In this document: positions 1 through 64,000 of the stretch, piece after piece
Numbering within the stretch: position 1 is the stretch's first letter
Layout: every line of letters begins with the position of its first letter
From: a virus
Virus record (IMG/VR): IMGVR_UViG_3300025276_000029
Coordinates: 1 to 64,000 of that record
Direction: 5' to 3' (one strand)
DNA: 64,000 bases
Notes under the pieces: model-generated
The model's input: the letters and a program-made list of their open reading frames with translations, nothing else
Told to the model about the DNA's origin: nothing
Databases searched by the model: none
Translations under genes and position numbers: made by a program

Positions 1-181
1 ACTTTATCAATTCATTACCAGGTGCTTCTTTGGAAAATTCTTCGTCACTAATAAATGACCATATTTCTTCACCAACTTTTCTTTTATAAAAAATTAAACC
101 ATCTATATATCTTACTTGATACTCGTGTTTTTCGTTTTTACTTACAGCTTCTTTTAGTAGCTTTTTAATTAAGTGTTTCAT
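1..181 (-). CDS. Hypothetical late protein with IKKLL targeting-like N-terminus (partial)
   Basis: Only the first 60 codons are in the window; the rest lies beyond base 1. The ATG is at 179-181. The protein opens with MKHLIKKLLKEAVSKN, the same basic amphipathic helix ending in L-x-E-[AG] that starts several neighbouring but unrelated proteins. I infer that this segment is a capsid-targeting propeptide cut after the Glu. The part after it (HEYQVRYIDGLIFYKRK, then EEIWSFISDEEF) looks like a small beta-rich domain that I do not recognise. The gene is co-oriented with and directly downstream of the 186-440 gene. Confidence 0.75.
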   Translation of the reverse strand, partial: MKHLIKKLLKEAVSKNEKHEYQVRYIDGLIFYKRKVGEEIWSFISDEEFSKEAPGNELIK

Positions 182-185
182 TTAT

Positions 186-440
186 TTAAATTTTTACTTT
201 TTCGTATTTTTTTATCTTTTGCCTTTTAACTACTTTATTCCTCAACCTTTGAAACCTAGTCATTTCTTTTGAGAATATAACCTCGTCTATCTTAAAGAAT
301 ATTAGTGAACCTATTAAGTTGGCAATTAATGCTGTTACCCAAAAGTTATCTATACCATACCTTGTCAATATAAAAGGTATTATTGCTAATATTGGTGTGC
401 TTAGTTGCCATCTGAACATGTATTTTACCAGCTTTTTCAT
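186..440 (-). CDS. Small two-helix membrane protein
   Basis: 84 residues. It begins MKKLVKYMFRWQLSTPILA and has two hydrophobic stretches (about residues 13-27 and 34-50) followed by a strongly basic tail (RFQRLRNKVVKRQKIKK). The expected topology is a hairpin in the inner membrane with a cytoplasmic, possibly DNA- or lipid-contacting tail. The gene is in the same operon as the flanking late genes, with only a few bases between them. I know of no functional assignment. A holin-like or membrane-anchoring role is possible, but nothing in the sequence shows it. Confidence 0.6.
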   Translation of the reverse strand: MKKLVKYMFRWQLSTPILAIIPFILTRYGIDNFWVTALIANLIGSLIFFKIDEVIFSKEMTRFQRLRNKVVKRQKIKKYEKVKI

Positions 441-445
441 ATTTA

Positions 446-1036
446 TTAATCTAATCTATGTTCAATATAGTTTTTTATTGTTCTGTAATCTAAACCACTA
501 AGCTTGTCATACCCCATTTCTTTAAATTTAGTATCTATCTCTTCCTTTGAAAGACCTTTAAGTGATATAGCTAATTTATCAACTAACTGTCTATATAAGT
601 CTTCTATTACTATTACTGGCATTGTTTCACAACCTAATTTCATAGCCGCTAAAGCACGATGCCTACCTTCTTGGTCTGATTCACCTTCTCTATAGTAACC
701 GATAGGAAACTTACTTCCAGATTCCATAGCTTCTGCATACTTATCAACATTATCCCAGTTAACGTGTGCTGTTGCATCTTCATAACTTAAATTACCAAAA
801 CCCCTAGCTATTGCGTAAATGTATTGTTTAGGACTTATATACTTTAGTGTTTGTTTTTTTAACTTTTCTAACATATGATATACTGGATGGTCAAAACCAC
901 CGAATCTTTCCAATGATTCAAAGTCAAAATACTTACAACAATCACAATTAAAGTCTGGACCTTCTTTGATAAAGTATTCATCAATCATTCTTGACTTTAA
1001 ACCTTCATTTAATAACTTCTTTATAAACTTCTTCAT
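446..1036 (-). CDS. ParB/Srx-fold-like protein with capsid-targeting-like N-terminus
   Basis: 196 residues. The first 13, MKKFIKKLLNEGL, match the recurring basic helix plus L-x-E-G site. A short Cys cluster, CDCC, follows at 31-34. The core around 113-146 contains EGRHRALAAMKLG and then TMPVIVIED. This is the pattern of the ParB/sulfiredoxin-like superfamily (the ParB form is D-G-x-x-R-x-x-A-x-x-x-L-G-x-x-x-V-P), whose members bind or hydrolyse nucleotides or nick DNA. The C-terminal 45 residues are helical. The gene abuts the next one (start at 1036, upstream stop at 1039). A nuclease- or nucleotide-binding role is inferred from the fold pattern only. The N-terminal helix suggests that it is packaged in the head and delivered with the DNA. 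Confidence 0.7.
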   Translation of the reverse strand: MKKFIKKLLNEGLKSRMIDEYFIKEGPDFNCDCCKYFDFESLERFGGFDHPVYHMLEKLKKQTLKYISPKQYIYAIARGFGNLSYEDATAHVNWDNVDKYAEAMESGSKFPIGYYREGESDQEGRHRALAAMKLGCETMPVIVIEDLYRQLVDKLAISLKGLSKEEIDTKFKEMGYDKLSGLDYRTIKNYIEHRLD

Positions 1037-1038
1037 AA

Positions 1039-2190
1039 TTAGTGAATTAATAGGAATGTTTTTTGAACATCCATTCTTTGTGCACCTATATCGGTATCGC
1101 CAGTTGGTAATACAATAACATCGTATTGGAACTTCTCACCTTCTTCTGATGGTAATTCAGATTGGTACTTAAGTCTATCCACAGATACATTGTATGCTTT
1201 TGCTACTAATTGTCTAAGTGTTTCTTTACCACCTTCATCAAATACTGGTAGACCATCTTCACCCTTAACTACGTGTGGACCTTTCCATTTGAATACTTTC
1301 TTAAATAACACCTTTGGCACAATATCTGAATACTTAACCTTTTCAATATCTACTTGAGCTATTTCCTTAGGTGCAGAACCCTTAGAAAAGTTCATGATGA
1401 ACTCATCACTACCTAAGTTAACAAATTTAGCTTGCTTAGTATATGCGTATGACTTAACCTTATAACCGTCTTCTATTAAATCTTTAGTTACTCTTTGAGC
1501 TATTTCGAAATACTTCTTACTGAAGAAATCCCCAGCATCATTCCATCTAATTACTAGTTGGTCAACACTTCCACTTCTTCTACCTTGCCTCTTTAGTTTA
1601 ACAGCTAATGGTTCTAGTTCGTCCATTATCATGTTGTAGTATTCTTCAGGGTCATTCCATAGTAGGTTAAGTCTTCTAATTAACTTAAGTATCTTACCAT
1701 CATTCATTCCGTAGAACCCCTTTCTTGCATAACAAACTAGTTGACATGCACCAGCACCTGGGCAAGTATTAATATGTTTAAATTGTTTTTCACCTTCATC
1801 ATAAATAATACCAGAGATTGCTGGTAGTCCAGTGTTCACTGTGTATTGAGATGCACCTACATCACTCTTCTCCATCTTAGGGTTCTTGTCGAATATAACC
1901 TTTGGTGATGTTGTGATAAGTGTCTTGAATTTATCAACGTCAAGCCCACCTTCTTTATTTATAACTGATTGTATTTGTTTCTTGTGATATATAATGTCCT
2001 TAACACCTCGCTTAGTTCTGTCCTTAGCTGCAGTGTTAATTCTATTTAATTCCTTAGTCATGTCATCGGCTAACGCTTGTGGTGTTACACATTTTGTCTT
2101 AGCGTCTGGGTGGTCTTCAGCACCTTCATTTAATTCTTTGTTCTTGTAAACACTAATTAACGATTCGTTTAGTAATTTTATTATGCTCAT
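1039..2190 (-). CDS. GP88-like (rolling-circle-replication-associated-like) protein
   Basis: 383 residues. It starts MSIIKLLNESL, a shortened form of the shared targeting helix, and a second L-x-E-G site (ELNEGAED) lies at 19-26. The central region has a Cys triad, C143, C149 and C153, in NTCPGAGACQLVCYARKG, followed by VIRWNDAGDFFSKKYFEI near 213-230. This combination resembles the phage 'gene product 88' family, sometimes labelled rolling-circle-replication-associated, whose biochemical role is not settled. A TATTTATA box lies only 3 nt before the ATG. The likely position is first gene of a late transcript continuing into the 446 and 186 genes. The function beyond the family resemblance is unknown. 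Confidence 0.7.
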   Translation of the reverse strand: MSIIKLLNESLISVYKNKELNEGAEDHPDAKTKCVTPQALADDMTKELNRINTAAKDRTKRGVKDIIYHKKQIQSVINKEGGLDVDKFKTLITTSPKVIFDKNPKMEKSDVGASQYTVNTGLPAISGIIYDEGEKQFKHINTCPGAGACQLVCYARKGFYGMNDGKILKLIRRLNLLWNDPEEYYNMIMDELEPLAVKLKRQGRRSGSVDQLVIRWNDAGDFFSKKYFEIAQRVTKDLIEDGYKVKSYAYTKQAKFVNLGSDEFIMNFSKGSAPKEIAQVDIEKVKYSDIVPKVLFKKVFKWKGPHVVKGEDGLPVFDEGGKETLRQLVAKAYNVSVDRLKYQSELPSEEGEKFQYDVIVLPTGDTDIGAQRMDVQKTFLLIH

Positions 2191-2193
2191 ATC

Positions 2194-2201
2194 TATAAAT
2201 A
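2194..2201 (-). promoter_or_regulatory. Late-type promoter box TATTTATA
   Basis: TATTTATA on the coding strand, 3 nt before the ATG at 2190. It is one of about a dozen exact copies placed just upstream of late or virion-type genes. If it is a -10/-7 element, the mRNA would be nearly leaderless. Confidence 0.5.
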
Positions 2202-2204
2202 TCT

Positions 2205-2984
2205 TTAATCTAAGGAAACGGACTTATCATATGCATCTGTAAGCATATCATCAATATCTTCCATTATGTCGTTTCTTCTAAGTAGTTTAAATACTATGTT
2301 CTCATTAGAGAATTCACCATCTGAATCGAGACCACTTTGTCTCATTGCTTTTATTTTATCCTTAAGCTTCTCAAGCATCTTAACAATATCTTCATCATCA
2401 CATTTTTTGATTTCATTAACTGTCTTGATTATAGTATTATATTTCTTTGTTATTGTTTCCTTGTCAATATCAGCATCAACCTTATTAGGTTCCACAACCC
2501 ACTTATTATTTGTAATTGAATAAACTCCTGTTGAGTGATGTGGTTGGTCTTCTGGTTGTAGATACAATTCTACTTCAAAATCCTTAATTTTAATGTCGTG
2601 CTTCAGGTTCCAAGCTCTAGTCTTAACATCTAGTAAGTCTTTAACCATAGTCTTATCCTTGCCTAAGAATTTCATATCAAATATCATATGAATGTCAGCG
2701 TCAGAATACTTTGACCAATTAAAGTTAGCTAGACTACCTGTAAGTGTTATATTCATAAGTGGAGCTTCTAATTCCAATCCTTTCCAATAATCTGTGGCGA
2801 TTGTTTTAAGAGCTTCTAAGACGTCAGGCTTCATCGTGTTGTTACTTTCCCATATTTCAGGATTAAGTGTCTCATTTATCTTAAAAGTGGAGAAATCAAG
2901 ACTACTTGTAACTTCACCAAGTAACTTTGTGAAGTTATTTTCCTCAAGCCCCTCTCTTAGTAATTTTTTAATTATGTTTTTCAT
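2205..2984 (-). CDS. Pol-beta-type nucleotidyltransferase-like protein with targeting-like N-terminus
   Basis: 259 residues from the ATG at 2984. I chose this start because it exposes MKNIIKKLLREGLEEN, the conserved helix plus L-x-E-G site; a longer reading exists upstream. The motif TGSLANFNWSKYSDADIHM at 82-100 is the classical nucleotidyltransferase signature G-S-x(n)-S-D-x-D. D95 and D97 would be metal ligands, and the acidic pair in DFEVELYLQ (135-143) supplies the third carboxylate. Such enzymes add nucleotides to RNA, proteins or small molecules; MNT-like and CCA-adding enzymes belong here. The substrate is unknown. Given the N-terminal signal and the neighbours, an enzyme injected with the genome, analogous in role (not in fold) to T4 Alt, is a reasonable inference. 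Confidence 0.72.
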   Translation of the reverse strand: MKNIIKKLLREGLEENNFTKLLGEVTSSLDFSTFKINETLNPEIWESNNTMKPDVLEALKTIATDYWKGLELEAPLMNITLTGSLANFNWSKYSDADIHMIFDMKFLGKDKTMVKDLLDVKTRAWNLKHDIKIKDFEVELYLQPEDQPHHSTGVYSITNNKWVVEPNKVDADIDKETITKKYNTIIKTVNEIKKCDDEDIVKMLEKLKDKIKAMRQSGLDSDGEFSNENIVFKLLRRNDIMEDIDDMLTDAYDKSVSLD

Positions 2985-3021
2985 TATTAAACTTTTGTTT
3001 TGTACCTTTATATTACTTGAG

Positions 3022-4392
3022 TTATATGTTATCAATTATAAAATCTAAAGTAGCGTCCTTCCCTTTCATATCATTAAAATAGCTAGAAGAGATATATTCG
3101 TTTTTTAAATTGTTTTGATTACTGTATGCCTCTTTTTCCCAAGGAAGGTTTTTGTAATTATCGTAGTTTTTTTGTGCTTTTTTATAATCTTTTACTGAAA
3201 CCTCTGTATCATCTTTCCATAGTATAGATTTCCAATCTTCGGATGGTCTAAGTTCACCATTTGTTATTTGTTTAACATGTGTTAATTCGTGTACCAATGC
3301 ACCTATTATCATTCTATAACCTTGGTCTGGATTATAATGTAATGTGAATTTACCTTTGTTCAAAGATGCATCACTAAGTACAACATCACCGATTTGTGTG
3401 TTAGAAGACTTTTTCTTTACTACTATTTTATTAGGTTTGAATTTTAATTTATCTTGCATAAATTCAATAACAGAATCAATTAAAAGTTTTTCATATTTTT
3501 TAATTTCAAGACCTTCTCTTATTAGTTTTTTAATTAAACGTTTAGTTTTAGTAGGTTTACTAAAACTTTCCTCTATATCTGAACTATCATCTTTGTTAAA
3601 GTTCCAAACTCCTGAAAAACCTGAAAAGTAATAAGTTGTGTTTTTAAGTGTTTCCACTACGAATTTAATTCCATTAAATATTTTACGCCCCCAACTTATA
3701 AATGCACCTATACCAGTAACACCGTTTAGTAAACTTCCTAACCCAGTTACTAATGTTTTTTTTAAACCGTCGAATATGTTATCATCCAATAGATTTGTTA
3801 AAAAATCCTTACTCATTTCTGCTATCGGTGTTGTTAAAATATTTAAACCACCTTCACCAATTTTATCTATTACGTATTTTATAGATAAGGCCATACCAGT
3901 AAGACTTACAGCTGTTTTCCACCCACCATAACCTTTTATTTTTATGAAACTATCTTCAAAAAATTTTATTACTTTAGTTATACCTTTGGCAATTTTATCC
4001 AGACCAAGCTTTTCTGCAGATTCTTTTACATTTTTTAAGAATTCTTCTATTTTTTCTTTCCCTTTATTAACAATTTTAACTTCAAGAGATTTAACCCAAT
4101 TTTCAATATTACCTGGGGTACTTACCGCTTCCTTAAATTTTTTCATCAACAGCATAAGGTCCTTAGGGAATGATTTTATATCATCCCAAAATCCTTCCAT
4201 TAATAGATATTCCTCGATAACTAATCTTTTTTCTTCTACACTACTATTTTCGTTAATATACCCACTAATACCTAATACTTTAGTTTTATATTCATAATCA
4301 AATATATTTGGCATTCCCTCACTTAAATAAGGATTAAGTCTAGTTATTAATCCATCATTAAGTGCTAAGTGATTTATTATTTCTTTATTCAT
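3022..4392 (-). CDS. Putative processed polyprotein: membrane-active N-terminal part plus zincin metallopeptidase
   Basis: 456 residues. The C-terminal third has HELTH at 368-372, the HExxH zinc motif, and a plausible third ligand Glu in WEKEAYSN (about 418-425), so it is a gluzincin-like peptidase domain. It is preceded at 285-294 by RLIKKLIREG, the same helix plus cleavage signal that starts other proteins in this window, here internal. Two more [L]-x-E-G sites lie near the N-terminus (LSEG 23-26, LMEG 64-67). Residues 90-270 hold amphipathic and hydrophobic helices. I infer a precursor cut by the prohead protease into a helical and membrane-seeking piece and a free peptidase. A TATTTATA box lies upstream at 4434-4441. 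The substrate is unknown. Confidence 0.7.
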   Translation of the reverse strand: MNKEIINHLALNDGLITRLNPYLSEGMPNIFDYEYKTKVLGISGYINENSSVEEKRLVIEEYLLMEGFWDDIKSFPKDLMLLMKKFKEAVSTPGNIENWVKSLEVKIVNKGKEKIEEFLKNVKESAEKLGLDKIAKGITKVIKFFEDSFIKIKGYGGWKTAVSLTGMALSIKYVIDKIGEGGLNILTTPIAEMSKDFLTNLLDDNIFDGLKKTLVTGLGSLLNGVTGIGAFISWGRKIFNGIKFVVETLKNTTYYFSGFSGVWNFNKDDSSDIEESFSKPTKTKRLIKKLIREGLEIKKYEKLLIDSVIEFMQDKLKFKPNKIVVKKKSSNTQIGDVVLSDASLNKGKFTLHYNPDQGYRMIIGALVHELTHVKQITNGELRPSEDWKSILWKDDTEVSVKDYKKAQKNYDNYKNLPWEKEAYSNQNNLKNEYISSSYFNDMKGKDATLDFIIDNI

Positions 4393-4433
4393 TTTTATAC
4401 TTATTTATTCATTTATATATATCAGTATCTATA

Positions 4434-4441
4434 TATAAATA
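4434..4441 (-). promoter_or_regulatory. Late-type promoter box TATTTATA
   Basis: Exact TATTTATA on the coding strand, 41 nt upstream of the ATG at 4392. The leader is AT-only and lies downstream of the 4465-4488 terminator, so this box probably starts the late operon running to base 1. Confidence 0.5.
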
Positions 4442-4464
4442 TAAAGAAATTTAATTAAAAAACA

Positions 4465-4488
4465 AACCCCGTAATCAATTACAGGGTT
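4465..4488 (-). terminator. Rho-independent terminator
   Basis: The inverted repeat AACCCTGTAAT / ATTACGGGGTT is followed on the minus strand by TGTTTTTTAATT. It ends the transcript of the dNMP-kinase gene. Confidence 0.8.
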
Positions 4489-4518
4489 ATTTTAATTATT
4501 ATGGTATTTAATTTAGTA

Positions 4519-5040
4519 TTATATAGTTCCAGTCAGTAATTTACCTAATAATACACTCTTATTTGTGAACTCATCATATGTCCCATTATTGTCTAAAATA
4601 ATGTGAGCGCAAGACTTATCTATATTAAAAGATTTTTTATCTTCAAGTGGTAATCTATCTGAAGCATCAACCCATATTATTAAATCAAATAACTTATTTT
4701 TTAAACACTCATATATTTCTTCCCTATCCCTCATACCTACATAACAGTCTGTAGTCTTTAGGATATCTTTAGCTAATCTAGATTTATCACCCTTATTGTA
4801 ATCACAAATCATTTCGTACCACTCTTGTCTGTGATTAACTCTATCTTCAAAGCATTCTTCTGGTGTATTATACCCGTACTTTAATTTTAATTCATCGTAA
4901 ATGAAGATATCAGCACAAGCTTGTGATGATGATTTGAATTTAAGGTTAAACTTATCGCTTAGTATTTCAGCTAATGAATCTTTTCCGTGGCGTTTATGAC
5001 CTACGATTAAAAGTGATGGGAATTTTTTATCTTTACTCAT
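4519..5040 (-). CDS. Deoxynucleoside monophosphate kinase-like P-loop protein
   Basis: 173 residues. It has a P-loop, GHKRHGKDSL at 14-23, of the G-x4-GK-[DST] type used by phage dNMP kinases such as T4 gp1. An NMP-binding-like region (SSSQACADIF), a basic lid region (GMRDREEIYEC) and a beta strand LIIWVDAS follow. The expected job is phosphorylation of dNMPs to dNDPs for phage DNA synthesis, in line with the ribonucleotide reductase at the other end of the window. It is shorter than T4 gp1 but similar in plan to many myovirus homologues. Two strong hairpins with U-runs lie directly before the start, so expression depends on readthrough or a promoter that I do not see. Confidence 0.75.
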   Translation of the reverse strand: MSKDKKFPSLLIVGHKRHGKDSLAEILSDKFNLKFKSSSQACADIFIYDELKLKYGYNTPEECFEDRVNHRQEWYEMICDYNKGDKSRLAKDILKTTDCYVGMRDREEIYECLKNKLFDLIIWVDASDRLPLEDKKSFNIDKSCAHIILDNNGTYDEFTNKSVLLGKLLTGTI

Positions 5041-5059
5041 ATTTAAATTTTTAAATAAA

Positions 5060-5084
5060 AATCCCCAGCTTATTACTGGGGATT
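5060..5084 (-). terminator. Rho-independent terminator directly before the kinase gene
   Basis: The hairpin AATCCCCAGT / GCTGGGGATT is followed by TTTTATTTAA on the minus strand. It ends only about 20 nt before the kinase ATG. Confidence 0.75.
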
Positions 5085-5100
5085 AATTATATTGTATTAA

Positions 5101-5127
5101 AAAAACTAGTTTCTGAAACTAGTTTTT
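5101..5127. terminator. Near-perfect palindromic bidirectional terminator
   Basis: AAAAACTAGTTTC and GAAACTAGTTTTT are separated by a single base, giving A- and T-runs at both ends. It can end transcripts from either strand. On the minus strand it would close the short transcript started at about 5171. Confidence 0.8.
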
Positions 5128-5172
5128 ACATTTTGCGTGTGTGTTAATTGCTATACCCTTTCTTTAATACTA
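5101..5172 (-). ncRNA. Candidate small RNA or attenuated leader
   Basis: A strong host-type promoter (5178-5208) would start transcription near 5171. The only thing before the very strong terminator at 5101-5127 is about 45 nt without a usable reading frame. The product would be an RNA of about 70 nt. A second terminator (5060-5084) and then the kinase gene follow, so this could instead be an attenuator leader for that gene. I see no known riboswitch or tRNA fold in it. Confidence 0.45.
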
Positions 5173-5177
5173 TAAAA

Positions 5178-5208
5178 CAAATATACATATATTTTTAATA
5201 CATGTCAA
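5178..5208 (-). promoter_or_regulatory. Host-type (Bacteroidetes) promoter TTGACA-N17-TATATTTG
   Basis: The -33 element TTGACA is at 5203-5208 and the -7 element TATATTTG at 5178-5185, with a 17-nt spacer. This fits the Bacteroidetes consensus TTG / TAnnTTTG. Confidence 0.75.
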
Positions 5209-5219
5209 CTTTTTAATTA

Positions 5220-5459
5220 TTATTTTTCAAATAAATTATAATCATCAATATATTCTTCTAAAATTACAAAAATACTATTACATTTACCCCCCTTTATATT
5301 ATGAATCACATTACAAACACTATAATATTTACTTTCGTCAGTAATATAAATTAACTCATATATTTTTGGTGTTGTAGAAATCTTAATGTCAGATTTTAAT
5401 ATTTCCCATTTATTATTTAGAAGTGTTATTTTATTTCGTTTAAATATGTTAAACATCAT
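5220..5459 (-). CDS. Small hypothetical protein downstream of bS21
   Basis: 79 residues from MMFNIFKRNK. The start overlaps the end of the bS21 gene by 11 nt, so the two are translationally coupled. The sequence reads like a small beta-rich domain, with segments KISTTPKIYELIYITDE and KYYSVCNVIHNIKGG. This could be an SH3-like fold, but I cannot assign it. No membrane segment or Cys pair is seen. Its coupling to a ribosomal-protein gene makes a role near translation possible, but this is only context. Confidence 0.6.
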   Translation of the reverse strand: MMFNIFKRNKITLLNNKWEILKSDIKISTTPKIYELIYITDESKYYSVCNVIHNIKGGKCNSIFVILEEYIDDYNLFEK

Positions 5460-5643
5460 CCTCTTTGTTTTTTTTCTTATTAACGTATATTGCTTTCTTT
5501 TTTTTCTCCCTGTTAGCTTCTGAAGGTTTTGTATATTCTTTATTATCTCTTAACTCGACAATTTGTTTTACGTTCCTCGTTTTTCTCTTTAAAAGCTTAA
5601 GAGCTTTGTCGATATTTCCATTTTTAACATTTACTTTTAACAT
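5449..5643 (-). CDS. rpsU: Phage-encoded ribosomal protein bS21
   Basis: 64 residues from the ATG at 5643 (MLKVNVKNGNIDKALK); a longer upstream reading is unlikely. The family pattern is clear: a beta-start V-x-V-x-x-G-x-x-I-D-x-A-L-x-x-L-K-R, then VELRDNKEYTKPSEANREKKKKA and a lysine-rich tail. bS21 sits on the 30S platform by the anti-Shine-Dalgarno sequence. In Flavobacterium johnsoniae, bS21 is known to help hide that sequence, and ribosomes lacking bS21 gain SD responsiveness. A phage copy could therefore replace the host protein and change which mRNAs initiate. It has its own -7 box TATATTTG at 5674-5681. Confidence 0.88.
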   Translation of the reverse strand: MLKVNVKNGNIDKALKLLKRKTRNVKQIVELRDNKEYTKPSEANREKKKKAIYVNKKKNKEDDV

Positions 5644-5673
5644 ATAGTTATTATTTTTAGTATAATTATAAAA

Positions 5674-5681
5674 CAAATATA
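5674..5681 (-). promoter_or_regulatory. -7 box TATATTTG for the bS21 gene
   Basis: An exact Bacteroidetes -7 element 30 nt before the bS21 ATG. The -33 region is AT-rich but lacks a clear TTG. Confidence 0.5.
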
Positions 5682-5778
5682 GGTATTTTATTTATTAAAA
5701 TAAATAATTAAAGTTTATTTAACTTTTATCATATATTTATCTATATAGAATATAACATAAGATTTAAAATTTAAAACC

Positions 5779-5877
5779 ATGGCTTGCAATTGTAAAAAGA
5801 AAGGGAAAACTAAACCCGTAAACACAAACACTAACAATAGTACTAGTACGACTGTTAACACTACCACAAGTAAATGA
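5779..5877 (+). CDS. 32-residue peptide with MACNCKKK start (paralogue of the 59102-59425 N-terminus)
   Basis: A short plus-strand frame beginning MACNCKKKGKTKPV and continuing as a Ser/Thr/Asn-rich tail to a TGA. Its first codons closely match those of the membrane protein at 59102-59425 (MGCNCKKDNN) at both DNA and protein level, and both are preceded by an AT-only leader. It is therefore probably a real or formerly real gene: a truncated copy lacking the transmembrane part. It runs opposite to its neighbours and overlaps a poorer hydrophobic minus-strand frame that I regard as its shadow. Confidence 0.5.
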   Translation: MACNCKKKGKTKPVNTNTNNSTSTTVNTTTSK

Positions 5878-5881
5878 AAAA

Positions 5882-5901
5882 GAGTCAGATTATTCTGACT
5901 C
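5882..5901 (-). terminator. Rho-independent terminator
   Basis: GAGTCAGA / TCTGACTC is followed by TTTTTCATTT on the minus strand. It ends the transcript of the 5923-6150 gene. Confidence 0.75.
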
Positions 5902-5922
5902 CCTTTCCAATTATTATATACA

Positions 5923-6150
5923 TTATTTTGATGCACTGCCAAATCCTTTTACGATTGAGGCTCCTAACATTGTGCCAGAAAATATCAACATTGAGTCAAA
6001 CATTCCTGAGTCAATTTCATAGAAATTAAACCCGTCTACCACGAAAGCACTAAAAGCTAGTACTCCAGCTAATACACCCATCACCTTCTTTGATGATGTT
6101 TTACCGTCCTTTTTATCTTCTATTAAGATATCTTTTAAAAATTCCTTCAT
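5923..6150 (-). CDS. Small membrane protein, candidate holin
   Basis: 75 residues from the ATG at 6150 (MKEFLKDILIEDKKDGKTSS), chosen over a longer upstream frame because a TATTTATA box lies 14 nt before it. There is a charged N-terminus, then two membrane segments: VMGVLAGVLAFSAFVVDGF (about 29-47) and SMLIFSGTMLGASIVKGF (about 54-71). Size and topology fit a class II-type holin or a similar small phage membrane protein. No lysis gene is adjacent (the M15 peptidase and amidase are 11-20 kb away), so the role is inferred only. A terminator follows, making this a single-gene late unit. Confidence 0.6.
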   Translation of the reverse strand: MKEFLKDILIEDKKDGKTSSKKVMGVLAGVLAFSAFVVDGFNFYEIDSGMFDSMLIFSGTMLGASIVKGFGSASK

Positions 6151-6164
6151 AATTATTTGTTTAT

Positions 6165-6172
6165 TATAAATA
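6165..6172 (-). promoter_or_regulatory. Late-type promoter box TATTTATA
   Basis: Exact box on the coding strand, 14 nt before the ATG at 6150, just downstream of the terminator at 6190-6210. Confidence 0.5.
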
Positions 6173-6189
6173 TAACACAGGAACATAAA

Positions 6190-6210
6190 AAACCCTCACT
6201 AGGAGGGTTT
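6190..6210 (-). terminator. Rho-independent terminator (copy 1 of a repeated hairpin)
   Basis: The AAACCCTCCTAGTGAGGGTTT hairpin (positions 6190-6210) with a downstream U-run. The same hairpin occurs at 6994-7014. Confidence 0.85.
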
Positions 6211-6220
6211 GTGATATTTT

Positions 6221-6952
6221 TTATATTTTAACGAATTTTGGTTTTGACCGTAAATGATTGTTTTTTAATTTTCTAGGTAATTTATCGTAAACTTCAATGT
6301 CTTTTACATATAAGAGTTCGACATCATCTTTACGTGGGTGGTCTTCTACTTTTTTTAATATCCCTGAAATTTCATAAGGTTGGAAGAACATTACGTTATC
6401 GTCTAATTTTAAGAAAAGACCCTCGTAACCTCTTAAAACTAAATCAATAATATTTTCTTTTTCAGAAAACTTATAGTCTGGGTTTTCTTGAACATTTACC
6501 TCTGTCATACCTCCAAAAAAAGTAGAATCAATGTATTTATAAACTGCCTTATGTGTGGGTTTTTTCTTTACTTCTTTTGTGAGTGAATATTTTACTTTAT
6601 TATAATTCTTACTTCTCATCCAAGCATTAAGTTTACCATAGTGTTCCTCCATGGATTTCTTCATATTTTCCTCAATATTATGGTCTTTATTAAGTTCTAC
6701 CCAAACTTTAGGGACCCAGGTTTTTAATTTAACCACTTCCTCCTTAACACCTTTATACGTATCAAACTCTAGTAAAAAAGCCTTTTCTGTTTCTTTAATA
6801 ATTGTATACTCTAAACTAAAACTACCATTACTAATACTACCAGTAATTGGTAGACTCGTATCTTCCTTGATTAATCCCTTAGACTTAAGGTTTCTTTGTT
6901 CAAATAATATATTAGCTTTAAGCATTGCTAATGATTTATCTTTTCTTCTCAT
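6221..6952 (-). CDS. Hypothetical protein, 243 residues
   Basis: I chose the ATG at 6952 (MRRKDKSLAMLKANILFEQR). The longer frame upstream runs through a terminator and a TATTTATT late-like box and is unlikely to be coding. The N-terminus is a basic helix, followed by a beta-rich middle (SFSLEYTIIKETEKAFLLEF) and a lysine-rich stretch. Near the end is a domain with GLFLKLDDNVMFFQPYEISG. No catalytic motif or membrane segment is evident. It is a single-gene unit between two copies of the same terminator hairpin. The function is unknown. Confidence 0.65.
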   Translation of the reverse strand: MRRKDKSLAMLKANILFEQRNLKSKGLIKEDTSLPITGSISNGSFSLEYTIIKETEKAFLLEFDTYKGVKEEVVKLKTWVPKVWVELNKDHNIEENMKKSMEEHYGKLNAWMRSKNYNKVKYSLTKEVKKKPTHKAVYKYIDSTFFGGMTEVNVQENPDYKFSEKENIIDLVLRGYEGLFLKLDDNVMFFQPYEISGILKKVEDHPRKDDVELLYVKDIEVYDKLPRKLKNNHLRSKPKFVKI

Positions 6953-6993
6953 GATTTCATTCTTTAGTAATAAATATCTGAATAAACATAAAA

Positions 6994-7014
6994 AAACCCT
7001 CACTAGGAGGGTTT
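6994..7014 (-). terminator. Rho-independent terminator (copy 2 of a repeated hairpin)
   Basis: The same hairpin as at 6190-6210, followed by a run of seven U. It ends the FKBP transcript. Confidence 0.85.
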
Positions 7015-7052
7015 TATAAAAAAACAAATAATTAATAAATAATAATCGTTAC

Positions 7053-7502
7053 TTAAGCTACAGTTACCACTTCTAGTTCAAAGGTTAAGTCCTTACCAGC
7101 TAATGGATGATTCGCATCTAATACGACTGTATTCTCTTTAACTTCTTTTACAGTCACCTGCATAACTTGTTTTTGCTCATTCTCAGTTTGAAGCATGTCT
7201 CCTTCTTTTACAGTATCAGGAACAAATTCTTTCTCAACTTCTTGATAGTGATTTTCTTGAATCGGACCATAAGCGTCTGCTGATTCTATAGTTACTGTTT
7301 TAGTTTCACCTTCTGCCATACCTTGAAGAGCTTTTTCAAACCCTGGGATAAGCATCCCTTTACCTAACTCAATATCTAATGGGTCTCTGTCAATAAATTG
7401 TTCTTGGCCTTCAACTGCTTTAGAAGAATCGAAAATTGTACCGTCTGAAAGTTTTCCAGTGTAATGTACTTTTACTTTACTGTCTTCTTTAATAATTGTC
7501 AT
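7053..7502 (-). CDS. SlyD-like FKBP-type peptidyl-prolyl isomerase
   Basis: 149 residues from the ATG at 7502 (MTIIKEDSKVKVHYTGKL). The FKBP half has VHYTGKLSDGTIFDSS and LGKGMLIPGFEKALQGMAEG. After VTIESADAYGP comes the insert-in-flap chaperone domain (about residues 75-125, with GDMLQTENEQKQVMQVTV), and then the last FKBP strand, LTFELEVVTV. This is the SlyD plan without the metal-binding His/Cys tail. The expected role is cytoplasmic proline isomerisation and chaperoning, probably of abundant phage proteins. It has its own strong host-type promoter and a terminator, so it can be made early and alone. Confidence 0.9.
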   Translation of the reverse strand: MTIIKEDSKVKVHYTGKLSDGTIFDSSKAVEGQEQFIDRDPLDIELGKGMLIPGFEKALQGMAEGETKTVTIESADAYGPIQENHYQEVEKEFVPDTVKEGDMLQTENEQKQVMQVTVKEVKENTVVLDANHPLAGKDLTFELEVVTVA

Positions 7503-7529
7503 AATATAATATTTTTTTTTGTTATAGTA

Positions 7530-7560
7530 CAAATATACATAGAATAAATGGTATTGTCAA
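7530..7560 (-). promoter_or_regulatory. Host-type promoter TTGACA-N17-TATATTTG for the FKBP gene
   Basis: TTGACA at 7555-7560 and TATATTTG at 7530-7537; the start codon is 28 nt further on. Confidence 0.8.
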
Positions 7561-7576
7561 CCTTTAATAATAAAAA

Positions 7577-7604
7577 AAACCCTCTAAAATTAATTAGAAG
7601 GTTT
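7577..7604 (-). terminator. Rho-independent terminator of the tmRNA gene
   Basis: AAACCTTCTAA / TTAGAGGGTTT with a following run of eight U on the minus strand, 45 nt past the mature tmRNA 3' end. Confidence 0.8.
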
Positions 7605-7648
7605 AATTTGTTTTTGATGTTTTTTGTTAGTACAAAAAACGTCTTACG

Positions 7649-8011
7649 TGGAGTATTGGGGATTGAACCCCAGTCTCACTTACTTCTAATAAGTTTTCTA
7701 CATGCTTAGTCAGTCTTTTCTAGACTAACAAAAATAGATAGTTTCATTATTAACCGCTGATACTAACAACTAACGGGTGTCTTTGGTAGGTCTCAAAGTC
7801 TTAAACCATGTTTGTCCCTGAAGGACGTGCATCTTCGGTTAGGCGAATGCTACCTCTCCTGAGAACTCTTCTACTTGAGAAGTTTCTAGGAAGTTTTTGT
7901 CAATGTCAAACTCGTTGTCATCTAAAAAATTGCAATAGGTTATTAAAGTGTTTCCATTTAACACTGCATGCTTACTAATCACAACTTAAGTAATCAATAA
8001 CAATATACCCC
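7649..8011 (-). ncRNA. ssrA: Transfer-messenger RNA (tmRNA), 363 nt
   Basis: The ends form a tRNA-like acceptor: 5' GGGGUAU (8011-8005) pairs with 3' AUACUCC plus discriminator A (7656-7649), with one G-U pair. A T-arm ACTGGGGTTCAATCCCCA precedes the 3' end. The 5' D-like segment TTATTGATTAC and the AAGCATGC element are typical of tmRNA. CCA is not encoded. The tag frame lies in the expected place, and pseudoknot-rich sequence follows its stop. tmRNA with SmpB rescues stalled ribosomes and tags the nascent chain. Phage tmRNAs are known but uncommon. A strong host-type promoter is 29 nt upstream, and a precursor of about 22 nt extra would need RNase P processing. Confidence 0.93.
7839..7922 (-). 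other. tmRNA tag-peptide reading frame
   Basis: An open frame inside the tmRNA, from GAT (7922-7920) to TAA (7841-7839). It gives 27 residues starting DDNEFDIDKNFLE and ending EEFSGEVAFA. The exact resume codon is inferred. The tag is much longer than the roughly 10-residue ...ALAA tags usual in Bacteroidetes. In length, acidic start and AFA end it resembles mycoplasma tags. Confidence 0.8.
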
Positions 8012-8039
8012 ATAAATTAAAGAACGTATCTTATAAACA

Positions 8040-8070
8040 CAAATATACTAAAACTTTACTAACTTGTCAA
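8040..8070 (-). promoter_or_regulatory. Host-type promoter TTGACA-N17-TATATTTG for tmRNA
   Basis: TTGACA at 8065-8070 and TATATTTG at 8040-8047. The predicted start is near 8033, 22 nt before the mature 5' end. Confidence 0.82.
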
Positions 8071-8088
8071 GTTTTTTAATAAAAAAAA

Positions 8089-8108
8089 TGGGGACCGTTA
8101 AGTCCCCA
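8089..8108 (-). terminator. Rho-independent terminator
   Basis: TGGGGACTTAACGGTCCCCA is followed by eight U on the minus strand. It ends the 8157-8573 transcript and isolates the tmRNA promoter. Confidence 0.85.
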
Positions 8109-8156
8109 CTAATAATTCGTTGCCCCGTTTATTATTAATTAGCTAATAATTCCTTA

Positions 8157-8573
8157 TTAACTTTTTCTTGTTAAATTAGCTGAATCTAACTGATTTACAA
8201 ATTCTTTTTCCGTAAGCTTAATAAGGTCGTGGAGCTTATCAGCCCTCGAATCTAAATTAGACTCAAGTGTACTTAATATTCGAAATATATCTTCGACATT
8301 TTGGGTGAGATTACTATTGTTCTCTTCACTCTTTTTGTCAATTACTCGATATATTTCATCGATACCTTGGGTGAGATTACTATTGTTTTCCTCATACCTT
8401 TTGTCACTTGACCTTTGGTTTTCATCAATTAAATTGATTAAACCTGTTATCTCGTTGTTAAACATTTCGTTCCCAACCTTTTTGTTCAACTTCGTAAACA
8501 TAACCACAATAGCCGTAACTAATGCAACCACACCTAGAGTTGATAAAACTGAAATTAAAATAATTGTTTCCAT
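8157..8573 (-). CDS. Single-pass membrane protein with repeated coiled coil
   Basis: 138 residues. An N-terminal membrane segment (IILISVLSTLGVVALVTAIVV, about residues 4-24) is followed by a short basic linker and a long coiled coil. The coil contains two copies of a unit of about 22 residues built on EENNSNLTQ (NNSNLTQGIDEIYRVIDKK and NNSNLTQNVEDIFRILS), and the DNA of the two copies is also nearly identical. The Lys/Arg-rich flank after the helix predicts that the coil is cytoplasmic. Possible roles include a membrane scaffold or superinfection-exclusion factor. Nothing in the sequence decides this. Confidence 0.6.
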   Translation of the reverse strand: METIILISVLSTLGVVALVTAIVVMFTKLNKKVGNEMFNNEITGLINLIDENQRSSDKRYEENNSNLTQGIDEIYRVIDKKSEENNSNLTQNVEDIFRILSTLESNLDSRADKLHDLIKLTEKEFVNQLDSANLTRKS

Positions 8574-8615
8574 ATCTATTTATGTATTTAAATTGTTATA
8601 TGGGGCAACCAATTA

Positions 8616-8933
8616 TTATTTTTTTAATAATTTATTATATTCTTCTGTACTTAATCTATTGTTTGAGTTAAATATAGTATAGTATTTTTTTCCGTTGTTC
8701 CTATTGTAATACATGATTAAATCATCACAATTTCCAACCTCCTCACAATAGTCAATACTATGTGTTGAATCACTAAAGAATTTTATTGAAACACCATCAT
8801 TAAACCACCTTAACTTTGTATAATCAGTAAGTTTACCATATGCATATTCGATATTAAATGATTTAAATATATCATCTAGTATTGTAGAATAAGTTGACAG
8901 TAGGTCCTTTATGTTTTGTGAATCTTTATTCAT
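8616..8933 (-). CDS. Hypothetical protein, 105 residues
   Basis: Starts MNKDSQNIKDLLSTYSTILDD and is predominantly mixed alpha/beta with many Asn, Tyr and Asp. The middle has FNDGVSIKFFSDSTHSIDYC and then a basic, Tyr-rich stretch RNNGKKYYTIF. It has no membrane segment or recognised motif. It follows the ClpP gene with a 2-nt gap, so the two are probably co-transcribed. The function is unknown. Confidence 0.6.
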   Translation of the reverse strand: MNKDSQNIKDLLSTYSTILDDIFKSFNIEYAYGKLTDYTKLRWFNDGVSIKFFSDSTHSIDYCEEVGNCDDLIMYYNRNNGKKYYTIFNSNNRLSTEEYNKLLKK

Positions 8934-8935
8934 TA

Positions 8936-9673
8936 TTATTTCTTAGTGATAATATCATCTATTATACCATATTCTAAAGCTTCCTTAGCGTTAAGCCAAT
9001 TATCTCTTTCGCAATCTTCAAGAACTGTTTTGATATCCTTATCAGTATAATCTGCAAGCATACCAAATAAGGTTTGATTATACTTCTCAGCTTCTGCAAT
9101 ACTAATCTTCATGTCTTTAACGTGACCTTGAGCACCACCACTAACTTGGTGAAGCATAACCCTAGAGTTTGGTAGCGCAAATCTTTTACCTTTAGTTCCG
9201 TTACCTAATAAAATAGAACCCATTGACGCTGCCATACCAGTATTAACTGTTACAATATCAGACTCAATATAGTTCATTACATCTACCATGCTTAGACCGC
9301 TTTTAACGCTCCCTCCTGGACTATCTACGTGCATCCTAATGTCAGACACCTCTAGGTTGTCTAAGAACATTAATTGAGCACATACAACAGTTGACATTTG
9401 GTCGTTAACTGGTCCAGCAACCCAAAGTATTCTATCCATCATTTGTCTTGAGAAGATATCCATTTGGGTTACTCTTAATTCTCTTTCTTCAAGAATATAT
9501 GGTGTCATTGACCCATTAGGCGAGGTACTACCTACCACATTAACGTTATCGTATAATGACGTTTGTAATTTATCCCAATAGTGAAATTGCATTCCACTAA
9601 TCCCCATATGGTTCATTGCATAGTTCTTAAACTCACCATAGTAGTCTGTATTTGTATTTATGTAGTTTTCCAT
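8936..9673 (-). CDS. clpP: ClpP-family serine protease
   Basis: 245 residues. The ClpP core runs from about 58 to 240: the oxyanion region VDSPGGSVKSGLSM (117-130), nucleophile Ser150 in NTGMAASMGSI, His175 in VMLHQ, and Asp224 in ERDNWLNAKEA. The triad is thus complete, and the order and spacing are those of ClpP. An extra 50-60 residues at the N-terminus (MENYINTNTDYYGEF...) replace the normal propeptide and loop region. A phage ClpP can act as a maturation protease or can redirect host ClpX-type unfoldases. Here it lies about 1 kb from a phage tmRNA, so a role in degrading tagged proteins is an attractive inference. Confidence 0.9.
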   Translation of the reverse strand: MENYINTNTDYYGEFKNYAMNHMGISGMQFHYWDKLQTSLYDNVNVVGSTSPNGSMTPYILEERELRVTQMDIFSRQMMDRILWVAGPVNDQMSTVVCAQLMFLDNLEVSDIRMHVDSPGGSVKSGLSMVDVMNYIESDIVTVNTGMAASMGSILLGNGTKGKRFALPNSRVMLHQVSGGAQGHVKDMKISIAEAEKYNQTLFGMLADYTDKDIKTVLEDCERDNWLNAKEALEYGIIDDIITKK

Positions 9674-9685
9674 ATACTATTGTTT

Positions 9686-9910
9686 TTATCTAGCAGAAAA
9701 TAATTCTGATTTGTATTTTGTTAAGGCTTCTAATTTGTCGTCTGCATCAACTAATTTTCCTAATGCTTCTTCAACATTGTCATAAAAATCTTTAGTAGAG
9801 TGGTCTCCAATACCAGCTGGGTATTCGCCCATAAGTTTTAAAGTTGTTATAGCTTCTTCTCTTTCAGATAAAGCTTTACTCTTTAGTAGTTTATATAATT
9901 GTTCTTTCAT
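9686..9910 (-). CDS. Small helical hypothetical protein
   Basis: 74 residues from MKEQLYKLLKSKALSERE (ATG at 9910, one base after the upstream stop). It is all helical: about residues 1-28, then YPAGIGDHSTKDFYDNVEE, then a C-terminal helix ending SELFSAR. It is compact and acidic and probably acts in the cytoplasm as a small adaptor. Its N-terminus is superficially like the targeting helix but lacks the L-x-E-[GA] site. It lies in a clpP-proximal operon (10597 to 8616). The function is unknown. Confidence 0.6.
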   Translation of the reverse strand: MKEQLYKLLKSKALSEREEAITTLKLMGEYPAGIGDHSTKDFYDNVEEALGKLVDADDKLEALTKYKSELFSAR

Positions 9911-9911
9911 G

Positions 9912-10169
9912 TTATTCTTCGTTTGTATACACATAAACTGGTGTGTATTCACCCATCCATGCCCCTTTTATATTAAAATCAAAAAACTCAATAGCTTCTT
10001 CATATGTCATTCCGTCACGATTCATGAGTATTTCATATATCTTTTCGACACTATAAGCAGCAACGGGACCGAGATTTATTCTCTCGGCAACCCCTATCAA
10101 TGCTTCATCTAACCCATCCGCAATTAATGCTTCTTCGTTGTATTCTGATACTTCTTCTGGCGTCATCAT
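9912..10169 (-). CDS. Small acidic phage protein of unknown function
   Basis: 85 residues: MMTPEEVSEYNEEALIADG, then LDEALIGVAERINLGPVAAY, a helix VEKIYEILMNRDGMTYEEAI and a final beta strand GEYTPVYVY. The regular, well-folded pattern is familiar from small proteins in many large phages, but I know of no function. It overlaps the end of the 10166-10597 gene by four bases (ATGA type), showing translational coupling. Confidence 0.65.
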   Translation of the reverse strand: MMTPEEVSEYNEEALIADGLDEALIGVAERINLGPVAAYSVEKIYEILMNRDGMTYEEAIEFFDFNIKGAWMGEYTPVYVYTNEE

Positions 10170-10597
10170 ACTTCAGCTGTTTCTTTTTCTACTTCATAAA
10201 GACTCTTAATACTCTCTTGTACCACTTCGTACATTTCTGGAGTAAACTTTTTAAGTATACCTGAGAAGGCTCCGCGATTAGTTATACCAACATCACCTTT
10301 CTTAACAGTTAATTTATCTTTTTCAACGTCAAATACAATGGCTGTAATTGCTTCTTCAGCAACTAGTACTTGGTGAACTTCTTCTAGTTGTTCAAATATT
10401 AATTCATTCACCACAATAAAGACTTCTTTATTAGTTTCACTCTTCATTAACTCACCACTCTTTTGGATAGTGTAGATTTCCTTTTGTTTATTGTTACCTC
10501 TGATTGCGATAGACACCACTCTGTCTAATTCTTTGTTTGCGATAACACCGTTAAAAATACTTAATGTGTCCTCATGTGGTTCGTAAAACTTTGTCAT
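10166..10597 (-). CDS. Hypothetical protein, 143 residues
   Basis: Starts MTKFYEPHEDTLSIFNGVIAN. A beta-rich core (VSIAIRGNNKQKEIYTI, EVFIVVNELIFEQLEE, ITAIVFDVEKDKLTV) is followed by GDVGITNRGAFSGILKKF and a C-terminal helix. It may be a compact alpha/beta nucleic-acid-binding fold, but no motif proves it. It is first in the clpP-containing operon, with a TTGAAA-N17-TATCTTTG promoter upstream. The function is unknown. Confidence 0.6.
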   Translation of the reverse strand: MTKFYEPHEDTLSIFNGVIANKELDRVVSIAIRGNNKQKEIYTIQKSGELMKSETNKEVFIVVNELIFEQLEEVHQVLVAEEAITAIVFDVEKDKLTVKKGDVGITNRGAFSGILKKFTPEMYEVVQESIKSLYEVEKETAEV

Positions 10598-10634
10598 AAT
10601 TTAAAATTTAATTGTTATTTATTTGTTTCTGATA

Positions 10635-10665
10635 CAAAGATACTATTAATCAACCTTAGTTTCAA
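10635..10665 (-). promoter_or_regulatory. Host-type promoter TTGAAA-N17-TATCTTTG
   Basis: The -33 element is at 10660-10665 and the -7 element at 10635-10642, within and just after the 3' end of dnaJ. It drives the 10597-to-8616 operon containing clpP. Confidence 0.65.
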
Positions 10666-11698
10666 CCCCTTCGTGTATTTTTTTTAATTTTTTAATTAGT
10701 TCTAGCTCTTCACCTTCAATGTTTGTTGGCATTTCTATGTCTAAAATAATTATCATTGCGCCACGAAAATTATTTCTAATATTGTTTAAGCCCTTGTTAA
10801 TTATCCTTAAGTTGTCACCAATTTTACTATATTCTGGTATTGTAACTCTAATCTTACCTCCCTCAATTGTTGGTACTTCTACTTTATCACCCATAACTAG
10901 TTGTGGGTAACTTAACTTTAACTGATATTTTAAATCATTACCACTTATTACAAAATCTTCATGAGAAGCAATGTTAATCTTAATAAGCAATGAGCCTGGT
11001 GTACCACCTTTGATAGCGTTACCCATCCCAGAATATTGAAGTGTTTCTTGTTCGGTAATACCTTTAGGTATGTTTACTGTAATAAGTTCTTCTTTATTAC
11101 CTACACCCACACCTTTACAGCTATTGCATACTTTTTTAACTACATTACCTTCTCCTTGACAAGTTGGGCATGTACGTTGTGTTTGGAAGTTACCCATAGG
11201 TGTCATCTGCTGTGTTATAACAAAACCTCTACCGTCGCACGTTCCACAAACTTGTTTGTCGGTTCCACCAGCTCCGTTACAACTAACGCAAGCGGCTTTT
11301 CTTTTGTATTTAAATTGCTTTGTTGCACCATTAAATACTTCTTCAAGCGTAATCTTCATATTAAATATTATGTCTTGTCCACGCTTTTCTCTCTGTCCAC
11401 CAAATGGGTTTCCACCAAACGGGTTTCCACCCATTCCCCCACCAAAGTGATTCATCATATCTTCCATATTTACACCACCTTGCATTGGCCTTTGTTTGGT
11501 GTGTCCATATTTGTCATAATTATCTTTTTTTACTTTATCTGATAATGTTTCATTAGCTTCTGATATTTCTTTAAATAAATTTTCGTCACCACCTTTATCT
11601 GGGTGGTGTTCCATAGCTAATTTTCTGTAAGCTTTTTTTATTTCTTTATCTGTTGCACCTTTTTTTAGTCCAAGTATTTCGTAATAATCCCTTGCCAT
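10646..11698 (-). CDS. dnaJ: DnaJ-type Hsp40 co-chaperone
   Basis: 350 residues, the full type I layout. It has a J domain with HPD at 32-34, a Gly/Phe-rich linker ([17 protein letters not shown]), and four CxxCxGxG zinc-binding repeats ([32 protein letters not shown]; about 137-200). The two C-terminal substrate-binding domains follow. It is slightly shorter than E. coli DnaJ at the C-terminus. It should recruit host DnaK and stimulate its ATPase. Phage lambda and T4 exploit host chaperones for replication and capsid folding; a complete phage-encoded DnaJ is uncommon. It sits in the same block as ClpP, FKBP, tmRNA and bS21. Confidence 0.93.
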
Positions 11699-11726
11699 AA
11701 TATTTACATTTATTTAAATATACGTA

Positions 11727-11734
11727 TATTTATT
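11727..11734 (+). promoter_or_regulatory. Late-like box TATTTATT for the plus-strand gene at 11739
   Basis: One mismatch from TATTTATA; 4 nt before the ATG at 11739. Confidence 0.35.
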
Positions 11735-11738
11735 GAAT

Positions 11739-12395
11739 ATGTACAGGGTGATTCTATTAAAAAACGGTAAGTATAGTATGACGATGCATCGTTGTAAAAC
11801 AAGAGAGACTTCTTTTATTAATTACAGAAAAATTATTGACACCAACAAGGGTGTCATATTCCCTAGGAAATATGTTAACTATAAAGGTATAGTTAAAATA
11901 ACCTACAAGATTGCTATAATTAAAGACACTGAAGATGATGACGAATTTAGGGTGCTTAGAGATAAAATGGGTAGGACTTATACCGAAAAAGCACTTGGAA
12001 GTTGGACTATATTAGATGATAACCCTTACGAATTCGAAGAGACATTTTGGATGTTCGGTAGAAACCCAGTTCATGATAGAGTTACCATACATGATATAAT
12101 AAAACCAATAATGGAAGGTGCTTACAAAAAGAAAATGGTTAAGCAGTTAATTGTAGTTCATAATAAATTAGTTTTATATAATGAGGACCAATTTGAAATG
12201 ATTATTTGTAAATGTAAGAAAGATGCTCAAAGACTTCACCATGCGCTATCTAGTGCATGTAAGAAGAATAAGATTAAAAGTATTATATTTATGGGTACAG
12301 CACAACCTGCAACAATTTCATACATGTATGAAATCATAGCTGACCACACTGGATGGCCGATGACCAAAATTCGCCGCACAAGCACTAGACCATAA
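11739..12395 (+). CDS. Hypothetical protein on the plus strand
   Basis: 218 residues from ATG 11739 (MYRVILLKNGKYSMTMHRC); a TTG two codons earlier is possible. The N-terminal beta-rich half has YKIAIIKDTEDDDEFRVLRD and the C-terminal half is alpha/beta with VVHNKLVLYNEDQFEMIICK and SIIFMGTAQPATISYMYEII. The last residues are basic and Thr/Arg-rich (TKIRRTSTRP). It is transcribed divergently from dnaJ, one of only a few plus-strand genes. No catalytic motif is recognised. Confidence 0.7.
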   Translation: MYRVILLKNGKYSMTMHRCKTRETSFINYRKIIDTNKGVIFPRKYVNYKGIVKITYKIAIIKDTEDDDEFRVLRDKMGRTYTEKALGSWTILDDNPYEFEETFWMFGRNPVHDRVTIHDIIKPIMEGAYKKKMVKQLIVVHNKLVLYNEDQFEMIICKCKKDAQRLHHALSSACKKNKIKSIIFMGTAQPATISYMYEIIADHTGWPMTKIRRTSTRP

Positions 12396-12519
12396 TTAGT
12401 TACGGATATAATAAAATTAATATCGGTCTTATATATCTAGTGTGTGTTATGCATAGGTATTTATTAAAAACATTAATAAATGATAACATATTAAATATAA
12501 TCTTGTCTCCTTTCATGTG

Positions 12520-12846
12520 TTAATTTCTTACTAATTCACTAATAATTACACTATGGAAGTAACTATATATTTTCATGTCATTATCTTCATTAAATTTGTT
12601 TCTAAATTTAATTACTTTTAAAGTAACATCAATAAGTAACCCTTCTACTTGTCTATCTGTAACGTACTGCTTATTACCAAAATGTTTGTCGAATACGACT
12701 TTCACCCACTCTAATATTTTATCCATAAATTCTTGAGTGGGTACTTTCTTAGATTCAATCCATGTTCTAAGTAATTCATCATTCTTACTTGGTAGTGTAA
12801 GATTAATTTCGTTATTCATTTTTTTTGTTTGTTTGACTGTTTCCAT
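12520..12846 (-). CDS. Hypothetical protein, about 100 residues
   Basis: Begins METVKQTKKMNNEINLTL; the ATG at 12819 is an alternative. It is all helical after residue 20, with WVKVVFDKHFGNKQY, QVEGLLIDVTLKVIKF and MKIYSYFHSVIISELVRN. The last part vaguely recalls sigma region 2 (a helix, then K-x-Y-S-Y-F), as in T4 gp55, but it is too short and lacks the second half. I would not call it a sigma factor. It is separated from its neighbours by AT-rich gaps of more than 100 nt; the 12396-12519 gap holds nothing I can name. Confidence 0.55.
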   Translation of the reverse strand: METVKQTKKMNNEINLTLPSKNDELLRTWIESKKVPTQEFMDKILEWVKVVFDKHFGNKQYVTDRQVEGLLIDVTLKVIKFRNKFNEDNDMKIYSYFHSVIISELVRN

Positions 12847-12953
12847 TATACTATAATTTTGGAGGTTAAATACAATTATATCTATATATAATTATATCAG
12901 TTTTGTCAATAGTTTCACTTATGACATCAAAACTAACAATATAATAAATTTAT

Positions 12954-13283
12954 TTATTTTTTACTTATTTTTTTAACGTCAATTATATTGTCTGGGTTGT
13001 TTTTTCCCTCGTCAGCACCGTGGCCAATGTCGAAGCTATTTTTAATATCTTCAATGATTTTATTAATCTTACCCATTTCTGTTTTTTCTACTAGAGCTGG
13101 GTTAATACATTCAATTCGCTCTTCTCCATCTGTTGGAATAAAGAAGGCCATTGCGTTAGCATCTTTTTGGACTAGTGCGTTATTTACTTGGTCTGCAAAT
13201 CCTTGCATAATTTCGCTTTGCATCATTTCTCTATCTAAATAAAAGACAAGAAATAATGGACTATTGTTTCCGTTACTTTCCAT
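12954..13283 (-). CDS. Hypothetical protein, 109 residues
   Basis: MESNGNNSPLFLVFYLDREMM, then helix QSEIMQGFADQVNNALV, strand AMAFFIPTDGEERIECINP and a helical, charged tail rich in Asp, Lys and Asn. It looks like a small alpha/beta domain with a disordered end. It is adjacent (1 nt gap) to the 13285-13518 gene, so they form an operon. I recognise no family motif. Confidence 0.6.
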   Translation of the reverse strand: MESNGNNSPLFLVFYLDREMMQSEIMQGFADQVNNALVQKDANAMAFFIPTDGEERIECINPALVEKTEMGKINKIIEDIKNSFDIGHGADEGKNNPDNIIDVKKISKK

Positions 13284-13284
13284 T

Positions 13285-13518
13285 TTATTGATTTTTATAT
13301 TCTTCGTATGTCATTTCGACAACATTATTTAATAGGTCTTCTTTGTTGTTTACCCAGTCCTCTGGTGTAAAGTATTCACTAAGTAATTCATTTATTAATA
13401 CTTTTTTTCTATCAGCATCAACAATCTCAGCCTTAAGTGCCTTTTCGTTTGAGTCAACCAAATATACTATTGATTGAGAGCCGTCTTCTTTAATAACCTT
13501 TGATATTATTTTCATCAT
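13285..13518 (-). CDS. Hypothetical protein, 77 residues
   Basis: MMKIISKVIKEDGSQSIVYL, then VDSNEKALKAEIVDADRKKV and an acidic C-terminal half (PEDWVNNKEDLLNNVVEM). The beta-hairpin start and helical end suggest a small soluble domain. It is the upstream partner of the 12954 gene. The function is unknown. Confidence 0.55.
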   Translation of the reverse strand: MMKIISKVIKEDGSQSIVYLVDSNEKALKAEIVDADRKKVLINELLSEYFTPEDWVNNKEDLLNNVVEMTYEEYKNQ

Positions 13519-13593
13519 TACCTTATTGTTTATATTCCTTATTATATGCTAATTTAGCGATTATAATTCAAAGTGTAAACAATAAAAAACAGT

Positions 13594-13782
13594 TTATCTA
13601 AACAAGTCGTTAATTTTATCCTGAAATATATTTATCTTGGCTTGATTTTCGTTTATTTCTTTTTGTATATTGTCTGGTATATTAATCACATTATGAGATT
13701 TTAATGTAGAGTTCTTTCTTTCAAGTAGTCCAGCTTGAGTCACGTAGTGTTCGTATAACTTACCTTTTTCTTCAGTATTCAT
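13594..13782 (-). CDS. Small coiled-coil protein
   Basis: 62 residues, MNTEEKGKLYEHYVTQAGLLE onwards. It is almost wholly helical with heptad-like Leu/Ile spacing, interrupted by the loop SHNVINIPDN. The size and pattern fit a helical hairpin that dimerises. It is followed upstream by another tiny gene at 13788. The function is unknown. Confidence 0.5.
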   Translation of the reverse strand: MNTEEKGKLYEHYVTQAGLLERKNSTLKSHNVINIPDNIQKEINENQAKINIFQDKINDLFR

Positions 13783-13787
13783 AATTA

Positions 13788-13931
13788 TTAATTATTTTTT
13801 ATGTAATTGTAGTAACTCTTAATCGCTTTACCTAAAGCCTTCTCTGATTCACTATTTTCAATTAGTTTAATTATATAAGTTTTATCTAACTTTTCACTGA
13901 TAGCTTTTACATCTTTTAGTTTAATTTTCAT
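13788..13931 (-). CDS. 47-residue hypothetical protein
   Basis: ATG at 13931, stop at 13788; MKIKLKDVKAISEKLDKTYI, then IIKLIENSESEKALGKAI and a Tyr/Asn/Lys end. It is basic and helical, with codon use like its neighbours. It is packed 5 nt from the following gene and 23 nt from the lipoprotein gene, which supports it as a real short gene. Confidence 0.5.
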   Translation of the reverse strand: MKIKLKDVKAISEKLDKTYIIKLIENSESEKALGKAIKSYYNYIKNN

Positions 13932-13954
13932 TTTATTATCTTTATTACTTTTTA

Positions 13955-14449
13955 TTATATCTTTTTAAACCAAGCCCTAATTTTACTTGTTGTATTTTGA
14001 ATATTGTGAAACTCTACATTATCTATTACTCCATCATCAACGAAATAAAAACCTATGTTTGCACTATAATGACTCCCGCCAAATGTAGTCATATAATATA
14101 ATGATAAGTCGTAATTAGTTGAACCTACTATAGAACTTAATTGATAATTCCTTGCAATAGTACCGTTAATAGTATACTTAGTATTTGAAATGAACTCTAA
14201 AGTATCATTAGGGTATTCAGTAGCAAATGATGTTACCATCTTAGTTAAAACCCATTTAGTTCCGTTAATTGCATTGCTATTACCAGTACCATTCTGTAGA
14301 GTACCACCGTTTGTGTAATTATCTTGCCACTTAGTGGTGTCTTGAGCTTCTGGGATATTAACCCATGGCTCATACTCATCTTTCTCACAAGATGTAGATA
14401 AGAATAATACTATTAAAGTAACTACCAATGTATATATTAATTTTCTCAT
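13955..14449 (-). CDS. Predicted surface-exposed lipoprotein
   Basis: 164 residues. A signal peptide MRKLIYTLVVTLIVLFLSTS is followed by the lipobox Cys at 21. The residues after it, EKDE (positions +2 to +5), match the Bacteroidetes lipoprotein export signal X-K-(D/E)2 that sends lipoproteins across the outer membrane. The mature part is Asn/Thr-rich and beta-stranded (GTKWVLTKMVTSFATEYPND and TKYTINGTIARNYQLSS), like a small lipocalin-type or beta-sandwich domain. A phage-coded surface lipoprotein would fit superinfection exclusion by receptor masking, as T5 Llp does from the inner leaflet. This is inference; the export signal itself is plain in the sequence. Confidence 0.8.
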   Translation of the reverse strand: MRKLIYTLVVTLIVLFLSTSCEKDEYEPWVNIPEAQDTTKWQDNYTNGGTLQNGTGNSNAINGTKWVLTKMVTSFATEYPNDTLEFISNTKYTINGTIARNYQLSSIVGSTNYDLSLYYMTTFGGSHYSANIGFYFVDDGVIDNVEFHNIQNTTSKIRAWFKKI

Positions 14450-14472
14450 ACTGTAAATATATATATAAATAA

Positions 14473-14706
14473 TTACTTTTCCAAATCTTTTTTAATAAAT
14501 CTTACCGTAACACTTCCGATTTCAACTTCAATTAGGTCTCTGTGTTCAAATCCAGTACCTTCTGGATTGGATTTGTAGAACAAATGTTCATCCATATCTT
14601 TATGTCTCTTATCTTCTAGTTCATATACTAGAGTTAATCCATTATTGTTAATTTTTTCATTATTAATTATCTCTGAAACTGTGTTTATTAATTCTTCGTA
14701 CCTCAT
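14473..14706 (-). CDS. Hypothetical protein, 77 residues
   Basis: From ATG 14706: MRYEELINTVSEIINNEKIN, then GLTLVYELEDKRHKDMDEHL, then EHRDLIEVEIGSVTVRFIKK. One helix is followed by a beta sheet. The alternative upstream start would overlap the previous gene heavily. It lies one base after the stop of the 14708 gene. No motif is recognised. Confidence 0.55.
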   Translation of the reverse strand: MRYEELINTVSEIINNEKINNNGLTLVYELEDKRHKDMDEHLFYKSNPEGTGFEHRDLIEVEIGSVTVRFIKKDLEK

Positions 14707-14707
14707 A

Positions 14708-15004
14708 TTAAAATTTAGTAAATATTTTCTGTAAAAACAATTTAACTTTCTGACCAAATGTTTTTTTTATTATTATAACCTTACTTGGGTTTTTTTTAAC
14801 AATATTACCTAACCCAGACTTAAGTTCGTTTATATATAAACCTTTCTTTAGTTCTACGTTTTGTCTAATTCCCTTTATGTCGTTTTGAACAGCGTCAATG
14901 GTTTCAACTCTTTCTATATTCTCCTCACCATCTAATTCTTTTATAAACTTTTTAGTTTGTCGATTAGCTTTGTCTAATATATCTTGTACTGTTAAATCTT
15001 TCAT
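14708..15004 (-). CDS. Hypothetical basic helical protein, 98 residues
   Basis: From ATG 15004: MKDLTVQDILDKANRQTKKF. It is helical and ends in a strongly basic segment (VIIIKKTFGQKVKLFLQKIF). A TATTTATT late-like box lies about 45 nt upstream. The basic amphipathic end could bind membrane or DNA. It is in an operon with the 14473 gene. The function is unknown. Confidence 0.55.
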   Translation of the reverse strand: MKDLTVQDILDKANRQTKKFIKELDGEENIERVETIDAVQNDIKGIRQNVELKKGLYINELKSGLGNIVKKNPSKVIIIKKTFGQKVKLFLQKIFTKF

Positions 15005-15108
15005 TATTACTAATTTAGGTAAAATACACCTATTTGTAAACACTATTCCTTTAATAAATATTTACATACTGATATATATTCACTATATTTAAATAAATTA
15101 TATATATT

Positions 15109-15450
15109 ATGACAAATATTTTTATTTATTCATTCATTGTATACGGAGTATGCAATATACTTATTTGGGGTAGTAACTTCAAATGGTGGAGAAGTTTTTT
15201 ATCTAACTTTGGTGAAGGTGATTACAGTCTACATAAGTTATTCACATGTTTTATGTGTTTACCTACTTGGATTGGCGCTGGACTTAGTGCGTTATCAATT
15301 TATCTTGGTGATGGGTCTTTAGCTATTACAAACCATTTAGGTTTTGATAATATTGCTATTATCCTTTTATTAGATGGTGTGTTTGCTTCAGGTATTGTTT
15401 GGTGTATTAACACTGTTCAAGAATACTTTGAAAATAAAACTAACGATTAA
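15109..15450 (+). CDS. Membrane protein with CxxC loop (DUF1360-like)
   Basis: 113 residues with about three membrane segments: 2-20 (NIFIYSFIVYGVCNILIWG), 50-68 (LPTWIGAGLSALSIYL) and 82-103 (NIAIILLLDGVFASGIVWCI). C47 and C50 in LHKLFTCFMCLPTWIGA precede the second helix. This arrangement is seen in small membrane proteins related to DUF1360, found in phages and bacteria; their function is unknown. It is on the plus strand, opposite to its neighbours, and its 3' end overlaps the antisense sigma-like fragment at 15440-15562. Confidence 0.7.
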   Translation: MTNIFIYSFIVYGVCNILIWGSNFKWWRSFLSNFGEGDYSLHKLFTCFMCLPTWIGAGLSALSIYLGDGSLAITNHLGFDNIAIILLLDGVFASGIVWCINTVQEYFENKTND

Positions 15451-15562
15451 GGTGTTTAAACTTTTCTTTTAATATCTTTCTAACTCGGAAAAGATATACT
15501 TTAACTTGGGTCTCATTGGGACCCATTTTAGTTCCTATCTCTTCGTAACTATTACTTTTCAA
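15440..15562 (-). pseudogene. Orphan sigma-70 region 4 (ECF-like) fragment, 40 codons
   Basis: The minus-strand frame from TTG 15562 to TAG 15440 reads SNSYEEIGTKMGPNETQVK, then VYLFRVRKILKEKFKHL. This is the DNA-binding region 4.2 pattern of ECF sigma factors (S-Y-x-E-I-x-x-x-[ML]-x-x-x-x-x-x-V-K-x-x-L-x-R-x-R-x-x-L). There is an in-frame stop right before the TTG and no ATG, so it is either a decayed remnant or a tiny region-4-only protein. It lies after the terminator of the 15651 gene, which argues for a remnant. A complete RpoD-like factor exists at 27123-27968 but is not of ECF type. Confidence 0.55.
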
Positions 15563-15596
15563 CTAAGGTAATAAAAAATAACCAGTAAAACAAAAA

Positions 15597-15616
15597 AAAC
15601 TTCAATTAAGAAGTTT
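15597..15616 (-). terminator. Rho-independent terminator
   Basis: AAACTTCTTAATTGAAGTTT with eight or more U following on the minus strand. It ends the 15651-16271 gene. Confidence 0.75.
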
Positions 15617-15650
15617 TAGTGGTGTAGATATTATATGTTTGGTGATTAAA

Positions 15651-16271
15651 TTAAGATTGTCCGAATTTCGATTCTTCACATACTGGACATACTTCGTTTT
15701 CGTCACATTTACAAACAACGTTACTTGAGTGTTCTTCTAGTATAATCTTTTCACTCTTGGGCGGTAGTTCTATCTCTTGACCTTTAATCTTTGTAGTGTT
15801 AGATTCTGTCGTATCAATTGGCCCATCTACTTTATCTTCAGGTTCATTATTAAGACTTTCTTTAACTTCATTAAATTCTATTTCTATATCTTCATTTAAT
15901 GTAGGTAGTTTTTCTAATTCACTAAATCTAAACTTAAGTGTACTTAATTTTTTTAATGAACTTTTCTTAAAAACTTCTTGTAGTTCCTTTACTTTAACTT
16001 TAAATAGTTCTTCTTTATTTTCCTTTTCTATATTAATAGTGATAATACCTTCAACATACTCTAATAAGTCGTCAAAAGTTACTTTCTCTTTTTCAGTGTA
16101 AAACATGTAGTAGTTTTTACCTTCTTCGACTAGTTCTTTTCTGATTATATCAGATTCTGGCACCGTCCAACCATCTTTAAATACAGCGTCTACGACCTGT
16201 AGACCTTGAATGTACCTAATACCTACAATGTAGGGTTGTAGTGAGTCTAGTTTGTTTTGTATTTCGCTCAT
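15651..16271 (-). CDS. Hypothetical protein with C-terminal Cys cluster
   Basis: 206 residues. The N-terminal 90 residues are an alpha/beta domain (SLQPYIVGIRYIQGLQVVDA and WTVPESDIIRKELVEEGKN). Then comes a Glu/Lys-rich helical stretch, a disordered acidic linker around 140-170, and a terminal CKCDENEVCPVC (about 189-200) that looks like a zinc knuckle. Proteins of this general plan occur in T4-like phages of marine hosts without an assigned role. A single-strand nucleic acid or protein-adaptor function would fit the zinc tail. This is not demonstrated. Confidence 0.65.
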   Translation of the reverse strand: MSEIQNKLDSLQPYIVGIRYIQGLQVVDAVFKDGWTVPESDIIRKELVEEGKNYYMFYTEKEKVTFDDLLEYVEGIITINIEKENKEELFKVKVKELQEVFKKSSLKKLSTLKFRFSELEKLPTLNEDIEIEFNEVKESLNNEPEDKVDGPIDTTESNTTKIKGQEIELPPKSEKIILEEHSSNVVCKCDENEVCPVCEESKFGQS

Positions 16272-16283
16272 AAAACTTTATTA

Positions 16284-16496
16284 TTACATATAAACACCAC
16301 TAATTATTGATGTTAGTATATATGAAATGGACATACTCAATATCCATAATGAACTGTCGTCTATTTTGTACTTTTGAGGGTTGTCGGAATCTGACTTAAC
16401 CCATGCTTGTCCAAAATAATATAAATGTCTAGTCACATTAAGTGAAGACATCATTAAGACTATTAACAGTAGTTTGTTGAGTATATCCATCCACAT
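16284..16496 (-). CDS. Small two-helix membrane protein
   Basis: About 70 residues. MDILNKLLLIVLMMSSLNVT forms the first membrane segment, a soluble loop with a WVKSDSDNPQKYKIDD stretch follows, and SLWILSMSISYILTSIISGV is the second. The ATG at 16490 is as likely as that at 16496. Both ends lie on the same side of the membrane. It sits between the H1-like gene and the 15651 gene in one operon. The function is unknown. Confidence 0.55.
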   Translation of the reverse strand: MWMDILNKLLLIVLMMSSLNVTRHLYYFGQAWVKSDSDNPQKYKIDDSSLWILSMSISYILTSIISGVYM

Positions 16497-16503
16497 AATA
16501 TTA

Positions 16504-16677
16504 TTAGGCGTTTTTCTTTGCAGAAATTTCTTTTCTTAGTTCTTGCGCTACATTTTTTATTTCTTGTAACCCTTGTCTAACTCTAGTACCTGCAGCTTTA
16601 TTCCCTTTTTCATCGAACTTCTGAACATCTTCATTAAGACCTTCTAGAATAGCTTTCATGTTTTCAAATTTTTCCAT
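16504..16677 (-). CDS. Bacteroidetes-type histone H1-like protein
   Basis: 57 residues, ATG 16677, stop 16504. MEKFENMKAILEGLNEDVQK, then FDEKGNKAAGTRVRQGLQEI and an end KNVAQELRKEISAKK. The central GNKAAGTRVR-x-G-[ML]-Q-[ED]-[IL]-K motif is the hallmark of the small Hc1/H1-like proteins abundant in Bacteroidetes, which usually also have a Lys/Ala-rich tail; here the tail is minimal. It is expected to associate with the nucleoid. It could help to condense phage DNA or interfere with host nucleoid organisation. It is clearly of host-lineage origin, which supports the host assignment. Confidence 0.82.
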   Translation of the reverse strand: MEKFENMKAILEGLNEDVQKFDEKGNKAAGTRVRQGLQEIKNVAQELRKEISAKKNA

Positions 16678-16694
16678 TTTTTCGTTTTTTTTTA

Positions 16695-16898
16695 TTATTC
16701 GTTATTATTTGATTCATCCGTAGTGATATATTTAATCCACGTATCAATCATATTGTTTGTTGTAACAATTTTTTTTAATTCATCTTTTATCTTACTAACT
16801 TTCGTTTCAGACGTGTATTCATTGTTATTGATGATACTCTGTAAGTTTTCTTCAGATTTTAATTTATCTAAAGTTAATTCAGTAGTAACTATTTCCAT
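16695..16898 (-). CDS. Small hypothetical helical protein
   Basis: 67 residues from MEIVTTELTLDKLKSEENLQ. The ATG three codons earlier (16907) sits on the predicted transcription start of the promoter at 16913-16943, so 16898 is the better start unless the mRNA is leaderless. It is helical, with a middle NNEYTSETKVSKIKDELKK and a tail ending DESNNNE. It leads the operon containing the H1-like gene. The function is unknown. Confidence 0.55.
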   Translation of the reverse strand: MEIVTTELTLDKLKSEENLQSIINNNEYTSETKVSKIKDELKKIVTTNNMIDTWIKYITTDESNNNE

Positions 16899-16912
16899 TA
16901 GTCTCATAGATA

Positions 16913-16943
16913 CAAATATAGGACTATATTATTATAAAATCAA
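16913..16943 (-). promoter_or_regulatory. Host-type promoter TTGATT-N17-TATATTTG
   Basis: -33 element at 16938-16943, -7 element at 16913-16920, spacer 17. It would drive the 16898-to-15651 operon with the H1-like gene. Confidence 0.7.
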
Positions 16944-16945
16944 GT

Positions 16946-17437
16946 CTAAATGATGTTTTTCTGTCCTTTTTTTAAAGATTTGTCTAAAATAGTATAAACT
17001 TCTATGAAATTATCGACATCAGAACGAGTCTTGATGGTTTCATAAGAAAATAACTTAAACCACAATATACTTATAGTGGATGGTATGTGTGGCTTAGTTT
17101 CTTTGTTGGGTATAGAGTAATATACTTCATACATGAATTCTAAAAAGTAATCATATGCTTCTTTAGATTGGCTAAAGTTTATACCTTCATCTTTAAAGTT
17201 CTTTAAGTTTTTATCCCAACACCATTTAAAATGGCTTACTTTATCAACCTCTTGTGTTATTTCGTCACCCAAGTATGTATCAAACACAATAGCCAATAAT
17301 GATTGTATGAAATCTCCGTATAATTGTGAGCGCTCATGTTTTATATTATTAGCACTTAATAATACAACTATACTGTTTTCACTTAATGGTGTTCTAATAT
17401 AACTCAAGAATTCTATTTTTTTATTGGCATTATTCAT
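16946..17437 (-). CDS. Hypothetical protein, 163 residues
   Basis: MNNANKKIEFLSYIRTPLSE onwards. It is mostly helical and aromatic-rich, with SQLYGDFIQSLLAIVFDTY, HFKWCWDKNLKNF and a YDYFLEFMYEVYYSIPN segment. The C-terminal helices are basic. It is a soluble helical bundle. I know of similar-looking uncharacterised proteins in large myoviruses but can name no family. The promoter of the next operon overlaps its 3' flank. Confidence 0.6.
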   Translation of the reverse strand: MNNANKKIEFLSYIRTPLSENSIVVLLSANNIKHERSQLYGDFIQSLLAIVFDTYLGDEITQEVDKVSHFKWCWDKNLKNFKDEGINFSQSKEAYDYFLEFMYEVYYSIPNKETKPHIPSTISILWFKLFSYETIKTRSDVDNFIEVYTILDKSLKKGQKNII

Positions 17438-17476
17438 TATGTCACTAATATAATGAATATTATATAATAATAAATA

Positions 17477-18151
17477 TTACTTATCTAAATCTGGGTTTTT
17501 TATAATGTTTTCATTACCTTCATATGGTATGTACTTACCACCACCTAAAAATATTAGATTTTGCTTTCTATTTTTACCGTCTGGTCTATAAGAAACGTGA
17601 ATCCAACCTGAATAACCATTTACTGGTTTTTCATATATTAACTGGTCGTAATCTAAGTTCTCTCTAATCCAATCACCCATTTCTGTATTATTGAATTTAT
17701 TAATTCCTTTTCTCCAGTAGTAATCATCAATATCCATTGCTGAACCGTAACTACGCTTGCTAGGGTCTAAACCTACGCAATGTTGTGAGGTTTTTGACCC
17801 ACCTATAGCTTTATTTAATTCTGGTCCTCTAAACACCGAGTTTATCTTTATAGGTGCGTCTGTATGTTCTCTTAGTTTGTCAAAAACATTGATACATACC
17901 TCTTTAATTAATTCTAGTTGGTCATTAGTTGGTGTATTATCCAAACCTCTACTAATTGCTGTATTACTGTGTGTTACTTCAGCTAACGAAACATACTTTG
18001 AAACTTTTCCCATGTCTTTATCTTTTTTATTATCTATTATTATTTTTTCTTCCTTCGGTTCCACAATTTGTGGTTCTAGGTCATTATTAACCGTTTCAGT
18101 TTTTTTTGTTTTGAATAGGTTAACTAATAATTTTATTATCTTATATAACAT
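17477..18151 (-). CDS. M15-type (D-Ala-D-Ala carboxypeptidase fold) peptidoglycan peptidase
   Basis: 224 residues. The N-terminus MLYKIIKLLVNLFKTKKT is a basic/hydrophobic anchor-like segment, then an acidic linker to about residue 45. The peptidase_M15-type domain spans about 50-205: NSVFRGPELNKAIGG, then SQHCVGLDPSKRSYGSAMDI with H and D as zinc ligands, and WIHVSYRP with the last His. Such enzymes cut peptidoglycan stem peptides and serve as endolysins or tail-associated lysins. A TATTTATT late-like box lies 6 nt upstream of the start, so late expression as an endolysin fits. The N-terminal segment could act as a signal-anchor. Confidence 0.8.
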   Translation of the reverse strand: MLYKIIKLLVNLFKTKKTETVNNDLEPQIVEPKEEKIIIDNKKDKDMGKVSKYVSLAEVTHSNTAISRGLDNTPTNDQLELIKEVCINVFDKLREHTDAPIKINSVFRGPELNKAIGGSKTSQHCVGLDPSKRSYGSAMDIDDYYWRKGINKFNNTEMGDWIRENLDYDQLIYEKPVNGYSGWIHVSYRPDGKNRKQNLIFLGGGKYIPYEGNENIIKNPDLDK

Positions 18152-18179
18152 CTTATTAATAAATATCTGTAAAAAATAA

Positions 18180-18209
18180 AAAACCCTCCTTATTAGGGGA
18201 GGGGTTTTT
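18180..18209. terminator. Bidirectional terminator
   Basis: A hairpin of ACCCTCC / GGGGAGGGG type with A- and T-runs on both sides. It ends the 18317 transcript. Confidence 0.75.
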
Positions 18210-18230
18210 TAATAACTTATTATTCGTGTA

Positions 18231-18272
18231 TTACATTCCGTTTAATTGTTTTTTGAATTTAAGTCGTTTCAT
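18231..18272 (-). pseudogene. 13-codon vestige of the MKR-x-x-FK module
   Basis: ATG 18272 to TAA 18231 encodes MKRLKFKKQLNGM, nearly the first 13 residues of the modules starting the 18317-20131 protein (MKRIKFKNPFNGI) and lying inside the 20169-21620 protein (MKRLVFKKEFKGI). It is a truncated third copy or a mini-peptide, located between the terminator and the longer paralogue. Confidence 0.5.
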
Positions 18273-18316
18273 AATTTATAATAAAATTTTAATGAGTTTT
18301 TATTTTAAGCCGCTAA

Positions 18317-20131
18317 TTATCCCCAGTCTTCATATTCCTCTTCACCTCTATATTTAATCTTACCATTACCTAATGGTTCAAAGTAGTACTCCATTTGTTC
18401 ATCACTATCAATAAGTATAATTCCAAAATTTGGGTCCTTCTTTAACTTACGTGCTTTATCAGCACTTTTATAAACTTTTAAATCTTTTATTGTTGAGATT
18501 TGTGATATTTCATGCCCAACTTCTTCGTTGTCATAAAAACTCTCAGTAACTTCTTCTTCAATATCATCATCTTCATGCATACCTTCAAATACTTCGTCAA
18601 ATCTATCCTTATACAAGTCTCTTTCTATTTCAGATTCTTCGTCTGGTTTCATGTTAGCAAGTTGTTTTTCTATCTCATCATTACCTGCTTGCCTTAAGGC
18701 ATGGTTTCTTGGTTTACCTTTCGACTCACCCTTAGTTAAGTGGCTACCTTTTAGCCCTCTCTCACCACCCATTCCTGACCTAGCAGTTCCAGGTTTTATT
18801 GCGTTAGCTTCATCAACACCTAATATGGCAGCTTGTAATTCGTCAGGTAGTTCATCTTGACCTCCTGTTAATTTATCATTATCATTATATTCATCTGTGA
18901 ATGTAGCTTCGTCCACTTTAAACCCTTTTTGGTCTTCAGCACCTTCATCTCCTTCCGCTGCACCACCAGAATCAATAGCTTTATCAATTTCCTTCACTAG
19001 CATCTCTAGTTTCATTATAACAGCTGGTGAGTATGCGTTTGATTTCCCAGCTAGTTTTTTTATGATATCTAAAAGTTGAGTAGTAACTATCCTTTCTTTT
19101 GGTTTAAAGTCAGCTTTGGATATTGTATTTCCGTATTCCTTAAACTTTTTACCAATTGCACCTTTTGAAAGTGCCCCTAATTCTTCTTCTTCTTCTTTTA
19201 TATGAACTTCATTTTGGTTCATGATGTCAAAGTCGTTTTTGGTGATTTTACCATCATTGTTTAAATCAATATGTTTTTTTTGTTTATCAGTTAACTCTTT
19301 TTCATTAAGTGAGTTGTTTGATTCGTAGCGTCTTGTAGCTTCAACATATGTGCGATGAATCTTCTTAGCTGTGTCGATATCAATATTATCCCTTTCTAGT
19401 ATATCTTTTCTGAATATAACACCCATCTCCTCTCTAAATATATGCTCGAAGTGGCTTCCTAACCATTTTACCGCCTTTTTGGATTCTTTATATTCATCAT
19501 GTTCTGCAGGTGAGTGGCGTTTAGTGATAGAACCTTGGTCTCTTTCTAAATCACTTCTATGAGTAAAATTATCTAGAGCATCTTCATACGGTGCTTTTGC
19601 TTTCGCCATTTTAGTCATACTATATTTAAATGTATCTTCGAACCAATCATACGCACCAAGTTCTTTTGCAACCCTACCTGCATCACCAAGAGAGTGTCTT
19701 AATATTGGTTCCCATTTAACCGCCCATGAAGAGTTATCTTCCTCGTCATCATCATAACCATTTTTCTTCTCTAGTTCTGCATCTTGGTCGTATTCCGTTT
19801 GATACTCCTTAATAAGACCCTTTGATTTACCAAGAATATCATTAAACTTCTTATTTTCATCAAGTCTTGCGGCACCCTTAACTGTACCAAGTGTATCTTG
19901 TGATTTGAAACCCATTAAGTGTTTCATCTTTCGCATATCTTCATTAATTTGAGACTTGTTGCCAGATGTAAGTGCTGTAGCTTCGTTTATAGATGATTCC
20001 CACTTAAGTCTATAAGTTTCGTTACCATCAGTCATTTCAAACTCGTGACCATCAGTCTTGTAGGACTCTGGAATAAGTTTCTTTGCATTGTCTATCCCGT
20101 TGAATGGGTTCTTGAATTTGATTCTCTTCAT
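18317..20131 (-). CDS. Acidic virion-core-like protein, paralogue A
   Basis: 604 residues. Residues 1-108 form a module (MKRIKFKNPFNGI, IPESYK, MTDGNETYRLKWESS, MRKMKHLMGF, LGTVKGAARLDEN) shared with the 20169 gene product. Further on are a Glu/Asp-rich helical middle, an EF-hand loop DLNNDGKITKNDFD near 290, Gly/Ser-rich linkers, a very acidic region and a terminal small domain (FGIILIDSDEQMEYYFEPLG). Several [LIV]-x-E-[GASN] sites (SINEAT, LDEN, VDEA) could be prohead-protease cuts. I infer a head-core or internal protein. It is not recognisable as a known scaffold. Confidence 0.65.
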   Translation of the reverse strand: MKRIKFKNPFNGIDNAKKLIPESYKTDGHEFEMTDGNETYRLKWESSINEATALTSGNKSQINEDMRKMKHLMGFKSQDTLGTVKGAARLDENKKFNDILGKSKGLIKEYQTEYDQDAELEKKNGYDDDEEDNSSWAVKWEPILRHSLGDAGRVAKELGAYDWFEDTFKYSMTKMAKAKAPYEDALDNFTHRSDLERDQGSITKRHSPAEHDEYKESKKAVKWLGSHFEHIFREEMGVIFRKDILERDNIDIDTAKKIHRTYVEATRRYESNNSLNEKELTDKQKKHIDLNNDGKITKNDFDIMNQNEVHIKEEEEELGALSKGAIGKKFKEYGNTISKADFKPKERIVTTQLLDIIKKLAGKSNAYSPAVIMKLEMLVKEIDKAIDSGGAAEGDEGAEDQKGFKVDEATFTDEYNDNDKLTGGQDELPDELQAAILGVDEANAIKPGTARSGMGGERGLKGSHLTKGESKGKPRNHALRQAGNDEIEKQLANMKPDEESEIERDLYKDRFDEVFEGMHEDDDIEEEVTESFYDNEEVGHEISQISTIKDLKVYKSADKARKLKKDPNFGIILIDSDEQMEYYFEPLGNGKIKYRGEEEYEDWG

Positions 20132-20168
20132 CGTTTGTATTTATTTTTAGTTTTTTACACTTAATTTA

Positions 20169-21620
20169 TTAATTAGTCCATTCTGGGAATTTTTTACCCA
20201 TCACTATACTAAAATAGTCGTAATAATCGGTAATTAGTTGATTGAATCTATCGTGTTCTTCTTGGGACTCTACGCTGGTCTCTCCGTCATTCATAATCGT
20301 ATCTAACATATCGTCTAACATATCAGATGGGTCCATACCGTACTTAGTCGCAACCGCTGTAACTCGTTTTAAAAAGTTATTAGGTAATGATGCGATTACC
20401 GACTTAATAAAGGCCATGTCATCTTCACTTGGTAGTGCCATTTTGGGTTTTTTAGACTTTTTTTTAGCTTCGTCTAAATCTAAGTCACCTGGAAATTCTA
20501 AGTTTGGGTCTATATCTTCTAATTCTCTATCATCATATTCACCTCTTTTTGGGTTACGAAGACTATTAGGTGCTTGATGTGCATCAGGGAAAGATACGTT
20601 GTCGTCGTAATATTTGTTTTCACCATCATCATAATCATCAAATCTACCATCTTTATCTGGGTTAGTTACAATATCATCCCAACTACTTTTAAATCCTTGC
20701 ATACCTCCAGCAACTGGACCTTCACTTAATAAGTTCTTAGTCTTGTTAAGTACATCGTTAAATCTTGCATTTTCATCAAGTCTTGCAGAACCCTTAACAG
20801 TACCAAGAGTTTCTTTAGAAGAATAACCCATAAGGTGCTTCATCTTTTGCATGTCTTCACTCATAAGATTCTTATCTGAAGCTTTTAGGACAACCGCTCT
20901 ACCTTCTGTTAAGCTTCCTTCCCATTTGATTTCATATTTCTCATTACCATCAGTCATGTGAAATTGTTTTCCATTAACCTTATAAGATTCTGGAATAACA
21001 TTAAGTGCGTTTTCTATACCCTTAAATTCTTTTTTAAATACAAGTCTTTTCATTTTACTTTTTTTGTTAATTTTATTTTCTGATAATGCTATTGATTTAG
21101 AATCTTCATTACTCATTGAGCTATCCTTAATATCAGCACCACTAACTGTAGTTTTTGGACCTCTTACAGTTTCAGCGTCATCTCTCTTTTTCTTAGATGC
21201 TTTAATAGTCTTTACAAGATTCTCACCGAACTTTTCTCCAGTGAATCCAGCTTGGTCTGCTGTAACTACATTTGCGTAGTCTGGGGAGTTACCCATTCTT
21301 GCTGAACCAGCTATAGCTTCCTCAGCTCTTTTTTTGAATATTTCACTAGGTTCGTTCCCGTACTCAGCCATTTCTTGACCATTCATAATTTCCATTTGGT
21401 CATGGTACTCTTTTTCTTTGCTAGTATATTCGTTTTTAACAGGTTTGGAGTCGTCTTTCAATGGCTTGTCGTAGTCTTTCATTTGTTTAGCAACATCTTT
21501 ATTTGCAGCCTTATTTGTTTTTCCAGACTCATCTCGTATCTTTTTAGTTTTAGTTAAACCTGGCGCCTCGCTCTCTTCCTTTAACACTATTAAGTGTTTT
21601 TTGATTATATCTTTGTTCAT
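20169..21620 (-). CDS. Acidic virion-core-like protein, paralogue B (fusion)
   Basis: 483 residues. The first 190 are Lys/Asp/Glu-rich and low in order (MNKDIIKKHLIVLKEESEAP...). Then an internal Met at the position of base 21053 begins the same module as paralogue A (MKRLVFKKEFKGI, IPESYK, MTDGNEKYEIKWEGS, MQKMKHLMGY, LGTVKGSARLDEN). The remainder is acidic, with a C-terminal helical domain ending VMGKKFPEWTN. Candidate processing sites are LTEGR and LLSEGP. The retained internal start codon suggests that a module like paralogue A was fused behind another gene. A TATTTATA box precedes the gene. Confidence 0.65.
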   Translation of the reverse strand: MNKDIIKKHLIVLKEESEAPGLTKTKKIRDESGKTNKAANKDVAKQMKDYDKPLKDDSKPVKNEYTSKEKEYHDQMEIMNGQEMAEYGNEPSEIFKKRAEEAIAGSARMGNSPDYANVVTADQAGFTGEKFGENLVKTIKASKKKRDDAETVRGPKTTVSGADIKDSSMSNEDSKSIALSENKINKKSKMKRLVFKKEFKGIENALNVIPESYKVNGKQFHMTDGNEKYEIKWEGSLTEGRAVVLKASDKNLMSEDMQKMKHLMGYSSKETLGTVKGSARLDENARFNDVLNKTKNLLSEGPVAGGMQGFKSSWDDIVTNPDKDGRFDDYDDGENKYYDDNVSFPDAHQAPNSLRNPKRGEYDDRELEDIDPNLEFPGDLDLDEAKKKSKKPKMALPSEDDMAFIKSVIASLPNNFLKRVTAVATKYGMDPSDMLDDMLDTIMNDGETSVESQEEHDRFNQLITDYYDYFSIVMGKKFPEWTN

Positions 21621-21638
21621 AGTATTCTTATTTATATA

Positions 21639-21646
21639 TATAAATA
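21639..21646 (-). promoter_or_regulatory. Late-type promoter box TATTTATA
   Basis: Exact box, 18 nt before the ATG at 21620. Confidence 0.5.
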
Positions 21647-21667
21647 TCTTATTTTTACTTAAAGTTC

Positions 21668-23392
21668 TTATTTACTTATTTCAATTGCATCAGGCCCTTG
21701 GTCACAATACGGGAACTCAGAACACTTTTCTTTTACTTTAACTTCTTTACCTCCAGCTATTGTAGGTTTTTTCCATGTTGGACCTGTACCTTTTGGTGTG
21801 TCACCAGTCATGTCTGGATTAGAAAAACCTGGTGTATCATATTGCCCAGAATTTTGAATCCCTTCTTCATTAATTTCGATAGCTTCACCTGATTTTTCTT
21901 TTTCTATCTTTTCGTACATTCTTTTTATATAAGACAATATGTTATAAACACCCTTAACGTGTTCTTTGTATTGGTTATATACTTCAGGCTCATGTGCGTT
22001 ATCAGCGTATTTAATTAGATTCTCAATCATCTTTGGAAACTTGCGTTTAAGTGATGGTAAAGTTTTATTAATTACATTATCTTCTGTATCGTCATGATTA
22101 ACTACAGAGGCTGCTAATTCATTTAGCTCAGTTTCATTTTTTAATATTTCATCTGGGGCTACTGAATCCATGTTTATAATTTCTAATGCACCGACAACCG
22201 CCTTTCGTAATGGATTATCTACCTTTATTTCGACATCGTCACTGATTAATGAAGTCACAACATTTGACCCTTCCCGATGTATAGGTTCAAGTAAAGGGGC
22301 AACAACAGGACCTGAACTACCACCAGTACTAGCGGAGCCAGCTACAGTTGCTTCATCAACATCTTGTTCATTTTTAAACATACCTGGGTCACTGGTTGCT
22401 AAGTTAGCCATACCATTTTTAAATTCATCCCTAGCTTTAAGGTATACTGGGTTTATTATGTCTACATCTAAAAATCTATTTTCAGGTGTTAATTTAAATA
22501 TTGGCTCTTCATTAAATTTCTTTTTAAATACATCTACGTACCCAAACACCCACTTATTATCTACTCTTAAGTATTCATGTTCACTCCCTGTAATGTCATC
22601 ATGACTCATGATTATTCTAGTTGCGTCCATTCTCCCAATACCAGGGAATTTAACTTTTTTAACGCTTGTTGGTTCGTCTAGTGATGTCTCTTTTAGTTGA
22701 GATATTGGTGCGTATCTAAGTATATCAAGCCCTACGATACCCTCTGGAGTTTCTACTTCTTCTTCTCTAAGTGCTTCTTGCCCTAGTGTTTTGTAAAATC
22801 TCCAAGCTTCTTTATATTTACCTTTTTCGTAATATAATCTAATTGTATTATTTGTTACTTTATTGATATCAACATTTTTATCAAAAATAGTTTTGAACGT
22901 ATCTTCTATGGTTTCATGACTATTTGATAGGTCAGCGTCAAGAGCCTCCTCCATGGTATTCATAGCATTGTATTCGTTACCACCTTCATACATTTCGTGA
23001 AGACCCATAGATATTATTTCTTTTACTATGTTTTTATCACCTTTAAATTTTTCTTTAACTAGTCTTCCGTTGTTGATTAAACCAGAAACTTCCATTATTT
23101 TATGTAGTTTTTCATATACAAGTTCAGAACCTTCATTCATACCATATAATTCATTAATGAATTTTTCATATAGTTCTTCTAGTTTTATCTTTGTATTTTT
23201 AAATTCATTTCTAGAGTTACCCTTAAATGCGGTGTTAAATGAGTGGTCTACTGCTGATGGTCCTGCCCCTTCTACAAGTCTTTCTGACTCTATAATTCTG
23301 TTATACTGTTCTTTAGTTACCTTAAGAACTTTGGTTTTACCGAGCTCTTGTAACATGTTAGCCTGTTGCTCACTTATCCTTATCTTTTTCAT
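21668..23392 (-). CDS. Large acidic hypothetical protein, probable virion/core component
   Basis: 574 residues. It starts MKKIRISEQQANMLQELGKT with KEQYNRIIESERLVEGAGPS after it; LVEG would fit the processing-site pattern. The middle is helical, rich in Glu and Met (MGLHEMYEGGNEYNAMNTME). A beta-rich domain around 235-330 has SLDEPTSVKKVKFPGIGRMD. Low-complexity Gly/Ser linkers follow, and the C-terminus is Pro/Gly-rich (NPDMTGDTPKGTGPTW) with two Cys. It is co-transcribed with 23394 upstream (1-nt gap). No family is recognised. Position and composition suggest an internal head protein. Confidence 0.6.
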   Translation of the reverse strand: MKKIRISEQQANMLQELGKTKVLKVTKEQYNRIIESERLVEGAGPSAVDHSFNTAFKGNSRNEFKNTKIKLEELYEKFINELYGMNEGSELVYEKLHKIMEVSGLINNGRLVKEKFKGDKNIVKEIISMGLHEMYEGGNEYNAMNTMEEALDADLSNSHETIEDTFKTIFDKNVDINKVTNNTIRLYYEKGKYKEAWRFYKTLGQEALREEEVETPEGIVGLDILRYAPISQLKETSLDEPTSVKKVKFPGIGRMDATRIIMSHDDITGSEHEYLRVDNKWVFGYVDVFKKKFNEEPIFKLTPENRFLDVDIINPVYLKARDEFKNGMANLATSDPGMFKNEQDVDEATVAGSASTGGSSGPVVAPLLEPIHREGSNVVTSLISDDVEIKVDNPLRKAVVGALEIINMDSVAPDEILKNETELNELAASVVNHDDTEDNVINKTLPSLKRKFPKMIENLIKYADNAHEPEVYNQYKEHVKGVYNILSYIKRMYEKIEKEKSGEAIEINEEGIQNSGQYDTPGFSNPDMTGDTPKGTGPTWKKPTIAGGKEVKVKEKCSEFPYCDQGPDAIEISK

Positions 23393-23393
23393 A

Positions 23394-23648
23394 TTAGTTA
23401 CCCTTATTTGATAGCATGGTTTTCCATACTGACCTCTTTACCCAAAGAGCCTTATATAATTGTGTTAGAACATTTTTGGTAATATCTACAACCTTATCTT
23501 CTAACGCTTTTTCATTCTTTATTCTATCTTTAACTATTTTTTCAACCTTAGACTTGAATTCGCTGGAATTCATGTATTTACTGATTTCACTTTTAGCGTC
23601 GCTCTTAGTGAATTCTTCATTAAGTCTTTTTTTGATTATGTCTTTCAT
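23394..23648 (-). CDS. Small protein with targeting-like N-terminus
   Basis: 84 residues from ATG 23648: MKDIIKKRLNEEFTKSDAKS, a variant of the recurring helix with L-x-E. The remainder is a basic helical body (SEFKSKVEKIVKDRIKNEKA) ending WVKRSVWKTMLSNKGN. A TATTTATA box lies 15 nt before the start. It is probably an internal head protein or peptide precursor. It has no enzymatic motif. Confidence 0.6.
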   Translation of the reverse strand: MKDIIKKRLNEEFTKSDAKSEISKYMNSSEFKSKVEKIVKDRIKNEKALEDKVVDITKNVLTQLYKALWVKRSVWKTMLSNKGN

Positions 23649-23663
23649 AAAAATAGTGTTTAT

Positions 23664-23671
23664 TATAAATA
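23664..23671 (-). promoter_or_regulatory. Late-type promoter box TATTTATA
   Basis: Exact box, 15 nt before the ATG at 23648. Confidence 0.5.
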
Positions 23672-23687
23672 TCGAAAAATAATAAAA

Positions 23688-23707
23688 AAACCCCATTGCT
23701 GAGGTTT
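23688..23707 (-). terminator. Rho-independent terminator
   Basis: AAACCTCAGCAATGGGGTTT with a following U-run. It overlaps the stop codon of the 23706-23987 gene. Confidence 0.7.
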
Positions 23708-23987
23708 ATTTATTTTCTTTGTAGAATGTTATAAGTTTCTTGATTATATAGACATCATTAGTGGAGTTAAATATGTCCTTATCTTCTATAGACTTGACTA
23801 AATCATCCATAGTGGTTGTGTTGTAGTCAATCGGTTTATGTTTAGAACGTTTGGTGTTAATTGGGTTTTTCTTGCCTGTCAACTCCTCGTATAGTGGGTT
23901 TAATTCCCCAGTGTAAGGGTCATGTGTTGGTATAGACTTACTTTCTTTTGATTTTTTAAGGAAATTATGCATATGATTACTACCCAT
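23706..23987 (-). CDS. Hypothetical protein, 93 residues
   Basis: MGSNHMHNFLKKSKESKSIP and then THDPYTGELNPLYEELTGKK. The first half is basic and Pro/Asn-rich, probably extended; the second half is helical (MDDLVKSIEDKDIF, VYIIKKLITFYKENK). It is the last gene of the operon that begins at about 27101, one base after the 23989 stop. The function is unknown. It could be a small packaging or head-completion factor, but nothing shows it. Confidence 0.55.
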   Translation of the reverse strand: MGSNHMHNFLKKSKESKSIPTHDPYTGELNPLYEELTGKKNPINTKRSKHKPIDYNTTTMDDLVKSIEDKDIFNSTNDVYIIKKLITFYKENK

Positions 23988-23988
23988 T

Positions 23989-24462
23989 TTAATTAGCTAA
24001 AAATAATAGTAGTATTGGTAATACAATTGCACCTACAACAGCAACCGACTTGTAAAATTTTTGTTTTTTAATCTCTTTCTTTTGGATTAATATAATTTCA
24101 TCCTTTAATATAATTTCATCATCTTTATTAGTGACGATTTTATTTAAATTTTTAATAATGATATCAAAATTATCATTACTAAGTGAAAGTTTTAGAATTG
24201 TTTCTTTCTGTATTACGATTGAATTCGTATTTAGACTATCACGACCTTTGTATACTACTAGTAAGCTATCTGAATATTCGTAATGTAATATATCTTCTAG
24301 AAGTACCCTGGCATCGTGATGACTCATTATAACTAACGTATCACCTTTTTGTGTAACAAATGTTTTAACTCTTTTATCTCCTATTGAGATAGTCTGCGAG
24401 CTCACTGGCAACACCATCAGCATTAAGAGTGTTAACGTAACCAGAAACTTTACCTTTATCAT
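23989..24462 (-). CDS. Envelope protein with signal peptide, coiled coil and C-terminal anchor (candidate spanin partner)
   Basis: 157 residues. A cleavable signal peptide (MIKVKFLVTLTLLMLMVLPVSSQ) comes first. A periplasmic part has HHDARVLLEDILHYEYSDS and a long heptad-like helix (IIIKNLNKIVTNKDDEIILK). The last 20 residues, SVAVVGAIVLPILLLFLAN, form a C-terminal membrane anchor. Its start lies inside the 3' end of the 24374-24724 gene in another frame, an 89-nt overlap reminiscent of Rz/Rz1 pairs. Together they could form a phage spanin complex that fuses inner and outer membranes. The anchor arrangement is unusual for a spanin, so the call is tentative. Confidence 0.6.
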   Translation of the reverse strand: MIKVKFLVTLTLLMLMVLPVSSQTISIGDKRVKTFVTQKGDTLVIMSHHDARVLLEDILHYEYSDSLLVVYKGRDSLNTNSIVIQKETILKLSLSNDNFDIIIKNLNKIVTNKDDEIILKDEIILIQKKEIKKQKFYKSVAVVGAIVLPILLLFLAN

Positions 24463-24724
24463 TTTCTAAATCTTTTAGTTTTTCCTCAGTGTTAGCTAAT
24501 GCTACTTGAGTACTGTCAAAATTACTTATTAGTCTATTTATTTCAATATTAAGTAATTCGTTATTATTTAATATACTATCATTATTTAATATCAACCCCT
24601 TATTAACACCCTTAAGATTATTTATCTCATTTTCATATGTACTAATATCTTTTGATGGTCTAAAAATAAAACTTAATACTAAGGCTGTACCTAATACTAA
24701 TATAAAAATACTCTTATTATCCAT
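24374..24724 (-). CDS. Type II membrane protein with periplasmic coiled coil (candidate i-spanin)
   Basis: 116 residues from ATG 24724: MDNKSIFILVLGTALVLSFI is an N-terminal signal-anchor. It is followed by a long coiled coil (TYENEINNLKGVNKGLILNN, RLISNFDSTQVALANTEEKL) and a short tail ending ELADYLNRR. This is the architecture of Rz-type inner-membrane spanins. The 3' end overlaps the next gene in a different frame. The longer upstream frame is not needed, since the preceding gene stops at 24726. A spanin function is inferred from architecture and overlap, not from sequence identity. Confidence 0.6.
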   Translation of the reverse strand: MDNKSIFILVLGTALVLSFIFRPSKDISTYENEINNLKGVNKGLILNNDSILNNNELLNIEINRLISNFDSTQVALANTEEKLKDLENDKGKVSGYVNTLNADGVASELADYLNRR

Positions 24725-24725
24725 A

Positions 24726-25271
24726 TTAATCTTTTTTTGTATATTCACCAATTTTACCACCCCAGTCATCTCTCCAGTTAATATAGTAAGCACTTAACTT
24801 ATCTAAGATGGTTTTGAGTTCTTCCGTTAAGTTAACGTTTGACGCATTAATAAATAATCCGTCATTCTTTGAGAATTGCCACTCTAGGTCTGTATTTTGA
24901 AGTTCACCGCTCATGGTGACATTACCATTATCTTCTTGAATCTCAAATGTTTTTACACTTACCATTTGACTAACCTGACTAGTTATGTTGGATATTTCTT
25001 CTTTAGCTTCTGGTGTATCTAAGCCATTGTCTTGGATTTCTTCTTCTTCAGCTTCAGCACTATTATCAACCTCTACTTCTTCGACGTCAATATTTGATTT
25101 AGCTTGGTCACCACTTATAGGTGCTTGTGATGTAGCGCTTTCAAACCCAGAATTCATATCGCCACCTTCGTTTTCGTTAAGTCTTTTCATATGGTTAGAT
25201 GACTTAGCTCTAATCGCTTCTAACATTAATTTTGTAAAGTCGTGTTCGTTTTCGTTATCCATGTTGTTCAT
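24726..25271 (-). CDS. Acidic hypothetical protein with RLNENEGG segment
   Basis: 181 residues. Helix HDFTKLMLEAIRAKSSNHMK, then RLNENEGGDMNSG and a very acidic linker (VEEVEVDNSAEAEEEEIQD). The C-terminal 90 residues are a folded beta/alpha domain (FEIQEDNGNVTMSGELQNTD, ending YINWRDDWGGKIGEY). The N-terminal helix and acidic linker resemble the other core-like proteins at 18-23 kb. The start overlaps the end of the amidase-like gene by 17 nt. The function is unknown. Confidence 0.6.
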   Translation of the reverse strand: MNNMDNENEHDFTKLMLEAIRAKSSNHMKRLNENEGGDMNSGFESATSQAPISGDQAKSNIDVEEVEVDNSAEAEEEEIQDNGLDTPEAKEEISNITSQVSQMVSVKTFEIQEDNGNVTMSGELQNTDLEWQFSKNDGLFINASNVNLTEELKTILDKLSAYYINWRDDWGGKIGEYTKKD

Positions 25272-25881
25272 TTTTTTCTAGTTTATTTTTAAAATACTTA
25301 CAGTCCCACGCTGGGGTAATATCAGTATAGTATTTTTCAAAGTTACTTCTGTATAATACTCCGTTAAAGTTTTGAGCATCATCTAAGTTGGTATTGTGTG
25401 AAACTACATCCGTAGGGATGTTAAAGTTTTTACATAATTCAGCAACTAATTTAATTGTTGAATCTACCTGCTTGTCTGTAAATGGTGCCCAATACATTTG
25501 ACTTCTCCATCTCTTCTCAATAACAGAATCCTTTCTATTATAAATATGTCCAACATAGTTAATGTACTTCTTTTCGTTACTTAAATCTTTAATAAGCCAA
25601 CCTTCGTTTTCTAATAAGATAGTTATAGCACTTTCGTTCAAGTCTGGTTTTAGCATAAAGTCAGAAAAATAGTTAGGAGAGAAGTGTTGGTATACACTAC
25701 CGTTAATCGCTACAGTAAACATAGCTGTCCTGGTGTATTTGCCATTATTTCTCTTTGACCACCCAGTATAATGACTCATGTTCGACGAATATGTGACACC
25801 TATAACTATCTTATCTTTTTTAGTGCCTTGAGATATGTAGTTGTCTTCAGTCAATTTATAACTCTTAGTATTTATATTCAT
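25255..25881 (-). CDS. Amidase_2 / PGRP-fold protein, possibly lacking the first zinc ligand
   Basis: 208 residues. The fold markers of N-acetylmuramoyl-L-alanine amidases are present: KIVIGVTYSSNMSHYTGW, TAMFTVAINGSVYQHFSP, then YWAPFTDKQVDSTIKLVAEL, VVSHNTNLDD and a terminal DITPAWDCKYF that aligns with the Cys ligand of T7-type enzymes. The usual 'IVIHHT' start reads IVIGVT here, so the first zinc His seems replaced. The activity is therefore uncertain: it could be a peptidoglycan-binding virion protein or use a nearby His instead. It lies in a late operon between a big membrane protein and core-like proteins. Confidence 0.7.
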   Translation of the reverse strand: MNINTKSYKLTEDNYISQGTKKDKIVIGVTYSSNMSHYTGWSKRNNGKYTRTAMFTVAINGSVYQHFSPNYFSDFMLKPDLNESAITILLENEGWLIKDLSNEKKYINYVGHIYNRKDSVIEKRWRSQMYWAPFTDKQVDSTIKLVAELCKNFNIPTDVVSHNTNLDDAQNFNGVLYRSNFEKYYTDITPAWDCKYFKNKLEKNEQHG

Positions 25882-27101
25882 TAACCCCTTTTTTTAAAGT
25901 AAATAGTTTCGTTATTGCCGTCCCTAACCTCTTTATTAGTACCTATCCTATTTACAGTGTTAGTTCTTTTTCTTTCTGGAACTGGAACCGAAAATCCCCT
26001 ATCACCTTTATTTTTTATTATATTTTTTTGGGGTTCTTGTTTGGGTTCTTCTTTGAGCTCTTCAATTATATCAATATAATTTGTAAAAACTTTACCAGTT
26101 GTAGTGGCAGAAGCTTCGTCTGGTATAACTTCATCAATAACTTGAGGTTTAACTTGATTATGTACTTTTGGGGTTGTTTTATTTGATTTTTTAATTAATT
26201 TAGGCATTTTAAACCTTTTAAATAAAGAACCTATTGTTTTTATTTTATTTTTTAACTTATTTTTTATTTCAAACTTTCCACCTATATACTTTTTTTTTAC
26301 AACCTTGTTTTCGTCAGTGTTGACAATTTTATTAAATACAATAATCATAAGAACAGCCATAGGGTCGCCGATAATTATCAAAAGGAATATAAAATACTTC
26401 ATAACCTCATCCATACTTTTACCAGTAACTTCTGATAAATACTTAAGTGGACCTAGTTCTGCTGCACTATCATTACCTAACTTTACTTCAACAATCTGGT
26501 TGTCTAAATCGAATACCTTAGTGTTTAATTCATCGTACTTAACATTTATAACGTCTAGTCTTTCTTGTCCTGAATCTATTTGTTTAACCAGTTCCCTTCT
26601 TGTTGAAGATGAGGTTGTTGTTATTATCTTGCCTGTTTCTTTGTCTTTGTATTGTATAACGTTGTTAGATAAACCAGCGCTAAGTTCTGATATCCTAATA
26701 TTAATCGATTCTTTTTCTTTATTAACATTGTTTAATTGCCCTTGGAATCCATCTCTTTTCTTTTCTAGTAAAGTTACTTGAGCTTCTACGTTCTCAAGCT
26801 TCATAAACGTTTCCTTGTATGTAGACGATAAGAATCCGTAGATACCTACAGACGTTATTACCATGGCGATACCAATACCTAATGATAAAAGCCCTTTATA
26901 AATCCATGATATCTTCTTTCCGTATGTGTGTATCGCTGAAGTAGCGACAATCTTAGCAATCTCAATTGCTGAAAAGAATAATAACCCAAGTGTACCAGCT
27001 CCGCTGAATACCTTTAATAACCCTCCTACCGATACGTAAGCTACGATACCTGCCATTCCTACTGCCATGACTAATATCAAATATAATAATATTTTTTTCA
27101 T
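25881..27101 (-). CDS. Large membrane protein with coiled-coil loop
   Basis: 406 residues. Three N-terminal membrane segments (about 3-25, 36-58 and 69-92) are followed by a coiled coil of about 110 residues (FMKLENVEAQVTLLEKKRDG to LDNQIVEVKLGND). A fourth segment, YFIFLLIIIGDPMAVLMIIV, lies near 238-257, and a long basic cytoplasmic tail (KNKLKNKIKTIGSLFKRFKM) is Pro/Lys-rich. The tail ends in Arg/Lys/Gly. This plan (TM helices, coiled coil, TM helix) is found in DUF4407-like phage proteins. A TATTTATA box lies 8 nt before the start. A membrane remodelling or lysis-timing role is possible. Confidence 0.65.
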   Translation of the reverse strand: MKKILLYLILVMAVGMAGIVAYVSVGGLLKVFSGAGTLGLLFFSAIEIAKIVATSAIHTYGKKISWIYKGLLSLGIGIAMVITSVGIYGFLSSTYKETFMKLENVEAQVTLLEKKRDGFQGQLNNVNKEKESINIRISELSAGLSNNVIQYKDKETGKIITTTSSSTRRELVKQIDSGQERLDVINVKYDELNTKVFDLDNQIVEVKLGNDSAAELGPLKYLSEVTGKSMDEVMKYFIFLLIIIGDPMAVLMIIVFNKIVNTDENKVVKKKYIGGKFEIKNKLKNKIKTIGSLFKRFKMPKLIKKSNKTTPKVHNQVKPQVIDEVIPDEASATTTGKVFTNYIDIIEELKEEPKQEPQKNIIKNKGDRGFSVPVPERKRTNTVNRIGTNKEVRDGNNETIYFKKRG

Positions 27102-27109
27102 ATGTACTA

Positions 27110-27117
27110 TATAAATA
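27110..27117 (-). promoter_or_regulatory. Late-type promoter box TATTTATA
   Basis: Exact box, 8 nt before the ATG at 27101, in the 21-nt gap after the sigma-factor gene. Confidence 0.5.
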
Positions 27118-27122
27118 TATAA

Positions 27123-27968
27123 CTATTCATTAATTATATCAAATAAATCACTAGCGTTAAATCTAACCCTTCTGATAGCTTTTTCTTTTATTTGTCTAAT
27201 TCTTTCCTTAGTTAGGTTATACTTGTCACCAATAGCTTCAAGCGTCATTCCATTATACTCCTTATTAATACCAAAATAGCATTCAAGAATTTCTTTTTCC
27301 CTGCTGTCTAGTTTTGAAAGTATGTTGTTAATTTCTATTTTGATTCTTTCGTCAGTTGAAAATATCTCTTCTTCTATGTTAGAATTAGCATCTGCTATAA
27401 GACAATATAGTTCGTCACCGTCTTCATTTATAACGTCATTTAATGATGTGCACTGAGGTGTTATTAAGTGTTCTATCGCATCACCGTTAGTATCTAATAA
27501 ATCACCATACACTGGAAGTCTTTCGTTGTCTAATTCAAATCTTTCAATTTCTTTCCTTAGGTCTGAAACTTTTTTAATGACATTGGTAGGTAGTCTAATC
27601 ATTCTAGCATTGTCATTAAGACTCTTAATTATTGACTCTTTAATCCACCAAACCGCATAGGATATAAACTTAAAGCCTCTAGTGTGGTCAAAACGAGTTG
27701 CTGCCTTAACCAGACCTAAATTTCCTTCACTTATAAGGTCACTTAATGAAAGACCTTGGCCTTGATAGTCTTTTGCTATTGATATTACAAATTTTAAATT
27801 TGCACCAACTAGTTTATTTACTGCTGAATCATCACCGTTTTTAATCTTTATCGCCAAATCTACCTCGTCTTCAGGTGTTATTAATTCACTTTTTCTTACA
27901 TCTTTAAAATAATTAGATATTGTTGCGTCGTCTGAGGTGTTTGCAAATTTTTTCTTGTTCATATTCAT
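27123..27968 (-). CDS. RpoD-like sigma factor of Bacteroidetes type
   Basis: 281 residues. Region 1.2/2 begins near ITPEDEVDLAIKIKNGDDSA and continues through NLKFVISIAKDYQGQGLSLS, DLISEGNLGLVKAATRFDHT and RGFKFISYAVWWIKESI. Region 3 is shorter and diverged. Region 4 has the helix-turn-helix MTLEAIGDKYNLTKERIRQI with KEKAIRRVR. It has the size and order of the short Bacteroidetes housekeeping sigma, but the -10-reading and -35-reading parts differ enough to change specificity. T4-like phages normally use the small gp55 as late sigma; here a full host-type factor probably does this. The likely target is the TATTTATA box class, one copy of which precedes this gene. Confidence 0.93.
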   Translation of the reverse strand: MNMNKKKFANTSDDATISNYFKDVRKSELITPEDEVDLAIKIKNGDDSAVNKLVGANLKFVISIAKDYQGQGLSLSDLISEGNLGLVKAATRFDHTRGFKFISYAVWWIKESIIKSLNDNARMIRLPTNVIKKVSDLRKEIERFELDNERLPVYGDLLDTNGDAIEHLITPQCTSLNDVINEDGDELYCLIADANSNIEEEIFSTDERIKIEINNILSKLDSREKEILECYFGINKEYNGMTLEAIGDKYNLTKERIRQIKEKAIRRVRFNASDLFDIINE

Positions 27969-28007
27969 TTTTCATACTATAACTTCTTATTATGTTTCGT
28001 TAGGATA

Positions 28008-28015
28008 TATAAATA
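28008..28015 (-). promoter_or_regulatory. Late-type promoter box TATTTATA before the sigma gene
   Basis: Exact box, 39 nt before the ATG at 27968. It would allow autoregulation if the sigma factor reads this class. Confidence 0.45.
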
Positions 28016-28046
28016 TCTATAATAAATAAAAAAAGTATCTTTTACT

Positions 28047-28589
28047 TTATTTACTTATCATTTCTAACACTTTTTTGTCGAATTCACTTAGGTTGTCAAC
28101 CCCCTTGTCTAATATTTCGTCAATTATAACCGCTTTCTCGCTAACACTTAAATTGTCGTAATAACTTTTGTTCGGTCTTGTATCACTTTTAACAGTTTTA
28201 GTTTCCATTTTAAGATTTATAAATGGTATATCTTCTTCAGTACTACCACTATTAGTGAATGATTCACTAATTTCATCCATTATCTTGTCAGATTTATCTT
28301 TTAGGTTACTATAGTTTTTTTCCATTTCTCGGAATAACCCGTTGTGCACTTTTTTATTATTAATATTATAACCCGTATTACCAGCACCAACTTCAAGTAA
28401 GAAAAAGTTTCTTTCTAAGGATTTAAAGTAATCTTCCAATTCCTTAGCATTAGCAACACTAATAAATGTAGATATAACTACACCGACAGAGTTTAAAACT
28501 TTTGGCTTACTGTCGGAAACTTTTGCTATTTCTGGTAAGACGCCTTCTGTCTTACCCATTACCACTATACAATAATTTGTAAAAATCAT
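28047..28589 (-). CDS. Hypothetical protein, about 170-180 residues
   Basis: The start is at 28589 or 28559 (MGKTEGVLPEIAKVSDSKPK). Strand-helix elements VLNSVGVVISTFISVANAKE and LEDYFKSLERNFFLLEVGAG are followed by NTGYNINNKKVHNGLFREME and a helical C-terminus. No nuclease, kinase or membrane motif is seen. It is first downstream of a -7 box and precedes the gp46/47 block in space but not in transcription. Its role is unknown; replication-associated regulation is possible from context. Confidence 0.55.
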   Translation of the reverse strand: MIFTNYCIVVMGKTEGVLPEIAKVSDSKPKVLNSVGVVISTFISVANAKELEDYFKSLERNFFLLEVGAGNTGYNINNKKVHNGLFREMEKNYSNLKDKSDKIMDEISESFTNSGSTEEDIPFINLKMETKTVKSDTRPNKSYYDNLSVSEKAVIIDEILDKGVDNLSEFDKKVLEMISK

Positions 28590-28620
28590 AATTTATTATT
28601 TTTTTTTTAATATTATAACG

Positions 28621-28628
28621 CAAATATA
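28621..28628 (-). promoter_or_regulatory. -7 box TATATTTG for the 28047-28589 gene
   Basis: Exact -7 element with a poor -33 region, 31 nt before the ATG at 28589. Confidence 0.45.
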
Positions 28629-28660
28629 CTATTTTTTTGTTAATAAAGCTACCGTACTTG

Positions 28661-31042
28661 TTAGTATTCCTTAATACTCAATTTTGAGATGTTATTAACT
28701 TTTTCAATAGTAATGATATTATCAGCCCAATCTTTAACTATTTCATTCTGTGTAATAAAGAATACTATATCAAACATATCAGATATTCTTTCGAATAAAG
28801 GTTTCATGTTTGGTATGTTTTCTGGTGCTACTCTACCCATTACTTCATCAAACGTAATAAAGTTCGGTGTTGGTAGTGAAGACATCTTTCCTAATACACA
28901 TCTTAACGCTATACTTGCCGTTGTTAATTCAAAACCACTACCAGACTTAAGTGCTTTTTCAACACCGTCCTTTACTAATAAATATCTCACTTCATTTTTA
29001 TCGTCAATAAAAACTTCTATATCGAAATCTGTTATATCTTCCAGTAGCCTCTGTAGCTCACCATTTATGATTGGAAGTACTGACCTAAGAACTAGCTTGC
29101 TAATACCTTTCTTACCTACCATATCAATGTATATTTTAAAAATTCTCTCGATATCCTTTTCTTTTTTTAATATCTCAATTAAATTATCTTTTTTAAGAAT
29201 GTCTTTATTATTTGAGTCTACATTAATTGCGATGGTTTGTAGTTCAGCATTTAACCTGTTCTTAGATGTTTCACTAACATTCATCTTAGTATCTATAAGA
29301 CTAATGTTTATGTCAATCTTCTTGTTCTTGTCAATAGAGTCCAGATTTTCTTTATACTTTTTTAAGTCACCTTGTTTTTCTTTTATTTCAATCCTTAGTG
29401 TATCTACTTCAACACCAAGTCTATCTCTCTTTAATTCAAGATTGTTTCTGAGTTCAATCTTACTCTTAACCTCACTAAGTCCAAGTAAACTAGCTTCAAC
29501 TACAGCTAGTTTATTACTTTTAACTATAAGTTTTTTTACTTTAGTTTCAATATCTACCTCGTGTTGATTAATATGAGTACTATTATCTACATCATCTAAT
29601 TTTCTGTTACAAGACTGGCAAATCCCACCCTTAATTAAGTCTTGGACCACCTTCTTTAGTCTATTCACCTCGGCGTAACCAACAGCGATATCTGTTGTTA
29701 GAGTTTGCTTGTCTTTTGTTAATTCAAAGTCCTTATCTTCATCGAAATTAAGTTTTCCTATCTCTTTTAAATCTAAATTAATTTTCTTTATATCAGTATT
29801 GTGTTGTTTGCCAGTATTTATAATAGTAGCAATTTCACTTTCCAATTTAGATGGGTTCATGCTAAGTATTTCTGCATCAATCTTGTCCTTAGAGGCTACT
29901 TCGTCTAGTTTTTCTTGTGATAATCTCTTGTATGTTTCTGTTTCAGTCATTAATAACCTATCTGTAGCTGTTTTACTAGTCTCTAAGGTGTTAAGTTCCG
30001 ATTTATGACCTGTTATCTCCTCGGTAAGTGTTACCGTGTCGTAGATGTTACCTTTCATCGTCTTTCCGAAGTTCTTGTACATCTCTTTCGCTGCTTTTTC
30101 TTTTAAAGCAATCGGTTCAAGTCCGATGAACCTAGTTAATAGTCTTCCGCTCTCACCTGCGGTGGAGTCTACTAAACTGTCTAGGTTTCTGGATGTCGCT
30201 AACACTACTAAGTCAAAATCAGCTTCATTACCAACAGTGTCTTTGATTAGTTGTGTGGTTTTGATAGCGTCTTCATCGTTTAATTCTTCTTCTTCACCAT
30301 CTGGAAGTATCTTATAGTACTTAATCTTATTAGTTATATTCCAACCACCTTTCCTTTTTGGTTTTCTCTCTAATAGTCGTTCAATGATAAGTTCTTCACT
30401 GTCTTCAATCTCTATAAGACCTCTAACAACTAATTCATTACCTTCACTATATTGATTGAATACTTCAGAGTTGGTATCGGTCTTGGTTGTCTTACCAAAG
30501 AATAAGAACTTAACGGCGTCAATTGTTATAGATGTTTTACCTCCTTGATTTGCTGGTGTTGAATTAACGACAGTGAACCCTTTGAATCTATCTACTGGGA
30601 AGTAGTTGTTCTCGCCATAGGATAAAAAGTTATTAACCATCATCCACTTAAGTCTGTATTTCTTATGAATTTCAGCGTCAATATCAATATCTAACTCACC
30701 GTTTACTTTATCATCTAAGGTAAGTATTCTTTTAAAATCAAAATCTTCTTTACCTTCTCTGGTAAGCCATTCCTTAAATAACTCTCTTTGATAATGAGTG
30801 CTCATTATGTTTTCAATATTAGCACCATCAATCTCAACGATATCACCAGAGGTGTTTCGTTTAATTGGTTTGTATACCACGTTGATAGATTGACTATCAA
30901 TCCCGTACTTACTTCCAAAGTATTTCTTTACTCTTGTTCTAGATTCTCTAGAGTAGTTTTCTGGGTAGTCTGACCAATATACCTTTATCTTTGCGTTTTG
31001 TGGTATTTGTAATTTTACTAATCCTGTTTCTTGTTGTTCCAT
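28661..31042 (-). CDS. SbcC/Rad50-like recombination ATPase (T4 gp46-like)
   Basis: 793 residues. Walker A in VNSTPANQGGKTSITIDA (160-176), long coiled coils, a CxxC zinc hook GGICQSCNRKLDD near 476-480, a signature-like SGSGFELTTASIALR around 690, and Walker B FITFDEVMGR near 730. It partners with the gp47-like nuclease at 31574-32389 to resect DNA ends for recombination-dependent replication. Oddly, about 130 residues precede the ATPase domain (MEQQETGLVKLQIPQNAKIK...), with a small alpha/beta look. SbcC and gp46 normally start right before the first beta strand (here LKWMMVNNFLSYG, about 131-143), so this is an extra N-terminal domain. Confidence 0.92.
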   Translation of the reverse strand: MEQQETGLVKLQIPQNAKIKVYWSDYPENYSRESRTRVKKYFGSKYGIDSQSINVVYKPIKRNTSGDIVEIDGANIENIMSTHYQRELFKEWLTREGKEDFDFKRILTLDDKVNGELDIDIDAEIHKKYRLKWMMVNNFLSYGENNYFPVDRFKGFTVVNSTPANQGGKTSITIDAVKFLFFGKTTKTDTNSEVFNQYSEGNELVVRGLIEIEDSEELIIERLLERKPKRKGGWNITNKIKYYKILPDGEEEELNDEDAIKTTQLIKDTVGNEADFDLVVLATSRNLDSLVDSTAGESGRLLTRFIGLEPIALKEKAAKEMYKNFGKTMKGNIYDTVTLTEEITGHKSELNTLETSKTATDRLLMTETETYKRLSQEKLDEVASKDKIDAEILSMNPSKLESEIATIINTGKQHNTDIKKINLDLKEIGKLNFDEDKDFELTKDKQTLTTDIAVGYAEVNRLKKVVQDLIKGGICQSCNRKLDDVDNSTHINQHEVDIETKVKKLIVKSNKLAVVEASLLGLSEVKSKIELRNNLELKRDRLGVEVDTLRIEIKEKQGDLKKYKENLDSIDKNKKIDINISLIDTKMNVSETSKNRLNAELQTIAINVDSNNKDILKKDNLIEILKKEKDIERIFKIYIDMVGKKGISKLVLRSVLPIINGELQRLLEDITDFDIEVFIDDKNEVRYLLVKDGVEKALKSGSGFELTTASIALRCVLGKMSSLPTPNFITFDEVMGRVAPENIPNMKPLFERISDMFDIVFFITQNEIVKDWADNIITIEKVNNISKLSIKEY

Positions 31043-31572
31043 AAATCAATTGTGTTTGAACCTAAATAACCTCTTTTACCTCCGTATATATCGTCGTCTT
31101 CTTTCTTTGGCTTACTCTTTTCCGTTTCTAATTTTTCTTTTAAGATGCCTATCTCTTTTTCTTTTTCGTCTAGATTACGTCTAAATTCGTCTAATTTTTC
31201 GTCTAGATTACGTCTAAATTCGTCTAATTTTTCAAAATCAGATAGACTTAATTTAAGCGTTTCTTTAACTTTTGTTAATTCTTTTTTTAATTCGATATTA
31301 GCTTCATCGTCAGTAACAAATATCTCCTTCTCTACTTCAACAATCTTTTCTACTTCAATAAACTTTTCTACCTGAACCTCTTTAATCACTTCCACTTCCT
31401 TAATTACTTCCACCTCTTTAACCTCCACAGGTTTTTCCCATGGTGTAGAGCCGAATTTCTCAGATGTAAAACCATTCGTTAACATCTTAACAATAAAACC
31501 ATTAAGGTCGGTGATATCGTTAAGCCTGCAGTAGTCCCAGATTTCGTCTTTTATATTCTTTGGTAATTCCAT
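31018..31572 (-). CDS. Coiled-coil protein with internal repeats, between gp46 and gp47
   Basis: 184 residues. Helical start (MELPKNIKDEIWDYCRLNDI), then a Val/Glu/Lys array of the form (EVxVIK)n from about 48 to 80. Then comes a coiled coil with a perfect duplication of LDEFRRNLDEK, encoded by a 33-bp tandem repeat. It ends YGGKRGYLGSNTIDLWNNKK. It overlaps the gp46 start by 25 nt, so the two are translationally coupled. Proteins with such EVxVxK arrays occur next to gp46/47 in several large phages. They may be clamp- or SSB-binding adaptors, which is inference. Confidence 0.65.
   Translation of the reverse strand: MELPKNIKDEIWDYCRLNDITDLNGFIVKMLTNGFTSEKFGSTPWEKPVEVKEVEVIKEVEVIKEVQVEKFIEVEKIVEVEKEIFVTDDEANIELKKELTKVKETLKLSLSDFEKLDEFRRNLDEKLDEFRRNLDEKEKEIGILKEKLETEKSKPKKEDDDIYGGKRGYLGSNTIDLWNNKKQD
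31168..31233. repeat. Perfect 33-bp tandem duplication
   Basis: Two identical adjacent 33-bp units (31168-31200 and 31201-31233) inside the 31018-31572 gene. They add exactly 11 residues of coiled coil (one and a half heptads plus) and keep the frame. Confidence 0.95.
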
Positions 31573-31573
31573 T

Positions 31574-32389
31574 TTATATATTTGTTAATATTTCAGAACC
31601 ATTATCAATGTCGTTTATCGAATCTATTTTAAATTGGTAAAAACCGTAATCGGTTTCGACATCATGTTCTTCATATGTCTTAGTTTCAACGTCCCACCAT
31701 AAGAAACCATGCTTACCAATCTTCTCGCCAAAATTCTGTTGAATAAGTGAACTAGGCATTACGATAGGTATACCTTTAAATCTCAAGTCCTGACGTTTAT
31801 GTATGTCACCACACATGACAATATCATTACCTTCGAATATATCAAGACTATGTCCATGTTCAATTTCATAACCTACATCAGTTGTTGAGCCAATAAGTGG
31901 TCCGTGGAATAATCCGATATATGTCTTATCATCTCCATGGTCAATCCTAGCATCTTCAATATTTGGTCTGTCACTACCCGTTATGATGGAATAGACATCC
32001 CACACAACGTTATTATCAACATAGCACCCAGTTTCAGTATAGTATTGTATCTTTAACTCAGGAAGTAATTGAACCATAGGTGTGATACTATCAACCCTAT
32101 CCTTATTGTTCTCAAGTAAGTCATGATTACCTGGAATAATTACAACTGGTGCTATTTTATCTAGTTTCCTAAGAAACCAAGTACCAAGTATAAGTAACTC
32201 ATTAGAAATGGTTATCTTCTGGTGTACGTAATCTCCTGCTATAACGATTCTAACCTCTTCTCTATTGTATGGTTCCACTAGTACCCTTATCTGCTTTAAG
32301 AACGTCTTAAAAGCCGCCCCATATTCCTCATGCATTCTGAATGTTCTGATGTGGATATCAGCTATATGTATTATTTTCTTAATTTCCAT
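31574..32389 (-). CDS. SbcD/Mre11-like nuclease (T4 gp47-like)
   Basis: 271 residues. The metallophosphoesterase metal motifs are in order: DIHIR (D11, H13), GDYVHQK near 53, GNHDLLEN near 88, HGPL near 157 and CGDIHKRQ near 197. This is the catalytic half of the Mre11 fold without the long C-terminal region of bacterial SbcD, as in T4 gp47. With gp46 it processes double-strand ends and recombination intermediates. It lies two bases from the repeat protein and four from the PD-(D/E)XK nuclease gene, in a tight recombination operon. Confidence 0.93.
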   Translation of the reverse strand: MEIKKIIHIADIHIRTFRMHEEYGAAFKTFLKQIRVLVEPYNREEVRIVIAGDYVHQKITISNELLILGTWFLRKLDKIAPVVIIPGNHDLLENNKDRVDSITPMVQLLPELKIQYYTETGCYVDNNVVWDVYSIITGSDRPNIEDARIDHGDDKTYIGLFHGPLIGSTTDVGYEIEHGHSLDIFEGNDIVMCGDIHKRQDLRFKGIPIVMPSSLIQQNFGEKIGKHGFLWWDVETKTYEEHDVETDYGFYQFKIDSINDIDNGSEILTNI

Positions 32390-32392
32390 AAT

Positions 32393-33343
32393 TTATCCTT
32401 TTAATAGTTTATCTAAATCTTCTATTCTTTTTTTCTCTCTTTCAATATCACTATACTTCTTAGCCATAACTTCCTTTATTCTTGGTAGTGGAGGCATTGT
32501 TAATACTGTATCGCTAAATGACTTTGGTATTCTGTATTCTGTAAAAACACCTTCAGCTGTTAAATGAACAATAATCCCACCCAACACTTTTATGTTCTCA
32601 TACTTAGTACCCTTAAGCATGTCTAAAAATAATCTAATATATAATGGCAGTTGAATCATATAGTGAGACAATGCTGTATCCATGTAGTCCGTGAACGGCG
32701 CAAGCATTGGTTCTGTATATGCGTGTACTTGAAAGTTTTTTGGTTTATTAGTTTTCCAATCACTAATAACTACACCTAAATCACCATTCTTATCAAACAT
32801 AATCCACATCTTATCTGGTTGGCCAGTATATTCTAGGTCAGAACTACCTAAGACCATTTCAGTATCTAGCAATACTGCACCTCTCCTATGCATTTGCCTG
32901 ATAAAGTTATGGCCAGCGTCAATCATACGGTTACCATCAGTAGTTTGTTGTTCATCACACTCAAAGTGTGGTTTCCTGACTTCCTTGTACGAACCATATT
33001 CACTAAGTAAATCCATTTCAAGTAAATAATGAACCCTAGACCCCTTACTATTTGCGTAATCGGCAGTACCCGTCCATTCTCTAAGTAATTCATCTTGCTT
33101 TACGATGTCTCCGTTACACATGTCTAGTGATTTATCAAGCGCTGGAAAGTCATTATAAAATTGCTTAATTACTGTAGATACACTAGGGAAGTCGGTGCGT
33201 ATCTTCCCGTTATTATCTCTAATATAATAAATGTGGTCATCTTCAACGAATGAAAGTTCAAGCTCTTTTTGTTTGTCGTCTATTAAGTCTCTAATTTCCT
33301 GACCAATTCTTAATAGTTCTTTTTTTGTTTCTTTTTTATCCAC
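32393..33343 (-). CDS. PD-(D/E)XK nuclease (Cas4/RecB-type exonuclease fold)
   Basis: 316 residues. FPSVSTVIKQFYNDF and GSRVHYLLEMDLL (the conserved His region) precede the active-site block: Glu in DTEMVLG, YTGQPDKMW with the Asp, and VVISDWKTNKP with D-x-K. This is the motif order of RecB-family and Cas4-like exonucleases used in phage recombination and DNA degradation. The last 60 residues are basic and helical. It starts the recombination operon; a TTGAAA-N17-TATATTCG promoter lies just upstream. It may also be responsible for host DNA breakdown. Confidence 0.82.
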   Translation of the reverse strand: MDKKETKKELLRIGQEIRDLIDDKQKELELSFVEDDHIYYIRDNNGKIRTDFPSVSTVIKQFYNDFPALDKSLDMCNGDIVKQDELLREWTGTADYANSKGSRVHYLLEMDLLSEYGSYKEVRKPHFECDEQQTTDGNRMIDAGHNFIRQMHRRGAVLLDTEMVLGSSDLEYTGQPDKMWIMFDKNGDLGVVISDWKTNKPKNFQVHAYTEPMLAPFTDYMDTALSHYMIQLPLYIRLFLDMLKGTKYENIKVLGGIIVHLTAEGVFTEYRIPKSFSDTVLTMPPLPRIKEVMAKKYSDIEREKKRIEDLDKLLKG

Positions 33344-33359
33344 AAATGTTATTTAGTTG

Positions 33360-33390
33360 CGAATATAACTATTTTTTATGTAAATTTCAA
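33360..33390 (-). promoter_or_regulatory. Host-type promoter TTGAAA-N17-TATATTCG
   Basis: -33 element at 33385-33390, -7 element at 33360-33367 (one mismatch). It drives the recombination operon and is back-to-back with the plus-strand late box at 33392. Confidence 0.6.
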
Positions 33391-33391
33391 G

Positions 33392-33399
33392 TATTTATA
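33392..33399 (+). promoter_or_regulatory. Late-type promoter box TATTTATA (plus strand)
   Basis: Exact box, 8 nt before the ATG at 33408. It is important because it follows the orientation of the gene, not that of the genome. Confidence 0.6.
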
Positions 33400-33407
33400 G
33401 TAAAGAT

Positions 33408-34043
33408 ATGAAAATTTTAATAAAAAAATTACTTAGAGAAGGATTGTTGGATGAAGCTGCGTTAACGACTTCGAGCCTTCCTGAAGGTACAGGGTTGTTT
33501 GCTAAAGAGCAGAATAGTAATGAGTTAGTATTATTTAACCCTAGTACGAAACAAGCATACGCAATTATTAATTTTGTATATAACCCTAGTCAGTCAGACT
33601 TTCATTATGTCATAGCAGTTGCCGCTGAAAAGGGTTACGGACCACTTATTTATGAGTTAGCTATGATGTATGTTGCGAGTAAACATAATAACCTGCTAAC
33701 ACCAACTAGAGGTGGTGAAATTAGAAGTAAAGCTTTTAACGTTTGGGAGAAAATGTATAATAGAGAAGATGTTATTAAAAAAACATTACAACCGACTGAT
33801 AAAAACTTTAACTATGATATTTTATTTCCAACTAGCGAAGTTTCGAACGATGAAAGACAAGAAGCTTTTGACGAGTTGTCGGGTAATGAAAAAAAGGATT
33901 TAATTGTATTTAACTCAGGATATACTAAAGAACCAAGTAAAGGGTATTATGACTTATTGAGAATTGCACAAGAATACGGTGAAGATGTTTATAATTTAGC
34001 TTCTGAAGCTGGTGATAATTTATGGTCAATATCTTATGATTAA
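33408..34043 (+). CDS. GNAT-like protein with capsid-targeting-like N-terminus
   Basis: 211 residues. It begins MKILIKKLLREGLLDEAALT, the strongest form of the shared helix plus L-x-E-G site. The region HYVIAVAAEKGYGPLIYELA at about 67-86, followed by MMYVASKHNNLLTPTRGGEI and SKAFNVWEKMYNR, looks like the acetyl-CoA-binding strand-loop-helix of GNAT acetyltransferases, with [RQ]-x-x-G-x-[GA] replaced by EKGYGP. The C-terminus adds about 80 helical residues. It has its own late box and sits reversed within the replication genes (4-nt tail-to-tail overlap with the primase gene). It is a mobile late cassette, and its substrate is unknown. Confidence 0.7.
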   Translation: MKILIKKLLREGLLDEAALTTSSLPEGTGLFAKEQNSNELVLFNPSTKQAYAIINFVYNPSQSDFHYVIAVAAEKGYGPLIYELAMMYVASKHNNLLTPTRGGEIRSKAFNVWEKMYNREDVIKKTLQPTDKNFNYDILFPTSEVSNDERQEAFDELSGNEKKDLIVFNSGYTKEPSKGYYDLLRIAQEYGEDVYNLASEAGDNLWSISYD

Positions 34044-35002
34044 TAAAGATTACTTTCTGGTATCTTTTCTGAACTTCTAAGTAATTTAATAATACCACGA
34101 TTGCCTTCTCTTTCAAATATTAACGATGGGTCAGTGTCTGCTGGTGGTGTACATAATTTTACTCTATCGTACAACGAGCCTACATTTAACTCCTTGTATA
34201 TTCTAATAGCGTCATCCTTAGCATCGTCATCTAATAGTATTACAACATCAGACTTGGCGTTCTTAAGTAATAATGATTTAAGTCTATCATACATAGTTTT
34301 ACCTAAAAGAGGTATTGAGTTTGGAACTACAATATGGTCAAACACTCCTTCAACTAGGTATATTGTCCCATCCCAATTAAGGGTAAACTCATTATATATA
34401 AATAATTGTTTCTCTACGTCAGGATTTAAGTACTTTGGTTTTTTCCATTTATCCCAAGCTCTTGATATGAAGTAATTTAAATCACCTAATTCATCATAAG
34501 ATGGTATAATAATTCTATTGTGATATTTACCAGTTACAGTGAATCCAATATTATATTCTTTAATCATGGTGTCTGTGATACCGCGTTCTCTTAAGTATCT
34601 ATAAGCCTTACCGTAGTTAAGGTCGTTGTAGTTTGATTCTGATATTTTCTTGTAACCTATTGGTAATTTTAGGTCTACTTTAATTTCTTTATTTTGATTG
34701 TTGGCGTCTAAGTCAGTAGGTCTTATTATTTGATACTCTTTTAATATTTTATTATTACCGTATCTTTTGATTAGATTAGGTACACTGCCATGCATGTTAT
34801 TTTCAAACTTACAGACCCAACATTGATATATGTTTTTTTTGTAATTTAACGCTAGTTTATGTTTGCCATCACCGCAACCATTAGCTAGTCCTTTGTCTTC
34901 AGCACAAGCTGGACAATCAAACGACATTTGCCCACTACTCTCGTTGTGTTCGGCTGGTTCGCCTAGAAATTGTTTTAATATATCCGATATTATTTGAGAC
35001 AT
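34040..35002 (-). CDS. DnaG-type primase (CHC2 zinc finger plus TOPRIM)
   Basis: 320 residues. The zinc motif has CPAC at 30-33 and CWVC at 61-64, an extra Cys at 43 and a His-rich loop between. The TOPRIM domain has IYLVEGVFDHIVVP around 213-226 (catalytic Glu) and DVVILLDDDAKDDAIRI around 253-269 (Asp pair). It is short compared with bacterial DnaG but like T4 gp61 in size. It lays down RNA primers for lagging-strand synthesis. It has its own host-type promoter and overlaps the 3' end of the plus-strand GNAT-like gene by 4 nt. Confidence 0.9.
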   Translation of the reverse strand: MSQIISDILKQFLGEPAEHNESSGQMSFDCPACAEDKGLANGCGDGKHKLALNYKKNIYQCWVCKFENNMHGSVPNLIKRYGNNKILKEYQIIRPTDLDANNQNKEIKVDLKLPIGYKKISESNYNDLNYGKAYRYLRERGITDTMIKEYNIGFTVTGKYHNRIIIPSYDELGDLNYFISRAWDKWKKPKYLNPDVEKQLFIYNEFTLNWDGTIYLVEGVFDHIVVPNSIPLLGKTMYDRLKSLLLKNAKSDVVILLDDDAKDDAIRIYKELNVGSLYDRVKLCTPPADTDPSLIFEREGNRGIIKLLRSSEKIPESNLY

Positions 35003-35007
35003 AAAAA

Positions 35008-35038
35008 CAAATATATGTATTTTTTAATTAAAAAACAA
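35008..35038 (-). promoter_or_regulatory. Host-type promoter TTGTTT-N17-TATATTTG for primase
   Basis: -7 element at 35008-35015, -33 element at 35033-35038; the ATG at 35002 lies at the predicted start, so the mRNA would be almost leaderless. Confidence 0.55.
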
Positions 35039-35072
35039 ATAAAAAATAGTTTTAATTATACCTTATCTGTAA

Positions 35073-35729
35073 TTAACTATTCCACAACTCATCCCTCATC
35101 ATAACAGCTCTAACACAGCAATATGCGTCTGTCATGTCAAAATTCTCTACTTTTAATACATTGTTTTTGGTGTAAAGCCAAGTTATTTGTGGTTCCAGGT
35201 CGTATACCTTGTCAAATATAACTTGTTTTTTATCTATGTCAAATGGTAAACCACCAAACAGGACTTCTTTAGCTTTACTTATAGCGTTTTCGCTAAACAT
35301 CTTGCCTGCTCTAGTTCCTGTTCTTTTTGCCATTAATTCTGGAAAAGCGTACTTTCTAGCGTCGTATGATGATATAAATTCTGGTATTACACCGAGGATA
35401 TCATACACTGACCTGGATATCATTCCGTTAAATCTAAGAAGGGTTGCTACGGTATTAACGTTGTTAGAACGTAGGAGGGGTTCTTCAATAATAACCTTAG
35501 TTATACCAATATCTGCATAATTAGTTAAAAATTCTTCTTCGAAAATCCTAGCTTTTTCAAAAAGCTCTTGCATTTTGTTTGTTGGTTTCGGTTTGATTTT
35601 GGGCGTTACGTGATGTAGTAATTTTAAATTACCAGTATCACCCTCGTCTTCAAATAAAGCAATACCTATTGTCTTGGTTGATACGTCAAGACCTAACACA
35701 AAACTATTTTCACCATTTTCTAATTCCAT
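35073..35729 (-). CDS. RuvC-like Holliday-junction resolvase
   Basis: 218 residues. The RNase H-fold opening has VLGLDVSTKTIGIALFEDEG with D15. A central acidic pair is in KVIIEEPLL (about 80-88) and a C-terminal Asp in FDMTDAYCCVRAV (about 198-210). This is the order of RuvC-family resolvases. The segment RNFN..ISRSVYDILGVIPEF gives the dimer-type helix. It is expected to resolve recombination junctions and branched replicating DNA before packaging; in T4 the unrelated gp49 does this. It lies upstream of the primase gene in the same orientation. Confidence 0.88.
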   Translation of the reverse strand: MELENGENSFVLGLDVSTKTIGIALFEDEGDTGNLKLLHHVTPKIKPKPTNKMQELFEKARIFEEEFLTNYADIGITKVIIEEPLLRSNNVNTVATLLRFNGMISRSVYDILGVIPEFISSYDARKYAFPELMAKRTGTRAGKMFSENAISKAKEVLFGGLPFDIDKKQVIFDKVYDLEPQITWLYTKNNVLKVENFDMTDAYCCVRAVMMRDELWNS

Positions 35730-35778
35730 TATATACTATTTTAATTAAGTATAATATATAATTTACTAATGTAAAGTA

Positions 35779-36981
35779 TTAATAGTCTATTGTTATATTA
35801 AAAGCTACAAAATCGTTAGCTGATTTTTCGTATGTCTTATTTAATTTTCCAATTGCAATAAGTGTATCGCTGGCATCGAAAAGACCTACTTCAGTGATTC
35901 TAGGTGTGTCTCCTGCACTCCATGTCGTGTTATTGGATACTCCAAACTCACCCCTGTTTGCGACACATGTGATTGATTGAGATACTTTATTTCTAACAGT
36001 ATCAAAGTTAATTGTTGTTCCAGTGGCTCCAGAATAATTAGAATTAAATGAGTTAACTATTGTTGGTTCTGTTATTACCATAAACCCTTTGTCTAAATAA
36101 GCAATACCTACTGGTTTGTCAGCAACCTTAGATACGTTTGCATTTGTTATAACATTATATAATTCTTTACCATTAACGCTAAATGGTTTAGTTTGTGCGT
36201 ACCCAGTTGCCCAACTCTTACTTGCATCATTATTTGGTTTTTGAATAGTATCTGAGAAAAGCATTGCTCTGTTGGGTCCAAATCTAGTTATGTTAAGTGA
36301 TGTGTCAACCACTGAGGCATCTTGATTAGTTAGTACTGTACCTGTGTTTTCGTAAGTTCCGTATATCTCATATGTTGAAGCACTGGTTTCTATATTAATT
36401 TTAACACTTTTACCATCTATTAATTCAGAATATTCTTTAACATCAAGACCTATTACAAGCATTTTTGTTTGAGCGATATTACTAAGTGCGGTATCTTTAT
36501 AACCACCTTGAGTAATTGTGAGTCCAGTATATACGTTTATTTCTTGTGGTGTTATCGGTAATCCAAACGAATAATATAAATTTGTAAGTCTATCAGTTTG
36601 TGTATCAGCAAGTGATACTGCGTTTTGTGTAATTACCCCACCGCTAAAGTGTGATGTATCATACCCAAGGTGCTCGTATGATGTACTGACTGACATAGAT
36701 GCTATGTCAACAGGTTTTTTATCAGTATTTGCGTTATAATTAAGAGTACTTCTAAGCATGTAATTACTACCACCATTACTAATGTCTTTACCATTATAAT
36801 TTCCAGATACAGCTGGAACTTCACCACCAGTAAGTCCTGATAATGTAGCGTAATATGCGTCTGAATCACCAAGACTAAATGTCTTAATTAAACTATTTGT
36901 ACTAGTAATTAGTCTTGTTCTTCCTTGCGGCGTTAATTTCGCAATTAGTTCATAATTTGTTGTATTATCTAAAAATCCCAT
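35779..36981 (-). CDS. Tail/baseplate fibre protein with collar-like ends
   Basis: 400 residues. The N-terminus (NTTNYELIAKLTPQGRTRLI and FSLGDSDAYYATLSG) and C-terminus (DTPRITEVGLFDASDTLIAI, GKLNKTYEKSANDFVAF) match the corresponding ends of the adjacent 718-residue protein. The plan is a tail-anchoring start domain, a variable middle and a C-terminal 'ITEVGLFD' domain, as in phage tail-collar or fibre proteins. The middle is beta-rich and Asn/Thr/Ser-rich, without catalytic motifs. It is the last gene of the long tail operon and is probably attached to the baseplate or a spike. Confidence 0.72.
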   Translation of the reverse strand: MGFLDNTTNYELIAKLTPQGRTRLITSTNSLIKTFSLGDSDAYYATLSGLTGGEVPAVSGNYNGKDISNGGSNYMLRSTLNYNANTDKKPVDIASMSVSTSYEHLGYDTSHFSGGVITQNAVSLADTQTDRLTNLYYSFGLPITPQEINVYTGLTITQGGYKDTALSNIAQTKMLVIGLDVKEYSELIDGKSVKINIETSASTYEIYGTYENTGTVLTNQDASVVDTSLNITRFGPNRAMLFSDTIQKPNNDASKSWATGYAQTKPFSVNGKELYNVITNANVSKVADKPVGIAYLDKGFMVITEPTIVNSFNSNYSGATGTTINFDTVRNKVSQSITCVANRGEFGVSNNTTWSAGDTPRITEVGLFDASDTLIAIGKLNKTYEKSANDFVAFNITIDY

Positions 36982-36996
36982 CTATATATTTGTTTT

Positions 36997-39153
36997 TTAA
37001 AAGTCAATTGCTAATTCAAGCATTACAGTATTACCTGAGCTCAATTTAACTGGCTTACTTAATTTACCAATCATCACTAATGAATTATTATCATCATAAA
37101 TACCAACTTCAGTTACTCTAATATCTGGAGGGTTGACTAGACTGTTAGGTCTACTTGGGTTCGCTGTAGTTTTGAAGTCATCTGCTGATAAGTTAATATT
37201 AAATACCGTTTTAAATATTGTAGCACCAATATAAGTTTCTAAGTTACCGTAGAAAAATCTCTCATCCCCAAACTGAAGTTTTTCAGGTAGGGAATTTGTT
37301 GCCATTTCTAATGAATCTATAACACTAAAAGTAGTTGAACTTCCTGATACTGTTGAGTCTATTAAGAATCCATTTGTTGTTGGGTTTTGAATCTCTAACA
37401 ACTTAGGGTCTATTGTCTTATTAGCCACTGTTGTTATAGCAGTACTAGTAAAGTCGTGAACTTTCCAAGCGTCTGATAATGGTCTGTCGTTTGATTTTTC
37501 TACTATTTGGTACAATACCTTAAACTCCTTGGCTGAGAACCCCATTCCGTCGTAACCAGCTTTTTCTTCTTTTCTCATGTAGGGTAATAAGTCAATACTT
37601 TCAATATTGAATTCAATATCCTTAGAAGTTGACGTATTGTTTTCTATTTTTGTATAATACTGAGCAGGTAATGTGGTTGTTAGACCAAGACCACTAGCAT
37701 TTTCAAAACTATATGTTATATACATTGTTTTGTTTGTTGCTAATACACCATTTGCTGCTCCACTAGCTGGAGCCACAAGCTTCGCTTTAAGCGCTGGGAG
37801 TGTCCAGTTTCTATTAGACTTATAAGATGTTGCAGCGATAATTTCATCGTCTTCAAATATTACAGTTTTTAATTGTGGGAATACTCTACCTACAACTTTT
37901 TCAGTACCACTAACTAATGAAGGGTCTTCAATTAAGTCTACGTATTCTAAGTCAGAAGTGCCTACGAATTTTGTAGTACCTGTTGCTATGAATGTCATTC
38001 CCATAGTTGTACCGCTCTCTGTACTATAATTTCTTCTATGGTACATTAGGTCTGGTAATTGTAATTTAAGTATCTTGTTGTTAGCTCCGTCAATAAAAAA
38101 GAACTCACCATAGTAATTAGATATCGTATTATTTGTATAGTGTAGTATTGATATTGATTTCTTAGCGTCATCTATTACAGACTCACCTGGATTAGCACAA
38201 ATATCATTTCCTATTAAATCACCAACACAATCAACTTCGAAGAATGGATATTTTTGACCTAAGTAATCATTAGAACCGAACTTTTCAAAACTCTCGTTAG
38301 GTGTGGCTGTTATATTAGTAATACCTGTACCAGTCATACCTGCAAGGTTTTCGCACCAAACAGCGTTTTGATTCCAAATAGGAACATCACCGCATGATAC
38401 GTCGCAACATCCAGCAAAGTCTAGTGTATTACTGTTCCAATATGGTGTTGTTGTTTCAAATCCAAATGCACTATATACTTCCCCACCTGGATAGATAAGT
38501 ATTTGAGATGTAGCTGATGAAGCACCATTACTTGGTAGTTCTCTATCAAGAATAGCAGATTTAGATACACCTACACCTGTGGTTTGTTGTATTTTATACC
38601 ATAGGTTTGGTACTGGTGTTTTGTTTTGATTTAACGCAAGACTACCGACTGTGTCGTTACCTACCTTAAGTAGTACGTAGTCGCCAACATTAAATGTGGC
38701 TCCAGTACCAATTAAAAGTGTTTTACCACCAGTAAGTGATACAACTGTACTAGTCCCTTGACTGTAAGTGCTTGAAGTGTATGTAATGTGTGTTGTCCCG
38801 TCACCACTAAAAAACCCTCTATCTGTTGCTTCATTGTTAACAATCGCCTTAATAGTGCTAATTTGACCTGGATTTAATAAATTCAAGTTATTATTATTAT
38901 TACTATTTGATGTAATATACGACTTAATATCTGGTTGTCTGTCAACAGGTCTTAAGACCCTGCTACTGCCAGAAAGTGAAACATCTATAGCGGACGTACT
39001 TAAATCATGTATCGCTTCTCTGTTGTAGTTGATTTCAGAATCACCTATTCCAAAGGATGTGAAGTTTAATTGTCCTTGTGCTAACTTTTGTCTACCAGTT
39101 TCAGTTAACTTTATATTAACGAAGGCGCTTGTGTTGTTAATTATGTAGCTCAT
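36997..39153 (-). CDS. Large tail fibre/baseplate protein, paralogue of the 35779 product
   Basis: 718 residues. The start is INNTSAFVNIKLTETGRQKL with FTSFGIGDSEINY, and the end is PPDIRVTEVGIYDDNNSLVM with IGKLSKPVKLSSGNTVMLEL, both homologous to the next gene's ends. The middle holds two Cys-rich parts (FAGCCDVSCGDVPIWNQNAV and VDCVGDLIGNDICANPGES), suggesting disulfides or metal, hence an exposed structure. A TATTTATA box lies 4 nt before the ATG. I infer a receptor-facing fibre with conserved attachment ends and a swapped middle. Confidence 0.72.
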   Translation of the reverse strand: MSYIINNTSAFVNIKLTETGRQKLAQGQLNFTSFGIGDSEINYNREAIHDLSTSAIDVSLSGSSRVLRPVDRQPDIKSYITSNSNNNNNLNLLNPGQISTIKAIVNNEATDRGFFSGDGTTHITYTSSTYSQGTSTVVSLTGGKTLLIGTGATFNVGDYVLLKVGNDTVGSLALNQNKTPVPNLWYKIQQTTGVGVSKSAILDRELPSNGASSATSQILIYPGGEVYSAFGFETTTPYWNSNTLDFAGCCDVSCGDVPIWNQNAVWCENLAGMTGTGITNITATPNESFEKFGSNDYLGQKYPFFEVDCVGDLIGNDICANPGESVIDDAKKSISILHYTNNTISNYYGEFFFIDGANNKILKLQLPDLMYHRRNYSTESGTTMGMTFIATGTTKFVGTSDLEYVDLIEDPSLVSGTEKVVGRVFPQLKTVIFEDDEIIAATSYKSNRNWTLPALKAKLVAPASGAANGVLATNKTMYITYSFENASGLGLTTTLPAQYYTKIENNTSTSKDIEFNIESIDLLPYMRKEEKAGYDGMGFSAKEFKVLYQIVEKSNDRPLSDAWKVHDFTSTAITTVANKTIDPKLLEIQNPTTNGFLIDSTVSGSSTTFSVIDSLEMATNSLPEKLQFGDERFFYGNLETYIGATIFKTVFNINLSADDFKTTANPSRPNSLVNPPDIRVTEVGIYDDNNSLVMIGKLSKPVKLSSGNTVMLELAIDF

Positions 39154-39157
39154 ATCT

Positions 39158-39165
39158 TATAAATA
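39158..39165 (-). promoter_or_regulatory. Late-type promoter box TATTTATA
   Basis: Exact box, 4 nt before the ATG at 39153. Confidence 0.5.
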
Positions 39166-39208
39166 TACTTTATTCTTATTTTAATAATAAATACTAAAAA
39201 ATAAATGT

Positions 39209-41899
39209 TTAGTAGGCATTATTTTTGTTTGTTTGTAATGTTATCTCTGAAATTTCACTATATGCTGACGTTTTAACTACTTCATTACATAATGTTGTGA
39301 AATTCTTATCATTTTTAACTCTGTAGTATTGTTTGTCTCCAAGATTACCTACTAAGTTTGCTACAGCGTTGTAGCTGGTTTGACTAACGGTATATAGTGT
39401 GGTAGCTGAAGATACAATATTAGTAAAGTCTTTATTACTCGATACTTCAAGGGTAAAAATACCGTTAACTTCGCTAGGTGGGTTGTCTATAAACCAAGCA
39501 GCTTTTATTGATGTTCCGAATTGATTACCTAATACATTTGTATTTGTATTGTAATATACATTTGCTATGTCGTTAGGGATTAAATAACCCTCTAATATAA
39601 TCCTTTTAGGATTACTTACTGACTGATAGTAGTCTATATTTATAGCTAGTGAAGTACCGTTAAGAGTTACACCTATATCATTATTTGTTATTGGATTCAT
39701 GCTGGTAAATAATTCATACTTACCAGTGTCGGAATTAAAGTAAACTGTATTATCACCTTGAGCGTTAGTAGCACCACTAACTATTGGTTCATTTATATCA
39801 AAAGTATCAGACTTAATATTATTACCTAGTTGACTACTAGTGAACGCATACGTTAATATGTCACCATTAACCGTTGCCCCAGATAGTGATACACTATTAG
39901 TAATAAAACTACCACTATTAACAACGTTCATAGAGTAGTCAAAGTCTCGTGCTAATGTGATACCGTTTAATGATATTATAAAATCACCTGAACTAAATGG
40001 TAATAAAAACTCTGATTTAGTACCATCTAATATTTGACTGGAAACCGTTAGAGAACCTATAGGATTCTCACCGTCGTTATTATCGCTTGATGTTAATTGA
40101 GGGATATCTGCATCGTTGAATGCTATGAAGTAGAAGTCTCTAGTTGGTTGGTATAATCCAAACGACTCGCCACTAGTGTTTGATATTGTTGAATATTTAT
40201 AATTTAGTTTATTAGCAAATTCAGTACAGATATCATGTATATAATGACCCTTAACTAAGTATTCGCCATCTGGATTTATAGTATTTGCTGTTACTGAGGT
40301 TGTAAACGCACTTGTTCCACTAATACTAGACCATTCGTAATAGTCTGAAGTAAATACAGGTCTGTTATTAAAATAACCTAATTCTGGTATAAATTTATAA
40401 ATATCATATTTAAATAAAGCGTTTGTTGTTTCAAATGATTCCGTATTTGCTGTAAAGTCAAATGTCAAATCAAATGCTTCAGTTTCACCCGTTAACACGT
40501 ATACATTGCTATCATTAAGCGTTATACCGCTGAAGTCTAAATCACATACCGTTTGTTTTGTTTCGCAAGCTCCAGTAAATACACACGCTATGTCTGCGTT
40601 TTCAATCTTAATACATTCCGTTAGACCACCCCCACATGTATTTAAAGAATATCCAGTAGGGCAGTAATATCCAGCACTAGACCCACTTTCACCTAAATTC
40701 CAATAACCACCTGCAAAGTCAGTTGTTGTAAATATTGTAACAGCTGATAATTGAGCTTCTGTAGTGTATCCAGATAAAACCTCTGATGTTGCATTGTAAA
40801 TCTCAGCCCCAAATGCTCCATCTGTATAAATGTCATTCATGGCTTCCATTTCAACTATGTGTTTACCAGAGGTTAGTGTTATTGGTACCACATGCCAGTA
40901 TTTAAAACAAAACGTGCTACTAGTGTTTAAATTAAATATTAATTCACCATCTATTGTGAGTCGGCATTGATTGTCCGCAGCTATACCTATGTTGTATACA
41001 CCAGACGAAGGTATATCTACACACTTACTAAATCCATACCATTTACCATCGTCTGGCATATTTAAACCTGCGTTGTTTAATCTACCCTTGTTTGCGTTAT
41101 TATCACCCCATAAATTACTAATTACACTTTCATATGTAAGTGTAATATTAGAGTTATCTTTTAAGGAATCACCACTACCCTTGACTAAGGGTTTTGGTCT
41201 TGTTGTTGCGTCTTCGTAGAATCTAGACCCATAAAATGCATATTCTGGCAGCTTGTTGGGGTTGGGGAGTAGCCCTATTGTTGGACCAAGACCGTTAAAA
41301 GTTGAGGCTGTTATTGTGAATTTTTGACAGTCATCTAACGCTGTGGTAGCTGTGTATCCAGCTGGACAACTACATGATGTAGAGCCAGTGGTGTTGCCAG
41401 TTACAGGACAGTTTGCGTCATAATCTAACTTAGTAGTTAATTCTAGTTTTATATTTTTAAACCTAACTTCTTTATCTATTGTAAATTCTGTACCACTAAA
41501 CGAATAGTCGTAATTAAGCGTGTTGAATGCGGTCACTACGGAGCCACTAAAGGTAGTTATATCAATAACTGACCCAGTAAGGCTAGTTGAGCTATATATC
41601 TCGTTAGAGTACTTTAAAACGTCATCCTCGTACACGTTGGTTACCCAATCAATACTATTGAAACATGAACCTGATAGTGCGCTTGTTTCAAAACATTCAG
41701 TAGTCCCTGTAAATAAGTCATTATATGGTACTCCGCTAATGCTACAAGTTATTTCAGGACAATTAATACTACTTGCACCACTCATTGTAAATGATGGTCT
41801 GTTAAATACGCATATATCTGAACTTGTCTTTACTACTGGACCTACAAAGTTTCTATCGCATTTTCCATTTTGACTATATATTTTTTCTTGGTAGCTCAT
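39209..41899 (-). CDS. PA14-domain tail adhesin, 896 residues
   Basis: Cys-rich N-terminal region (SQNGKCDRNFVGPVVKTSSD), a CSCPAGYTATTALDDCQKF module near 185, then a PA14/GLEYA-type beta domain (GVYNIGIAADNQCRLTIDGE and ITLTSGKHIVEMEAMNDIYT, about 300-360) closed by a second YYCPTGYSLNTCGGGLTECI module. The C-terminal half consists of repeated beta sandwiches with 'VTLNGTSLAINIDYYQSV'-type repeats (two copies, about 640 and 740). PA14 domains bind carbohydrate or mediate adhesion. The protein is therefore a candidate receptor-binding fibre. It shares the CPxGY-PA14-CPxGY cassette with the 42158-46819 product. Confidence 0.75.
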   Translation of the reverse strand: MSYQEKIYSQNGKCDRNFVGPVVKTSSDICVFNRPSFTMSGASSINCPEITCSISGVPYNDLFTGTTECFETSALSGSCFNSIDWVTNVYEDDVLKYSNEIYSSTSLTGSVIDITTFSGSVVTAFNTLNYDYSFSGTEFTIDKEVRFKNIKLELTTKLDYDANCPVTGNTTGSTSCSCPAGYTATTALDDCQKFTITASTFNGLGPTIGLLPNPNKLPEYAFYGSRFYEDATTRPKPLVKGSGDSLKDNSNITLTYESVISNLWGDNNANKGRLNNAGLNMPDDGKWYGFSKCVDIPSSGVYNIGIAADNQCRLTIDGELIFNLNTSSTFCFKYWHVVPITLTSGKHIVEMEAMNDIYTDGAFGAEIYNATSEVLSGYTTEAQLSAVTIFTTTDFAGGYWNLGESGSSAGYYCPTGYSLNTCGGGLTECIKIENADIACVFTGACETKQTVCDLDFSGITLNDSNVYVLTGETEAFDLTFDFTANTESFETTNALFKYDIYKFIPELGYFNNRPVFTSDYYEWSSISGTSAFTTSVTANTINPDGEYLVKGHYIHDICTEFANKLNYKYSTISNTSGESFGLYQPTRDFYFIAFNDADIPQLTSSDNNDGENPIGSLTVSSQILDGTKSEFLLPFSSGDFIISLNGITLARDFDYSMNVVNSGSFITNSVSLSGATVNGDILTYAFTSSQLGNNIKSDTFDINEPIVSGATNAQGDNTVYFNSDTGKYELFTSMNPITNNDIGVTLNGTSLAINIDYYQSVSNPKRIILEGYLIPNDIANVYYNTNTNVLGNQFGTSIKAAWFIDNPPSEVNGIFTLEVSSNKDFTNIVSSATTLYTVSQTSYNAVANLVGNLGDKQYYRVKNDKNFTTLCNEVVKTSAYSEISEITLQTNKNNAY

Positions 41900-42141
41900 T
41901 AATACGAAATTTGTAATTCAATAAATTCTCTATTATTGTTTATATTTAAACCTATATCTCTATTCTTACCTAAGTCGGTCATTTCGGTTACCTTCTTGTA
42001 GTTTTGTATAAAGACCTCTAGGTGCCCTATTTTGAACCAATCTTTATAACCAAATGAGGTTTCAACAAACCTTATGGCTTCAACATTACTATTTATGTTG
42101 TCCGATACTTTTCCTACTATATTTTTTATTAATACTGGCAT
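41899..42141 (-). CDS. Small tail-operon protein, 80 residues
   Basis: MPVLIKNIVGKVSDNINSNV, then RFVETSFGYKDWFKIGHLEV and a polar end. It is a small alpha/beta or beta domain between the two giant PA14 proteins; its stop overlaps the next start by one base. A TATTTATA box lies 5 nt before the ATG. It is probably a fibre-assembly or attachment factor; I recognise no motif. Confidence 0.55.
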   Translation of the reverse strand: MPVLIKNIVGKVSDNINSNVEAIRFVETSFGYKDWFKIGHLEVFIQNYKKVTEMTDLGKNRDIGLNINNNREFIELQISY

Positions 42142-42146
42142 ATATA

Positions 42147-42154
42147 TATAAATA
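42147..42154 (-). promoter_or_regulatory. Late-type promoter box TATTTATA
   Basis: Exact box, 5 nt before the ATG at 42141. Confidence 0.5.
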
Positions 42155-42157
42155 GTG

Positions 42158-45100
42158 TTAACTTGGTATTATTGTACCGTTAATATCAATTGTTGTAACT
42201 TCACCTAAGAAGTCACTTTCACAACCAGTATCCTTTATCCAAACCCCATTACATTTAGTTATTGATGGTTGTAGTGTAATTAACCCACCTGTAGTCCCAG
42301 TTGTAGGTATAGAACTCGGTAACACTTGACTGATTACACTAACCGTAGAGTTACTTGCTAAGGGTAATATTGTAGGTGGAGGTGTTACAACTGTTGGTGT
42401 TGACGTTGTTGTTATTAATGATACCGTATTGATAGGTTTCCATATTAGTGGTGTTACTCCGTCAAGTTCTGTACGTGAATTTGTCCCGTTATCAAAATCA
42501 AAACTAACTGGACCTTGGTACGATGACGTAGTGTTTAGGGTTATTGTATCTATTTGATTTACTTTAGTAATATCTTTTACTATAGTTTCATAAGCTAAAT
42601 ACTCTATATCAAAATATATTTCTAAATGTACATTTCCAGAAATCCCTTGCCTACCAATAACTAAAGGATTAACAATTAATTTTACTCCATTCCTACTGAA
42701 GAAATCATTTTCAATGTCTGTTGCAAAATTAGATAGACTATAAGTTGTTGAGTCTGATTGACCCATAGTTACGGTAGTTCCGTCGTAATACTTTAACTCT
42801 CTCTTTCCTCCCTTAATAGTTGTAGTTGCGTCCCCTAAATATATATTATCATTATCGATAACTACGTTAACCTTAGAGGGGTCCGAAGCATAGGGTCCAG
42901 AGTTGACTAATTCAGTATTATCACCACGAAACATAAAAAGATAATAACCAGTATCTGACGGATTAGAGTTAGTACCATTTGCAGACCATAAATCTACGTA
43001 TATACCGTCGGGTATGTTTTGAAGCACACTTCTAGCCTTTACTATACCTGTTGTCACTGTTGATGTTATTGTTGTTGGTAATGATGTTGTTCCGCTAGTT
43101 GGTATATTACATAGGTATAAATTACCACGTTTATAATTAAATTTCTGTTGGTCAAATACTGTATTTTTGTAAGCGTATGTTGAACCCCATATTGTCGTAG
43201 CTGGTACAACTTGTTCTATTAAGTCAATCCAATAATTACCAACGGTCTTTCCGAAGGTGTCCATGTCGGAATAATCATACTTAGAACTATTAATTCCACA
43301 AAATTCTAATGAACGAGTGTTATATCTGTCGTAAAGCATTCTTAATGTTGCATAGCTACTAATTGTTTGTCTGTTTTTAACATCAATTAATTCACTACTT
43401 AATGTACTGGCAAATTCATTAACTGTATCTATTTGACTAAGTTCAGTTGTTAGTACGTCGTCTAGGTCAATACAGCCATTATCACCACATTTACTATAAA
43501 CACACTTGCTAGTGTTTTTATCCCAAGTCGCATTTGGATATGCGTTAATACCCTGGTTAAACATATCAGCGTATATTTCAAATGCATCATCAATTACCTT
43601 ACAACATGTCTCATTTACTTGACTTGACACATTTTCTTGTGTGTTTGTTGTTCCACTAATCCATTTTGATACATAAACCCCGATAGTTCCATTGTTTTCT
43701 TCTGTAATCCAAAACCCATCAAACGATGTTGTTGTACCTGAACCTATAGCGTAGGCTGTTCCACCGTTTGCCACATTAATAGGTTTTAATGTTGTAGTAG
43801 TTCCGTAATTATTTACTAGTGTGGTTATATCATTACATACAAAATTTGTTGTAGTTGTAGTCGTTGTAGCACTTGTTGCGCAACCTGATGCAGGAGTCAC
43901 GGTTGATATCGAAGGTGATAGAGGTAGTTCAATTGTCTTATTTTCGTAACCTTTAACAATTAACGGAAATCCGTCACAAGGACAGTATTCGTCTGATTGT
44001 TCATCTTCTCTTGTGATTCTATCAATCTTAGTACATACTGTAGAGCCTGATACACAGGTATCTAATGAATAACCTACTGGACATGAATAAGCGCTAAATT
44101 CACCTAAATCAAAAGTAGTACCTATTCTATCAATAGTACTAAATATCCTAACTGAATTAAGTTCACTTTCAAATCTAATATTTTTTAGTTGTGCTTCACT
44201 AGCGTCATATATTTCACAAACAAATCCAGCAATACCACTAGTATTGTTGTAACCTTCTATTTCTATAATGTTTTTACCAGCAGATAACTTAATACCCATG
44301 ACCACGTAACTTTGAATACTTCTTGAGTAAGAAATACTAAAGTTATTATGTATTCCAGCGTAATGTGATGGCGCTGTAACTGGGTTTATTAAGTACTCAC
44401 CGTTTATTTTTATTTTTGTTTCGTCATCAGCAGCAAACCCTAACCTATATGTCTTTGTTTCTGTTAGTTCAAGACAGTATGATAAACCAATCCATTCTTG
44501 AACTGGAAGTGTTCCTGGATTAGACCAAACTGATGCGTTTAGTAATCTACCAGCATTGTTAGTACTTGTTAAGTTGTTATACGTTGAGGCTGATACTGAA
44601 CCGTTTGTACCACCCCAAAGTATATTGGGGTTAAACATACTAGAGATTACGTCTGAATTATTTTTACCAAATTTACTTTTAATACCACTAAAGGCGTCTG
44701 GTGAAGAATATTGTAATGTTCCATCTGAAAACTTATTAATTCCGAAACCACTATGTGTTAAATAATTTCCAGAAGAATCTATTAAATAATCTACGTTGTA
44801 GTAAGGTCCAACCCAGCTATCTTTAGTTGTCCCTGTCCAGTATATCGGCCATTGGTTGTCTGTTACGTCTTCAACGAAGATAGTACCTCTAGATAAATAA
44901 TGTACTGAGTTAGTTAAACCTACACCAGGACCTACTGTATAGGTTGTAGCACTGCTTGTGGTTGCCGTTACCGTTAGTTCTGTACAACTGTCTCCATCAA
45001 CATCTAATGTATATCCAGAAGGGCAGCTAAATGAGTTGTATGTTTCTCCGCTAGAAATGCAACCTTCAAGGATGCAGTTGTTATCAGATACGTAGCACCA

Positions 45101-46819
45101 AACATCTTGTTCAACTGCTCTAGAAGGACTTAAATTTAAATCTACTTCCTTAGTGTTAACTACGAGTTTGTGATGATTAGTGTTGTATTCTGTACCTCTA
45201 TATTTTAAATCAAAGAATCTTTTGTCTTTTATTTCGTTAGATACCCATGATTTTTTATTATCAGGAACTTTGACTAATTCAAATTTTGGTGGTTCCGATA
45301 TGAATTTTTTTATATTATCAACTTTGGTACACACTTTATTCATCTTAATCCTATCTAATAAGATTGTGAAATCTACACAACTATTCTTTATTGATATCGT
45401 GATGTTAATTTTTCTATTTTCTATTGCATCTAAAACTAGTTTATCAGTAATAGTGGTTTCATAATTTAACCAACATGATTGATACCATCCAGTTAATCCG
45501 CTGAATATCTCTAACTGCTCTTGTTGAGTAGATGGTAGTGTATTTGTTTCTAAATATTGATTAAATAAATCCGTAACTAAGTTATCTCTAATTTGAGTAC
45601 ATAAATCAGCATTACTACTTAATAACTGACTTTGTGCGAGTGTTGGCATAAATCCTGTATCACCAGTAATTATTATACCTGTCTTGCCAGATGTGGAGTC
45701 AATATAATTATATAGGTTATCAGTCCCAATATTCATTAGCGTTTCTTCATAAACACTTGTTAGTATTTTTGTCGTACCTGTACTTTCTACTTCAAGTGTA
45801 AATGCAGTTTCGAATTGCTCAAACATATCAATATATGTAGTACATACACCTGGAATTGGGGCTGTGTAGGGTGTAGTTATGATGTTTCCTGTTATACCAG
45901 TAATAGAATTTGTTAAAGTTTGTAATTCAGCCTTACAGTTATTTAGTATGGGTGTATATTTGGTTATAGTGTCTTCCGCTCTTTCTCTATCATATATAGA
46001 GTAATTACACACACTTGTGTGATAGTCCCCTGGACTTGGTTCACTATCAATAAATGACTTGACTTGTGCGTTAGTGTAGGTTGTTGTGTCGGTACCGTAA
46101 CTAGCTGACCATGTGCCACCTGTCACTACGTTAGTTTCCCATTCCTGTTTCCCAAGGTCTGTTAAACAATAACTTACCACGTTAGGGTCGAAAATACCAT
46201 AAGCTAATGGAGGTAGATTGCCTCCATAGTATAACGATGGGTTGGTTGGAATGGTTATACCATTTGGACCTATTACTCCTGGAGCTAAATATTGGATAAC
46301 ATAAGGTACTGAATCTGCGTTATCTATAATATCTTGGTAAAAGTCACACTCTGTACTTACTGTGTTTGCGGACGATTCTAGTTCGTCTAAAGTCGTTAAT
46401 GTGGTAGAGTTGGCGCCGACAATCCCTAGAGCATTAGCTTTGGCTTTACGCAGTTTATCACATTCAAACATGTATAAATAATCAAAAGATATTTTTAGTT
46501 CGCAGGTTTCATTAGGTTCAACATTAAATAGTGTGCTTGAGTTTCCTTCTGGATTCAATATAACCTTAAATAATTCGGAATTATCTAATGCCCACATACA
46601 TTTTTGTGTTGTAACATCAAAAGTATAACCTAGTAATTCACAACATGGTTTTGTTTGGTGACTAGTTATAGGATTTTGAACTACAGCACCACTAGGTAGT
46701 GTTGTTGGTGGTTCGTATAGTCCAACTGTACCGCCAGATAGTTCAATTATTGTGTATCCGTCGGCTTCGTAAGAATCTTTAGTTCTACAATTTTTACTAT
46801 ATAAGGTTATTGCTGGCAT
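42158..46819 (-). CDS. Giant Cys-rich PA14-domain tail protein, 1553 residues
   Basis: The N-terminus has a Cys-bearing unit (TKPCCELLGYTFDVTTQKCM) that recurs near 1130 as VNETCCKVIDDAF ... ATWDKNTSKCVYSKC, an internal duplication. The middle carries SFSCPSGYTLDVDGDSCTEL, a PA14/GLEYA-like beta domain (YRLGFAADDETKIKINGEYL, IKLSAGKNIIEIEGYNN; about 790-880) and YSCPVGYSLDTCVSGSTVCT. Later come a Thr-homopolymer linker near 1010 and several Cys pairs. The C-terminus has Thr/Pro-rich linkers and a last Cys. It is an exposed, disulfide-rich adhesin-like tail component, probably long-fibre or receptor-binding. No enzyme motif is seen. Confidence 0.75.
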   Translation of the reverse strand: MPAITLYSKNCRTKDSYEADGYTIIELSGGTVGLYEPPTTLPSGAVVQNPITSHQTKPCCELLGYTFDVTTQKCMWALDNSELFKVILNPEGNSSTLFNVEPNETCELKISFDYLYMFECDKLRKAKANALGIVGANSTTLTTLDELESSANTVSTECDFYQDIIDNADSVPYVIQYLAPGVIGPNGITIPTNPSLYYGGNLPPLAYGIFDPNVVSYCLTDLGKQEWETNVVTGGTWSASYGTDTTTYTNAQVKSFIDSEPSPGDYHTSVCNYSIYDRERAEDTITKYTPILNNCKAELQTLTNSITGITGNIITTPYTAPIPGVCTTYIDMFEQFETAFTLEVESTGTTKILTSVYEETLMNIGTDNLYNYIDSTSGKTGIIITGDTGFMPTLAQSQLLSSNADLCTQIRDNLVTDLFNQYLETNTLPSTQQEQLEIFSGLTGWYQSCWLNYETTITDKLVLDAIENRKINITISIKNSCVDFTILLDRIKMNKVCTKVDNIKKFISEPPKFELVKVPDNKKSWVSNEIKDKRFFDLKYRGTEYNTNHHKLVVNTKEVDLNLSPSRAVEQDVWCYVSDNNCILEGCISSGETYNSFSCPSGYTLDVDGDSCTELTVTATTSSATTYTVGPGVGLTNSVHYLSRGTIFVEDVTDNQWPIYWTGTTKDSWVGPYYNVDYLIDSSGNYLTHSGFGINKFSDGTLQYSSPDAFSGIKSKFGKNNSDVISSMFNPNILWGGTNGSVSASTYNNLTSTNNAGRLLNASVWSNPGTLPVQEWIGLSYCLELTETKTYRLGFAADDETKIKINGEYLINPVTAPSHYAGIHNNFSISYSRSIQSYVVMGIKLSAGKNIIEIEGYNNTSGIAGFVCEIYDASEAQLKNIRFESELNSVRIFSTIDRIGTTFDLGEFSAYSCPVGYSLDTCVSGSTVCTKIDRITREDEQSDEYCPCDGFPLIVKGYENKTIELPLSPSISTVTPASGCATSATTTTTTTNFVCNDITTLVNNYGTTTTLKPINVANGGTAYAIGSGTTTSFDGFWITEENNGTIGVYVSKWISGTTNTQENVSSQVNETCCKVIDDAFEIYADMFNQGINAYPNATWDKNTSKCVYSKCGDNGCIDLDDVLTTELSQIDTVNEFASTLSSELIDVKNRQTISSYATLRMLYDRYNTRSLEFCGINSSKYDYSDMDTFGKTVGNYWIDLIEQVVPATTIWGSTYAYKNTVFDQQKFNYKRGNLYLCNIPTSGTTSLPTTITSTVTTGIVKARSVLQNIPDGIYVDLWSANGTNSNPSDTGYYLFMFRGDNTELVNSGPYASDPSKVNVVIDNDNIYLGDATTTIKGGKRELKYYDGTTVTMGQSDSTTYSLSNFATDIENDFFSRNGVKLIVNPLVIGRQGISGNVHLEIYFDIEYLAYETIVKDITKVNQIDTITLNTTSSYQGPVSFDFDNGTNSRTELDGVTPLIWKPINTVSLITTTSTPTVVTPPPTILPLASNSTVSVISQVLPSSIPTTGTTGGLITLQPSITKCNGVWIKDTGCESDFLGEVTTIDINGTIIPS

Positions 46820-46900
46820 TAAATAAGTTTATTATAATTATTAGTTAATATAATTTATTTTAAAAAATAGTAAATTATATTTCATTATATTATTAATATA

Positions 46901-49669
46901 TTACACTATATCTTTATAGCATCCGATTATATTTCTAGCTCTTTGTTCGTATAACTGATATATAATATTTGTTTTAGTTGGGTTATCGGTAAATTCCTTA
47001 ACACCTTTAGTGTTTAGTTTACATCCGTAACCTTTTTCACCTGTATATGGGTCTGTAATTAATTGATAATTAATATCGTAAAGGCCTCCTGGGCAAAAAC
47101 CTGTATCGGTATTAACTACTCTTGAATCACCTTTAGGGTCTATAAATTTTAAATAGTAGTTAGTTCCGATTAATTCCATACTACCTAGTGTCGAGCCTGC
47201 TAATACCCACTGACACGCTAAAGTGGAACCTACCCCTCTTTTTCTTGAATCATGAAACGGAATTTGTGTACTTACTGAGCTAGTTTGGTTCGTTGGAACG
47301 CAAAGATATCCGCAGTTAACTAACTCCCATTGAAGAGTACTCCCAGTAGTACCTGTACTTGTATTTATGTATTCTTCATGATAGAACGGTTTACTACCTG
47401 GGGCTAGTGCGTTGCAGCAATTCGGGTCTAACCATTTTGTCGTATTAGTGTGCGTACTTGATACTGTACCATCAGGTTCGTATAGTTCAAACTCTACTTC
47501 AATATAATTACCATCTAAAGTGACACCTGTAGGGTTTACTATATTTTGACCTATCATACCTTCTTTACATTTCTTGTCTTTTTGTAGTTGATTTAAGTTG
47601 TTAGTGTATGGGTTATTATTAGTTACGTCAATCCTTAACGCTTCATCATCTTCAGGTATATCACATCCGCAGTCCGTTTGCTCTACTTGAGGGCACGGGT
47701 CTTTTATTATAGAACTTTCAACTTTTGAGATATTAGTTAAATCTACACCGCTATCATTCTGAAGTGTAATGTGTGTGGCACCAGTGTATTGATTAAATAA
47801 CCCAGAATTATAATTTGTAAATAACTTTGCGTCAGTTGTTGTGATAGTTGTTGACGTAAGTGTAAACGGTGTAAAGTCTGGAATTATATTTTCTAATTGA
47901 TTAATATATTCTTTTCCCCCATCATAAGGTCCTACGTGTGGGTTATTACCATTAAGTATGTATTGCGTTGCGGTTTCACCGCCAGTTTCCCTATACCATT
48001 GACCACCTTTTTGAAAGTACATATTTGGTGTGTCTCTAAAGAATTTAGGGTATCCATCATAATCTACGTTGTATAGGTCTATGTCGTCGTCTAAGCCATT
48101 AGCTTCAAGCGTGGCATAGAATAGTTTCATATCTATTGGTTCTTTGGCTACGTATACGTGTTCGTCAAACTCAATAAGACCGTCTGGAGCACCTATTAAT
48201 TTAAAGAAAAATTCAATTGTTTTTCTAGTACCTTTAGATTTCCAAATCCAAGATGAATTAAGTATTAGCCTTCTCCATAATTCAGTCTCAGCTTCAGCTG
48301 GTGTTAGCCCTCTACTTTGTCCAGCGTAGGTCCTAGCGCCAACGTTTAAATATGAGTTTACTAAGTCGTTCTCTACTATTGAACTTGTCAATTCCCAACC
48401 TAGTACTCTAGCTAAGTATTTAACTAATTGGTCTGGTGTGTTTTTTTTCTTATCGTATGTTACAACGTTAGCAAATGATATACCGTCAATATATTTTTTT
48501 ATCTCGTCAAATTCCCTACCGTAAATTTTTAAGGTTTTGTTCATTTTCTGACCAGCAGTTTCTTCTTCATCACCTTCACAATTTGGTATAGTGTCAAAAT
48601 CTGATATAGATTCAGCCGTTAAGAATCTAGCCATAAGGTTGGTTTCGATACCATCCTTACTATTCGCTATTTCTATCAATTCACTTACAAATCTAACATA
48701 TTCAGCAGTGTTGTAATCTATATTGTAACCATCAGTTGTTGGCCATGTTAGTGTTTTTTCAGAAATCGTAATTGTTCCATCGTCTTCATCTTTTTTGTAG
48801 TTGTATGTGGATGTGTATTTAGGTAATGTTAACCTGTTTAATAGATTATTTTCATATTGACTTATACTATTAAAAAAAGACTCTTCAATAATCTTATTTG
48901 GTTTTATATGGTATGTTGGGGTACTATCTGCTGAACCATTAAAACCAAATGGGTCACCTTCTACTTCTAGTTTGATTGTATCGTTACCAATACTTGTTGC
49001 TCCTGAAAACCCTAATACTTTATATTCGTTATCATTAATTAATATAACGTAATCAGCATAACTAACTTGTAGGTTTCTGAGTTTGTTTTTTTTATTAAAT
49101 GTATTTATTATTGTTCCGTTATTTAAAAAATTAATATCAAATTTATTATCAATGAAGTTGACATCAACATTAAATGTTGCCTTATTCAAGACTGAATTAT
49201 AATTATAGTTAGATATAGTGTCACCTACAATCGTATTTATACCATCATTTCTTAACGGTGTAACATATAGTGAGGCTGGCCAATTTGTAATTATATTTTC
49301 AAGACTAACTCTAATAAATTCCGTAGCAGAACCAAAGTATACTAAATCACATAAGTTACCATTATCTAGATTAAGGGTTACTTTAATGTTGTTATTTAGT
49401 ATTAACTTACTACCAAAACTTGTCAAGTCGTAGCTATCTAGTGAGTAGAAATTACTATATTTTTTACTTGTATATAGTCTGGTGAGTCTACCCCCGTAAT
49501 TTGTCGTAGTTACGAAATTACCGAATGTAAATACAGACGTCTCTCCGTCAGCGTTTTCAGTTTGCTGATTACCTACTAGTCCGTCACTAAAGTTTCTATA
49601 TTCGATTCCACCATTATAAAAGACTCTTTGTGCGTAACCCGCTACCTTTACTCTGTTATTTTCACCCAT
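46901..49669 (-). CDS. Large baseplate/tail protein, 922 residues
   Basis: Beta-rich N-terminal 300 residues. Then around 370-520 is a helical region with VKYLARVLGWELTSSIVEND and RRLILNSSWIWKSKGTRKTI, then EFFFKLIGAPDGLIEFDEHV, which recalls the phage tail protein I / baseplate gpI-type pattern (helical, W-K-x-[KR]-G-T). A Cys motif, CPQVEQTDCGCDIPEDDEA, lies near 655, and the C-terminus has QLYEQRARNIIGCYKDIV. I infer a baseplate component linking wedge and fibre. It overlaps nothing and follows the 303-residue gene by 4 nt. Confidence 0.65.
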   Translation of the reverse strand: MGENNRVKVAGYAQRVFYNGGIEYRNFSDGLVGNQQTENADGETSVFTFGNFVTTTNYGGRLTRLYTSKKYSNFYSLDSYDLTSFGSKLILNNNIKVTLNLDNGNLCDLVYFGSATEFIRVSLENIITNWPASLYVTPLRNDGINTIVGDTISNYNYNSVLNKATFNVDVNFIDNKFDINFLNNGTIINTFNKKNKLRNLQVSYADYVILINDNEYKVLGFSGATSIGNDTIKLEVEGDPFGFNGSADSTPTYHIKPNKIIEESFFNSISQYENNLLNRLTLPKYTSTYNYKKDEDDGTITISEKTLTWPTTDGYNIDYNTAEYVRFVSELIEIANSKDGIETNLMARFLTAESISDFDTIPNCEGDEEETAGQKMNKTLKIYGREFDEIKKYIDGISFANVVTYDKKKNTPDQLVKYLARVLGWELTSSIVENDLVNSYLNVGARTYAGQSRGLTPAEAETELWRRLILNSSWIWKSKGTRKTIEFFFKLIGAPDGLIEFDEHVYVAKEPIDMKLFYATLEANGLDDDIDLYNVDYDGYPKFFRDTPNMYFQKGGQWYRETGGETATQYILNGNNPHVGPYDGGKEYINQLENIIPDFTPFTLTSTTITTTDAKLFTNYNSGLFNQYTGATHITLQNDSGVDLTNISKVESSIIKDPCPQVEQTDCGCDIPEDDEALRIDVTNNNPYTNNLNQLQKDKKCKEGMIGQNIVNPTGVTLDGNYIEVEFELYEPDGTVSSTHTNTTKWLDPNCCNALAPGSKPFYHEEYINTSTGTTGSTLQWELVNCGYLCVPTNQTSSVSTQIPFHDSRKRGVGSTLACQWVLAGSTLGSMELIGTNYYLKFIDPKGDSRVVNTDTGFCPGGLYDINYQLITDPYTGEKGYGCKLNTKGVKEFTDNPTKTNIIYQLYEQRARNIIGCYKDIV

Positions 49670-49673
49670 TTAA

Positions 49674-50585
49674 TTATGTATTTGATACGTCGTTGAATCC
49701 TTTTGTGAAATCAATGTTATTAAGTCTATCTTCTTTAATTTCGAATAATGGTTTACCAGTAAATCTATCTTTAATTTCATATAGATTATATTGTTTATAA
49801 ATTTCATTCGTAAAGTTGTATATACTATAAATACCATCCTCAAGACCCTTACTTTGATTACCAAACATACCAATTGCGAGACTTTCAATGTCGTAGTCAA
49901 CAATTTCTACTTCCATAATAAATGGTGAAAAAAATGTGTTTGTGATGATTATTTCTTGATTTGGTGAACCAATGTACGGAAGTGTGTTTGGGTTAACATT
50001 TGATGGGGCTGATGGTGATAGCGTACAAAAAACAAGTGACGAGTTGTTATTAAATCTGTATCTAATAGCTTTTTGGTTAACATTTGTTAAGTTTTGGTTA
50101 ACAGGTTCTGCTCTATTATTTGACGTAACTATTCTAAAGAAGTTTTTTATTTTTCTATCAGAAGCTGATGTGTCAGTATTAATATATTCAATTCTGTAAC
50201 CAACTAAGTTATTGTTTTCAAATGCCCCTATATTTTGACTTACATTAAAGTCTGAGGTATCTAGAACTAGACCTTTTATGTCTGGAAAAGCAGATAAAAC
50301 ACCACAATCTACAATCCTAGTTCTAATTTCCCTAGGTTTGAATGTTATAGTATATATCCCTTTAGTTCCAAATTCACTAATAGGTAATTTAAGTGTATAT
50401 AACCCCCCGAAAATCTCAAACCCTGTTGTGTTCTTTGGGTTGTTTATTGGTATTAAGTTAGATGAACTTAAACTAAACACTCTTGTGTTAGATGATTCTC
50501 TATTTGCTGAGTAAAATACTGTCATTTCTACGTCACTTGGTAACATATCTGCAGGTCTTATTGTACCGTAAACTCCACTTGCCAT
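49674..50585 (-). CDS. Tail/baseplate protein, 303 residues
   Basis: MASGVYGTIRPADMLPSDVE opens a beta-rich protein with MTVFYSANRESSNTRVFSLS and FGTKGIYTITFKPREIRTRI. The C-terminal third has a mixed fold (VEIVDYDIESLAIGMFGNQS) ending DRLNNIDFTKGFNDVSNT. No catalytic residues stand out. By its place between baseplate-type genes, it is probably a wedge or connector protein. A TATTTATA box lies 24 nt before the start. Confidence 0.6.
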   Translation of the reverse strand: MASGVYGTIRPADMLPSDVEMTVFYSANRESSNTRVFSLSSSNLIPINNPKNTTGFEIFGGLYTLKLPISEFGTKGIYTITFKPREIRTRIVDCGVLSAFPDIKGLVLDTSDFNVSQNIGAFENNNLVGYRIEYINTDTSASDRKIKNFFRIVTSNNRAEPVNQNLTNVNQKAIRYRFNNNSSLVFCTLSPSAPSNVNPNTLPYIGSPNQEIIITNTFFSPFIMEVEIVDYDIESLAIGMFGNQSKGLEDGIYSIYNFTNEIYKQYNLYEIKDRFTGKPLFEIKEDRLNNIDFTKGFNDVSNT

Positions 50586-50609
50586 TTTAAATTATTTTTA
50601 TTTCTTTAT

Positions 50610-50617
50610 TATAAATA
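50610..50617 (-). promoter_or_regulatory. Late-type promoter box TATTTATA
   Basis: Exact box, 24 nt before the ATG at 50585. Confidence 0.5.
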
Positions 50618-50620
50618 TCA

Positions 50621-51523
50621 CTATTTTTGTAAATTATAGAAACCATTTCCATAATTTATTAATTCTTCCATATTTGTTATATCACTAAGTTGCATATGAC
50701 TCTGAATAACCGTTGACCTACCTCTATCGATGAATAAATCATTAAAGACTGTAGGTGATTCAGTTATCCCAAATAAATAACCTTCTCTAGTTTCTGCGGA
50801 TAAGTGAATGTTGGTTTCGTTAAACCCTTCAGAATTGTAATTAATTTCAGTATATGGTATTTTATATTTACCAAGAACATTACTAGTTATAGTTCTGGTT
50901 TCTCCAGTTTTAGTCGTATAATAAATACCTCTTTTAGTTATTGGTAATAGCGCAAGTTCTGCTGGGTCTGTATCGCCTTCAATTAAATATGTTATCGGAT
51001 TTAGATTACTATTTGATATAACTCTTGTCCCAGAAATAAATGGTGCGTTTTGATAATCAATAGCACTAATATTTCTGGTTATATCAAAATTTGGTTTGTA
51101 CCTTAAATTAGCGTCGTATGAAACTACAGAGTCAAGTCTATTTTCTGTAAGTCCAGTAACTTGTATAGGTAGGGTAAAGTACTGATTAATGGTCTTATCT
51201 GGATATCTTGTATTAGGATAAGCTCCTGTTTGTGAGAAATTTGTTGTACCACCTGTCATAAAATTAAATTTATAACCGTTATTGTAAATTGTAGTTCCAG
51301 ATTTTATTAACCCTTGGTAGTCAACTAATAAATTTTTATTATTTGGGTCTGTAGTGTAATTCCATTTAGCTATAAACGGTAATTCGGTAGAAACGCCCAT
51401 ATCATCAGTGTCTTGTGTGAAAAATACATTAATATTAAATGTACTTGCAGTCATTTGTCCCCAATTAGATTGTTCTCTACTTGTATAATTATCTAACGCT
51501 ATTTTTCTCTTTATAACCTCCAT
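50621..51523 (-). CDS. Tail/baseplate protein, 300 residues
   Basis: MEVIKRKIALDNYTSREQSN, a beta-sheet-rich body (STFNINVFFTQDTDDMGVST and NQYFTLPIQVTGLTENRLDS), and a C-terminal region with FINERG-like loops (DLFIDRGRSTVIQSHMQLSD). The start shares one base with the stop of the 51523-52698 gene. No motif indicates enzymatic function. It is probably a structural baseplate component, inferred from position in the tail operon. Confidence 0.6.
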   Translation of the reverse strand: MEVIKRKIALDNYTSREQSNWGQMTASTFNINVFFTQDTDDMGVSTELPFIAKWNYTTDPNNKNLLVDYQGLIKSGTTIYNNGYKFNFMTGGTTNFSQTGAYPNTRYPDKTINQYFTLPIQVTGLTENRLDSVVSYDANLRYKPNFDITRNISAIDYQNAPFISGTRVISNSNLNPITYLIEGDTDPAELALLPITKRGIYYTTKTGETRTITSNVLGKYKIPYTEINYNSEGFNETNIHLSAETREGYLFGITESPTVFNDLFIDRGRSTVIQSHMQLSDITNMEELINYGNGFYNLQK

Positions 51524-52698
51524 TACATTGTACTTATTTCATACAGTTCTATATTATACTTACCAGTAGTTACATTAGATGTAGTTACATTTGATGTAGT
51601 TACATTAGATGAGTAGTTTTCATCTATCTCGTAGAAGTAACCGTCAATATCCCTTGTTAATATATATCTAGTATATAAGTTATTTTTAACACTTGTACCT
51701 GTTAAGTTCATAGTTGTCATCATTAGTTCATCAATAGGTAGGTTGGGACTATTTGAAGATATCAGACCTGTTGATATACCAGTCTTAGCGTTATTAAATT
51801 TAGCCTTCATGTAAAGGTGTTTAGGTGCATTAAGTATTTTAGGTGGTATTTCATCCTTAAAATGATATAAAGCAAATCCTTCACCATTTCCGTTTCTATC
51901 TAATAACGTGTTAGTTAATTCAAAATCCAATTGGTAAGTTGTTGGGTCTGGCACATTACCCTGCCCTGCAGCGGCAATATCTATTGAACTAAATTTAGGG
52001 TATAGTGTGATAAATGATATAAAATTTTGATTTGTAGCTATATCGCTATCGTAAAAATCAAGCCTTAAAAAACTTTTAGTAAATGATTTCTTTTTAAAAA
52101 GAAAATCGTTATAATCGAAACCTATGTCAGACCAAAAGTTTGATTTTTTTTTAATTGAACTTTTGGTGATAGTCCCGTTGATTAAAGCTAAATTTGAAGG
52201 TGTAGGGTTTATGTCAATAACAAATACTGTGGGTGAATCAAGTCTTTTTACTGTAAACTCTTTATCAAAAATATTACTTAGCGGACTTAATATTACAATT
52301 TTTTCACCTAATTTTAAATTATGTACTTTTGATGTTTCAAGAGCTAACATACTACTTGTTATTACATTCCCACTGTTTCCTACAATTGCAATGGAAGAGG
52401 AATAACTTAATATAGTTACCGAAGATGCTCCGATTAAATTATTGCTTTCTGTTTCTAGTAAATTAATATTATATGTTATATCAGTTATTGGAACAGTATC
52501 ATCTTTAGGTAGTAGTTTTACCTTTTCATAATCATATATGACGTTAACAGCCTTGTCTACTTCAGTCTCTATGAATTCACTTTCAATTGACTCTTGTTGT
52601 CCGACAAAGCCTACATTTTGACTCATAGATAAACTAATGTCGTAACCTGTGGTCCCGCTTAATTGTGAATTAACTATCGTATATTTATTAACAAACAT
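51523..52698 (-). CDS. Tail/baseplate protein with C-terminal SNVTT repeats
   Basis: 391 residues, beta-rich and Ser/Thr/Asn/Leu-rich (MFVNKYTIVNSQLSGTTGYD). It contains repeated 'S-x-V-x-I-L' strands and ends in a short array of three VTTSN units encoded by a 15-bp tandem repeat, then YNIELYEISTM. The start overlaps the preceding gene by 11 nt. It is probably a structural wedge/connector. Function is by context only. Confidence 0.6.
   Translation of the reverse strand: MFVNKYTIVNSQLSGTTGYDISLSMSQNVGFVGQQESIESEFIETEVDKAVNVIYDYEKVKLLPKDDTVPITDITYNINLLETESNNLIGASSVTILSYSSSIAIVGNSGNVITSSMLALETSKVHNLKLGEKIVILSPLSNIFDKEFTVKRLDSPTVFVIDINPTPSNLALINGTITKSSIKKKSNFWSDIGFDYNDFLFKKKSFTKSFLRLDFYDSDIATNQNFISFITLYPKFSSIDIAAAGQGNVPDPTTYQLDFELTNTLLDRNGNGEGFALYHFKDEIPPKILNAPKHLYMKAKFNNAKTGISTGLISSNSPNLPIDELMMTTMNLTGTSVKNNLYTRYILTRDIDGYFYEIDENYSSNVTTSNVTTSNVTTGKYNIELYEISTM
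51569..51613. repeat. Three 15-bp tandem units
   Basis: Units of AGTTACATTAGATGT type at 51569-51583, 51584-51598 and 51599-51613, with one or two changes each, encoding VTTSN repeats at the end of the 391-residue protein. Confidence 0.85.
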
Positions 52699-54517
52699 CT
52701 TGTCCTTTTTTTACTATAAAATTATCAGTAATAGCGTCACCTATTGGGTCTGGTGGGTCAAAAGGTCCGTTCCCAGTGATATTACCTTGGTAGTATAAAT
52801 CGTATTGACCAAATGGGTCTTGTCTTTTAGTCATGAGACATATGTTTTGGTGTATATAGTGGGCACCATTTGTAAATGGATAGTCTAGCTCTTCACCTTC
52901 CCCATCATAAACTCCAATATCTAATAAATCTCTCCATAGGTATCTCCCGTCATTAACACCTAAATATTCACGGTAATCTGGAATACCACCTGTCTTCTCA
53001 TCACCTTGTTCTATATATAGTGAGAATTCTCTAATTTTAAATAGATAATGAGGTTTATATAAATAACCTTCTCTTCTAGGACCTTTAGCGAGTCTTGATG
53101 CATTTGCATTTTCTCTATCAACGGTGTTAAACCTATGTAGTACATCTGCTAGTTTAGTTTCTCTAAGTGTAAACTTGTTGTACTCAACAACGTCACCATA
53201 AAACCAGTCTTTAGTGTTGAAAGTGCTACCGTATATATTACCTTCATTTGGTAGTGTAATGTGGCTGTCGAAGCCAGTCCAAGATGCAGGTCCGTCGTGA
53301 ATTCTCCTAACATTACTTATTTTGGTATCAGTTAGATTACCTTCTATAAATTCTAAATCCAAACCTGACTTTAACGGACCAAACATACCGTCACTATCGG
53401 TTTTTATAAAGGTAATATATAACTCACTAAGTGGTCTACCTAAATTATCACGTATTTCAACACCTGAGTCATCAATCCCTACATCTATATCTTCGTTGAT
53501 GATGAACTGGTAGTTTAAGTCATTAAATATTGTTCTACTGAAACCTAATGGATACATTTCGTAATCATCCTTTAACAGTATCTTTTTGAATTTTCTTAAA
53601 TAGTATCTTGATGGTTCACCGTTGACTAGTTTTTTCATTCTACCAGTACTGTTTATAATACCTAAAGTATTTGGTTTTACGTCTATTACGAAGTAATTAG
53701 CTAAGTAATCACCATTATTAAGACCTAGTCTTTTTACTGTATGGTCACCATTATAACTTGCAGTCATTCCAGTTAGTCTAACCCTGTCACCGTTTTCTAA
53801 CCCATGTTGTGTACTAGTACTTAAGGCTACCATTGGTATACCTCCCACTTCTACCGCTGCTGCTGAAACTATTAGTAACCCGCCATTAACAACGTGATGT
53901 GTGTCGTCACTATCGTATGGGTATGTTACTGTTAGTTGCCAATTTTTATCAATACTTGAGTTTAGGTCAAATCTATCTCTAGTTGGTTCGATATCAATGA
54001 AGTTACAAAAACCTGATTTACTAATGTCTGGGTTAGTAAATCCAAACCAACCTTGATTCTCTTGTAAGTAAGTGTTAAGTGAGTCTTTATATGTTAAATC
54101 TAATTTACCTATTGAATTCTGGAATATAGAGGGTGATGCGTCAGAACTAGTTTGGTCCTTTACAAAGTACTTTGCAAAGAACACGTCTAAACCATTACCT
54201 GTTTCGGGAGGAGTAAAGTTACTAACGCTACCATAAGTAAAGTTTGCAGTCACATTATTAAGTGAATAAAAGGATGGTTTTGTAGTCACGTTCATTAGTG
54301 GATTACTAAATAAAGGTTGAACTGTACCTTGTAATCTGTATATTTTTGACTTATTTCGCTCTTTAGCAAACTCAGCACCAACATCAACCACATGATTTAT
54401 TTCACCAACGGGTAATACTTTTCTTTCACCACCGAACCCTACTTTTATAAATGTATCCTGGTTCACGTCGTTTTTAGAACTACTCTCTCTTAATTTATAT
54501 TTTAATCTATTTCTCAT
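52688..54517 (-). CDS. Tail/baseplate protein, 609 residues
   Basis: MRNRLKYKLRESSSKNDVNQ is a basic start; the body is beta-rich with VLPVGEINHVVDVGAEFAKE, IYRLQGTVQPLFSNPLMNVT and AAAVEVGGIPMVALSTSTQHG. Near 490 is GYLYKPHYLFKIREFSLYIE, and near the C-terminus DPFGQYDLYYQGNITGNGPF. The regular mix of long beta stretches and conserved-looking aromatic positions fits a baseplate structural protein; none of the T4 names can be given with confidence. It overlaps the next gene's start. Confidence 0.62.
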   Translation of the reverse strand: MRNRLKYKLRESSSKNDVNQDTFIKVGFGGERKVLPVGEINHVVDVGAEFAKERNKSKIYRLQGTVQPLFSNPLMNVTTKPSFYSLNNVTANFTYGSVSNFTPPETGNGLDVFFAKYFVKDQTSSDASPSIFQNSIGKLDLTYKDSLNTYLQENQGWFGFTNPDISKSGFCNFIDIEPTRDRFDLNSSIDKNWQLTVTYPYDSDDTHHVVNGGLLIVSAAAVEVGGIPMVALSTSTQHGLENGDRVRLTGMTASYNGDHTVKRLGLNNGDYLANYFVIDVKPNTLGIINSTGRMKKLVNGEPSRYYLRKFKKILLKDDYEMYPLGFSRTIFNDLNYQFIINEDIDVGIDDSGVEIRDNLGRPLSELYITFIKTDSDGMFGPLKSGLDLEFIEGNLTDTKISNVRRIHDGPASWTGFDSHITLPNEGNIYGSTFNTKDWFYGDVVEYNKFTLRETKLADVLHRFNTVDRENANASRLAKGPRREGYLYKPHYLFKIREFSLYIEQGDEKTGGIPDYREYLGVNDGRYLWRDLLDIGVYDGEGEELDYPFTNGAHYIHQNICLMTKRQDPFGQYDLYYQGNITGNGPFDPPDPIGDAITDNFIVKKGQDVC

Positions 54518-54541
54518 ATCTTAAAGTAATTAATTTAGTAT

Positions 54542-57500
54542 TTAAATACTAACACCACCATAATTTTGTAGGACTACTACGAAATCACTAGTAAGACAAC
54601 CCTTACCGTTTCTGTCCCTAACTTTAATAGTATATTTAACAGGTGGGGCGAGTTGAGGTATGCCATTAACATCTATTATTACAGGATTAGCTGGTGGAAG
54701 GTTGTATACATCGTTTGAACCAGAAAGTTGTTTAACGACGTCTGGTGTTGTGCTTGACCCTTTATACCATTCTATCACGTATTTATAAATATCAATCCCG
54801 CTTGTAACATTAAGGTTAAATACACCGCCGTCAATAGTAGCTGTAATTGTACCTAAAGTTGTATCGCTTTTTAGTACTGCGGTAAGAGGTATGTCTGGTG
54901 AAAATACATCAACAAATTCGCTTTTGGTGCATCCACTTACGTCTGTAACTGTAACCTCATATGCGTTAACACCATTCCCTTCATCTAGCCCAAGTCCTGA
55001 ATTATCGAATGTTACATCGGTACCAGTTTTTGATTCTGTAGAAATAGTTGTTATGTATGGTCCTCCTGACCCACCTACAATATTATTAACTGATATAGAA
55101 GCTATTGAACCGTTGCAGTTACCATCCACAATAGTTATAGGGTCGTAAGTTATTGGTTGTGGTTCGTTTACGGCAACACTAAAATTTGTTGTCGTATTAG
55201 CTCCGTCATCTGTAACATCAACAGAATACGTTCCAGCATATAGGTCATCTATTAGACTTGTTGTTTTCCCATTACTCCATAAAAATGAATACGGACCTAC
55301 ACCTCCACTAACGTAACTTATAATACTTCCACTTTTTTCACCGTTACAGGCTACGTCCTCAGGAGTTAATACTACGTTTAATGCCTGAGGTTCAATTATT
55401 TCTATTAATTCGTCACAGCTAGTCTGAGGTGTGCTAGAGTCGGTTACAATTACTTTGTAATATCCTTTACCTAGATTAGATATAAGTCTACTTGTGGAGT
55501 TACCAGTGGTTGGTGGCCCTACAGGGGATAATAAAGTACCTGGTGGTGATGGGTCGTATTCATATGTTGTGACAGTGTATGGTGGTGTTCCGTTACTTAT
55601 GTCGATTGTTATTTTACCGTCAGTATAACCGTTAGCGGTTATATCAGTTTTTTGTGTGTTACAGTAAGTTGATGGTGCACCTGGAACTATAAATGTGCTG
55701 TCGGTTACATTTCCTGCTGAATCGGTAACTGTAACGGTGTATGTTCCAGCATATAATCCAGTTATTGAGTTTGTATTACCACTTTGTGGTGTGTAGTTGG
55801 GAGTTAATGGGTAACTTAAACCATTTATGGTTGGCCCATTCCACGAAAATGTGTATGGTCCGACACCCCCAGATACTTGTATCGTTATCTCACCTGAGCC
55901 ATTACTTAGTGAGTCACTTGTGATATCAGTTGCGATAACGAAAAAATCTATACCTGGTTCTGGTGTACATTTTGCAAAATATTTACTTTTCATTTTACTT
56001 AGTGCGGTTTTACCTTTATTTAAGCCAAAGTAGAAATAGTATGAACTTTCATAAAACCATATTTGACCATCAGTCTTTTGAATTGAACCAATACCAATTA
56101 ATAGAGGGTTAGGTTGAAAAAAAACTTGACTACCTACTGAGTAGCGTTTATTTACATTTCTAAATTCTTTGTAGTGTACATCCTCGTAATCATAGTAATC
56201 TTTTTCATCAATTCTAACTGATGGTATTTCTGTTAAGTTTGGTGAATTTAAATACGTAAACATACCTCTTACAAAATCTGATTCAACATCCTCGTTACCA
56301 ATACGATTATTAGGTACACTGCCAGTGTCATCTCTTCTTTCGTCTAAGCCCATACCTAATTCACTTAACCTTTTTATGTTGTTACAATTTTTACTGTTGG
56401 TTTGAAGACCTCCACAGGTTATGTTTCCGATTAACCCTGATTTAAGTATTCCGAACGTTCCGATAGGGATTATCACTACATTAGGAGTTGCTGGGTTTAC
56501 ACCAACGTTATATATTCCATTGTTAATCTGTGGGATAGGAATATAAGAGTAGTAGGTTGAGAGTGGTGTGTCAAACCCTGTTATTTGTATAGGTCCGTTA
56601 CCCCCAGAAGCTGTAGGTTCGTATTGAGCTACAAGTGGTGGAATATTAAAGGTTGTGTCTGTTAAATATTTATAAAAAACTGGTTCACCTTCCCAGTCAC
56701 AATCGAATACTGAACCTAGGTTAACGATATCGGTGGCATATAACTTAATGTCACCGTCTCTTGTTATCGGTGAATAGTATAATTCACCATCATTTTTCTT
56801 AATGTATCCACTTCTTATTTTTATAGCATCGTAAGCATTAACACCGCCATTAGGGTTTCCATTAGCGTCTGCAGCCGTAAAAGAAGTGCTAAATTGAGGT
56901 TGTGAACCTGTACATACGTCAATTATATAGTTACGTTGACATCTATTATCAGGTTTTCCGTTATCATTATTATCTACACCTGTGTTGGCAATCTGTCTAC
57001 AATCTACCTCGCAAAATCTTTCCCTACCAGCTCCATTCCTTCTGATTTTATATTTTAATAAAAAACTATATAGTGAACCATTAATCCAATCATTATAAAA
57101 ATCGAATTTAAAGATATCGAAAGCGTCTGCTAATGCTAGTGTTTGACAGTGTGACCATCCAGCGTCACAGCCTTCTATTGATAGAAGTTTTAAAGCTGTA
57201 CATTCATGTTCATCCGCTCCGTCGTTAACATAGTGGAAATCTTCTTTAGTTTCTAGTTCAGTTTCTGGGTCTACACTTGCGTAAGTTGCATCCCATGCCT
57301 TACGAAACACACTTGATTTCGTTTTACCACGCCTACCACCTGGAGCGTATTTTTTTCCACTATCATCGGCACTACAACCTAAGGTTATGTATGGTACGTA
57401 TGGAATAATATCTTTACAATCACAGCTGTTGTCGCTAGCCTTAAAGGTACCTATACATCCTCCTGACCTACAGGACGACTTATAATAAGCTAATTTAATC

Positions 57501-59083
57501 CCACATACAAGCGAACCTATTTGGTATAGTGCAATACATATACCTCTCATTATGAGGTTAAGTAGCATCATAATAAGGTTAATTATCGCAATAATGATAA
57601 AATTTATTACACCAACTATTCTTGCTATAATCCTAATTATTATACAAATTATTGTAAAAAGTGGGTTAATTTTGTTGTCCAATTTATTAAATGGAAATGG
57701 GTTTCTATTCTTAGAATCATCAACATTTTTAAGCCCTATGAAGTTTCTGACTTCATCATTAAGTGTAGGTTGTGCTCTAGTTATGTGATTTTTAACTGTA
57801 TATATTTTGTTCCATGATAATTCGGTAAAATGTTCATCCTTTGTTGTACTGTCAAAACTAAAATCAACACCCTTTAAAAATGGACTATAACTAGTGGTGC
57901 CAGGAGTACCTATTTCTTTAGCGCCCTTCCATGTATCTGGATTGTGTGGTACCAGAAATTTAGCTCTTGTTCTGTTTCTCCCTTCATCACCCTCTATATT
58001 CATTCCGATTCTAAATCTTACTTTAGCTTTTGTTGGGATACCTTTTGATGAATCTTCTGATGGGATAAAATTTCCATATTCATCAGTTATCATGTAGTTT
58101 CTATTCATGGGTATTTGATACGCCCACGCACCATCTTCATCAATTAATTCACCACCCTCAACATCATACCTTTCGGTTTTATCGTCGTTAGTTTTTCTTA
58201 TCATTTCGATTCTACCTTCACCAGTTACAAGTTCGTCCATTTTACCTAAATTTTTTCTAGGTGCACATGATTTGCTGACCGCATGTTTATCGTTATCGCT
58301 GATGATTGAACCCATGAATATAGCCTGAGGTACTATATTTGTAGCTAAATTAATGTCACTTCTAGCTATACCGATTCTACATTCTTCGGTGTCTCCCCAG
58401 AATGGTGGTACTGTAACACTTGTTGGTGAGGTTGTTTTTAATTGAGTAAGCGTTAAAGTTTCACTTATACCTTTAAATTTTGTTGTTGAGGTAAATTTAC
58501 CAATAGGGTTACCTTCTCGGATTGAATCGTATGGTCTCTGAGAAAGTACGCCTATATCTGAAATGTCAGCGTCTACATGCATAAAGTGTGTACCTACTGG
58601 GACTCCGAAAATCATAAAATCACCAGATTCGTTAGTTGTAACGGTGAATTTATAGTAATCACAATATATATCACCCATTTCTGGATTGTCTTGTATTTCC
58701 CTTTTACTTGGAAATGTGCCTATTGGTGAGAAACATTCATCTTTTCCCCTGTTGTTTCTAGGTAGGAGGTTGTATGGGATTCCTTTATCATTAGTATCAG
58801 TTATTCTTTCGTACGGATATAGTCCAAAGATTTCTGAATCTTCTGCATCTACTTCATCAATTGGTATAAAAATTGACACTTTTGCATTAGGAACACCTAC
58901 TCCGTTATTAACTATAACTCTTCCGACGACTACACCGTAGTCAGAGCAGAATCGTCTGTACGCTTCAGCTTGTGAAATTTTAAGTGAAAGAATTTCTATA
59001 AAATCAAATTTTTGATTTATTTTTAAATTTATATTCTTACTCCTTGAGCCTGGTGTTGTTTTTATCCTGATATTATCTGACAT
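54542..59083 (-). CDS. Giant tail protein with carboxypeptidase-regulatory-like, membrane-like and SprB-repeat regions
   Basis: 1513 residues. The N-terminus has a carboxypeptidase-regulatory-like fold (VVVGRVIVNNGVGVPNAKVS, 50-75). Residues about 470-530 are a highly hydrophobic block (FTIICIIIRIIARIVGVIN, FIIIAIINLIMMLLNLIM) followed by a Cys-rich segment (SSCRSGGCIGTFK ... CDCKD). The C-terminal 400 residues hold at least four SprB-type repeats (SGGVGPYTFSWNG, LYAGTYTVTVTDSAGN; SGGVGPYSFLWSNGKTT, LYAGTYSVDVTDDGAN), as found in flavobacterial gliding adhesin SprB. It lies between gp6-like and baseplate-like genes, so it is a tail or baseplate part with adhesin-like ends. Confidence 0.8.
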   Translation of the reverse strand: MSDNIRIKTTPGSRSKNINLKINQKFDFIEILSLKISQAEAYRRFCSDYGVVVGRVIVNNGVGVPNAKVSIFIPIDEVDAEDSEIFGLYPYERITDTNDKGIPYNLLPRNNRGKDECFSPIGTFPSKREIQDNPEMGDIYCDYYKFTVTTNESGDFMIFGVPVGTHFMHVDADISDIGVLSQRPYDSIREGNPIGKFTSTTKFKGISETLTLTQLKTTSPTSVTVPPFWGDTEECRIGIARSDINLATNIVPQAIFMGSIISDNDKHAVSKSCAPRKNLGKMDELVTGEGRIEMIRKTNDDKTERYDVEGGELIDEDGAWAYQIPMNRNYMITDEYGNFIPSEDSSKGIPTKAKVRFRIGMNIEGDEGRNRTRAKFLVPHNPDTWKGAKEIGTPGTTSYSPFLKGVDFSFDSTTKDEHFTELSWNKIYTVKNHITRAQPTLNDEVRNFIGLKNVDDSKNRNPFPFNKLDNKINPLFTIICIIIRIIARIVGVINFIIIAIINLIMMLLNLIMRGICIALYQIGSLVCGIKLAYYKSSCRSGGCIGTFKASDNSCDCKDIIPYVPYITLGCSADDSGKKYAPGGRRGKTKSSVFRKAWDATYASVDPETELETKEDFHYVNDGADEHECTALKLLSIEGCDAGWSHCQTLALADAFDIFKFDFYNDWINGSLYSFLLKYKIRRNGAGRERFCEVDCRQIANTGVDNNDNGKPDNRCQRNYIIDVCTGSQPQFSTSFTAADANGNPNGGVNAYDAIKIRSGYIKKNDGELYYSPITRDGDIKLYATDIVNLGSVFDCDWEGEPVFYKYLTDTTFNIPPLVAQYEPTASGGNGPIQITGFDTPLSTYYSYIPIPQINNGIYNVGVNPATPNVVIIPIGTFGILKSGLIGNITCGGLQTNSKNCNNIKRLSELGMGLDERRDDTGSVPNNRIGNEDVESDFVRGMFTYLNSPNLTEIPSVRIDEKDYYDYEDVHYKEFRNVNKRYSVGSQVFFQPNPLLIGIGSIQKTDGQIWFYESSYYFYFGLNKGKTALSKMKSKYFAKCTPEPGIDFFVIATDITSDSLSNGSGEITIQVSGGVGPYTFSWNGPTINGLSYPLTPNYTPQSGNTNSITGLYAGTYTVTVTDSAGNVTDSTFIVPGAPSTYCNTQKTDITANGYTDGKITIDISNGTPPYTVTTYEYDPSPPGTLLSPVGPPTTGNSTSRLISNLGKGYYKVIVTDSSTPQTSCDELIEIIEPQALNVVLTPEDVACNGEKSGSIISYVSGGVGPYSFLWSNGKTTSLIDDLYAGTYSVDVTDDGANTTTNFSVAVNEPQPITYDPITIVDGNCNGSIASISVNNIVGGSGGPYITTISTESKTGTDVTFDNSGLGLDEGNGVNAYEVTVTDVSGCTKSEFVDVFSPDIPLTAVLKSDTTLGTITATIDGGVFNLNVTSGIDIYKYVIEWYKGSSTTPDVVKQLSGSNDVYNLPPANPVIIDVNGIPQLAPPVKYTIKVRDRNGKGCLTSDFVVVLQNYGGVSI

Positions 59084-59101
59084 TTATACCTATTTATTTA
59101 C

Positions 59102-59425
59102 TTATTCCGAATCTAATAATTCAAATTCATCCTCATCATCAAAATCATACTCATCATCATCATTATTTTTATTTTTCTTAAATATAACATTACCGATAGA
59201 TTTTAAATTATCAGTAACATCCACACCTTTGTTGAAAAAGATAACTTTAAAAAGCATATAAATAGAAAACGGTATAACGATTATAGCTGTTAATAACGAA
59301 GCGAGTATAAATAAAAAACTCTTAGTTATTAATATAATACCTTTAATAACTATTGGGTCTTTTTTTCCACTTGGTGTTTGCTTAGTATCAACACTATTAT
59401 TGTCTTTTTTACAATTACATCCCAT
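59102..59425 (-). CDS. Membrane protein with MGCNCKK start
   Basis: 107 residues: MGCNCKKDNNSVDTKQTPSG, then two close membrane segments in IVIKGIILITKSFLFILASL and LTAIIVIPFSIYMLFKVIFF, and an acidic C-terminal tail (DDDEYDFDDEDEFELLDSE). Two Cys after Met-Gly give a metal- or lipid-modification-like end. The short plus-strand frame at 5779-5877 starts the same way. It lies inside the tail operon, which is odd for a membrane protein; it could serve tail-tip function or lysis. The function is unknown. Confidence 0.65.
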   Translation of the reverse strand: MGCNCKKDNNSVDTKQTPSGKKDPIVIKGIILITKSFLFILASLLTAIIVIPFSIYMLFKVIFFNKGVDVTDNLKSIGNVIFKKNKNNDDDEYDFDDEDEFELLDSE

Positions 59426-59485
59426 ATTTTTTAATTTAAAATTTTATAATATAAAAATAGTGTTTATTTATTATAAAGTGAATAC

Positions 59486-61303
59486 TTATTTTACCCTTAC
59501 TTTTATATCGCTGGTGGGGTGTTTAACTTCAAACATACCAGTAGGGTCACCAAAAAGAGTGTATTCTCCAAGTAGGTCAATCTGTCTAGTTTCGTCGCTG
59601 ACGTATGGTTGAGATACTTCGTTTGAAGAGTATTTACCACCACCTACTTTATTATAAACCCTTAAGTCAACAACATTTAGTACTCCTGCAACGTTGTTTA
59701 TTTGTTCAATAAGTTGTGCTATATATATGTTGTCACCCATGCCCCATTTATTAATATCAAAATAATCTGTAATATTATTAATAGTTTCGGTAATTACTTC
59801 AGATTGTGAAAATTGTTTATCAACAAATAAATCAACTTCAAAACCTAAGTTAAATACTTTACCGTTAGATACTTCAACGTAGTCATTAAGCATTCTGTAA
59901 TTTGATAAATAAGTCCCTATGTTTTCTCTTAGTGTGGATGTTAAATTTGTACTTAATTTACTATTTTCATCAAGAGTTAGTGTATATATTCTTATTTTAT
60001 TTTGAATTTCGATTACGTTATTTCTAAACGGTACACCAAATTCACCTGGAATAAGAGCGATTCTAACTTTATAATCTTCAATAGTAACACATCTTTCTTG
60101 TGACGCAAAATTATATCTAACAAGGTTTCTTAATTCTTCAATTGAAGGTTCGTCTTTACCACCAAGCGCTGGTAGGGGATTGCTAACTTTTAGTGAATTA
60201 CGAACGTTTTGATTAATTGTAGAGTCCGCTCCATTAACGAATTGCTCAACACTATTAATATTTATTAACGTATTAGGTCCAATGTTGGTACTTGAACCAC
60301 CACCTACCCTGTAGGATATAAACATTGTCTTATTAGCTGTTAAGGTTAGCCCTAACGATAGATTATTGATAAAGTCACCAATCCTACCAACAAGTGATTT
60401 ATCTACGTCAAAATCACACAATGAGCTTATGTCTTGGGTACCGCCACCAAATATTATCTTGGTAAATCCGTTATCGGTAAATTCTTTTATGAACCTTTGG
60501 TCAACTCTTTTAAATTTACCAGGTTTGACTGTTGAGTTATCACTGAGTCTTGTATTGTCTGGTATAAATACCACATCATCAGCAAGTGCACTTACTTCGT
60601 ACCATCTAATATCTTCATCGTAAAATTGAGAACTAGATGGTGTTTTTGTTAAGTTTGTACCTTCAAGAGTTATAATAGAATTTATTGATAATATGTCATC
60701 ATCTGGAAGTACTACTTCTAAGAATGGTTTTACGTCTGAGCTAGTTATTACTCTTTTAAATATTTTTGTAACACCATTTATTACCATTTCTCTTTTTGTT
60801 AACGTATAGTTAATAATATTTCCGTTACTATCTAAGTTAGGTAATACGAGTCTGTTTGGTATTCCACCTGTTGTAAACGGTGAGGAAAAATCAATTTCAT
60901 CTGATGTTTCGAAAACTTTACCTGAGCCACTGATTTGCGCACCCCTTTTAATTATTGGGGCGTAAGACACATCAAAAGTATCACCTATAACTGGTATTGT
61001 TACTGAAAAATCAGCAATACTTACTGAGGGTCTTTTTCCTGGAATCTTAAGTCCAAATGTTCTTGCCATTGATAGTATTGAACTTCTTTCCTGTGCAAAG
61101 TCTATTTGTGTTTCTTGAAACATTCTATCAGTTTGGAATGATAACATATCACCTACCGCAGCGTTTAGTTCTAAAAGCATCATACCTACTGACGCATCGT
61201 TAAAGTCGTTAAGTGTGTCTGGGTAGTATTGTTTAACGTACCCTATCAGTTCTTGTCTGACGTCAGCAAAGTTACGACTATAATAATTTATTTTTTTTGA
61301 CAT
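59486..61303 (-). CDS. Baseplate wedge protein gp6/J-like
   Basis: 605 residues. The start, NYYSRNFADVRQELIGYVKQ with DTLNDFNDASVGMMLLELNA and AVGDMLSFQTDRMFQETQID, is the typical N-terminal helix pattern of the Baseplate_J/gp6 family. The C-terminal half has IEELRNLVRYNFASQERCVT and IEDYKVRIALIPGEFGVPFR, the 'TxxDY' region of J proteins. It forms the wedge together with gp25 and gp53. It overlaps no gene but follows gp25 by 11 nt. It is confidently structural. Confidence 0.9.
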   Translation of the reverse strand: MSKKINYYSRNFADVRQELIGYVKQYYPDTLNDFNDASVGMMLLELNAAVGDMLSFQTDRMFQETQIDFAQERSSILSMARTFGLKIPGKRPSVSIADFSVTIPVIGDTFDVSYAPIIKRGAQISGSGKVFETSDEIDFSSPFTTGGIPNRLVLPNLDSNGNIINYTLTKREMVINGVTKIFKRVITSSDVKPFLEVVLPDDDILSINSIITLEGTNLTKTPSSSQFYDEDIRWYEVSALADDVVFIPDNTRLSDNSTVKPGKFKRVDQRFIKEFTDNGFTKIIFGGGTQDISSLCDFDVDKSLVGRIGDFINNLSLGLTLTANKTMFISYRVGGGSSTNIGPNTLININSVEQFVNGADSTINQNVRNSLKVSNPLPALGGKDEPSIEELRNLVRYNFASQERCVTIEDYKVRIALIPGEFGVPFRNNVIEIQNKIRIYTLTLDENSKLSTNLTSTLRENIGTYLSNYRMLNDYVEVSNGKVFNLGFEVDLFVDKQFSQSEVITETINNITDYFDINKWGMGDNIYIAQLIEQINNVAGVLNVVDLRVYNKVGGGKYSSNEVSQPYVSDETRQIDLLGEYTLFGDPTGMFEVKHPTSDIKVRVK

Positions 61304-61314
61304 ATTTTTTATTT

Positions 61315-61704
61315 TTAAATTTGGATTAATATAAAATCTGTTTCAACAAATGTATCCTCTGTAACTGTGTAATCTATTCTTAGTATTGATACGTGTTCAT
61401 TTCGGTCACTGGTTGTGACTGATACGTCATTTATTGAAAGGTTTGGTAAGTATTTTTTAACTGTTTCGTTAATATCATCTTTTATATTTCCTTTGGTTGC
61501 ATCATCGTTTAAATCAAACATATACTTAAGAAGGTCTGTACCAAAATCTGGCATGTAAAGTCTCTCACCTTTCCTTGTTAATATTAAGTGCATTAAATCA
61601 GACTTGATAGCAGAAGCGTCTTCATTATTTAACATTATATAATGACCTAAGTTACTGTCTTTAAACGGAAACTGTATATTTATAAACTTACCATTACCAG
61701 CCAT
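61315..61704 (-). CDS. Baseplate wedge protein gp25-like (GPW_gp25 family)
   Basis: 129 residues. FPFKDSNLGHYIMLNNEDAS, then LMHLILTRKGERLYMPDFGT, with DLLKYMFDLNDDATKGNIKD and the last strands VSILRIDYTV and VETDFILIQI. The L-x-T-x-x-G-[ER]-[RL]-x-x-x-x-[DE]-[FY]-G-[TS] pattern is the gp25/W family signature. gp25 seeds the sheath in contractile tails, so the phage is a myovirus. It leads the tail operon, with a TATTTATA box 16 nt before the ATG. Confidence 0.93.
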   Translation of the reverse strand: MAGNGKFINIQFPFKDSNLGHYIMLNNEDASAIKSDLMHLILTRKGERLYMPDFGTDLLKYMFDLNDDATKGNIKDDINETVKKYLPNLSINDVSVTTSDRNEHVSILRIDYTVTEDTFVETDFILIQI

Positions 61705-61720
61705 AATATCTTTTCTTTAT

Positions 61721-61728
61721 TATAAATA
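61721..61728 (-). promoter_or_regulatory. Late-type promoter box TATTTATA for the tail operon
   Basis: Exact box, 16 nt before the gp25 ATG. Confidence 0.55.
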
Positions 61729-61769
61729 TTATAATAAAACTTTTTTAAAAATAAATAGATAAATAAAAA

Positions 61770-61794
61770 AAGGTCTAACGTTACGCTAGACCTT
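61770..61794 (-). terminator. Rho-independent terminator
   Basis: AAGGTCTAGCGT / ACGTTAGACCTT hairpin with a following run of seven U. It closes the HNH gene transcript ahead of the late tail promoter. Confidence 0.85.
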
Positions 61795-61819
61795 TTCTTT
61801 TACTTTGTGTTAATGTGTG

Positions 61820-62281
61820 TTAATTATCACACATTGCAATTACACGTTTATATAATCTACTCACAGTCTGACCGTTCCAAAACCCGCCTGTTGAAGTTAT
61901 AAACCCCATTTCGGTGACGTTTCTTGCTATTTCTGCAAAGCTACTCCCTTTTTCACGCATACCTACAATAATATCACTAACCTCTTTGTTAAATAACCTC
62001 GCTTCCCTTTTTTTTCTATCAGCACCTTTTTGTGATGCTTCTTTAGTGAGGTTTTCTGGTTTACCTAGTTTAACCCCTCTAGCTCTAGCTATAGCTAACC
62101 CCTCCTTAGTTAACTTAGAATGACCTTCTCTACCAGTGATACCATGAACTTTTCCGTGGCAAGAGCTACATAATGGTATTGTACGTTTACCTCCTCTTAC
62201 TCTTGGAATAACGTGATGCATCTCTTCCTGAGGTCCACCACATTCGAAACATTTATCTAAGTCTATTGTTAATTGATTCAT
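61820..62281 (-). CDS. HNH endonuclease with resolvase-like DNA-binding tail
   Basis: 153 residues from ATG 62281. The N-terminal HNH/zinc domain has CFECGGPQEEMHHVIPRVRG (C11, C14, H22, H23) and PLCSSCHGKVHG (C38, C41, H46). The remainder reads like the linker and helix-turn-helix of serine recombinases (GLAIARARGVKLGKPENLT, then GMREKGSSFAEIARNVTEMG and GGFWNGQTVSRLYKRV). The nuclease is probably a free-standing homing endonuclease that recognises DNA through a resolvase-derived tail. It lies between two terminators next to nrdA, a classical location for phage homing endonucleases. Confidence 0.85.
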   Translation of the reverse strand: MNQLTIDLDKCFECGGPQEEMHHVIPRVRGGKRTIPLCSSCHGKVHGITGREGHSKLTKEGLAIARARGVKLGKPENLTKEASQKGADRKKREARLFNKEVSDIIVGMREKGSSFAEIARNVTEMGFITSTGGFWNGQTVSRLYKRVIAMCDN

Positions 62282-62342
62282 GTAATATATTATATCGAAA
62301 ATAATTAACAATGTAAACCATTATTAAATTTACCCATAAAAA

Positions 62343-62370
62343 AAGAGGAGAACCTTTTGGAACCCCTCTT
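62343..62370 (-). terminator. Rho-independent terminator of nrdA
   Basis: AAGAGGGGTTCC / GGTTCTCCTCTT hairpin followed by seven U on the minus strand. Confidence 0.85.
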
Positions 62371-62403
62371 TATCTTATTTATTATTTATTTTAATATGTG
62401 TCG

Positions 62404-64000
62404 CTAACCGTCACATGCGATACAGTCAACCATTGCTGCTTGGGCAATGTCACCCCTTAGGACGCTTTCAGTTCTCATGTAGTATAGAGTTTTAACGCCT
62501 AACTTCCATGCTTCTAAATGTACTTGATTAAGCCACTTTGGTGAAGCTTCTTTTGGGAATGCTAAATTAAGTGATACGGACTGGTCAATGTATTGCTGTC
62601 TAATCCCTGCTTGAGTAATTAAATCAAGTTGGTTAATCTCTTTAAAAGTTTTAAACACCTCTTTAAAAGCTACTATCTCATTAACTATTGTATTTTCTTC
62701 AATGGTGGTGATATTTTTTAATTTACCATCAATAAACCCCCAGTCATCAAAGTCTGAAATATCTTGAACAGAACCACCGTCGTAAAGCATCTTATCCCAG
62801 ATTTCTTTAGTGTTCAATTTCATCTTTTTTAAGTACTTTTCTAATGAAGGATTTTTCCTGATAAAAGTACCCTTAGCTGATTGGTCTGTCCATACATTTG
62901 CTGGCCATGGTTCTATACCTGCTGATAGGTTACCTGCATTCTTAGAGTTGGATACCGTTGGTGCTACTGCTCTTAAGTGGGTGTTTCTCATTCCAGTACC
63001 TATACACCAAAGTGGTTCACCATACTCGTCAGCTAGTGCTCTTGACGCTCTTTCCGATTCTAACTTCATTTGTGAGAATATCTTTCTAGTTTCATATTGT
63101 GCTAAAAGTCCTTCAAACGGAAGACCTTTATTTTGTAGATAAGAGTGCCACCCTAGTACACCAAGACCTAACGCCCTACCTTTTTCAGCACTTCTAACAG
63201 AGTTTTCAAATCCTCTCATGTTTTTAGCTTTCTGAATAAACTCTTCTAATACACCATCTAGAAATATAGTTGCAGTATATATTAAGTCAGTATCTTTCCA
63301 TTCGTCAAATTTAGCTAAATTAAGAGAAGATAAACAGCAAACAAATGAATGTGACTCATCGGTTGCGAGTGTAATTTCGCTACAGATATTTGTCATAAAT
63401 ACTTTTAAGTTATTTTTTTTATACGCTTCTGGGTTTTGATTATTAACATTACCTTTAAACATAATATATGGTTCACCAGTTTGCCTTCTTTTCTTAAGGA
63501 CCGCTCCCCACCTTTTCCTAGCGTCCTCATTACCAGATTCAACTTTCCTCATAAATTTATTAGAAATAACAACACACTGATGCATGTTAAGACATTGTCT
63601 GTTTACATCACCTTTTGGTTCTCTTATCTCTAACCAGTCGTAAAAGTCATCATGCTCTATATTCATGTTGACACTAGCAGCACCTCTTCTAACAGCACCT
63701 TGATTAGTCGCAAGAATAGTTGAGTCGTACATTTTGACGAAGGGGATGACACCGTCAGACGTGCCGTTACCTGTGATACTAGAACCTGCTGGTCTTATCT
63801 GATTAATACCAATACCAACACCTCCACCATGCTTAGCTAAAAGCATCATTTCTAAGTTTTTTTGTCCTATATCTAGGATTGAATCTGCAATATCAATTCC
63901 AAAACATGAAATAGGTAAACCTCTCTCTGTTCCTGTGTTAGATAATACTGGCGTAGCTAAACATAGCCAGCCTTGCCAGATGTAATCAAAGAATTTTGAA
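62404..64000 (-). CDS. nrdA: Class I ribonucleotide reductase large subunit (5' part outside window)
   Basis: The reading frame is open to the window edge: the last 532 residues are here, opening with KFFDYIWQGWLCLATPVLSN. TERGLPISCFGIDIAD carries the first redox Cys, TNICSEITLAT the N-x-C-x-E active-site block, SFVCCLSSLNLAKFD the second redox Cys, and GVKTLYYMRTESV the Tyr-Tyr radical-transfer pair. It ends VDCIACDG, the CxxC that thioredoxin or glutaredoxin reduces. All catalytic residues seen are present. It reduces NDPs to dNDPs for phage DNA synthesis; the small subunit would be outside the window. Confidence 0.95.
   Translation of the reverse strand, partial: SKFFDYIWQGWLCLATPVLSNTGTERGLPISCFGIDIADSILDIGQKNLEMMLLAKHGGGVGIGINQIRPAGSSITGNGTSDGVIPFVKMYDSTILATNQGAVRRGAASVNMNIEHDDFYDWLEIREPKGDVNRQCLNMHQCVVISNKFMRKVESGNEDARKRWGAVLKKRRQTGEPYIMFKGNVNNQNPEAYKKNNLKVFMTNICSEITLATDESHSFVCCLSSLNLAKFDEWKDTDLIYTATIFLDGVLEEFIQKAKNMRGFENSVRSAEKGRALGLGVLGWHSYLQNKGLPFEGLLAQYETRKIFSQMKLESERASRALADEYGEPLWCIGTGMRNTHLRAVAPTVSNSKNAGNLSAGIEPWPANVWTDQSAKGTFIRKNPSLEKYLKKMKLNTKEIWDKMLYDGGSVQDISDFDDWGFIDGKLKNITTIEENTIVNEIVAFKEVFKTFKEINQLDLITQAGIRQQYIDQSVSLNLAFPKEASPKWLNQVHLEAWKLGVKTLYYMRTESVLRGDIAQAAMVDCIACDG

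What the first reader, a model, noticed from the sequence alone, without database searches (positions are those of the whole stretch)
1..34043. A portable N-terminal helix plus [LI]-x-E-[GASE] site on unrelated proteins: probable capsid-targeting and injection signal
Seen: MKHLIKKLLKEA (1-181), MKKFIKKLLNEGL (446-1036), MSIIKLLNESL (1039-2190), MKNIIKKLLREGL (2205-2984), MKDIIKKRLNEEF (23394-23648), MKILIKKLLREGL (33408-34043) and an internal RLIKKLIREGLE in 3022-4392. The proteins after this helix are unrelated: ParB-like, GP88-like, nucleotidyltransferase, zincin, GNAT-like. Known: T4 packages Alt and IP I-III through a short N-terminal capsid-targeting sequence that gp21 removes after [LI]-x-E. 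Inference: this phage uses one such signal to pack a set of host-modifying enzymes that enter with the DNA. An alternative is membrane anchoring by an amphipathic helix. I am not aware of a description of this in Bacteroidetes phages.
Basis: partly seen in the sequence, partly recalled or inferred. Interest (0 to 1): 0.92.

Follow-up and report, generated by a model that had tools for sequence, protein, structure and literature searches.

The report
Portable capsid-targeting leader on phage proteins
Many unrelated proteins of this giant bacterial virus and its relatives start with the same short tag, which most likely works like phage T4's known label for loading proteins into the virus head, so the tag points to a large, mostly uncharacterised set of proteins probably injected into the host with the viral DNA.

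Summary
In detail: all seven leaders are where stated. The window is part of a 71.5-kb IMG/VR fragment, collinear with three 306-369-kb T4-like jumbo phages that encode the T4 gp21-type prohead protease and gp23 capsid protein.

The leader, MKx[LIF]IKKLLRE|[GNSA], is a portable signal. It occurs on at least 55 unrelated protein families in IMG/VR and is at chance level in 257 Gb of bacterial and archaeal genomes. Its Glu is present in 43 of 44 N-terminal matches when left free. Every leader contig with a full capsid gene (16/16) encodes gp21, against 1/25 control contigs. Half of the leader genes (21/42) lie within 5.5 kb of the capsid gene (2.8 expected). The capsid proteins carry LL[TS]E|[SAG] exactly at T4's gp23 cleavage site, and T4 gp24 begins MAKINELLRE|S. 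Recognisable cargo resembles packaged effectors: ART-PolyVal, GNAT, ArdC, NUDIX, ParB-like, GP88.

Best reading: a lineage-specific T4-type capsid-targeting sequence removed by the phage's gp21. Targeting and cleavage are strongly supported by sequence; packaging and injection are inferred, without virion proteomics. The mechanism is known from T-even phages; the signal, its clade, its tandem cleavage sites and its cargo range appear undescribed.

The parts
149..181 (-). leader MKHLIKKLLKE|A of an ORF cut by the contig end
   Evidence: direct sequence
1004..1036 (-). leader MKKFIKKLLNE|G
   Evidence: leader also on the 49%-identical homologue L076
446..1036 (-). cargo: ParB-like protein with CDCC motif
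   Evidence: PHROG ParB-like 4e-5; L076 is a ParB-like protein with an extra C-terminal region
2164..2190 (-). short leader MSIIKLLNE|S
   Evidence: homologues MSIKSLLNE|S (G027) and MIKRLVRE|A (G023)
1039..2190 (-). cargo: GP88 family protein
   Evidence: PF17338 E 1e-20; 60% identical to G027 protein
2952..2984 (-). leader MKNIIKKLLRE|G
2205..2984 (-). cargo: nucleotidyltransferase-like protein
   Evidence: PF01909 E 0.008, below cut-off; phrog_36119 2e-42; homologues in phages
3514..3537 (-). internal copy LIKKLIRE|G inside a 456-aa ORF, between an N-terminal region and a zincin-like domain
3022..4392 (-). 456-aa protein with C-terminal metallopeptidase-like domain (HELTH motif)
   Evidence: sequence; DUF6782 putative metallopeptidase E 0.005, below cut-off
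23616..23648 (-). leader MKDIIKKRLNE|E
   Evidence: [LI]-x-E aligned in orthologues in G002, G013, G027 although other leader residues diverge
23394..23648 (-). 84-aa conserved core protein, cargo
   Evidence: orthologues in three sister jumbo phages
33408..33440 (+). leader MKILIKKLLRE|G
33408..34043 (+). cargo: GNAT-like acetyltransferase fold
   Evidence: AlphaFold model pLDDT 78.5; Foldseek hits are acetyltransferases, weak E; homologue in G013 lies about 4.6 kb from the capsid gene with the same leader
21668..23392 (-). 574-aa protein with a second type of N-terminal module (KIRISEQQ ... KVTKEQYNRIIES)
18317..21620 (-). two acidic proteins (604 and 483 aa) sharing a segment that ends in [LI]-x-E; candidate multi-cleaved prohead core proteins
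   Evidence: inference

Best explanation
The leader is a lineage-specific capsid-targeting sequence (CTS) of T4 type. Late in infection the basic amphipathic helix MKx[LIF]IKKLL would bind the assembling prohead core and pull its passenger inside. After the shell closes, the phage's gp21-family protease would cut after the Glu of L-L-R-E|[GNSA], in about a third of cases with a second LxE site five residues on. The freed passenger then stays in the head with the DNA and is ejected into the next host, where it would modify or protect. Shown by sequence: the shared leader, near-invariant Glu, the same site on the capsid protein, the protease in sister genomes, proximity to the capsid gene, and effector-like cargo. 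Inferred: core binding, actual cleavage, packaging, injection and the cargo's action.
For: Peptidase_S77 in 16 of 30 leader contigs against 1 of 25 control contigs (the controls are on average smaller); all 16 contigs with a full-length gp23 also have gp21, and in the 14 others gp23 is absent, a weak fragment (G014) or cut by the contig end (G018). The window's contig is collinear with G013, G002 and G027, with 49-53 of 78 genes matched. gp21 catalytic-region motifs GE[LS]xHP and G[VI]SSRG are conserved with T4. Capsid proteins have LL[TS]E|[SAG] or close variants at the column of T4 gp23 residue 65, and T4 gp24 starts MAKINELLRE|S. 21 of 42 leader genes lie within 5.5 kb of the capsid gene, 2.8 expected, P about 4e-12 before allowing for related contigs. 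Glu in 43/44 when left free. P1' is G/N/S/A in 84 of 112, against 23% background, and a second LxE at 14-16 occurs in 35 of 112 against 1.9%. Codons vary synonymously, so the conserved unit is the peptide. Two isolate lineages with T4-type head genes have their own portable leaders: immuto FDLKKFLVE|N on 4 proteins, Colly about 8-10 of type xIK[ST]L[VI]E|S. Cargo: ART-PolyVal, GNAT, ArdC-N, ParB_N, NUDIX, GP88.
Against: No proteomics of any phage with this leader was found. The window's own gp21 and capsid gene are not on the 71.5-kb fragment. Half of the leader genes are far from the head genes. Some cargo looks metabolic or lytic (pterin-4a dehydratase, NUDIX, a GNAT-lysozyme fusion). Orthologues of the nucleotidyltransferase in cyanophages and some huge phages lack any LxE start.
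Confidence: 0.86

Rival explanations
1. Membrane anchor: the basic amphipathic helix tethers late phage enzymes to the inner membrane of the infected cell, without cleavage or packaging.
For: The helix is short, basic and amphipathic; in the AlphaFold model of 33408-34043 residues 2-14 form a helix of low confidence. T4 proheads also start at the membrane, so the two ideas are not fully exclusive.
Against: A near-invariant Glu followed by a small residue is not needed for membrane binding. In diverged orthologues the [LI]-x-E stays while the lysines are lost: NYIRE|N, KKINE|D. It does not explain the identical site in the capsid protein or the link to gp21.
Confidence: 0.05
2. Prohead core or structural proteins only: leader proteins are packaged and cleaved but act inside the head and are not injected effectors.
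For: The 84-aa core protein is conserved in all sister phages, as expected of a structural part; T4 gp67 and gp68 are core proteins of this sort (PMC9026906).
Against: Most recognisable cargo is accessory and enzyme-like (ART-PolyVal, GNAT, ArdC-N, NUDIX), the class predicted to be injected (PMC5512222, PMC9503650).
Confidence: 0.12
3. Expression or recombination cassette: the conserved thing is the upstream TATTTAT element plus an A-rich start that aids translation, copied with the leader between genes.
For: 25 of 47 leader genes have TATTTAT 8-32 nt upstream against 12.5% of other genes, often at exactly -11; Leu9 codon CTT is over-used, a hint of DNA-level copying.
Against: Codons vary synonymously at I5, L8, L9 and R10 while the amino acids are fixed. 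About half of the leaders lack the element. C-terminal and internal copies of the peptide exist.
Confidence: 0.04

Closest known systems
T4 capsid-targeting sequences (IPI, IPII, IPIII, Alt) removed by gp21
   Same: N-terminal 10-19-residue propeptide on unrelated proteins, ending in [LI]-x-E; gp21-family protease and gp23 capsid in the genome; host-modifying and anti-restriction passengers
   Different: the helix sequence (IKKLLRE) differs from the T4 IP/Alt propeptides; basic; at least 55 passenger families; genes cluster next to the capsid gene; a second LxE five residues on in a third of leaders; occasional C-terminal or internal copies; jumbo phages
T4 gp24 N-terminus MAKINELLRE|STT
   Same: the same LLRE|S core in a known gp21 substrate (sequence; cleavage of gp24 by gp21 stated in the T4 record)
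   Different: gp24 is a shell protein, not a packaged passenger
Polyvalent proteins and packaged ADP-ribosyltransferases (PMC5512222, PMC9503650)
   Same: same domains (ART-PolyVal, MPTase-PolyVal, ArdC-N, ParB-like, GNAT), head-gene neighbourhood, predicted injection
   Different: here mostly one or two domains per protein, and with a visible targeting signal, which those surveys did not report in the passages read
phiKZ and SPN3US ejection-protein propeptides
   Same: cleavage C-terminal to Glu by a gp21-like protease, multiple sites per propeptide (PMC9026906)
   Different: S/A-x-E motif in phiKZ rather than LLRE

Membership tests
T4-type CTS / gp21 substrate | short N-terminal propeptide ending in [LI]-x-E | tested here: met
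   alignment A1: M1 and E11 invariant, K2 I5 K6 K7 L8 L9 at 90% or more; E in 43/44 when left free
T4-type CTS / gp21 substrate | same signal on otherwise unrelated proteins | tested here: met
   55 clusters from 121 proteins
T4-type CTS / gp21 substrate | gp21-family protease encoded by the same phage | tested here: inconclusive
   met in 16/16 leader contigs with a full gp23 and in the three sister genomes; the window's own contig is a fragment without head genes
T4-type CTS / gp21 substrate | protease specificity matches the leader site | tested here: met
   capsid protein LL[TS]E|[SAG] or close variant at the column of T4 gp23 residue 65 in all genomes compared; sequence inference only
T4-type CTS / gp21 substrate | passenger found in virions with neo-N-terminus after Glu | not testable with these tools
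   no proteomics of a leader-bearing phage found
T4-type CTS / gp21 substrate | leader sufficient to package a foreign protein | not testable with these tools
   needs a fusion experiment, as done for T4 IPIII (PMC9026906)
Polyvalent proteins | domains of the polyvalent repertoire | tested here: met
   ART-PolyVal, ArdC-N, MPTase-PolyVal (weak), ParB_N, GNAT in several leader proteins
Polyvalent proteins | two to fifteen different domains in one polypeptide | tested here: not met
   most cargo shows one recognisable domain or none; a few two-domain fusions such as GNAT-ART and ArdC-MPTase, so filed as related effectors, not as polyvalent proteins
Amphipathic membrane anchor | conservation confined to amphipathicity, no fixed acidic residue | tested here: not met
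   fixed Glu11 and retained [LI]-x-E when lysines are lost

The most novel reading that the evidence does not exclude
T4-like phages of the Bacteroidota-associated lineages run a general protein-delivery system in which a lineage-specific leader with tandem protease sites, sometimes also C-terminal or internal copies, is grafted onto an open-ended pool of enzymes. The leader then acts as a readable code from which a phage's injected effector set can be listed directly from sequence, including many families with no known function.
Probability: 0.6. Interest if true: 0.82.

Novelty: new variant of a known kind. Interest (0 to 1): 0.68.

Why it matters
Injected phage proteins are hard to find because most have no recognised domain. 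A short, nearly invariant N-terminal signal with a protease site would let injected effectors be listed by a simple pattern search in these jumbo phages. It already points to at least 55 families, most without a function, and to anti-restriction and ADP-ribosylating enzymes among those with one. It extends the T-even capsid-targeting principle to phages far from Enterobacteria and suggests that different T4-like lineages (this clade, immuto, Colly) each use their own leader around the same [LI]-x-E cut.

Tried and rejected
A relaxed IMG/VR pattern without Glu mostly returned a separate family, MKxxIKKLFGID, and spurious short ORFs, so the Glu test was done on whole contigs instead. Relatives of the 604-aa protein by direct search gave only weak hits; synteny did better. 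Peptidase_S78 as an alternative protease in contigs without gp21: none. Proximity to the capsid gene is not significant in G013 and G026 taken alone; it is the pooled set that is. A search for a bS21 gene near the capsid gene, to link these to the published bS21 jumbo phages (PMC9723584), found nothing with a crude pattern. The first GTDB pattern, with an added P1' constraint, gave zero, so the unmodified pattern was rerun. An excess of loosely defined N-terminal LxE over protein interiors is clear for the genomes pooled (5.7% against about 1.7%), but not in Colly or immuto with the looser regex. Membrane anchor and expression-cassette readings were rejected as main explanations for the reasons given under rivals.
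Full report
What was checked. The window is bases 1-64000 of a 71,552-base IMG/VR virus record. The remaining 7.5 kb carry ribonucleotide reductase, DnaB-type helicase, a RecA/UvsX-like recombinase, a gp32-like protein and an acidic protein (names by sequence similarity and knowledge of the families).

What the phage is. By protein comparison the contig is collinear with three long contigs, G013 (368.5 kb, 53 of 78 genes matched), G002 (306.5 kb, 51) and G027 (353 kb, 49). It is thus a fragment of a T4-like jumbo phage. The nearest isolate found with the recombinase is Flavobacterium phage immuto (38% identity), which has annotated gp20, prohead protease and gp23 genes. The host of the window's phage was not tested directly; a Bacteroidota host is likely from these relatives and from the published freshwater jumbo phages predicted to infect Bacteroidetes (PMC9723584), with which no direct link was shown.

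The leader is a real and portable signal. The same pattern gave 11 hits in 257 Gb of bacterial and archaeal genomes, only three of them plausible long N-termini (a permease-like, an aminoacyl-tRNA-synthetase-like and one other protein). Removing the leader from 121 proteins leaves 55 unrelated clusters. In an alignment of 62 of them only the leader columns are conserved, with M1 and E11 invariant (E11 was part of the selection for many). Where position 11 was left free in 17 genomes, 43 of 44 N-terminal matches have Glu; each contig contributes at least one pre-selected case, so the independent sample is nearer 28 of 29. The motif is 49 times denser at N-termini than inside proteins. Codon choice varies synonymously, so the peptide is what is kept.

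The link to head maturation. Of 30 leader-bearing contigs, 16 encode Peptidase_S77, the gp21 family, above the curated cut-off, against 1 of 25 control contigs fetched with the relaxed pattern (the controls are smaller on average, and for contigs over 90 kb my count is 11 of 19 against 1 of 7). The capsid family gp23 was then sought: all 16 contigs with a full gp23 gene have gp21. G018 has a gp23 cut by the contig end, G014 only a weak fragment, and the other 12 have no gp23 and so no recognisable head module. The gp21 sequences keep GE[LS]xHP and G[VI]SSRG, which hold the catalytic His and Ser of T4 gp21 as I recall them. In an alignment of 16 capsid proteins and immuto with T4 gp23, the T4 cleavage column (residue 65, propeptide length from PMC9026906) holds LL[TS]E|[SAG] or a close variant in every one (LLDE|A, LLNE|S, LVTE|T, LINE|A, MLTE|S, IVSE|A). 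T4 gp24, a known gp21 substrate, begins MAKINELLRE|STT, the very core of the leader. The protein next to the portal in the sister contigs begins MQNFGKIKNTFNNLLVE|A or similar, matching the place of T4 gp67/gp68.

Genome position. Pooled over 15 contigs, 21 of 42 leader genes lie within 5.5 kb of the capsid gene where 2.8 are expected (Poisson P about 4e-12). Some contigs are close relatives, so the P value is optimistic. Single contigs such as G013 and G026 are not significant alone. In G017 two leader genes follow the capsid gene directly, and a third gene, starting MKIGKIFNQLLKE|E, comes next.

Conservation pattern. The 84-aa core protein at 23394-23648 has orthologues in all three sister phages: KRLNE|E (window and G027), KKINE|D, NYIRE|N. 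The lysine helix drifts while [LI]-x-E stays in register. GP88 starts MSIIKLLNE|S, MSIKSLLNE|S and MIKRLVRE|A in three phages. The GNAT-like protein at 33408-34043 has a homologue in G013 with the same leader about 4.6 kb from the capsid gene. After Glu, residue 12 is G, N, S or A in 84 of 112 leaders (background 23%), and a second LxE at residues 14-16 occurs in 35 of 112 (background 1.9%). Multiple sites per propeptide are known from phiKZ (PMC9026906).

Cargo. Pfam finds ART-PolyVal, GNAT families, GP88, ArdC-N, ParB_N, NUDIX, a weak MPTase-PolyVal, a protein-kinase-like domain, pterin-4a dehydratase and a lysozyme fused to a GNAT. No recognised replication protein carries the leader in the sets examined. 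These are largely the domains of proteins predicted to be packaged and injected (PMC5512222, PMC9503650). T4 internal proteins include an injected anti-restriction protein and are described as diverse defence proteins sharing only a conserved CTS (PMC3012670).

Other lineages. Immuto has a different portable leader, FDLKKFLVE|N, on four proteins, and Maribacter phage Colly_1 has about eight to ten proteins starting with variants of xIK[ST]L[VI]E|S. Both genomes have annotated T4-type prohead proteases. So the [LI]-x-E cut seems common and the helix lineage-specific. This last point rests on inspection, not on a statistical test.

Mechanism and confidence. The best reading is a capsid-targeting sequence cut by gp21 (0.86). 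Targeting and cleavage are inferred from sequence; packaging and injection follow by analogy with T4. The fraction of cargo that acts in the new host, rather than as core protein, is unknown. A literature search found no paper containing IKKLLRE and none describing this signal; the library holds only open-licence papers.

Limits. Genes were called with a simple ATG-first method; leader contigs were chosen by the leader; several contigs are related; AlphaFold and Foldseek support for the GNAT fold is modest.

Noticed in passing
window 21668-23392; G026, G027, G028 and others: A second portable N-terminal module, M..K[LI]IITE[SN]Q[YLF]..., often followed by [LI]-x-E, is over-represented at N-termini (57 cases; 55 against 10 per 100,000 residues).
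   Followed up: partly
G010:14245-15879, G011:65926-67512, G011:50511-51719, G002:31957-32286: Copies of the leader motif at the extreme C-terminus (e.g. SKAFIKNMLRENFK, KKLIKKLIRENLGF); the 528- and 544-aa proteins have an LxE leader at both ends, as T4 Alt is processed at both ends.
   Followed up: partly
window 2202-2192, 23672-23662, 33392-33399, 39166, 50618, 61729 and others: GATATTTATA-like element 10-30 nt upstream of many genes, sometimes after a terminator; about four times as frequent before leader genes (53%) as before other genes (12.5%); possibly a phage promoter read with the phage's own sigma factor (27123-27968).
   Followed up: partly
window 18317-20131 and 20169-21620: Two adjacent proteins share a segment of about 110 residues; in the sister phages both match a single gene, suggesting a split or duplication.
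   Followed up: partly
window 62404-63849 (continuing beyond the window) and L002:807-1808: The ribonucleotide reductase genes resemble immuto (59% and 54%) but are only 22-27% identical to those of the collinear sister phages, suggesting replacement by transfer.
   Followed up: no
G026:31291-34976 and 233494-237947: One 269-kb contig holds two gp21 genes and two different gp23 genes in two head modules; either a chimeric assembly or a phage with two capsid sets.
   Followed up: no
L027:4513-5697: A leader on a GNAT-lysozyme fusion, an unusual passenger.
   Followed up: no
L149:6872-8116: A leader variant (MKNFIKKFLEEA) on an ArdC-N plus zincin protein, an anti-restriction candidate.
   Followed up: no

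What the first reader, a model, noticed from the sequence alone, without database searches (positions are those of the whole stretch)
3022..4392. The same signal occurs inside a protein, splitting a membrane-active part from a zinc peptidase
RLIKKLIREG at 285-294 precedes the HELTH peptidase domain, and two further L-x-E-G sites (23-26, 64-67) trim the N-terminus. This looks like two cargo units fused in frame, each with its own processing site. It would be a head-processed polyprotein in which the peptidase is freed only during capsid maturation.
Basis: partly seen in the sequence, partly recalled or inferred. Interest (0 to 1): 0.7.

Follow-up and report, generated by a model that had tools for sequence, protein, structure and literature searches.

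The report
Two phage-head cargoes joined by cleavable tag
A marine T4-like phage encodes two proteins joined as one chain, with a copy of its proposed 'pack me into the head, then cut here' tag exactly at the join; relatives carry the two parts as separate genes or join the first part to other cargoes, so the tag probably lets the head-maturation protease do what a stop codon normally does.

Summary
The ORF is on the minus strand (4392 to 3022, 456 aa) and carries RLIKKLIREG at 285-294, LSEG at 23-26, LMEG at 64-67 and HELTH at 368-372. The internal motif is a near-perfect copy of an N-terminal leader (M-x3-IKKLLRE|GL) found on many unrelated proteins of T4-like phages. Many of those phages carry gp21-type proteases, and their capsid proteins have the same kind of site, LL[TSN]E|[AST]. 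Both halves exist as separate genes. The first half is fused, again through an LxE leader, to a nucleotidyltransferase in a syntenic relative and to a third domain elsewhere. Internal leaders recur: 16 strong sites against about 2 expected. The peptidase wears its own clade's leader type in each clade, internally here and N-terminally in relatives. The best reading is a capsid-cargo polyprotein, targeted by these leaders and cut by the prohead protease. Cleavage, virion location and 'freed only during maturation' are inferred. 'Membrane-active' is weakly supported. I rate it a new variant of the T4 capsid-targeting and propeptide system. No paper found in the searched library describes internal leaders that mark cargo boundaries.

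The parts
3022..4392 (-). Whole fusion ORF, 456 aa: N-module + internal leader + zinc peptidase
   Evidence: translation; only copy in the record
4195..4392 (-). Residues 1-66: N-terminal propeptide with three conserved LxE sites
   Evidence: alignment of 7 family members, Glu of site A kept in 6/7, site B 7/7, site C 6/7
4315..4326 (-). Site A, LSE|G, residues 23-26
4246..4257 (-).
4192..4203 (-). Site C, LME|G, residues 64-67
3577..4194 (-). Residues 67-272: helical N-module, free-standing or fused to other partners in relatives
   Evidence: tblastn and profile hits; helical model of low confidence; maximum 19-residue hydropathy 1.55 here, 0.74-2.22 in relatives
3541..3576 (-). Residues 273-284: linker with IEE|S, a possible second cut that would excise the leader
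   Evidence: pLDDT below 50 for residues 250-296
3514..3540 (-). Residues 285-293: internal leader RLIKKLIRE, proposed cut after E293
   Evidence: 24.3 bits against the N-terminal leader profile; no in-frame start codon from 247 to 311
3025..3513 (-). Residues 294-456: zinc peptidase unit (phrog_16532 / phrog_10499)
   Evidence: free-standing in L002-L007 at 82-85% identity
3277..3291 (-). HELTH, residues 368-372, putative zinc-binding and catalytic motif
   Evidence: HExxH kept in all relatives, including Tenacibaculum phage pT24 and Caulobacter phage Cr30
2205..2984 (-). Next gene: nucleotidyltransferase-like cargo with leader MKNIIKKLLRE|GL; in the syntenic relative G015 this unit is fused to the N-module
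1039..2190 (-). GP88-family protein with leader-like MSIIKLLNE|S
446..1036 (-). ParB-like protein with leader MKKFIKKLLNE|GL
1..181 (-). ORF cut by the window end with leader MKHLIKKLLKE|A
33408..34043 (+). Distant leader-bearing ORF, MKILIKKLLRE|GL

Best explanation
The protein is a capsid-cargo polyprotein of a T4-like phage. Its N-terminal propeptide and the leader between the two units dock the chain in the prohead core. The phage's gp21-type (S77) prohead protease then cuts after the Glu of LxE sites. That removes the first 66 residues and separates the helical N-module from the zinc peptidase at E293|G294, possibly also cutting at E275|S276, which would excise the leader. Both products stay in the head and enter the host with the DNA. 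Boundaries between leader-bearing cargoes are optional in this clade: units are separated either by a stop and a start or by an internal leader. Shown here: the fusion, the leader at the junction, its clade-specific type, recurrent fusions with other partners, conserved LxE Glu residues, and a matching capsid-protein site plus S77 protease in relatives. Inferred: packaging, cleavage, ejection, and what the peptidase cuts.
For: Leader M-x3-IKKLLREGL on many unrelated proteins. S77 protease in 18 and Gp23 in 20 of 31 related contigs. Capsid proteins with conserved LL[TSN]E|[AST] at residues 58-61. Peptidase alone with its own leader in six contigs, homology starting at the leader. N-module alone in five contigs and between T4-type portal and S77 protease in L188. 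N-module fused to the nucleotidyltransferase at the same syntenic locus of G015 through NIVKTLLKE|N and to a third domain in L189/L190. 16 strong internal leaders against 1.75 expected. LxE within 4 residues of the junction in 11 of 17 fusion families, control 18%. Leader type is clade-specific and the peptidase wears the local type. Sister-clade leaders resemble the T4 IPII/IPIII sequence MKTYQEFIAE|A; T4 gp21 cuts after L/I-x-E (PMC9026906).
Against: No virion or cleavage data. Neither this record nor syntenic G015 holds an S77 protease, portal or Gp23; both look like fragments. The window's own N-terminus lacks the IKKLLRE helix. The free-standing peptidase has F before and D after the K-E (FxKE|D), not a canonical T4 site. 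Some relatives carry the leader at the extreme C-terminus, where cutting would free only three or four residues. This exact fusion is seen in one contig.
Confidence: 0.62

Rival explanations
1. The internal leader is a relic. Two adjacent leader-bearing genes fused by loss of a stop codon, and the product works uncut as one two-domain head protein.
For: Adjacent leader genes are the norm here. In L189/L190 the fused leader still carries a Met (MKKSDLKKLIKE), as a relic would. Some fusion families have lost LxE at the junction, 5 of 17 within 7 residues.
Against: The motif is near-perfect here and in G023; LxE is kept at junctions above control; the leader type is that of the local clade.
Confidence: 0.18
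2. The leader is only a targeting helix that works in any position (N-terminal, internal, C-terminal) and internal copies need not be cut.
For: C-terminal copies such as IKKLIRE|NLGF-stop and IKRLLRE|GLNY-stop. In T4 IPIII, targeting and processing map to partly different residues, and an Asp at position 10 still allows targeting (PMC9026906).
Against: Some fusions keep LxE but not the helix, and the N-terminal propeptide sites are conserved without the helix.
Confidence: 0.12
3. The leader has nothing to do with the head; for example it is an amphipathic membrane-binding or host-factor-binding helix on early proteins.
For: IKKLLRE is amphipathic and basic (sequence; inference). No head genes are in this record. 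It sits on non-structural enzymes.
Against: The capsid protein has the same type of site; the sister-clade leader resembles the T4 capsid targeting sequence; an N-module gene lies in the portal-protease interval; a double-leader gene lies next to the capsid gene in G023.
Confidence: 0.06
4. The fusion is an assembly or sequencing error that joined two neighbouring genes.
For: This exact fusion is seen in one metagenomic contig.
Against: The internal leader has no start codon nearby, so a single wrong stop would not recreate a separate gene. The N-module is fused through a leader in other contigs.
Confidence: 0.02

Closest known systems
T4 capsid targeting sequence and internal proteins IPII/IPIII, processed by gp21
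   Same: Short N-terminal leader ending in L/I-x-E, same kind of protease in relatives; sister-clade leaders MKxLNEFLNE|A match MKTYQEFIAE|A.
   Different: T4 leaders are N-terminal on single proteins; here a leader sits inside a chain between two units. The window clade uses a different helix, IKKLLRE with Glu at position 11.
T4 core proteins gp22, gp67 and gp68
   Same: Cut by gp21 into several fragments (PMC9026906); one N-module gene lies between portal and gp21 genes, where T4 places gp67 and gp68 (own knowledge).
   Different: No sequence link was tested; the N-module carries an enzyme behind it and most of it has no LxE sites.
Propeptides of the giant phage SPN3US (protease gp245)
   Same: Several Glu sites per chain; long propeptides cut into pieces (PMC10052503).
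   Different: Specificity AxE; reported cuts remove N-terminal propeptides (and the protease's own C-terminal one), not a junction between two cargo domains.
Polyvalent proteins of phages and plasmids
   Same: Multidomain injected proteins with zincin-like metallopeptidase and ADP-ribosyltransferase domains (PMC5512222).
   Different: There processing by the protein's own metallopeptidase is proposed; here the sites fit the prohead protease. Only weak Pfam matches and no MPTase-PolyVal match for this peptidase.

Membership tests
T4-type capsid targeting / gp21-processed leader | L/I-x-E at the proposed cut | tested here: met
   I-R-E|G at 291-294; also LSE|G, INE|N, LME|G
T4-type capsid targeting / gp21-processed leader | About 10-residue leader at the N-terminus of the protein | tested here: not met
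   Internal here; N-terminal on neighbours and on the free-standing relatives
T4-type capsid targeting / gp21-processed leader | Cognate S77 prohead protease in the same genome | tested here: inconclusive
   Present in 18 of 31 related contigs; absent from this 71.5-kb fragment and from G015
T4-type capsid targeting / gp21-processed leader | Protein found in the head and cleaved there | not testable with these tools
   needs virion proteomics
Zincin-type zinc metallopeptidase | HExxH on a helix following a small beta sheet | tested here: met
   HELTH 368-372; model has three strands, then helix 359-377 (low confidence)
Zincin-type zinc metallopeptidase | Match to a curated metallopeptidase family | tested here: inconclusive
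   Pfam DUF6782, E = 0.0048, below its cut-off; PHROGs of unknown function
Polyvalent protein | Domains shared with the described polyvalent set (MPTase-PolyVal, ART-PolyVal) | tested here: not met
   No such match in this protein; one leader-bearing relative, L029, is ART-PolyVal
Membrane-active protein | Transmembrane-strength hydrophobic segments | tested here: inconclusive
   Peak hydropathy 1.55 in the window, 0.74-2.22 in relatives

The most novel reading that the evidence does not exclude
In this clade of T4-like phages the capsid leader is a portable, largely position-independent, clade-specific address and cut tag that makes gene boundaries optional. Cargo genes fuse freely into head-processed polyproteins and the prohead protease separates them; a recurrent N-module acts as a carrier whose C-terminal cargo is swapped.
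Probability: 0.5. Interest if true: 0.8.

Novelty: new variant of a known kind. Interest (0 to 1): 0.64.

Why it matters
If true, one sequence tag shows which of the many unknown proteins in this group of T4-like and jumbo phages are packaged in the head and injected, which is hard to learn otherwise. It also gives a simple route by which phages build and reshuffle injected cargo: lose a stop codon, keep the tag, and let the head protease restore the boundary. Tag and cut site can be tested directly in laboratory phage systems.

Tried and rejected
Internal translation start at the peptidase: rejected, no in-frame ATG/GTG/TTG between residues 246 and 312. Chance motif: rejected by shuffles, reversed sequences and control proteomes. 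N-half as an orphan: the first searches of viral contigs and phages found nothing, but tblastn against fetched leader-bearing contigs found clear relatives. Fold identification: AF2 mean pLDDT 59.5; Foldseek against PDB gave nothing better than E = 0.98; not usable. Solved structures by sequence: nothing convincing. Head genes in the relatives G015 and G011: no S77 or T4-type portal; a 193-aa G011 ORF matched Gp23 in part and was not pursued. Internal sites treated as probable chance: G033 IKKILPEA at 443 of a 735-aa ORF, G033 IKQGLREA at 123 of a 279-aa ORF, and one weak site each in G015 and G011. Profile matches of positions 6-68 to proteins of about 620 aa were weak and set aside. Library searches for a published description of internal leaders or head polyproteins in T4-like phages found none; these cover open-licence papers only.

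Full report
WHAT IS THERE. The ORF lies on the minus strand, 4392 to 3022, 456 aa. Two further LxE sites were missed: INE|N at 46-49 and IEE|S at 273-276. The record is a 71,552-bp viral contig of a T4-like phage, with baseplate wedge proteins of T4 type.

THE SIGNAL IS REAL. A scan of viral contigs for DNA encoding IKKLLREGL returned 43 stretches. In nearly all of them the motif starts four residues after an ATG, on many unrelated proteins; one (L029) matches the ART-PolyVal ADP-ribosyltransferase family. The window has the same leader on its neighbours: MKNIIKKLLRE|GL (2984), MSIIKLLNE|S (2190), MKKFIKKLLNE|GL (1036), MKHLIKKLLKE|A (181), and far away MKILIKKLLRE|GL (33408, plus strand). A profile built from N-terminal leaders scores the internal site of this protein at 24.3 bits; the next best site in the protein scores 2.6.

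THE LEADER FITS HEAD PROCESSING. T4 gp21 cuts after L/I-x-E (PMC9026906). Of 31 related contigs, 18 hold a Peptidase_S77 and 20 a Gp23 capsid protein. The capsid proteins of the IKKLLRE clade carry a conserved LL[TSN]E|[AST] at residues 58-61 (one of the twelve has T after the Glu), close to where T4 gp23 loses its first 65 residues (PMC9958956). In the sister clade the leaders are MKxLNEFLNE|A, matching the T4 IPII/IPIII sequence MKTYQEFIAE|A read here from the T4 record.

BOTH HALVES OCCUR ALONE. Six contigs encode only the peptidase half, 82-85% identical, homology starting at the leader, with leader MQYLFEF[FV]KE|D. The N-half occurs alone in G016, G019, G027, G032 and G024 and in L188, where it lies between a T4-type portal and an S77 protease.

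THE FIRST HALF CHANGES PARTNERS. In G015, 64 window ORFs have relatives and their order is largely kept. There the N-module is fused to the nucleotidyltransferase-like unit that in the window is the separate next gene, and the junction is NIVKTLLKE|N. In L189/L190 it is fused to a third domain through LKKLIKE|Q. The Glu residues of the three N-terminal sites are among the best conserved features of the family: site A 6/7, site B 7/7, site C 6/7.

INTERNAL LEADERS ARE A CLASS. Across the contigs of this leader type, 16 internal sites score 14 bits or more (two of them the same protein in near-identical contigs), against 1.75 in shuffles, 1 in reversed sequences and 0 in control proteomes of another leader type. 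G023 has a 453-aa ORF next to the capsid gene with an N-terminal leader and an exact internal copy. Most internal leaders are preceded within 22 residues by a second xE[SNGAQ], against 32% in random segments. A survey that used only the mature part of leader-bearing proteins found 17 fusion families. LxE lies within 4 residues of the junction in 11 of 17, against 18% in control windows, p = 3e-5. Several of these keep only the cut site and not the helix. I chose the family representatives and the window widths after seeing the data, so these p-values are approximate.

THE TAG IS CLADE-SPECIFIC. The window clade uses the IKKLLRE type; the clade with the free-standing peptidase uses the MKxLNEFLNE type. 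The peptidase wears the local type in each. This argues that the internal leader was acquired or kept for use in this genome and is not merely a relic carried over from the other clade.

MECHANISM. The chain is taken into the prohead core by its leader or leaders. The S77 protease, when activated, cuts after E25, E48, E66 and E293, perhaps E275, yielding a helical N-module and a free zinc peptidase that remain in the head and are injected. Packaging, cleavage and injection are inference from T4. The substrate of the peptidase is unknown. That the peptidase is inactive until cut is possible, but nothing here supports it.

LIMITS. There are no virion data. The window contig and its syntenic relative G015 lack portal, Gp23 and S77 matches, so the protease was seen only in other relatives. 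The window's own N-terminus lacks the IKKLLRE helix. The free-standing peptidase has a non-canonical site, FxKE|D. C-terminal copies of the leader suggest that targeting alone may suffice in some proteins. The structure model is poor (mean pLDDT 59.5); it does show a low-confidence stretch at 250-296, where the leader lies. The label 'membrane-active' rests on moderate hydropathy only.

VERDICT. The head-maturation step is the likeliest mechanism but unproven. It is a new variant of T4-type capsid targeting and propeptide processing.

Noticed in passing
G033 31957-32286 (-), G016 83547-83972 (+), G033 14715-16301 (+), L196 2365-2673 (+): The leader motif occurs at the extreme C-terminus (for example IKKLIRE|NLGF-stop), in several cases behind a domain ending ...EFPDYYDRLxKME; in other contigs the same domain runs on through the leader into different C-terminal domains.
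   Followed up: partly
L047 5432-6793 (-), same as G023: 453-aa ORF next to the capsid gene with two leaders, one N-terminal and one exact internal copy at 166; neither half has a clear relative.
   Followed up: partly
L008 961-3771 (+): The DNA ligase of Tenacibaculum phage pT24 contains a stretch (INE|SKGDQEEYQKFF) matching the start of a leader-bearing protein of the sister clade, MKKLTNFINE|AEKSKKQKEYQEFF.
   Followed up: no
G011 88478-89059 (-): 193-aa ORF with a partial match to Gp23 capsid proteins (E about 1e-15) far from other head genes.
   Followed up: no
window 8936-9673 (-): Phage-encoded ClpP-like protease (Pfam E = 1e-58), 75% identical in the syntenic relative G015.
   Followed up: no

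Follow-up and report, generated by a model that had tools for sequence, protein, structure and literature searches.

A phage tmRNA with a long, conserved tag frame beside a clpP gene in a chaperone block

The window analysed here is a stretch of 64,000 nucleotides, positions 1 to 64,000 of the 71,552-base IMG/VR record IMGVR_UViG_3300025276_000029. A one-piece tmRNA gene lies on its minus strand among genes for a protease and chaperones, with the following features.

7053..7502, minus strand: FKBP-type peptidyl-prolyl isomerase (Pfam FKBP_C, 1.3e-18, and synteny)
7577..7604, minus strand: intrinsic terminator 3' of the tmRNA, an 11-pair stem followed by a T run
7649..8011, minus strand: one-piece tmRNA, mature RNA, CCA not encoded (Rfam RF00023, with alignment and covariation over 13 relatives)
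7839..7841, minus strand: tag stop codon TAA (translation)
7842..7919, minus strand: tag frame of 26 codons, DNEFDIDKNFLETSQVEEFSGEVAFA, resume codon GAC (relaxed ARAGORN, Rfam alignment and pN/pS)
8017..8025, minus strand: BoxA-like GTTCTTTAA in the 5' leader, directly before the mature end (GTTCTT-type motif in relatives)
8040..8070, minus strand: Bacteroidetes-type promoter, TTGACA-N17-TATATTTG, 28 bases 5' of the mature end (similar motif in relatives)
8157..8573, minus strand: putative membrane-anchored coiled-coil-like protein between tmRNA and ClpP (membrane and coil character read from the sequence)
8936..9673, minus strand: ClpP protease, 245 aa (Pfam Clp protease, 1.4e-58; NCBIfam ClpP models; aligned with solved ClpP structures)
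10646..11698, minus strand: DnaJ chaperone (Pfam DnaJ and DnaJ_C, and synteny)

The full Rfam RF00023 model (1-374) matches the window at 8011-7646 on the minus strand with 55 bits (E 7.5e-19), which is above the curated cut-off of 47 bits, yet the score is low. ARAGORN missed the gene at its default setting and recovered it at a relaxed threshold; since the relaxed setting called many spurious tmRNAs when applied to whole loci, the coordinates used here are those of the Rfam model. Both mature ends, 8011 and 7649, are those given in the initial annotation, and this gene is the single tmRNA found in the 71,552-base record. The acceptor stem GGGGUAU/AUACUCC contains the alanine identity pair G3-U70 and is followed by the discriminator A; at the corresponding pair 3-392, 11 of 13 aligned rows have GU, and the other two are out of register by a single column at their 5' end. 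The 3' CCA is absent from the gene, where the sequence reads ..CTCCA|CGT. The T-arm and T-loop (GGGG-TTCAAT-CCCC) are present, and the stem covaries among relatives. The fold beats 100 of 100 shuffles (z -3.6), and compensatory changes occur in 25 of 48 consensus pairs over the 13 relatives. Pseudoknot 1, before the tag, is supported by two crossing helices with 86% of cells paired and with covariation exceeding that of shuffles and slides. The 3' half, the region of pseudoknots 2 to 4, aligns poorly. A phage tmRNA with clear tRNA-like ends and T-arm, as initially annotated, is confirmed by the match above the cut-off, G3-U70 and the T-arm. A nucleotide search among named phages found no relative.

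The Bacteroidetes promoter consensus is TTG/TAnnTTTG, and a promoter similar to that of the window lies 5' of the tmRNA in all nine relatives examined. With its predicted promoter and terminator, the tmRNA gene appears to be its own transcription unit. A GTTCTTT-type BoxA-like element is also located 5' of the tmRNA in 11 of 37 Bacteroidota host leaders (among L193-L216).

With regard to the tag, the consensus resume codon GCA aligns to GAC in the Rfam alignment and ARAGORN concurs, so the tag most likely consists of 26 residues starting DNEF. The 27 residues starting DDNEF that had been annotated include one D too many, from the -1 triplet before the resume codon, though the description of a long and acidic tag holds for the 26-codon frame with its TAA. 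Position 1 is G, D or A across 14 homologues, its codon always beginning with G. Over these 14 distinct sequences pN/pS is 0.51 in the tag frame (95% CI 0.34-0.72) and 1.12 and 1.42 in the other two frames, showing that protein-level constraint acts along all 26 residues. Without the four codons that hold the invariant TTCCT/GGAGAG, the value is 0.53. These segments, like AGGT/GCCT, could pair, with weak covariation support; since their third positions are nearly fixed, RNA-level constraint also lies behind part of the tag conservation. F4, N9, E22 and A26 are invariant in the 14 tags. Position 25 is variable (F in six, L in four, A in two, Y and I in one each), so that conservation lies not in the AFA end but in the interior, NxFDIDENFLxxASVEVxxGEVA, within the window-type pattern [DG]NxFDIDENFLxxASVEVxxGEVAFA. 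Moreover, the C-terminus is nonpolar with Ala as its last residue in 14 of 14 homologues, and some relatives' tags end IAA, VAA or ALA.

The tmRNA belongs to a gene block that most window-type relatives keep in the same order, all on one strand: DnaJ, a protein without assigned function, ClpP, the coil protein, the tmRNA and FKBP. The phage ClpP mentioned in the initial annotation is the product of clpP at 8936..9673, near the tmRNA. The Ser/His/Asp triad motifs are present in the window protein and in the relatives checked. Its best NCBIfam score is with NF011091 (PRK14514), the scores being below the NCBIfam ClpP equivalog cut-offs. PHROGs classes the nearest phage families as head proteases; a role in head maturation was rejected because ClpP models give the top NCBIfam matches and the gene stands in a chaperone block. 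For the coil protein at 8157..8573 no family match was found in profile searches; relatives have one at the same place.

Scanning viral sequences with the ClpP of the window as query gave 80 loci, and Rfam was run on 50 of those records, 32 of which have a tmRNA above the cut-off. A scan with a tag-DNA pattern, independent of ClpP, gave 13 stretches, including one false match inside a coding gene (L159) and three new real contigs. In nearly all window-type relatives the tmRNA follows clpP on the same strand, at a distance of 0.1-2.0 kb, and clpP stands beside the tmRNA in both tag-scan contigs that are long enough (L157, L166), the third ending too soon; such counts are not independent, because the phage records share ancestry. 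A second phage clade has long tags of the GNTFAKMAxLGL type with ends VVxA or similar, and in nine records of this clade a Clp ATPase gene is located on the strand of the tmRNA, 2.2-4.5 kb away; in a tenth, G048, the distance is 14.6 kb.

One relative, G002, differs in its tag. At the position of the long-tag tmRNA it has a 340-nt tmRNA (L153:3114-3453) with an encoded CCA and the short, host-like tag GNAEYAMAA; FKBP follows directly, a similar coil gene is present, and a ClpP 78% identical to that of the window is located about 6 kb off. G002 combines ClpP and a syntenic FKBP with a short tag, so a phage ClpP can do without the long one. This relative shows that the tag is exchangeable, which is the main argument for reading by an ordinary host protease and calls for caution.

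The other components of such a system are found in part of the relatives. SmpB is encoded by G001, the closest relative, whose ClpP is 90% identical to that of the window, and by G014 and G015 (362 and 353 kb); the remaining 32 records searched, many of which are fragments, yielded none. The 71.5 kb window record, itself a piece, has neither SmpB nor a Clp ATPase. In each of the three IMG/VR phages having it (L147, L148, L149), SmpB directly adjoins a gene for a sigma factor; unlike in G001, no SmpB lies beside the sigma gene of the window (27123-27968). Clp ATPases of 821-838 aa in G007, G014, G015 and G050 contain Clp_N, AAA, AAA_2, D2-small and a VGF loop. They pass no NCBIfam equivalog cut-off and are called ClpC-like; with two AAA+ modules, an N domain and a docking loop, they have the predicted architecture of a ClpC-type unfoldase. 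The second clade has versions of about 670 aa, and the phage Clp ATPases bear the VGF/IGF-type loop for ClpP docking. No phage Lon was found in the 24 phage records searched, three of them larger than 350 kb. G014 also encodes a 649-aa protein (L155:1735-3684) with an unusual combination of AAA+, ClpB D2-small and FtsH-type peptidase M41 matches.

The host is likely a member of the Bacteroidota, because the window ClpP matches NF011091 best and its genomic matches are mostly from Saprospiraceae, Aureispira and Lewinella. Host tags were sampled from ARAGORN readings in 37 Bacteroidota loci (the first two sets) and most of 20 regions (the third). Nearly all readable ones have 9-10 aa and end -ALAA, -AMAA, -AIAA or -RLAA, in agreement with the initial contrast between short ALAA-like host tags and the long phage tag; a few tags are read as longer, such as DYQNNLIGEPRFAMAA, or are likely misread. 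The chromosome of one Bacteroidota genome, G168, has a second, weak tmRNA match (L235, contig 772761-773172; 49 bits), which shows no clear tag and may be a relic or stem from a provirus.

We somewhat favour the reading that this is a working phage tmRNA and that its tag is a degron for a Clp protease, most likely one built on the phage ClpP. The tmRNA would be transcribed during infection from its own promoter and processed, CCA would be added, and the RNA would be charged with alanine. Together with SmpB, either of the host or, in relatives having one, of the phage, it would rescue stalled ribosomes and join Ala and the phage-specific 26-residue tag to the nascent protein. Working trans-translation is well supported; charging and tagging in vivo are inferred. 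The tag is taken as a degron because its end is always small and nonpolar and its neighbours are protease and chaperone genes. Gene linkage suggests a protease based on the phage ClpP as its reader, probably with a ClpC-type unfoldase, encoded by the phage itself in larger relatives, or with a host Clp ATPase. This suggests that such phages may run a private tag-and-destroy system during infection. More tentatively, some huge phages could possess a self-contained tmRNA/SmpB/ClpP/ClpC circuit whose 26-residue degron, private to the phage, has co-evolved with its Clp machine and is poorly read by that of the host; we consider this possible but doubtful. The conservation of the tag as protein over 26 residues and the Clp linkage in two clades make the idea of a phage-owned degron and protease directly testable with a reporter, and the phage tag could give an orthogonal degradation tag.

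On the other hand, trans-translation may be of the ordinary kind, with host ClpXP or ClpCP reading the tag like the host's own, the long tag being a lineage quirk and the phage ClpP serving another purpose. We regard this as a serious, though unlikely, alternative. It fits the nonpolar, Ala-final end in 14 of 14 homologues, the -AA degrons used by Bacteroidota and the host-type tag of G002 among the same neighbours, but constraint spans the whole tag, far past a C-terminal ClpX degron, and linkage to phage Clp genes recurs in two clades. Escape from host ClpXP, the first option in the initial annotation, by which products would be stable and only ribosomes rescued, is improbable. The tag end does differ from the host -ALAA and -AMAA; however, protective tags end charged, and this end is small, nonpolar and without such charge, some relatives end IAA, VAA or ALA, and the neighbours are protease and chaperone genes.

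The initial annotation had drawn a parallel to mycoplasmas, whose AFA-ending tags go with the absence of ClpXP (PMC3985003) and, according to the account of earlier work given there, are read by Lon in their extended form (Gur and Sauer, 2008; Ge and Karzai, 2009). The phage tag does recall these tags in its length, its acidic start and its AFA end, with no sign of common origin. We rejected a similar routing of tagged products to Lon as quite improbable, because close relatives with an otherwise shared tag differ in the AFA end, the 24 phage records searched yielded no Lon, and, whereas mycoplasmas lack ClpXP, the phages bring a ClpP of their own, joined in large relatives by a ClpC-like ATPase; since it is the interior that is conserved, the parallel is weak. 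Finally, a degenerate or decoy tmRNA that tags nothing would agree with the low Rfam score and the miss by default ARAGORN but is highly improbable, given the compensatory changes, pseudoknot 1, the constrained tag frame and the conserved promoter, and a pseudogene was rejected.

Compared with bacterial one-piece tmRNA (SsrA, RF00023), the phage gene has the same tRNA-like domain, G3-U70, pseudoknot 1 and tag frame with a stop, whereas its tag has 26 aa against 9-10 aa in most sampled Bacteroidota and its Rfam score is low. Phage tmRNAs are already known: they were reported earlier in mycobacteriophages and Bacillus phage G (PMC4131195) and were found in 402 of 18,146 phage genomes (PMC9004378). 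What is new here is a tag both long and conserved, together with its linkage to phage Clp genes; a partial literature search found no published description of a clpP-tmRNA linkage in a phage chaperone block. Phage Melnitz similarly bears an ssrA with its own expression signals, but this tmRNA is of the two-piece type, with a glutamine riboswitch and no clpP block described (PMC9004378). In huge phages tmRNA was reported with SmpB (PMC7162821), and Lak phages and the 636 kb LR756504 share tmRNA, SmpB and ClpP with the system described here. The tag of Lak-C1 (L243) is short, DDEIDFRMAA, unlike that of the window, and the tag of LR756504 (L242) is long, DNVNSFEQSILNELFAPVEMAVAA, but unrelated to it. 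The 380 kb relative G007 carries two full tmRNAs with unrelated tags (L082 / G007:C1:327939-328335 and L008:6278-6647), one tag being of the window type and the other ending ATVGHFVAEDAAVVA.
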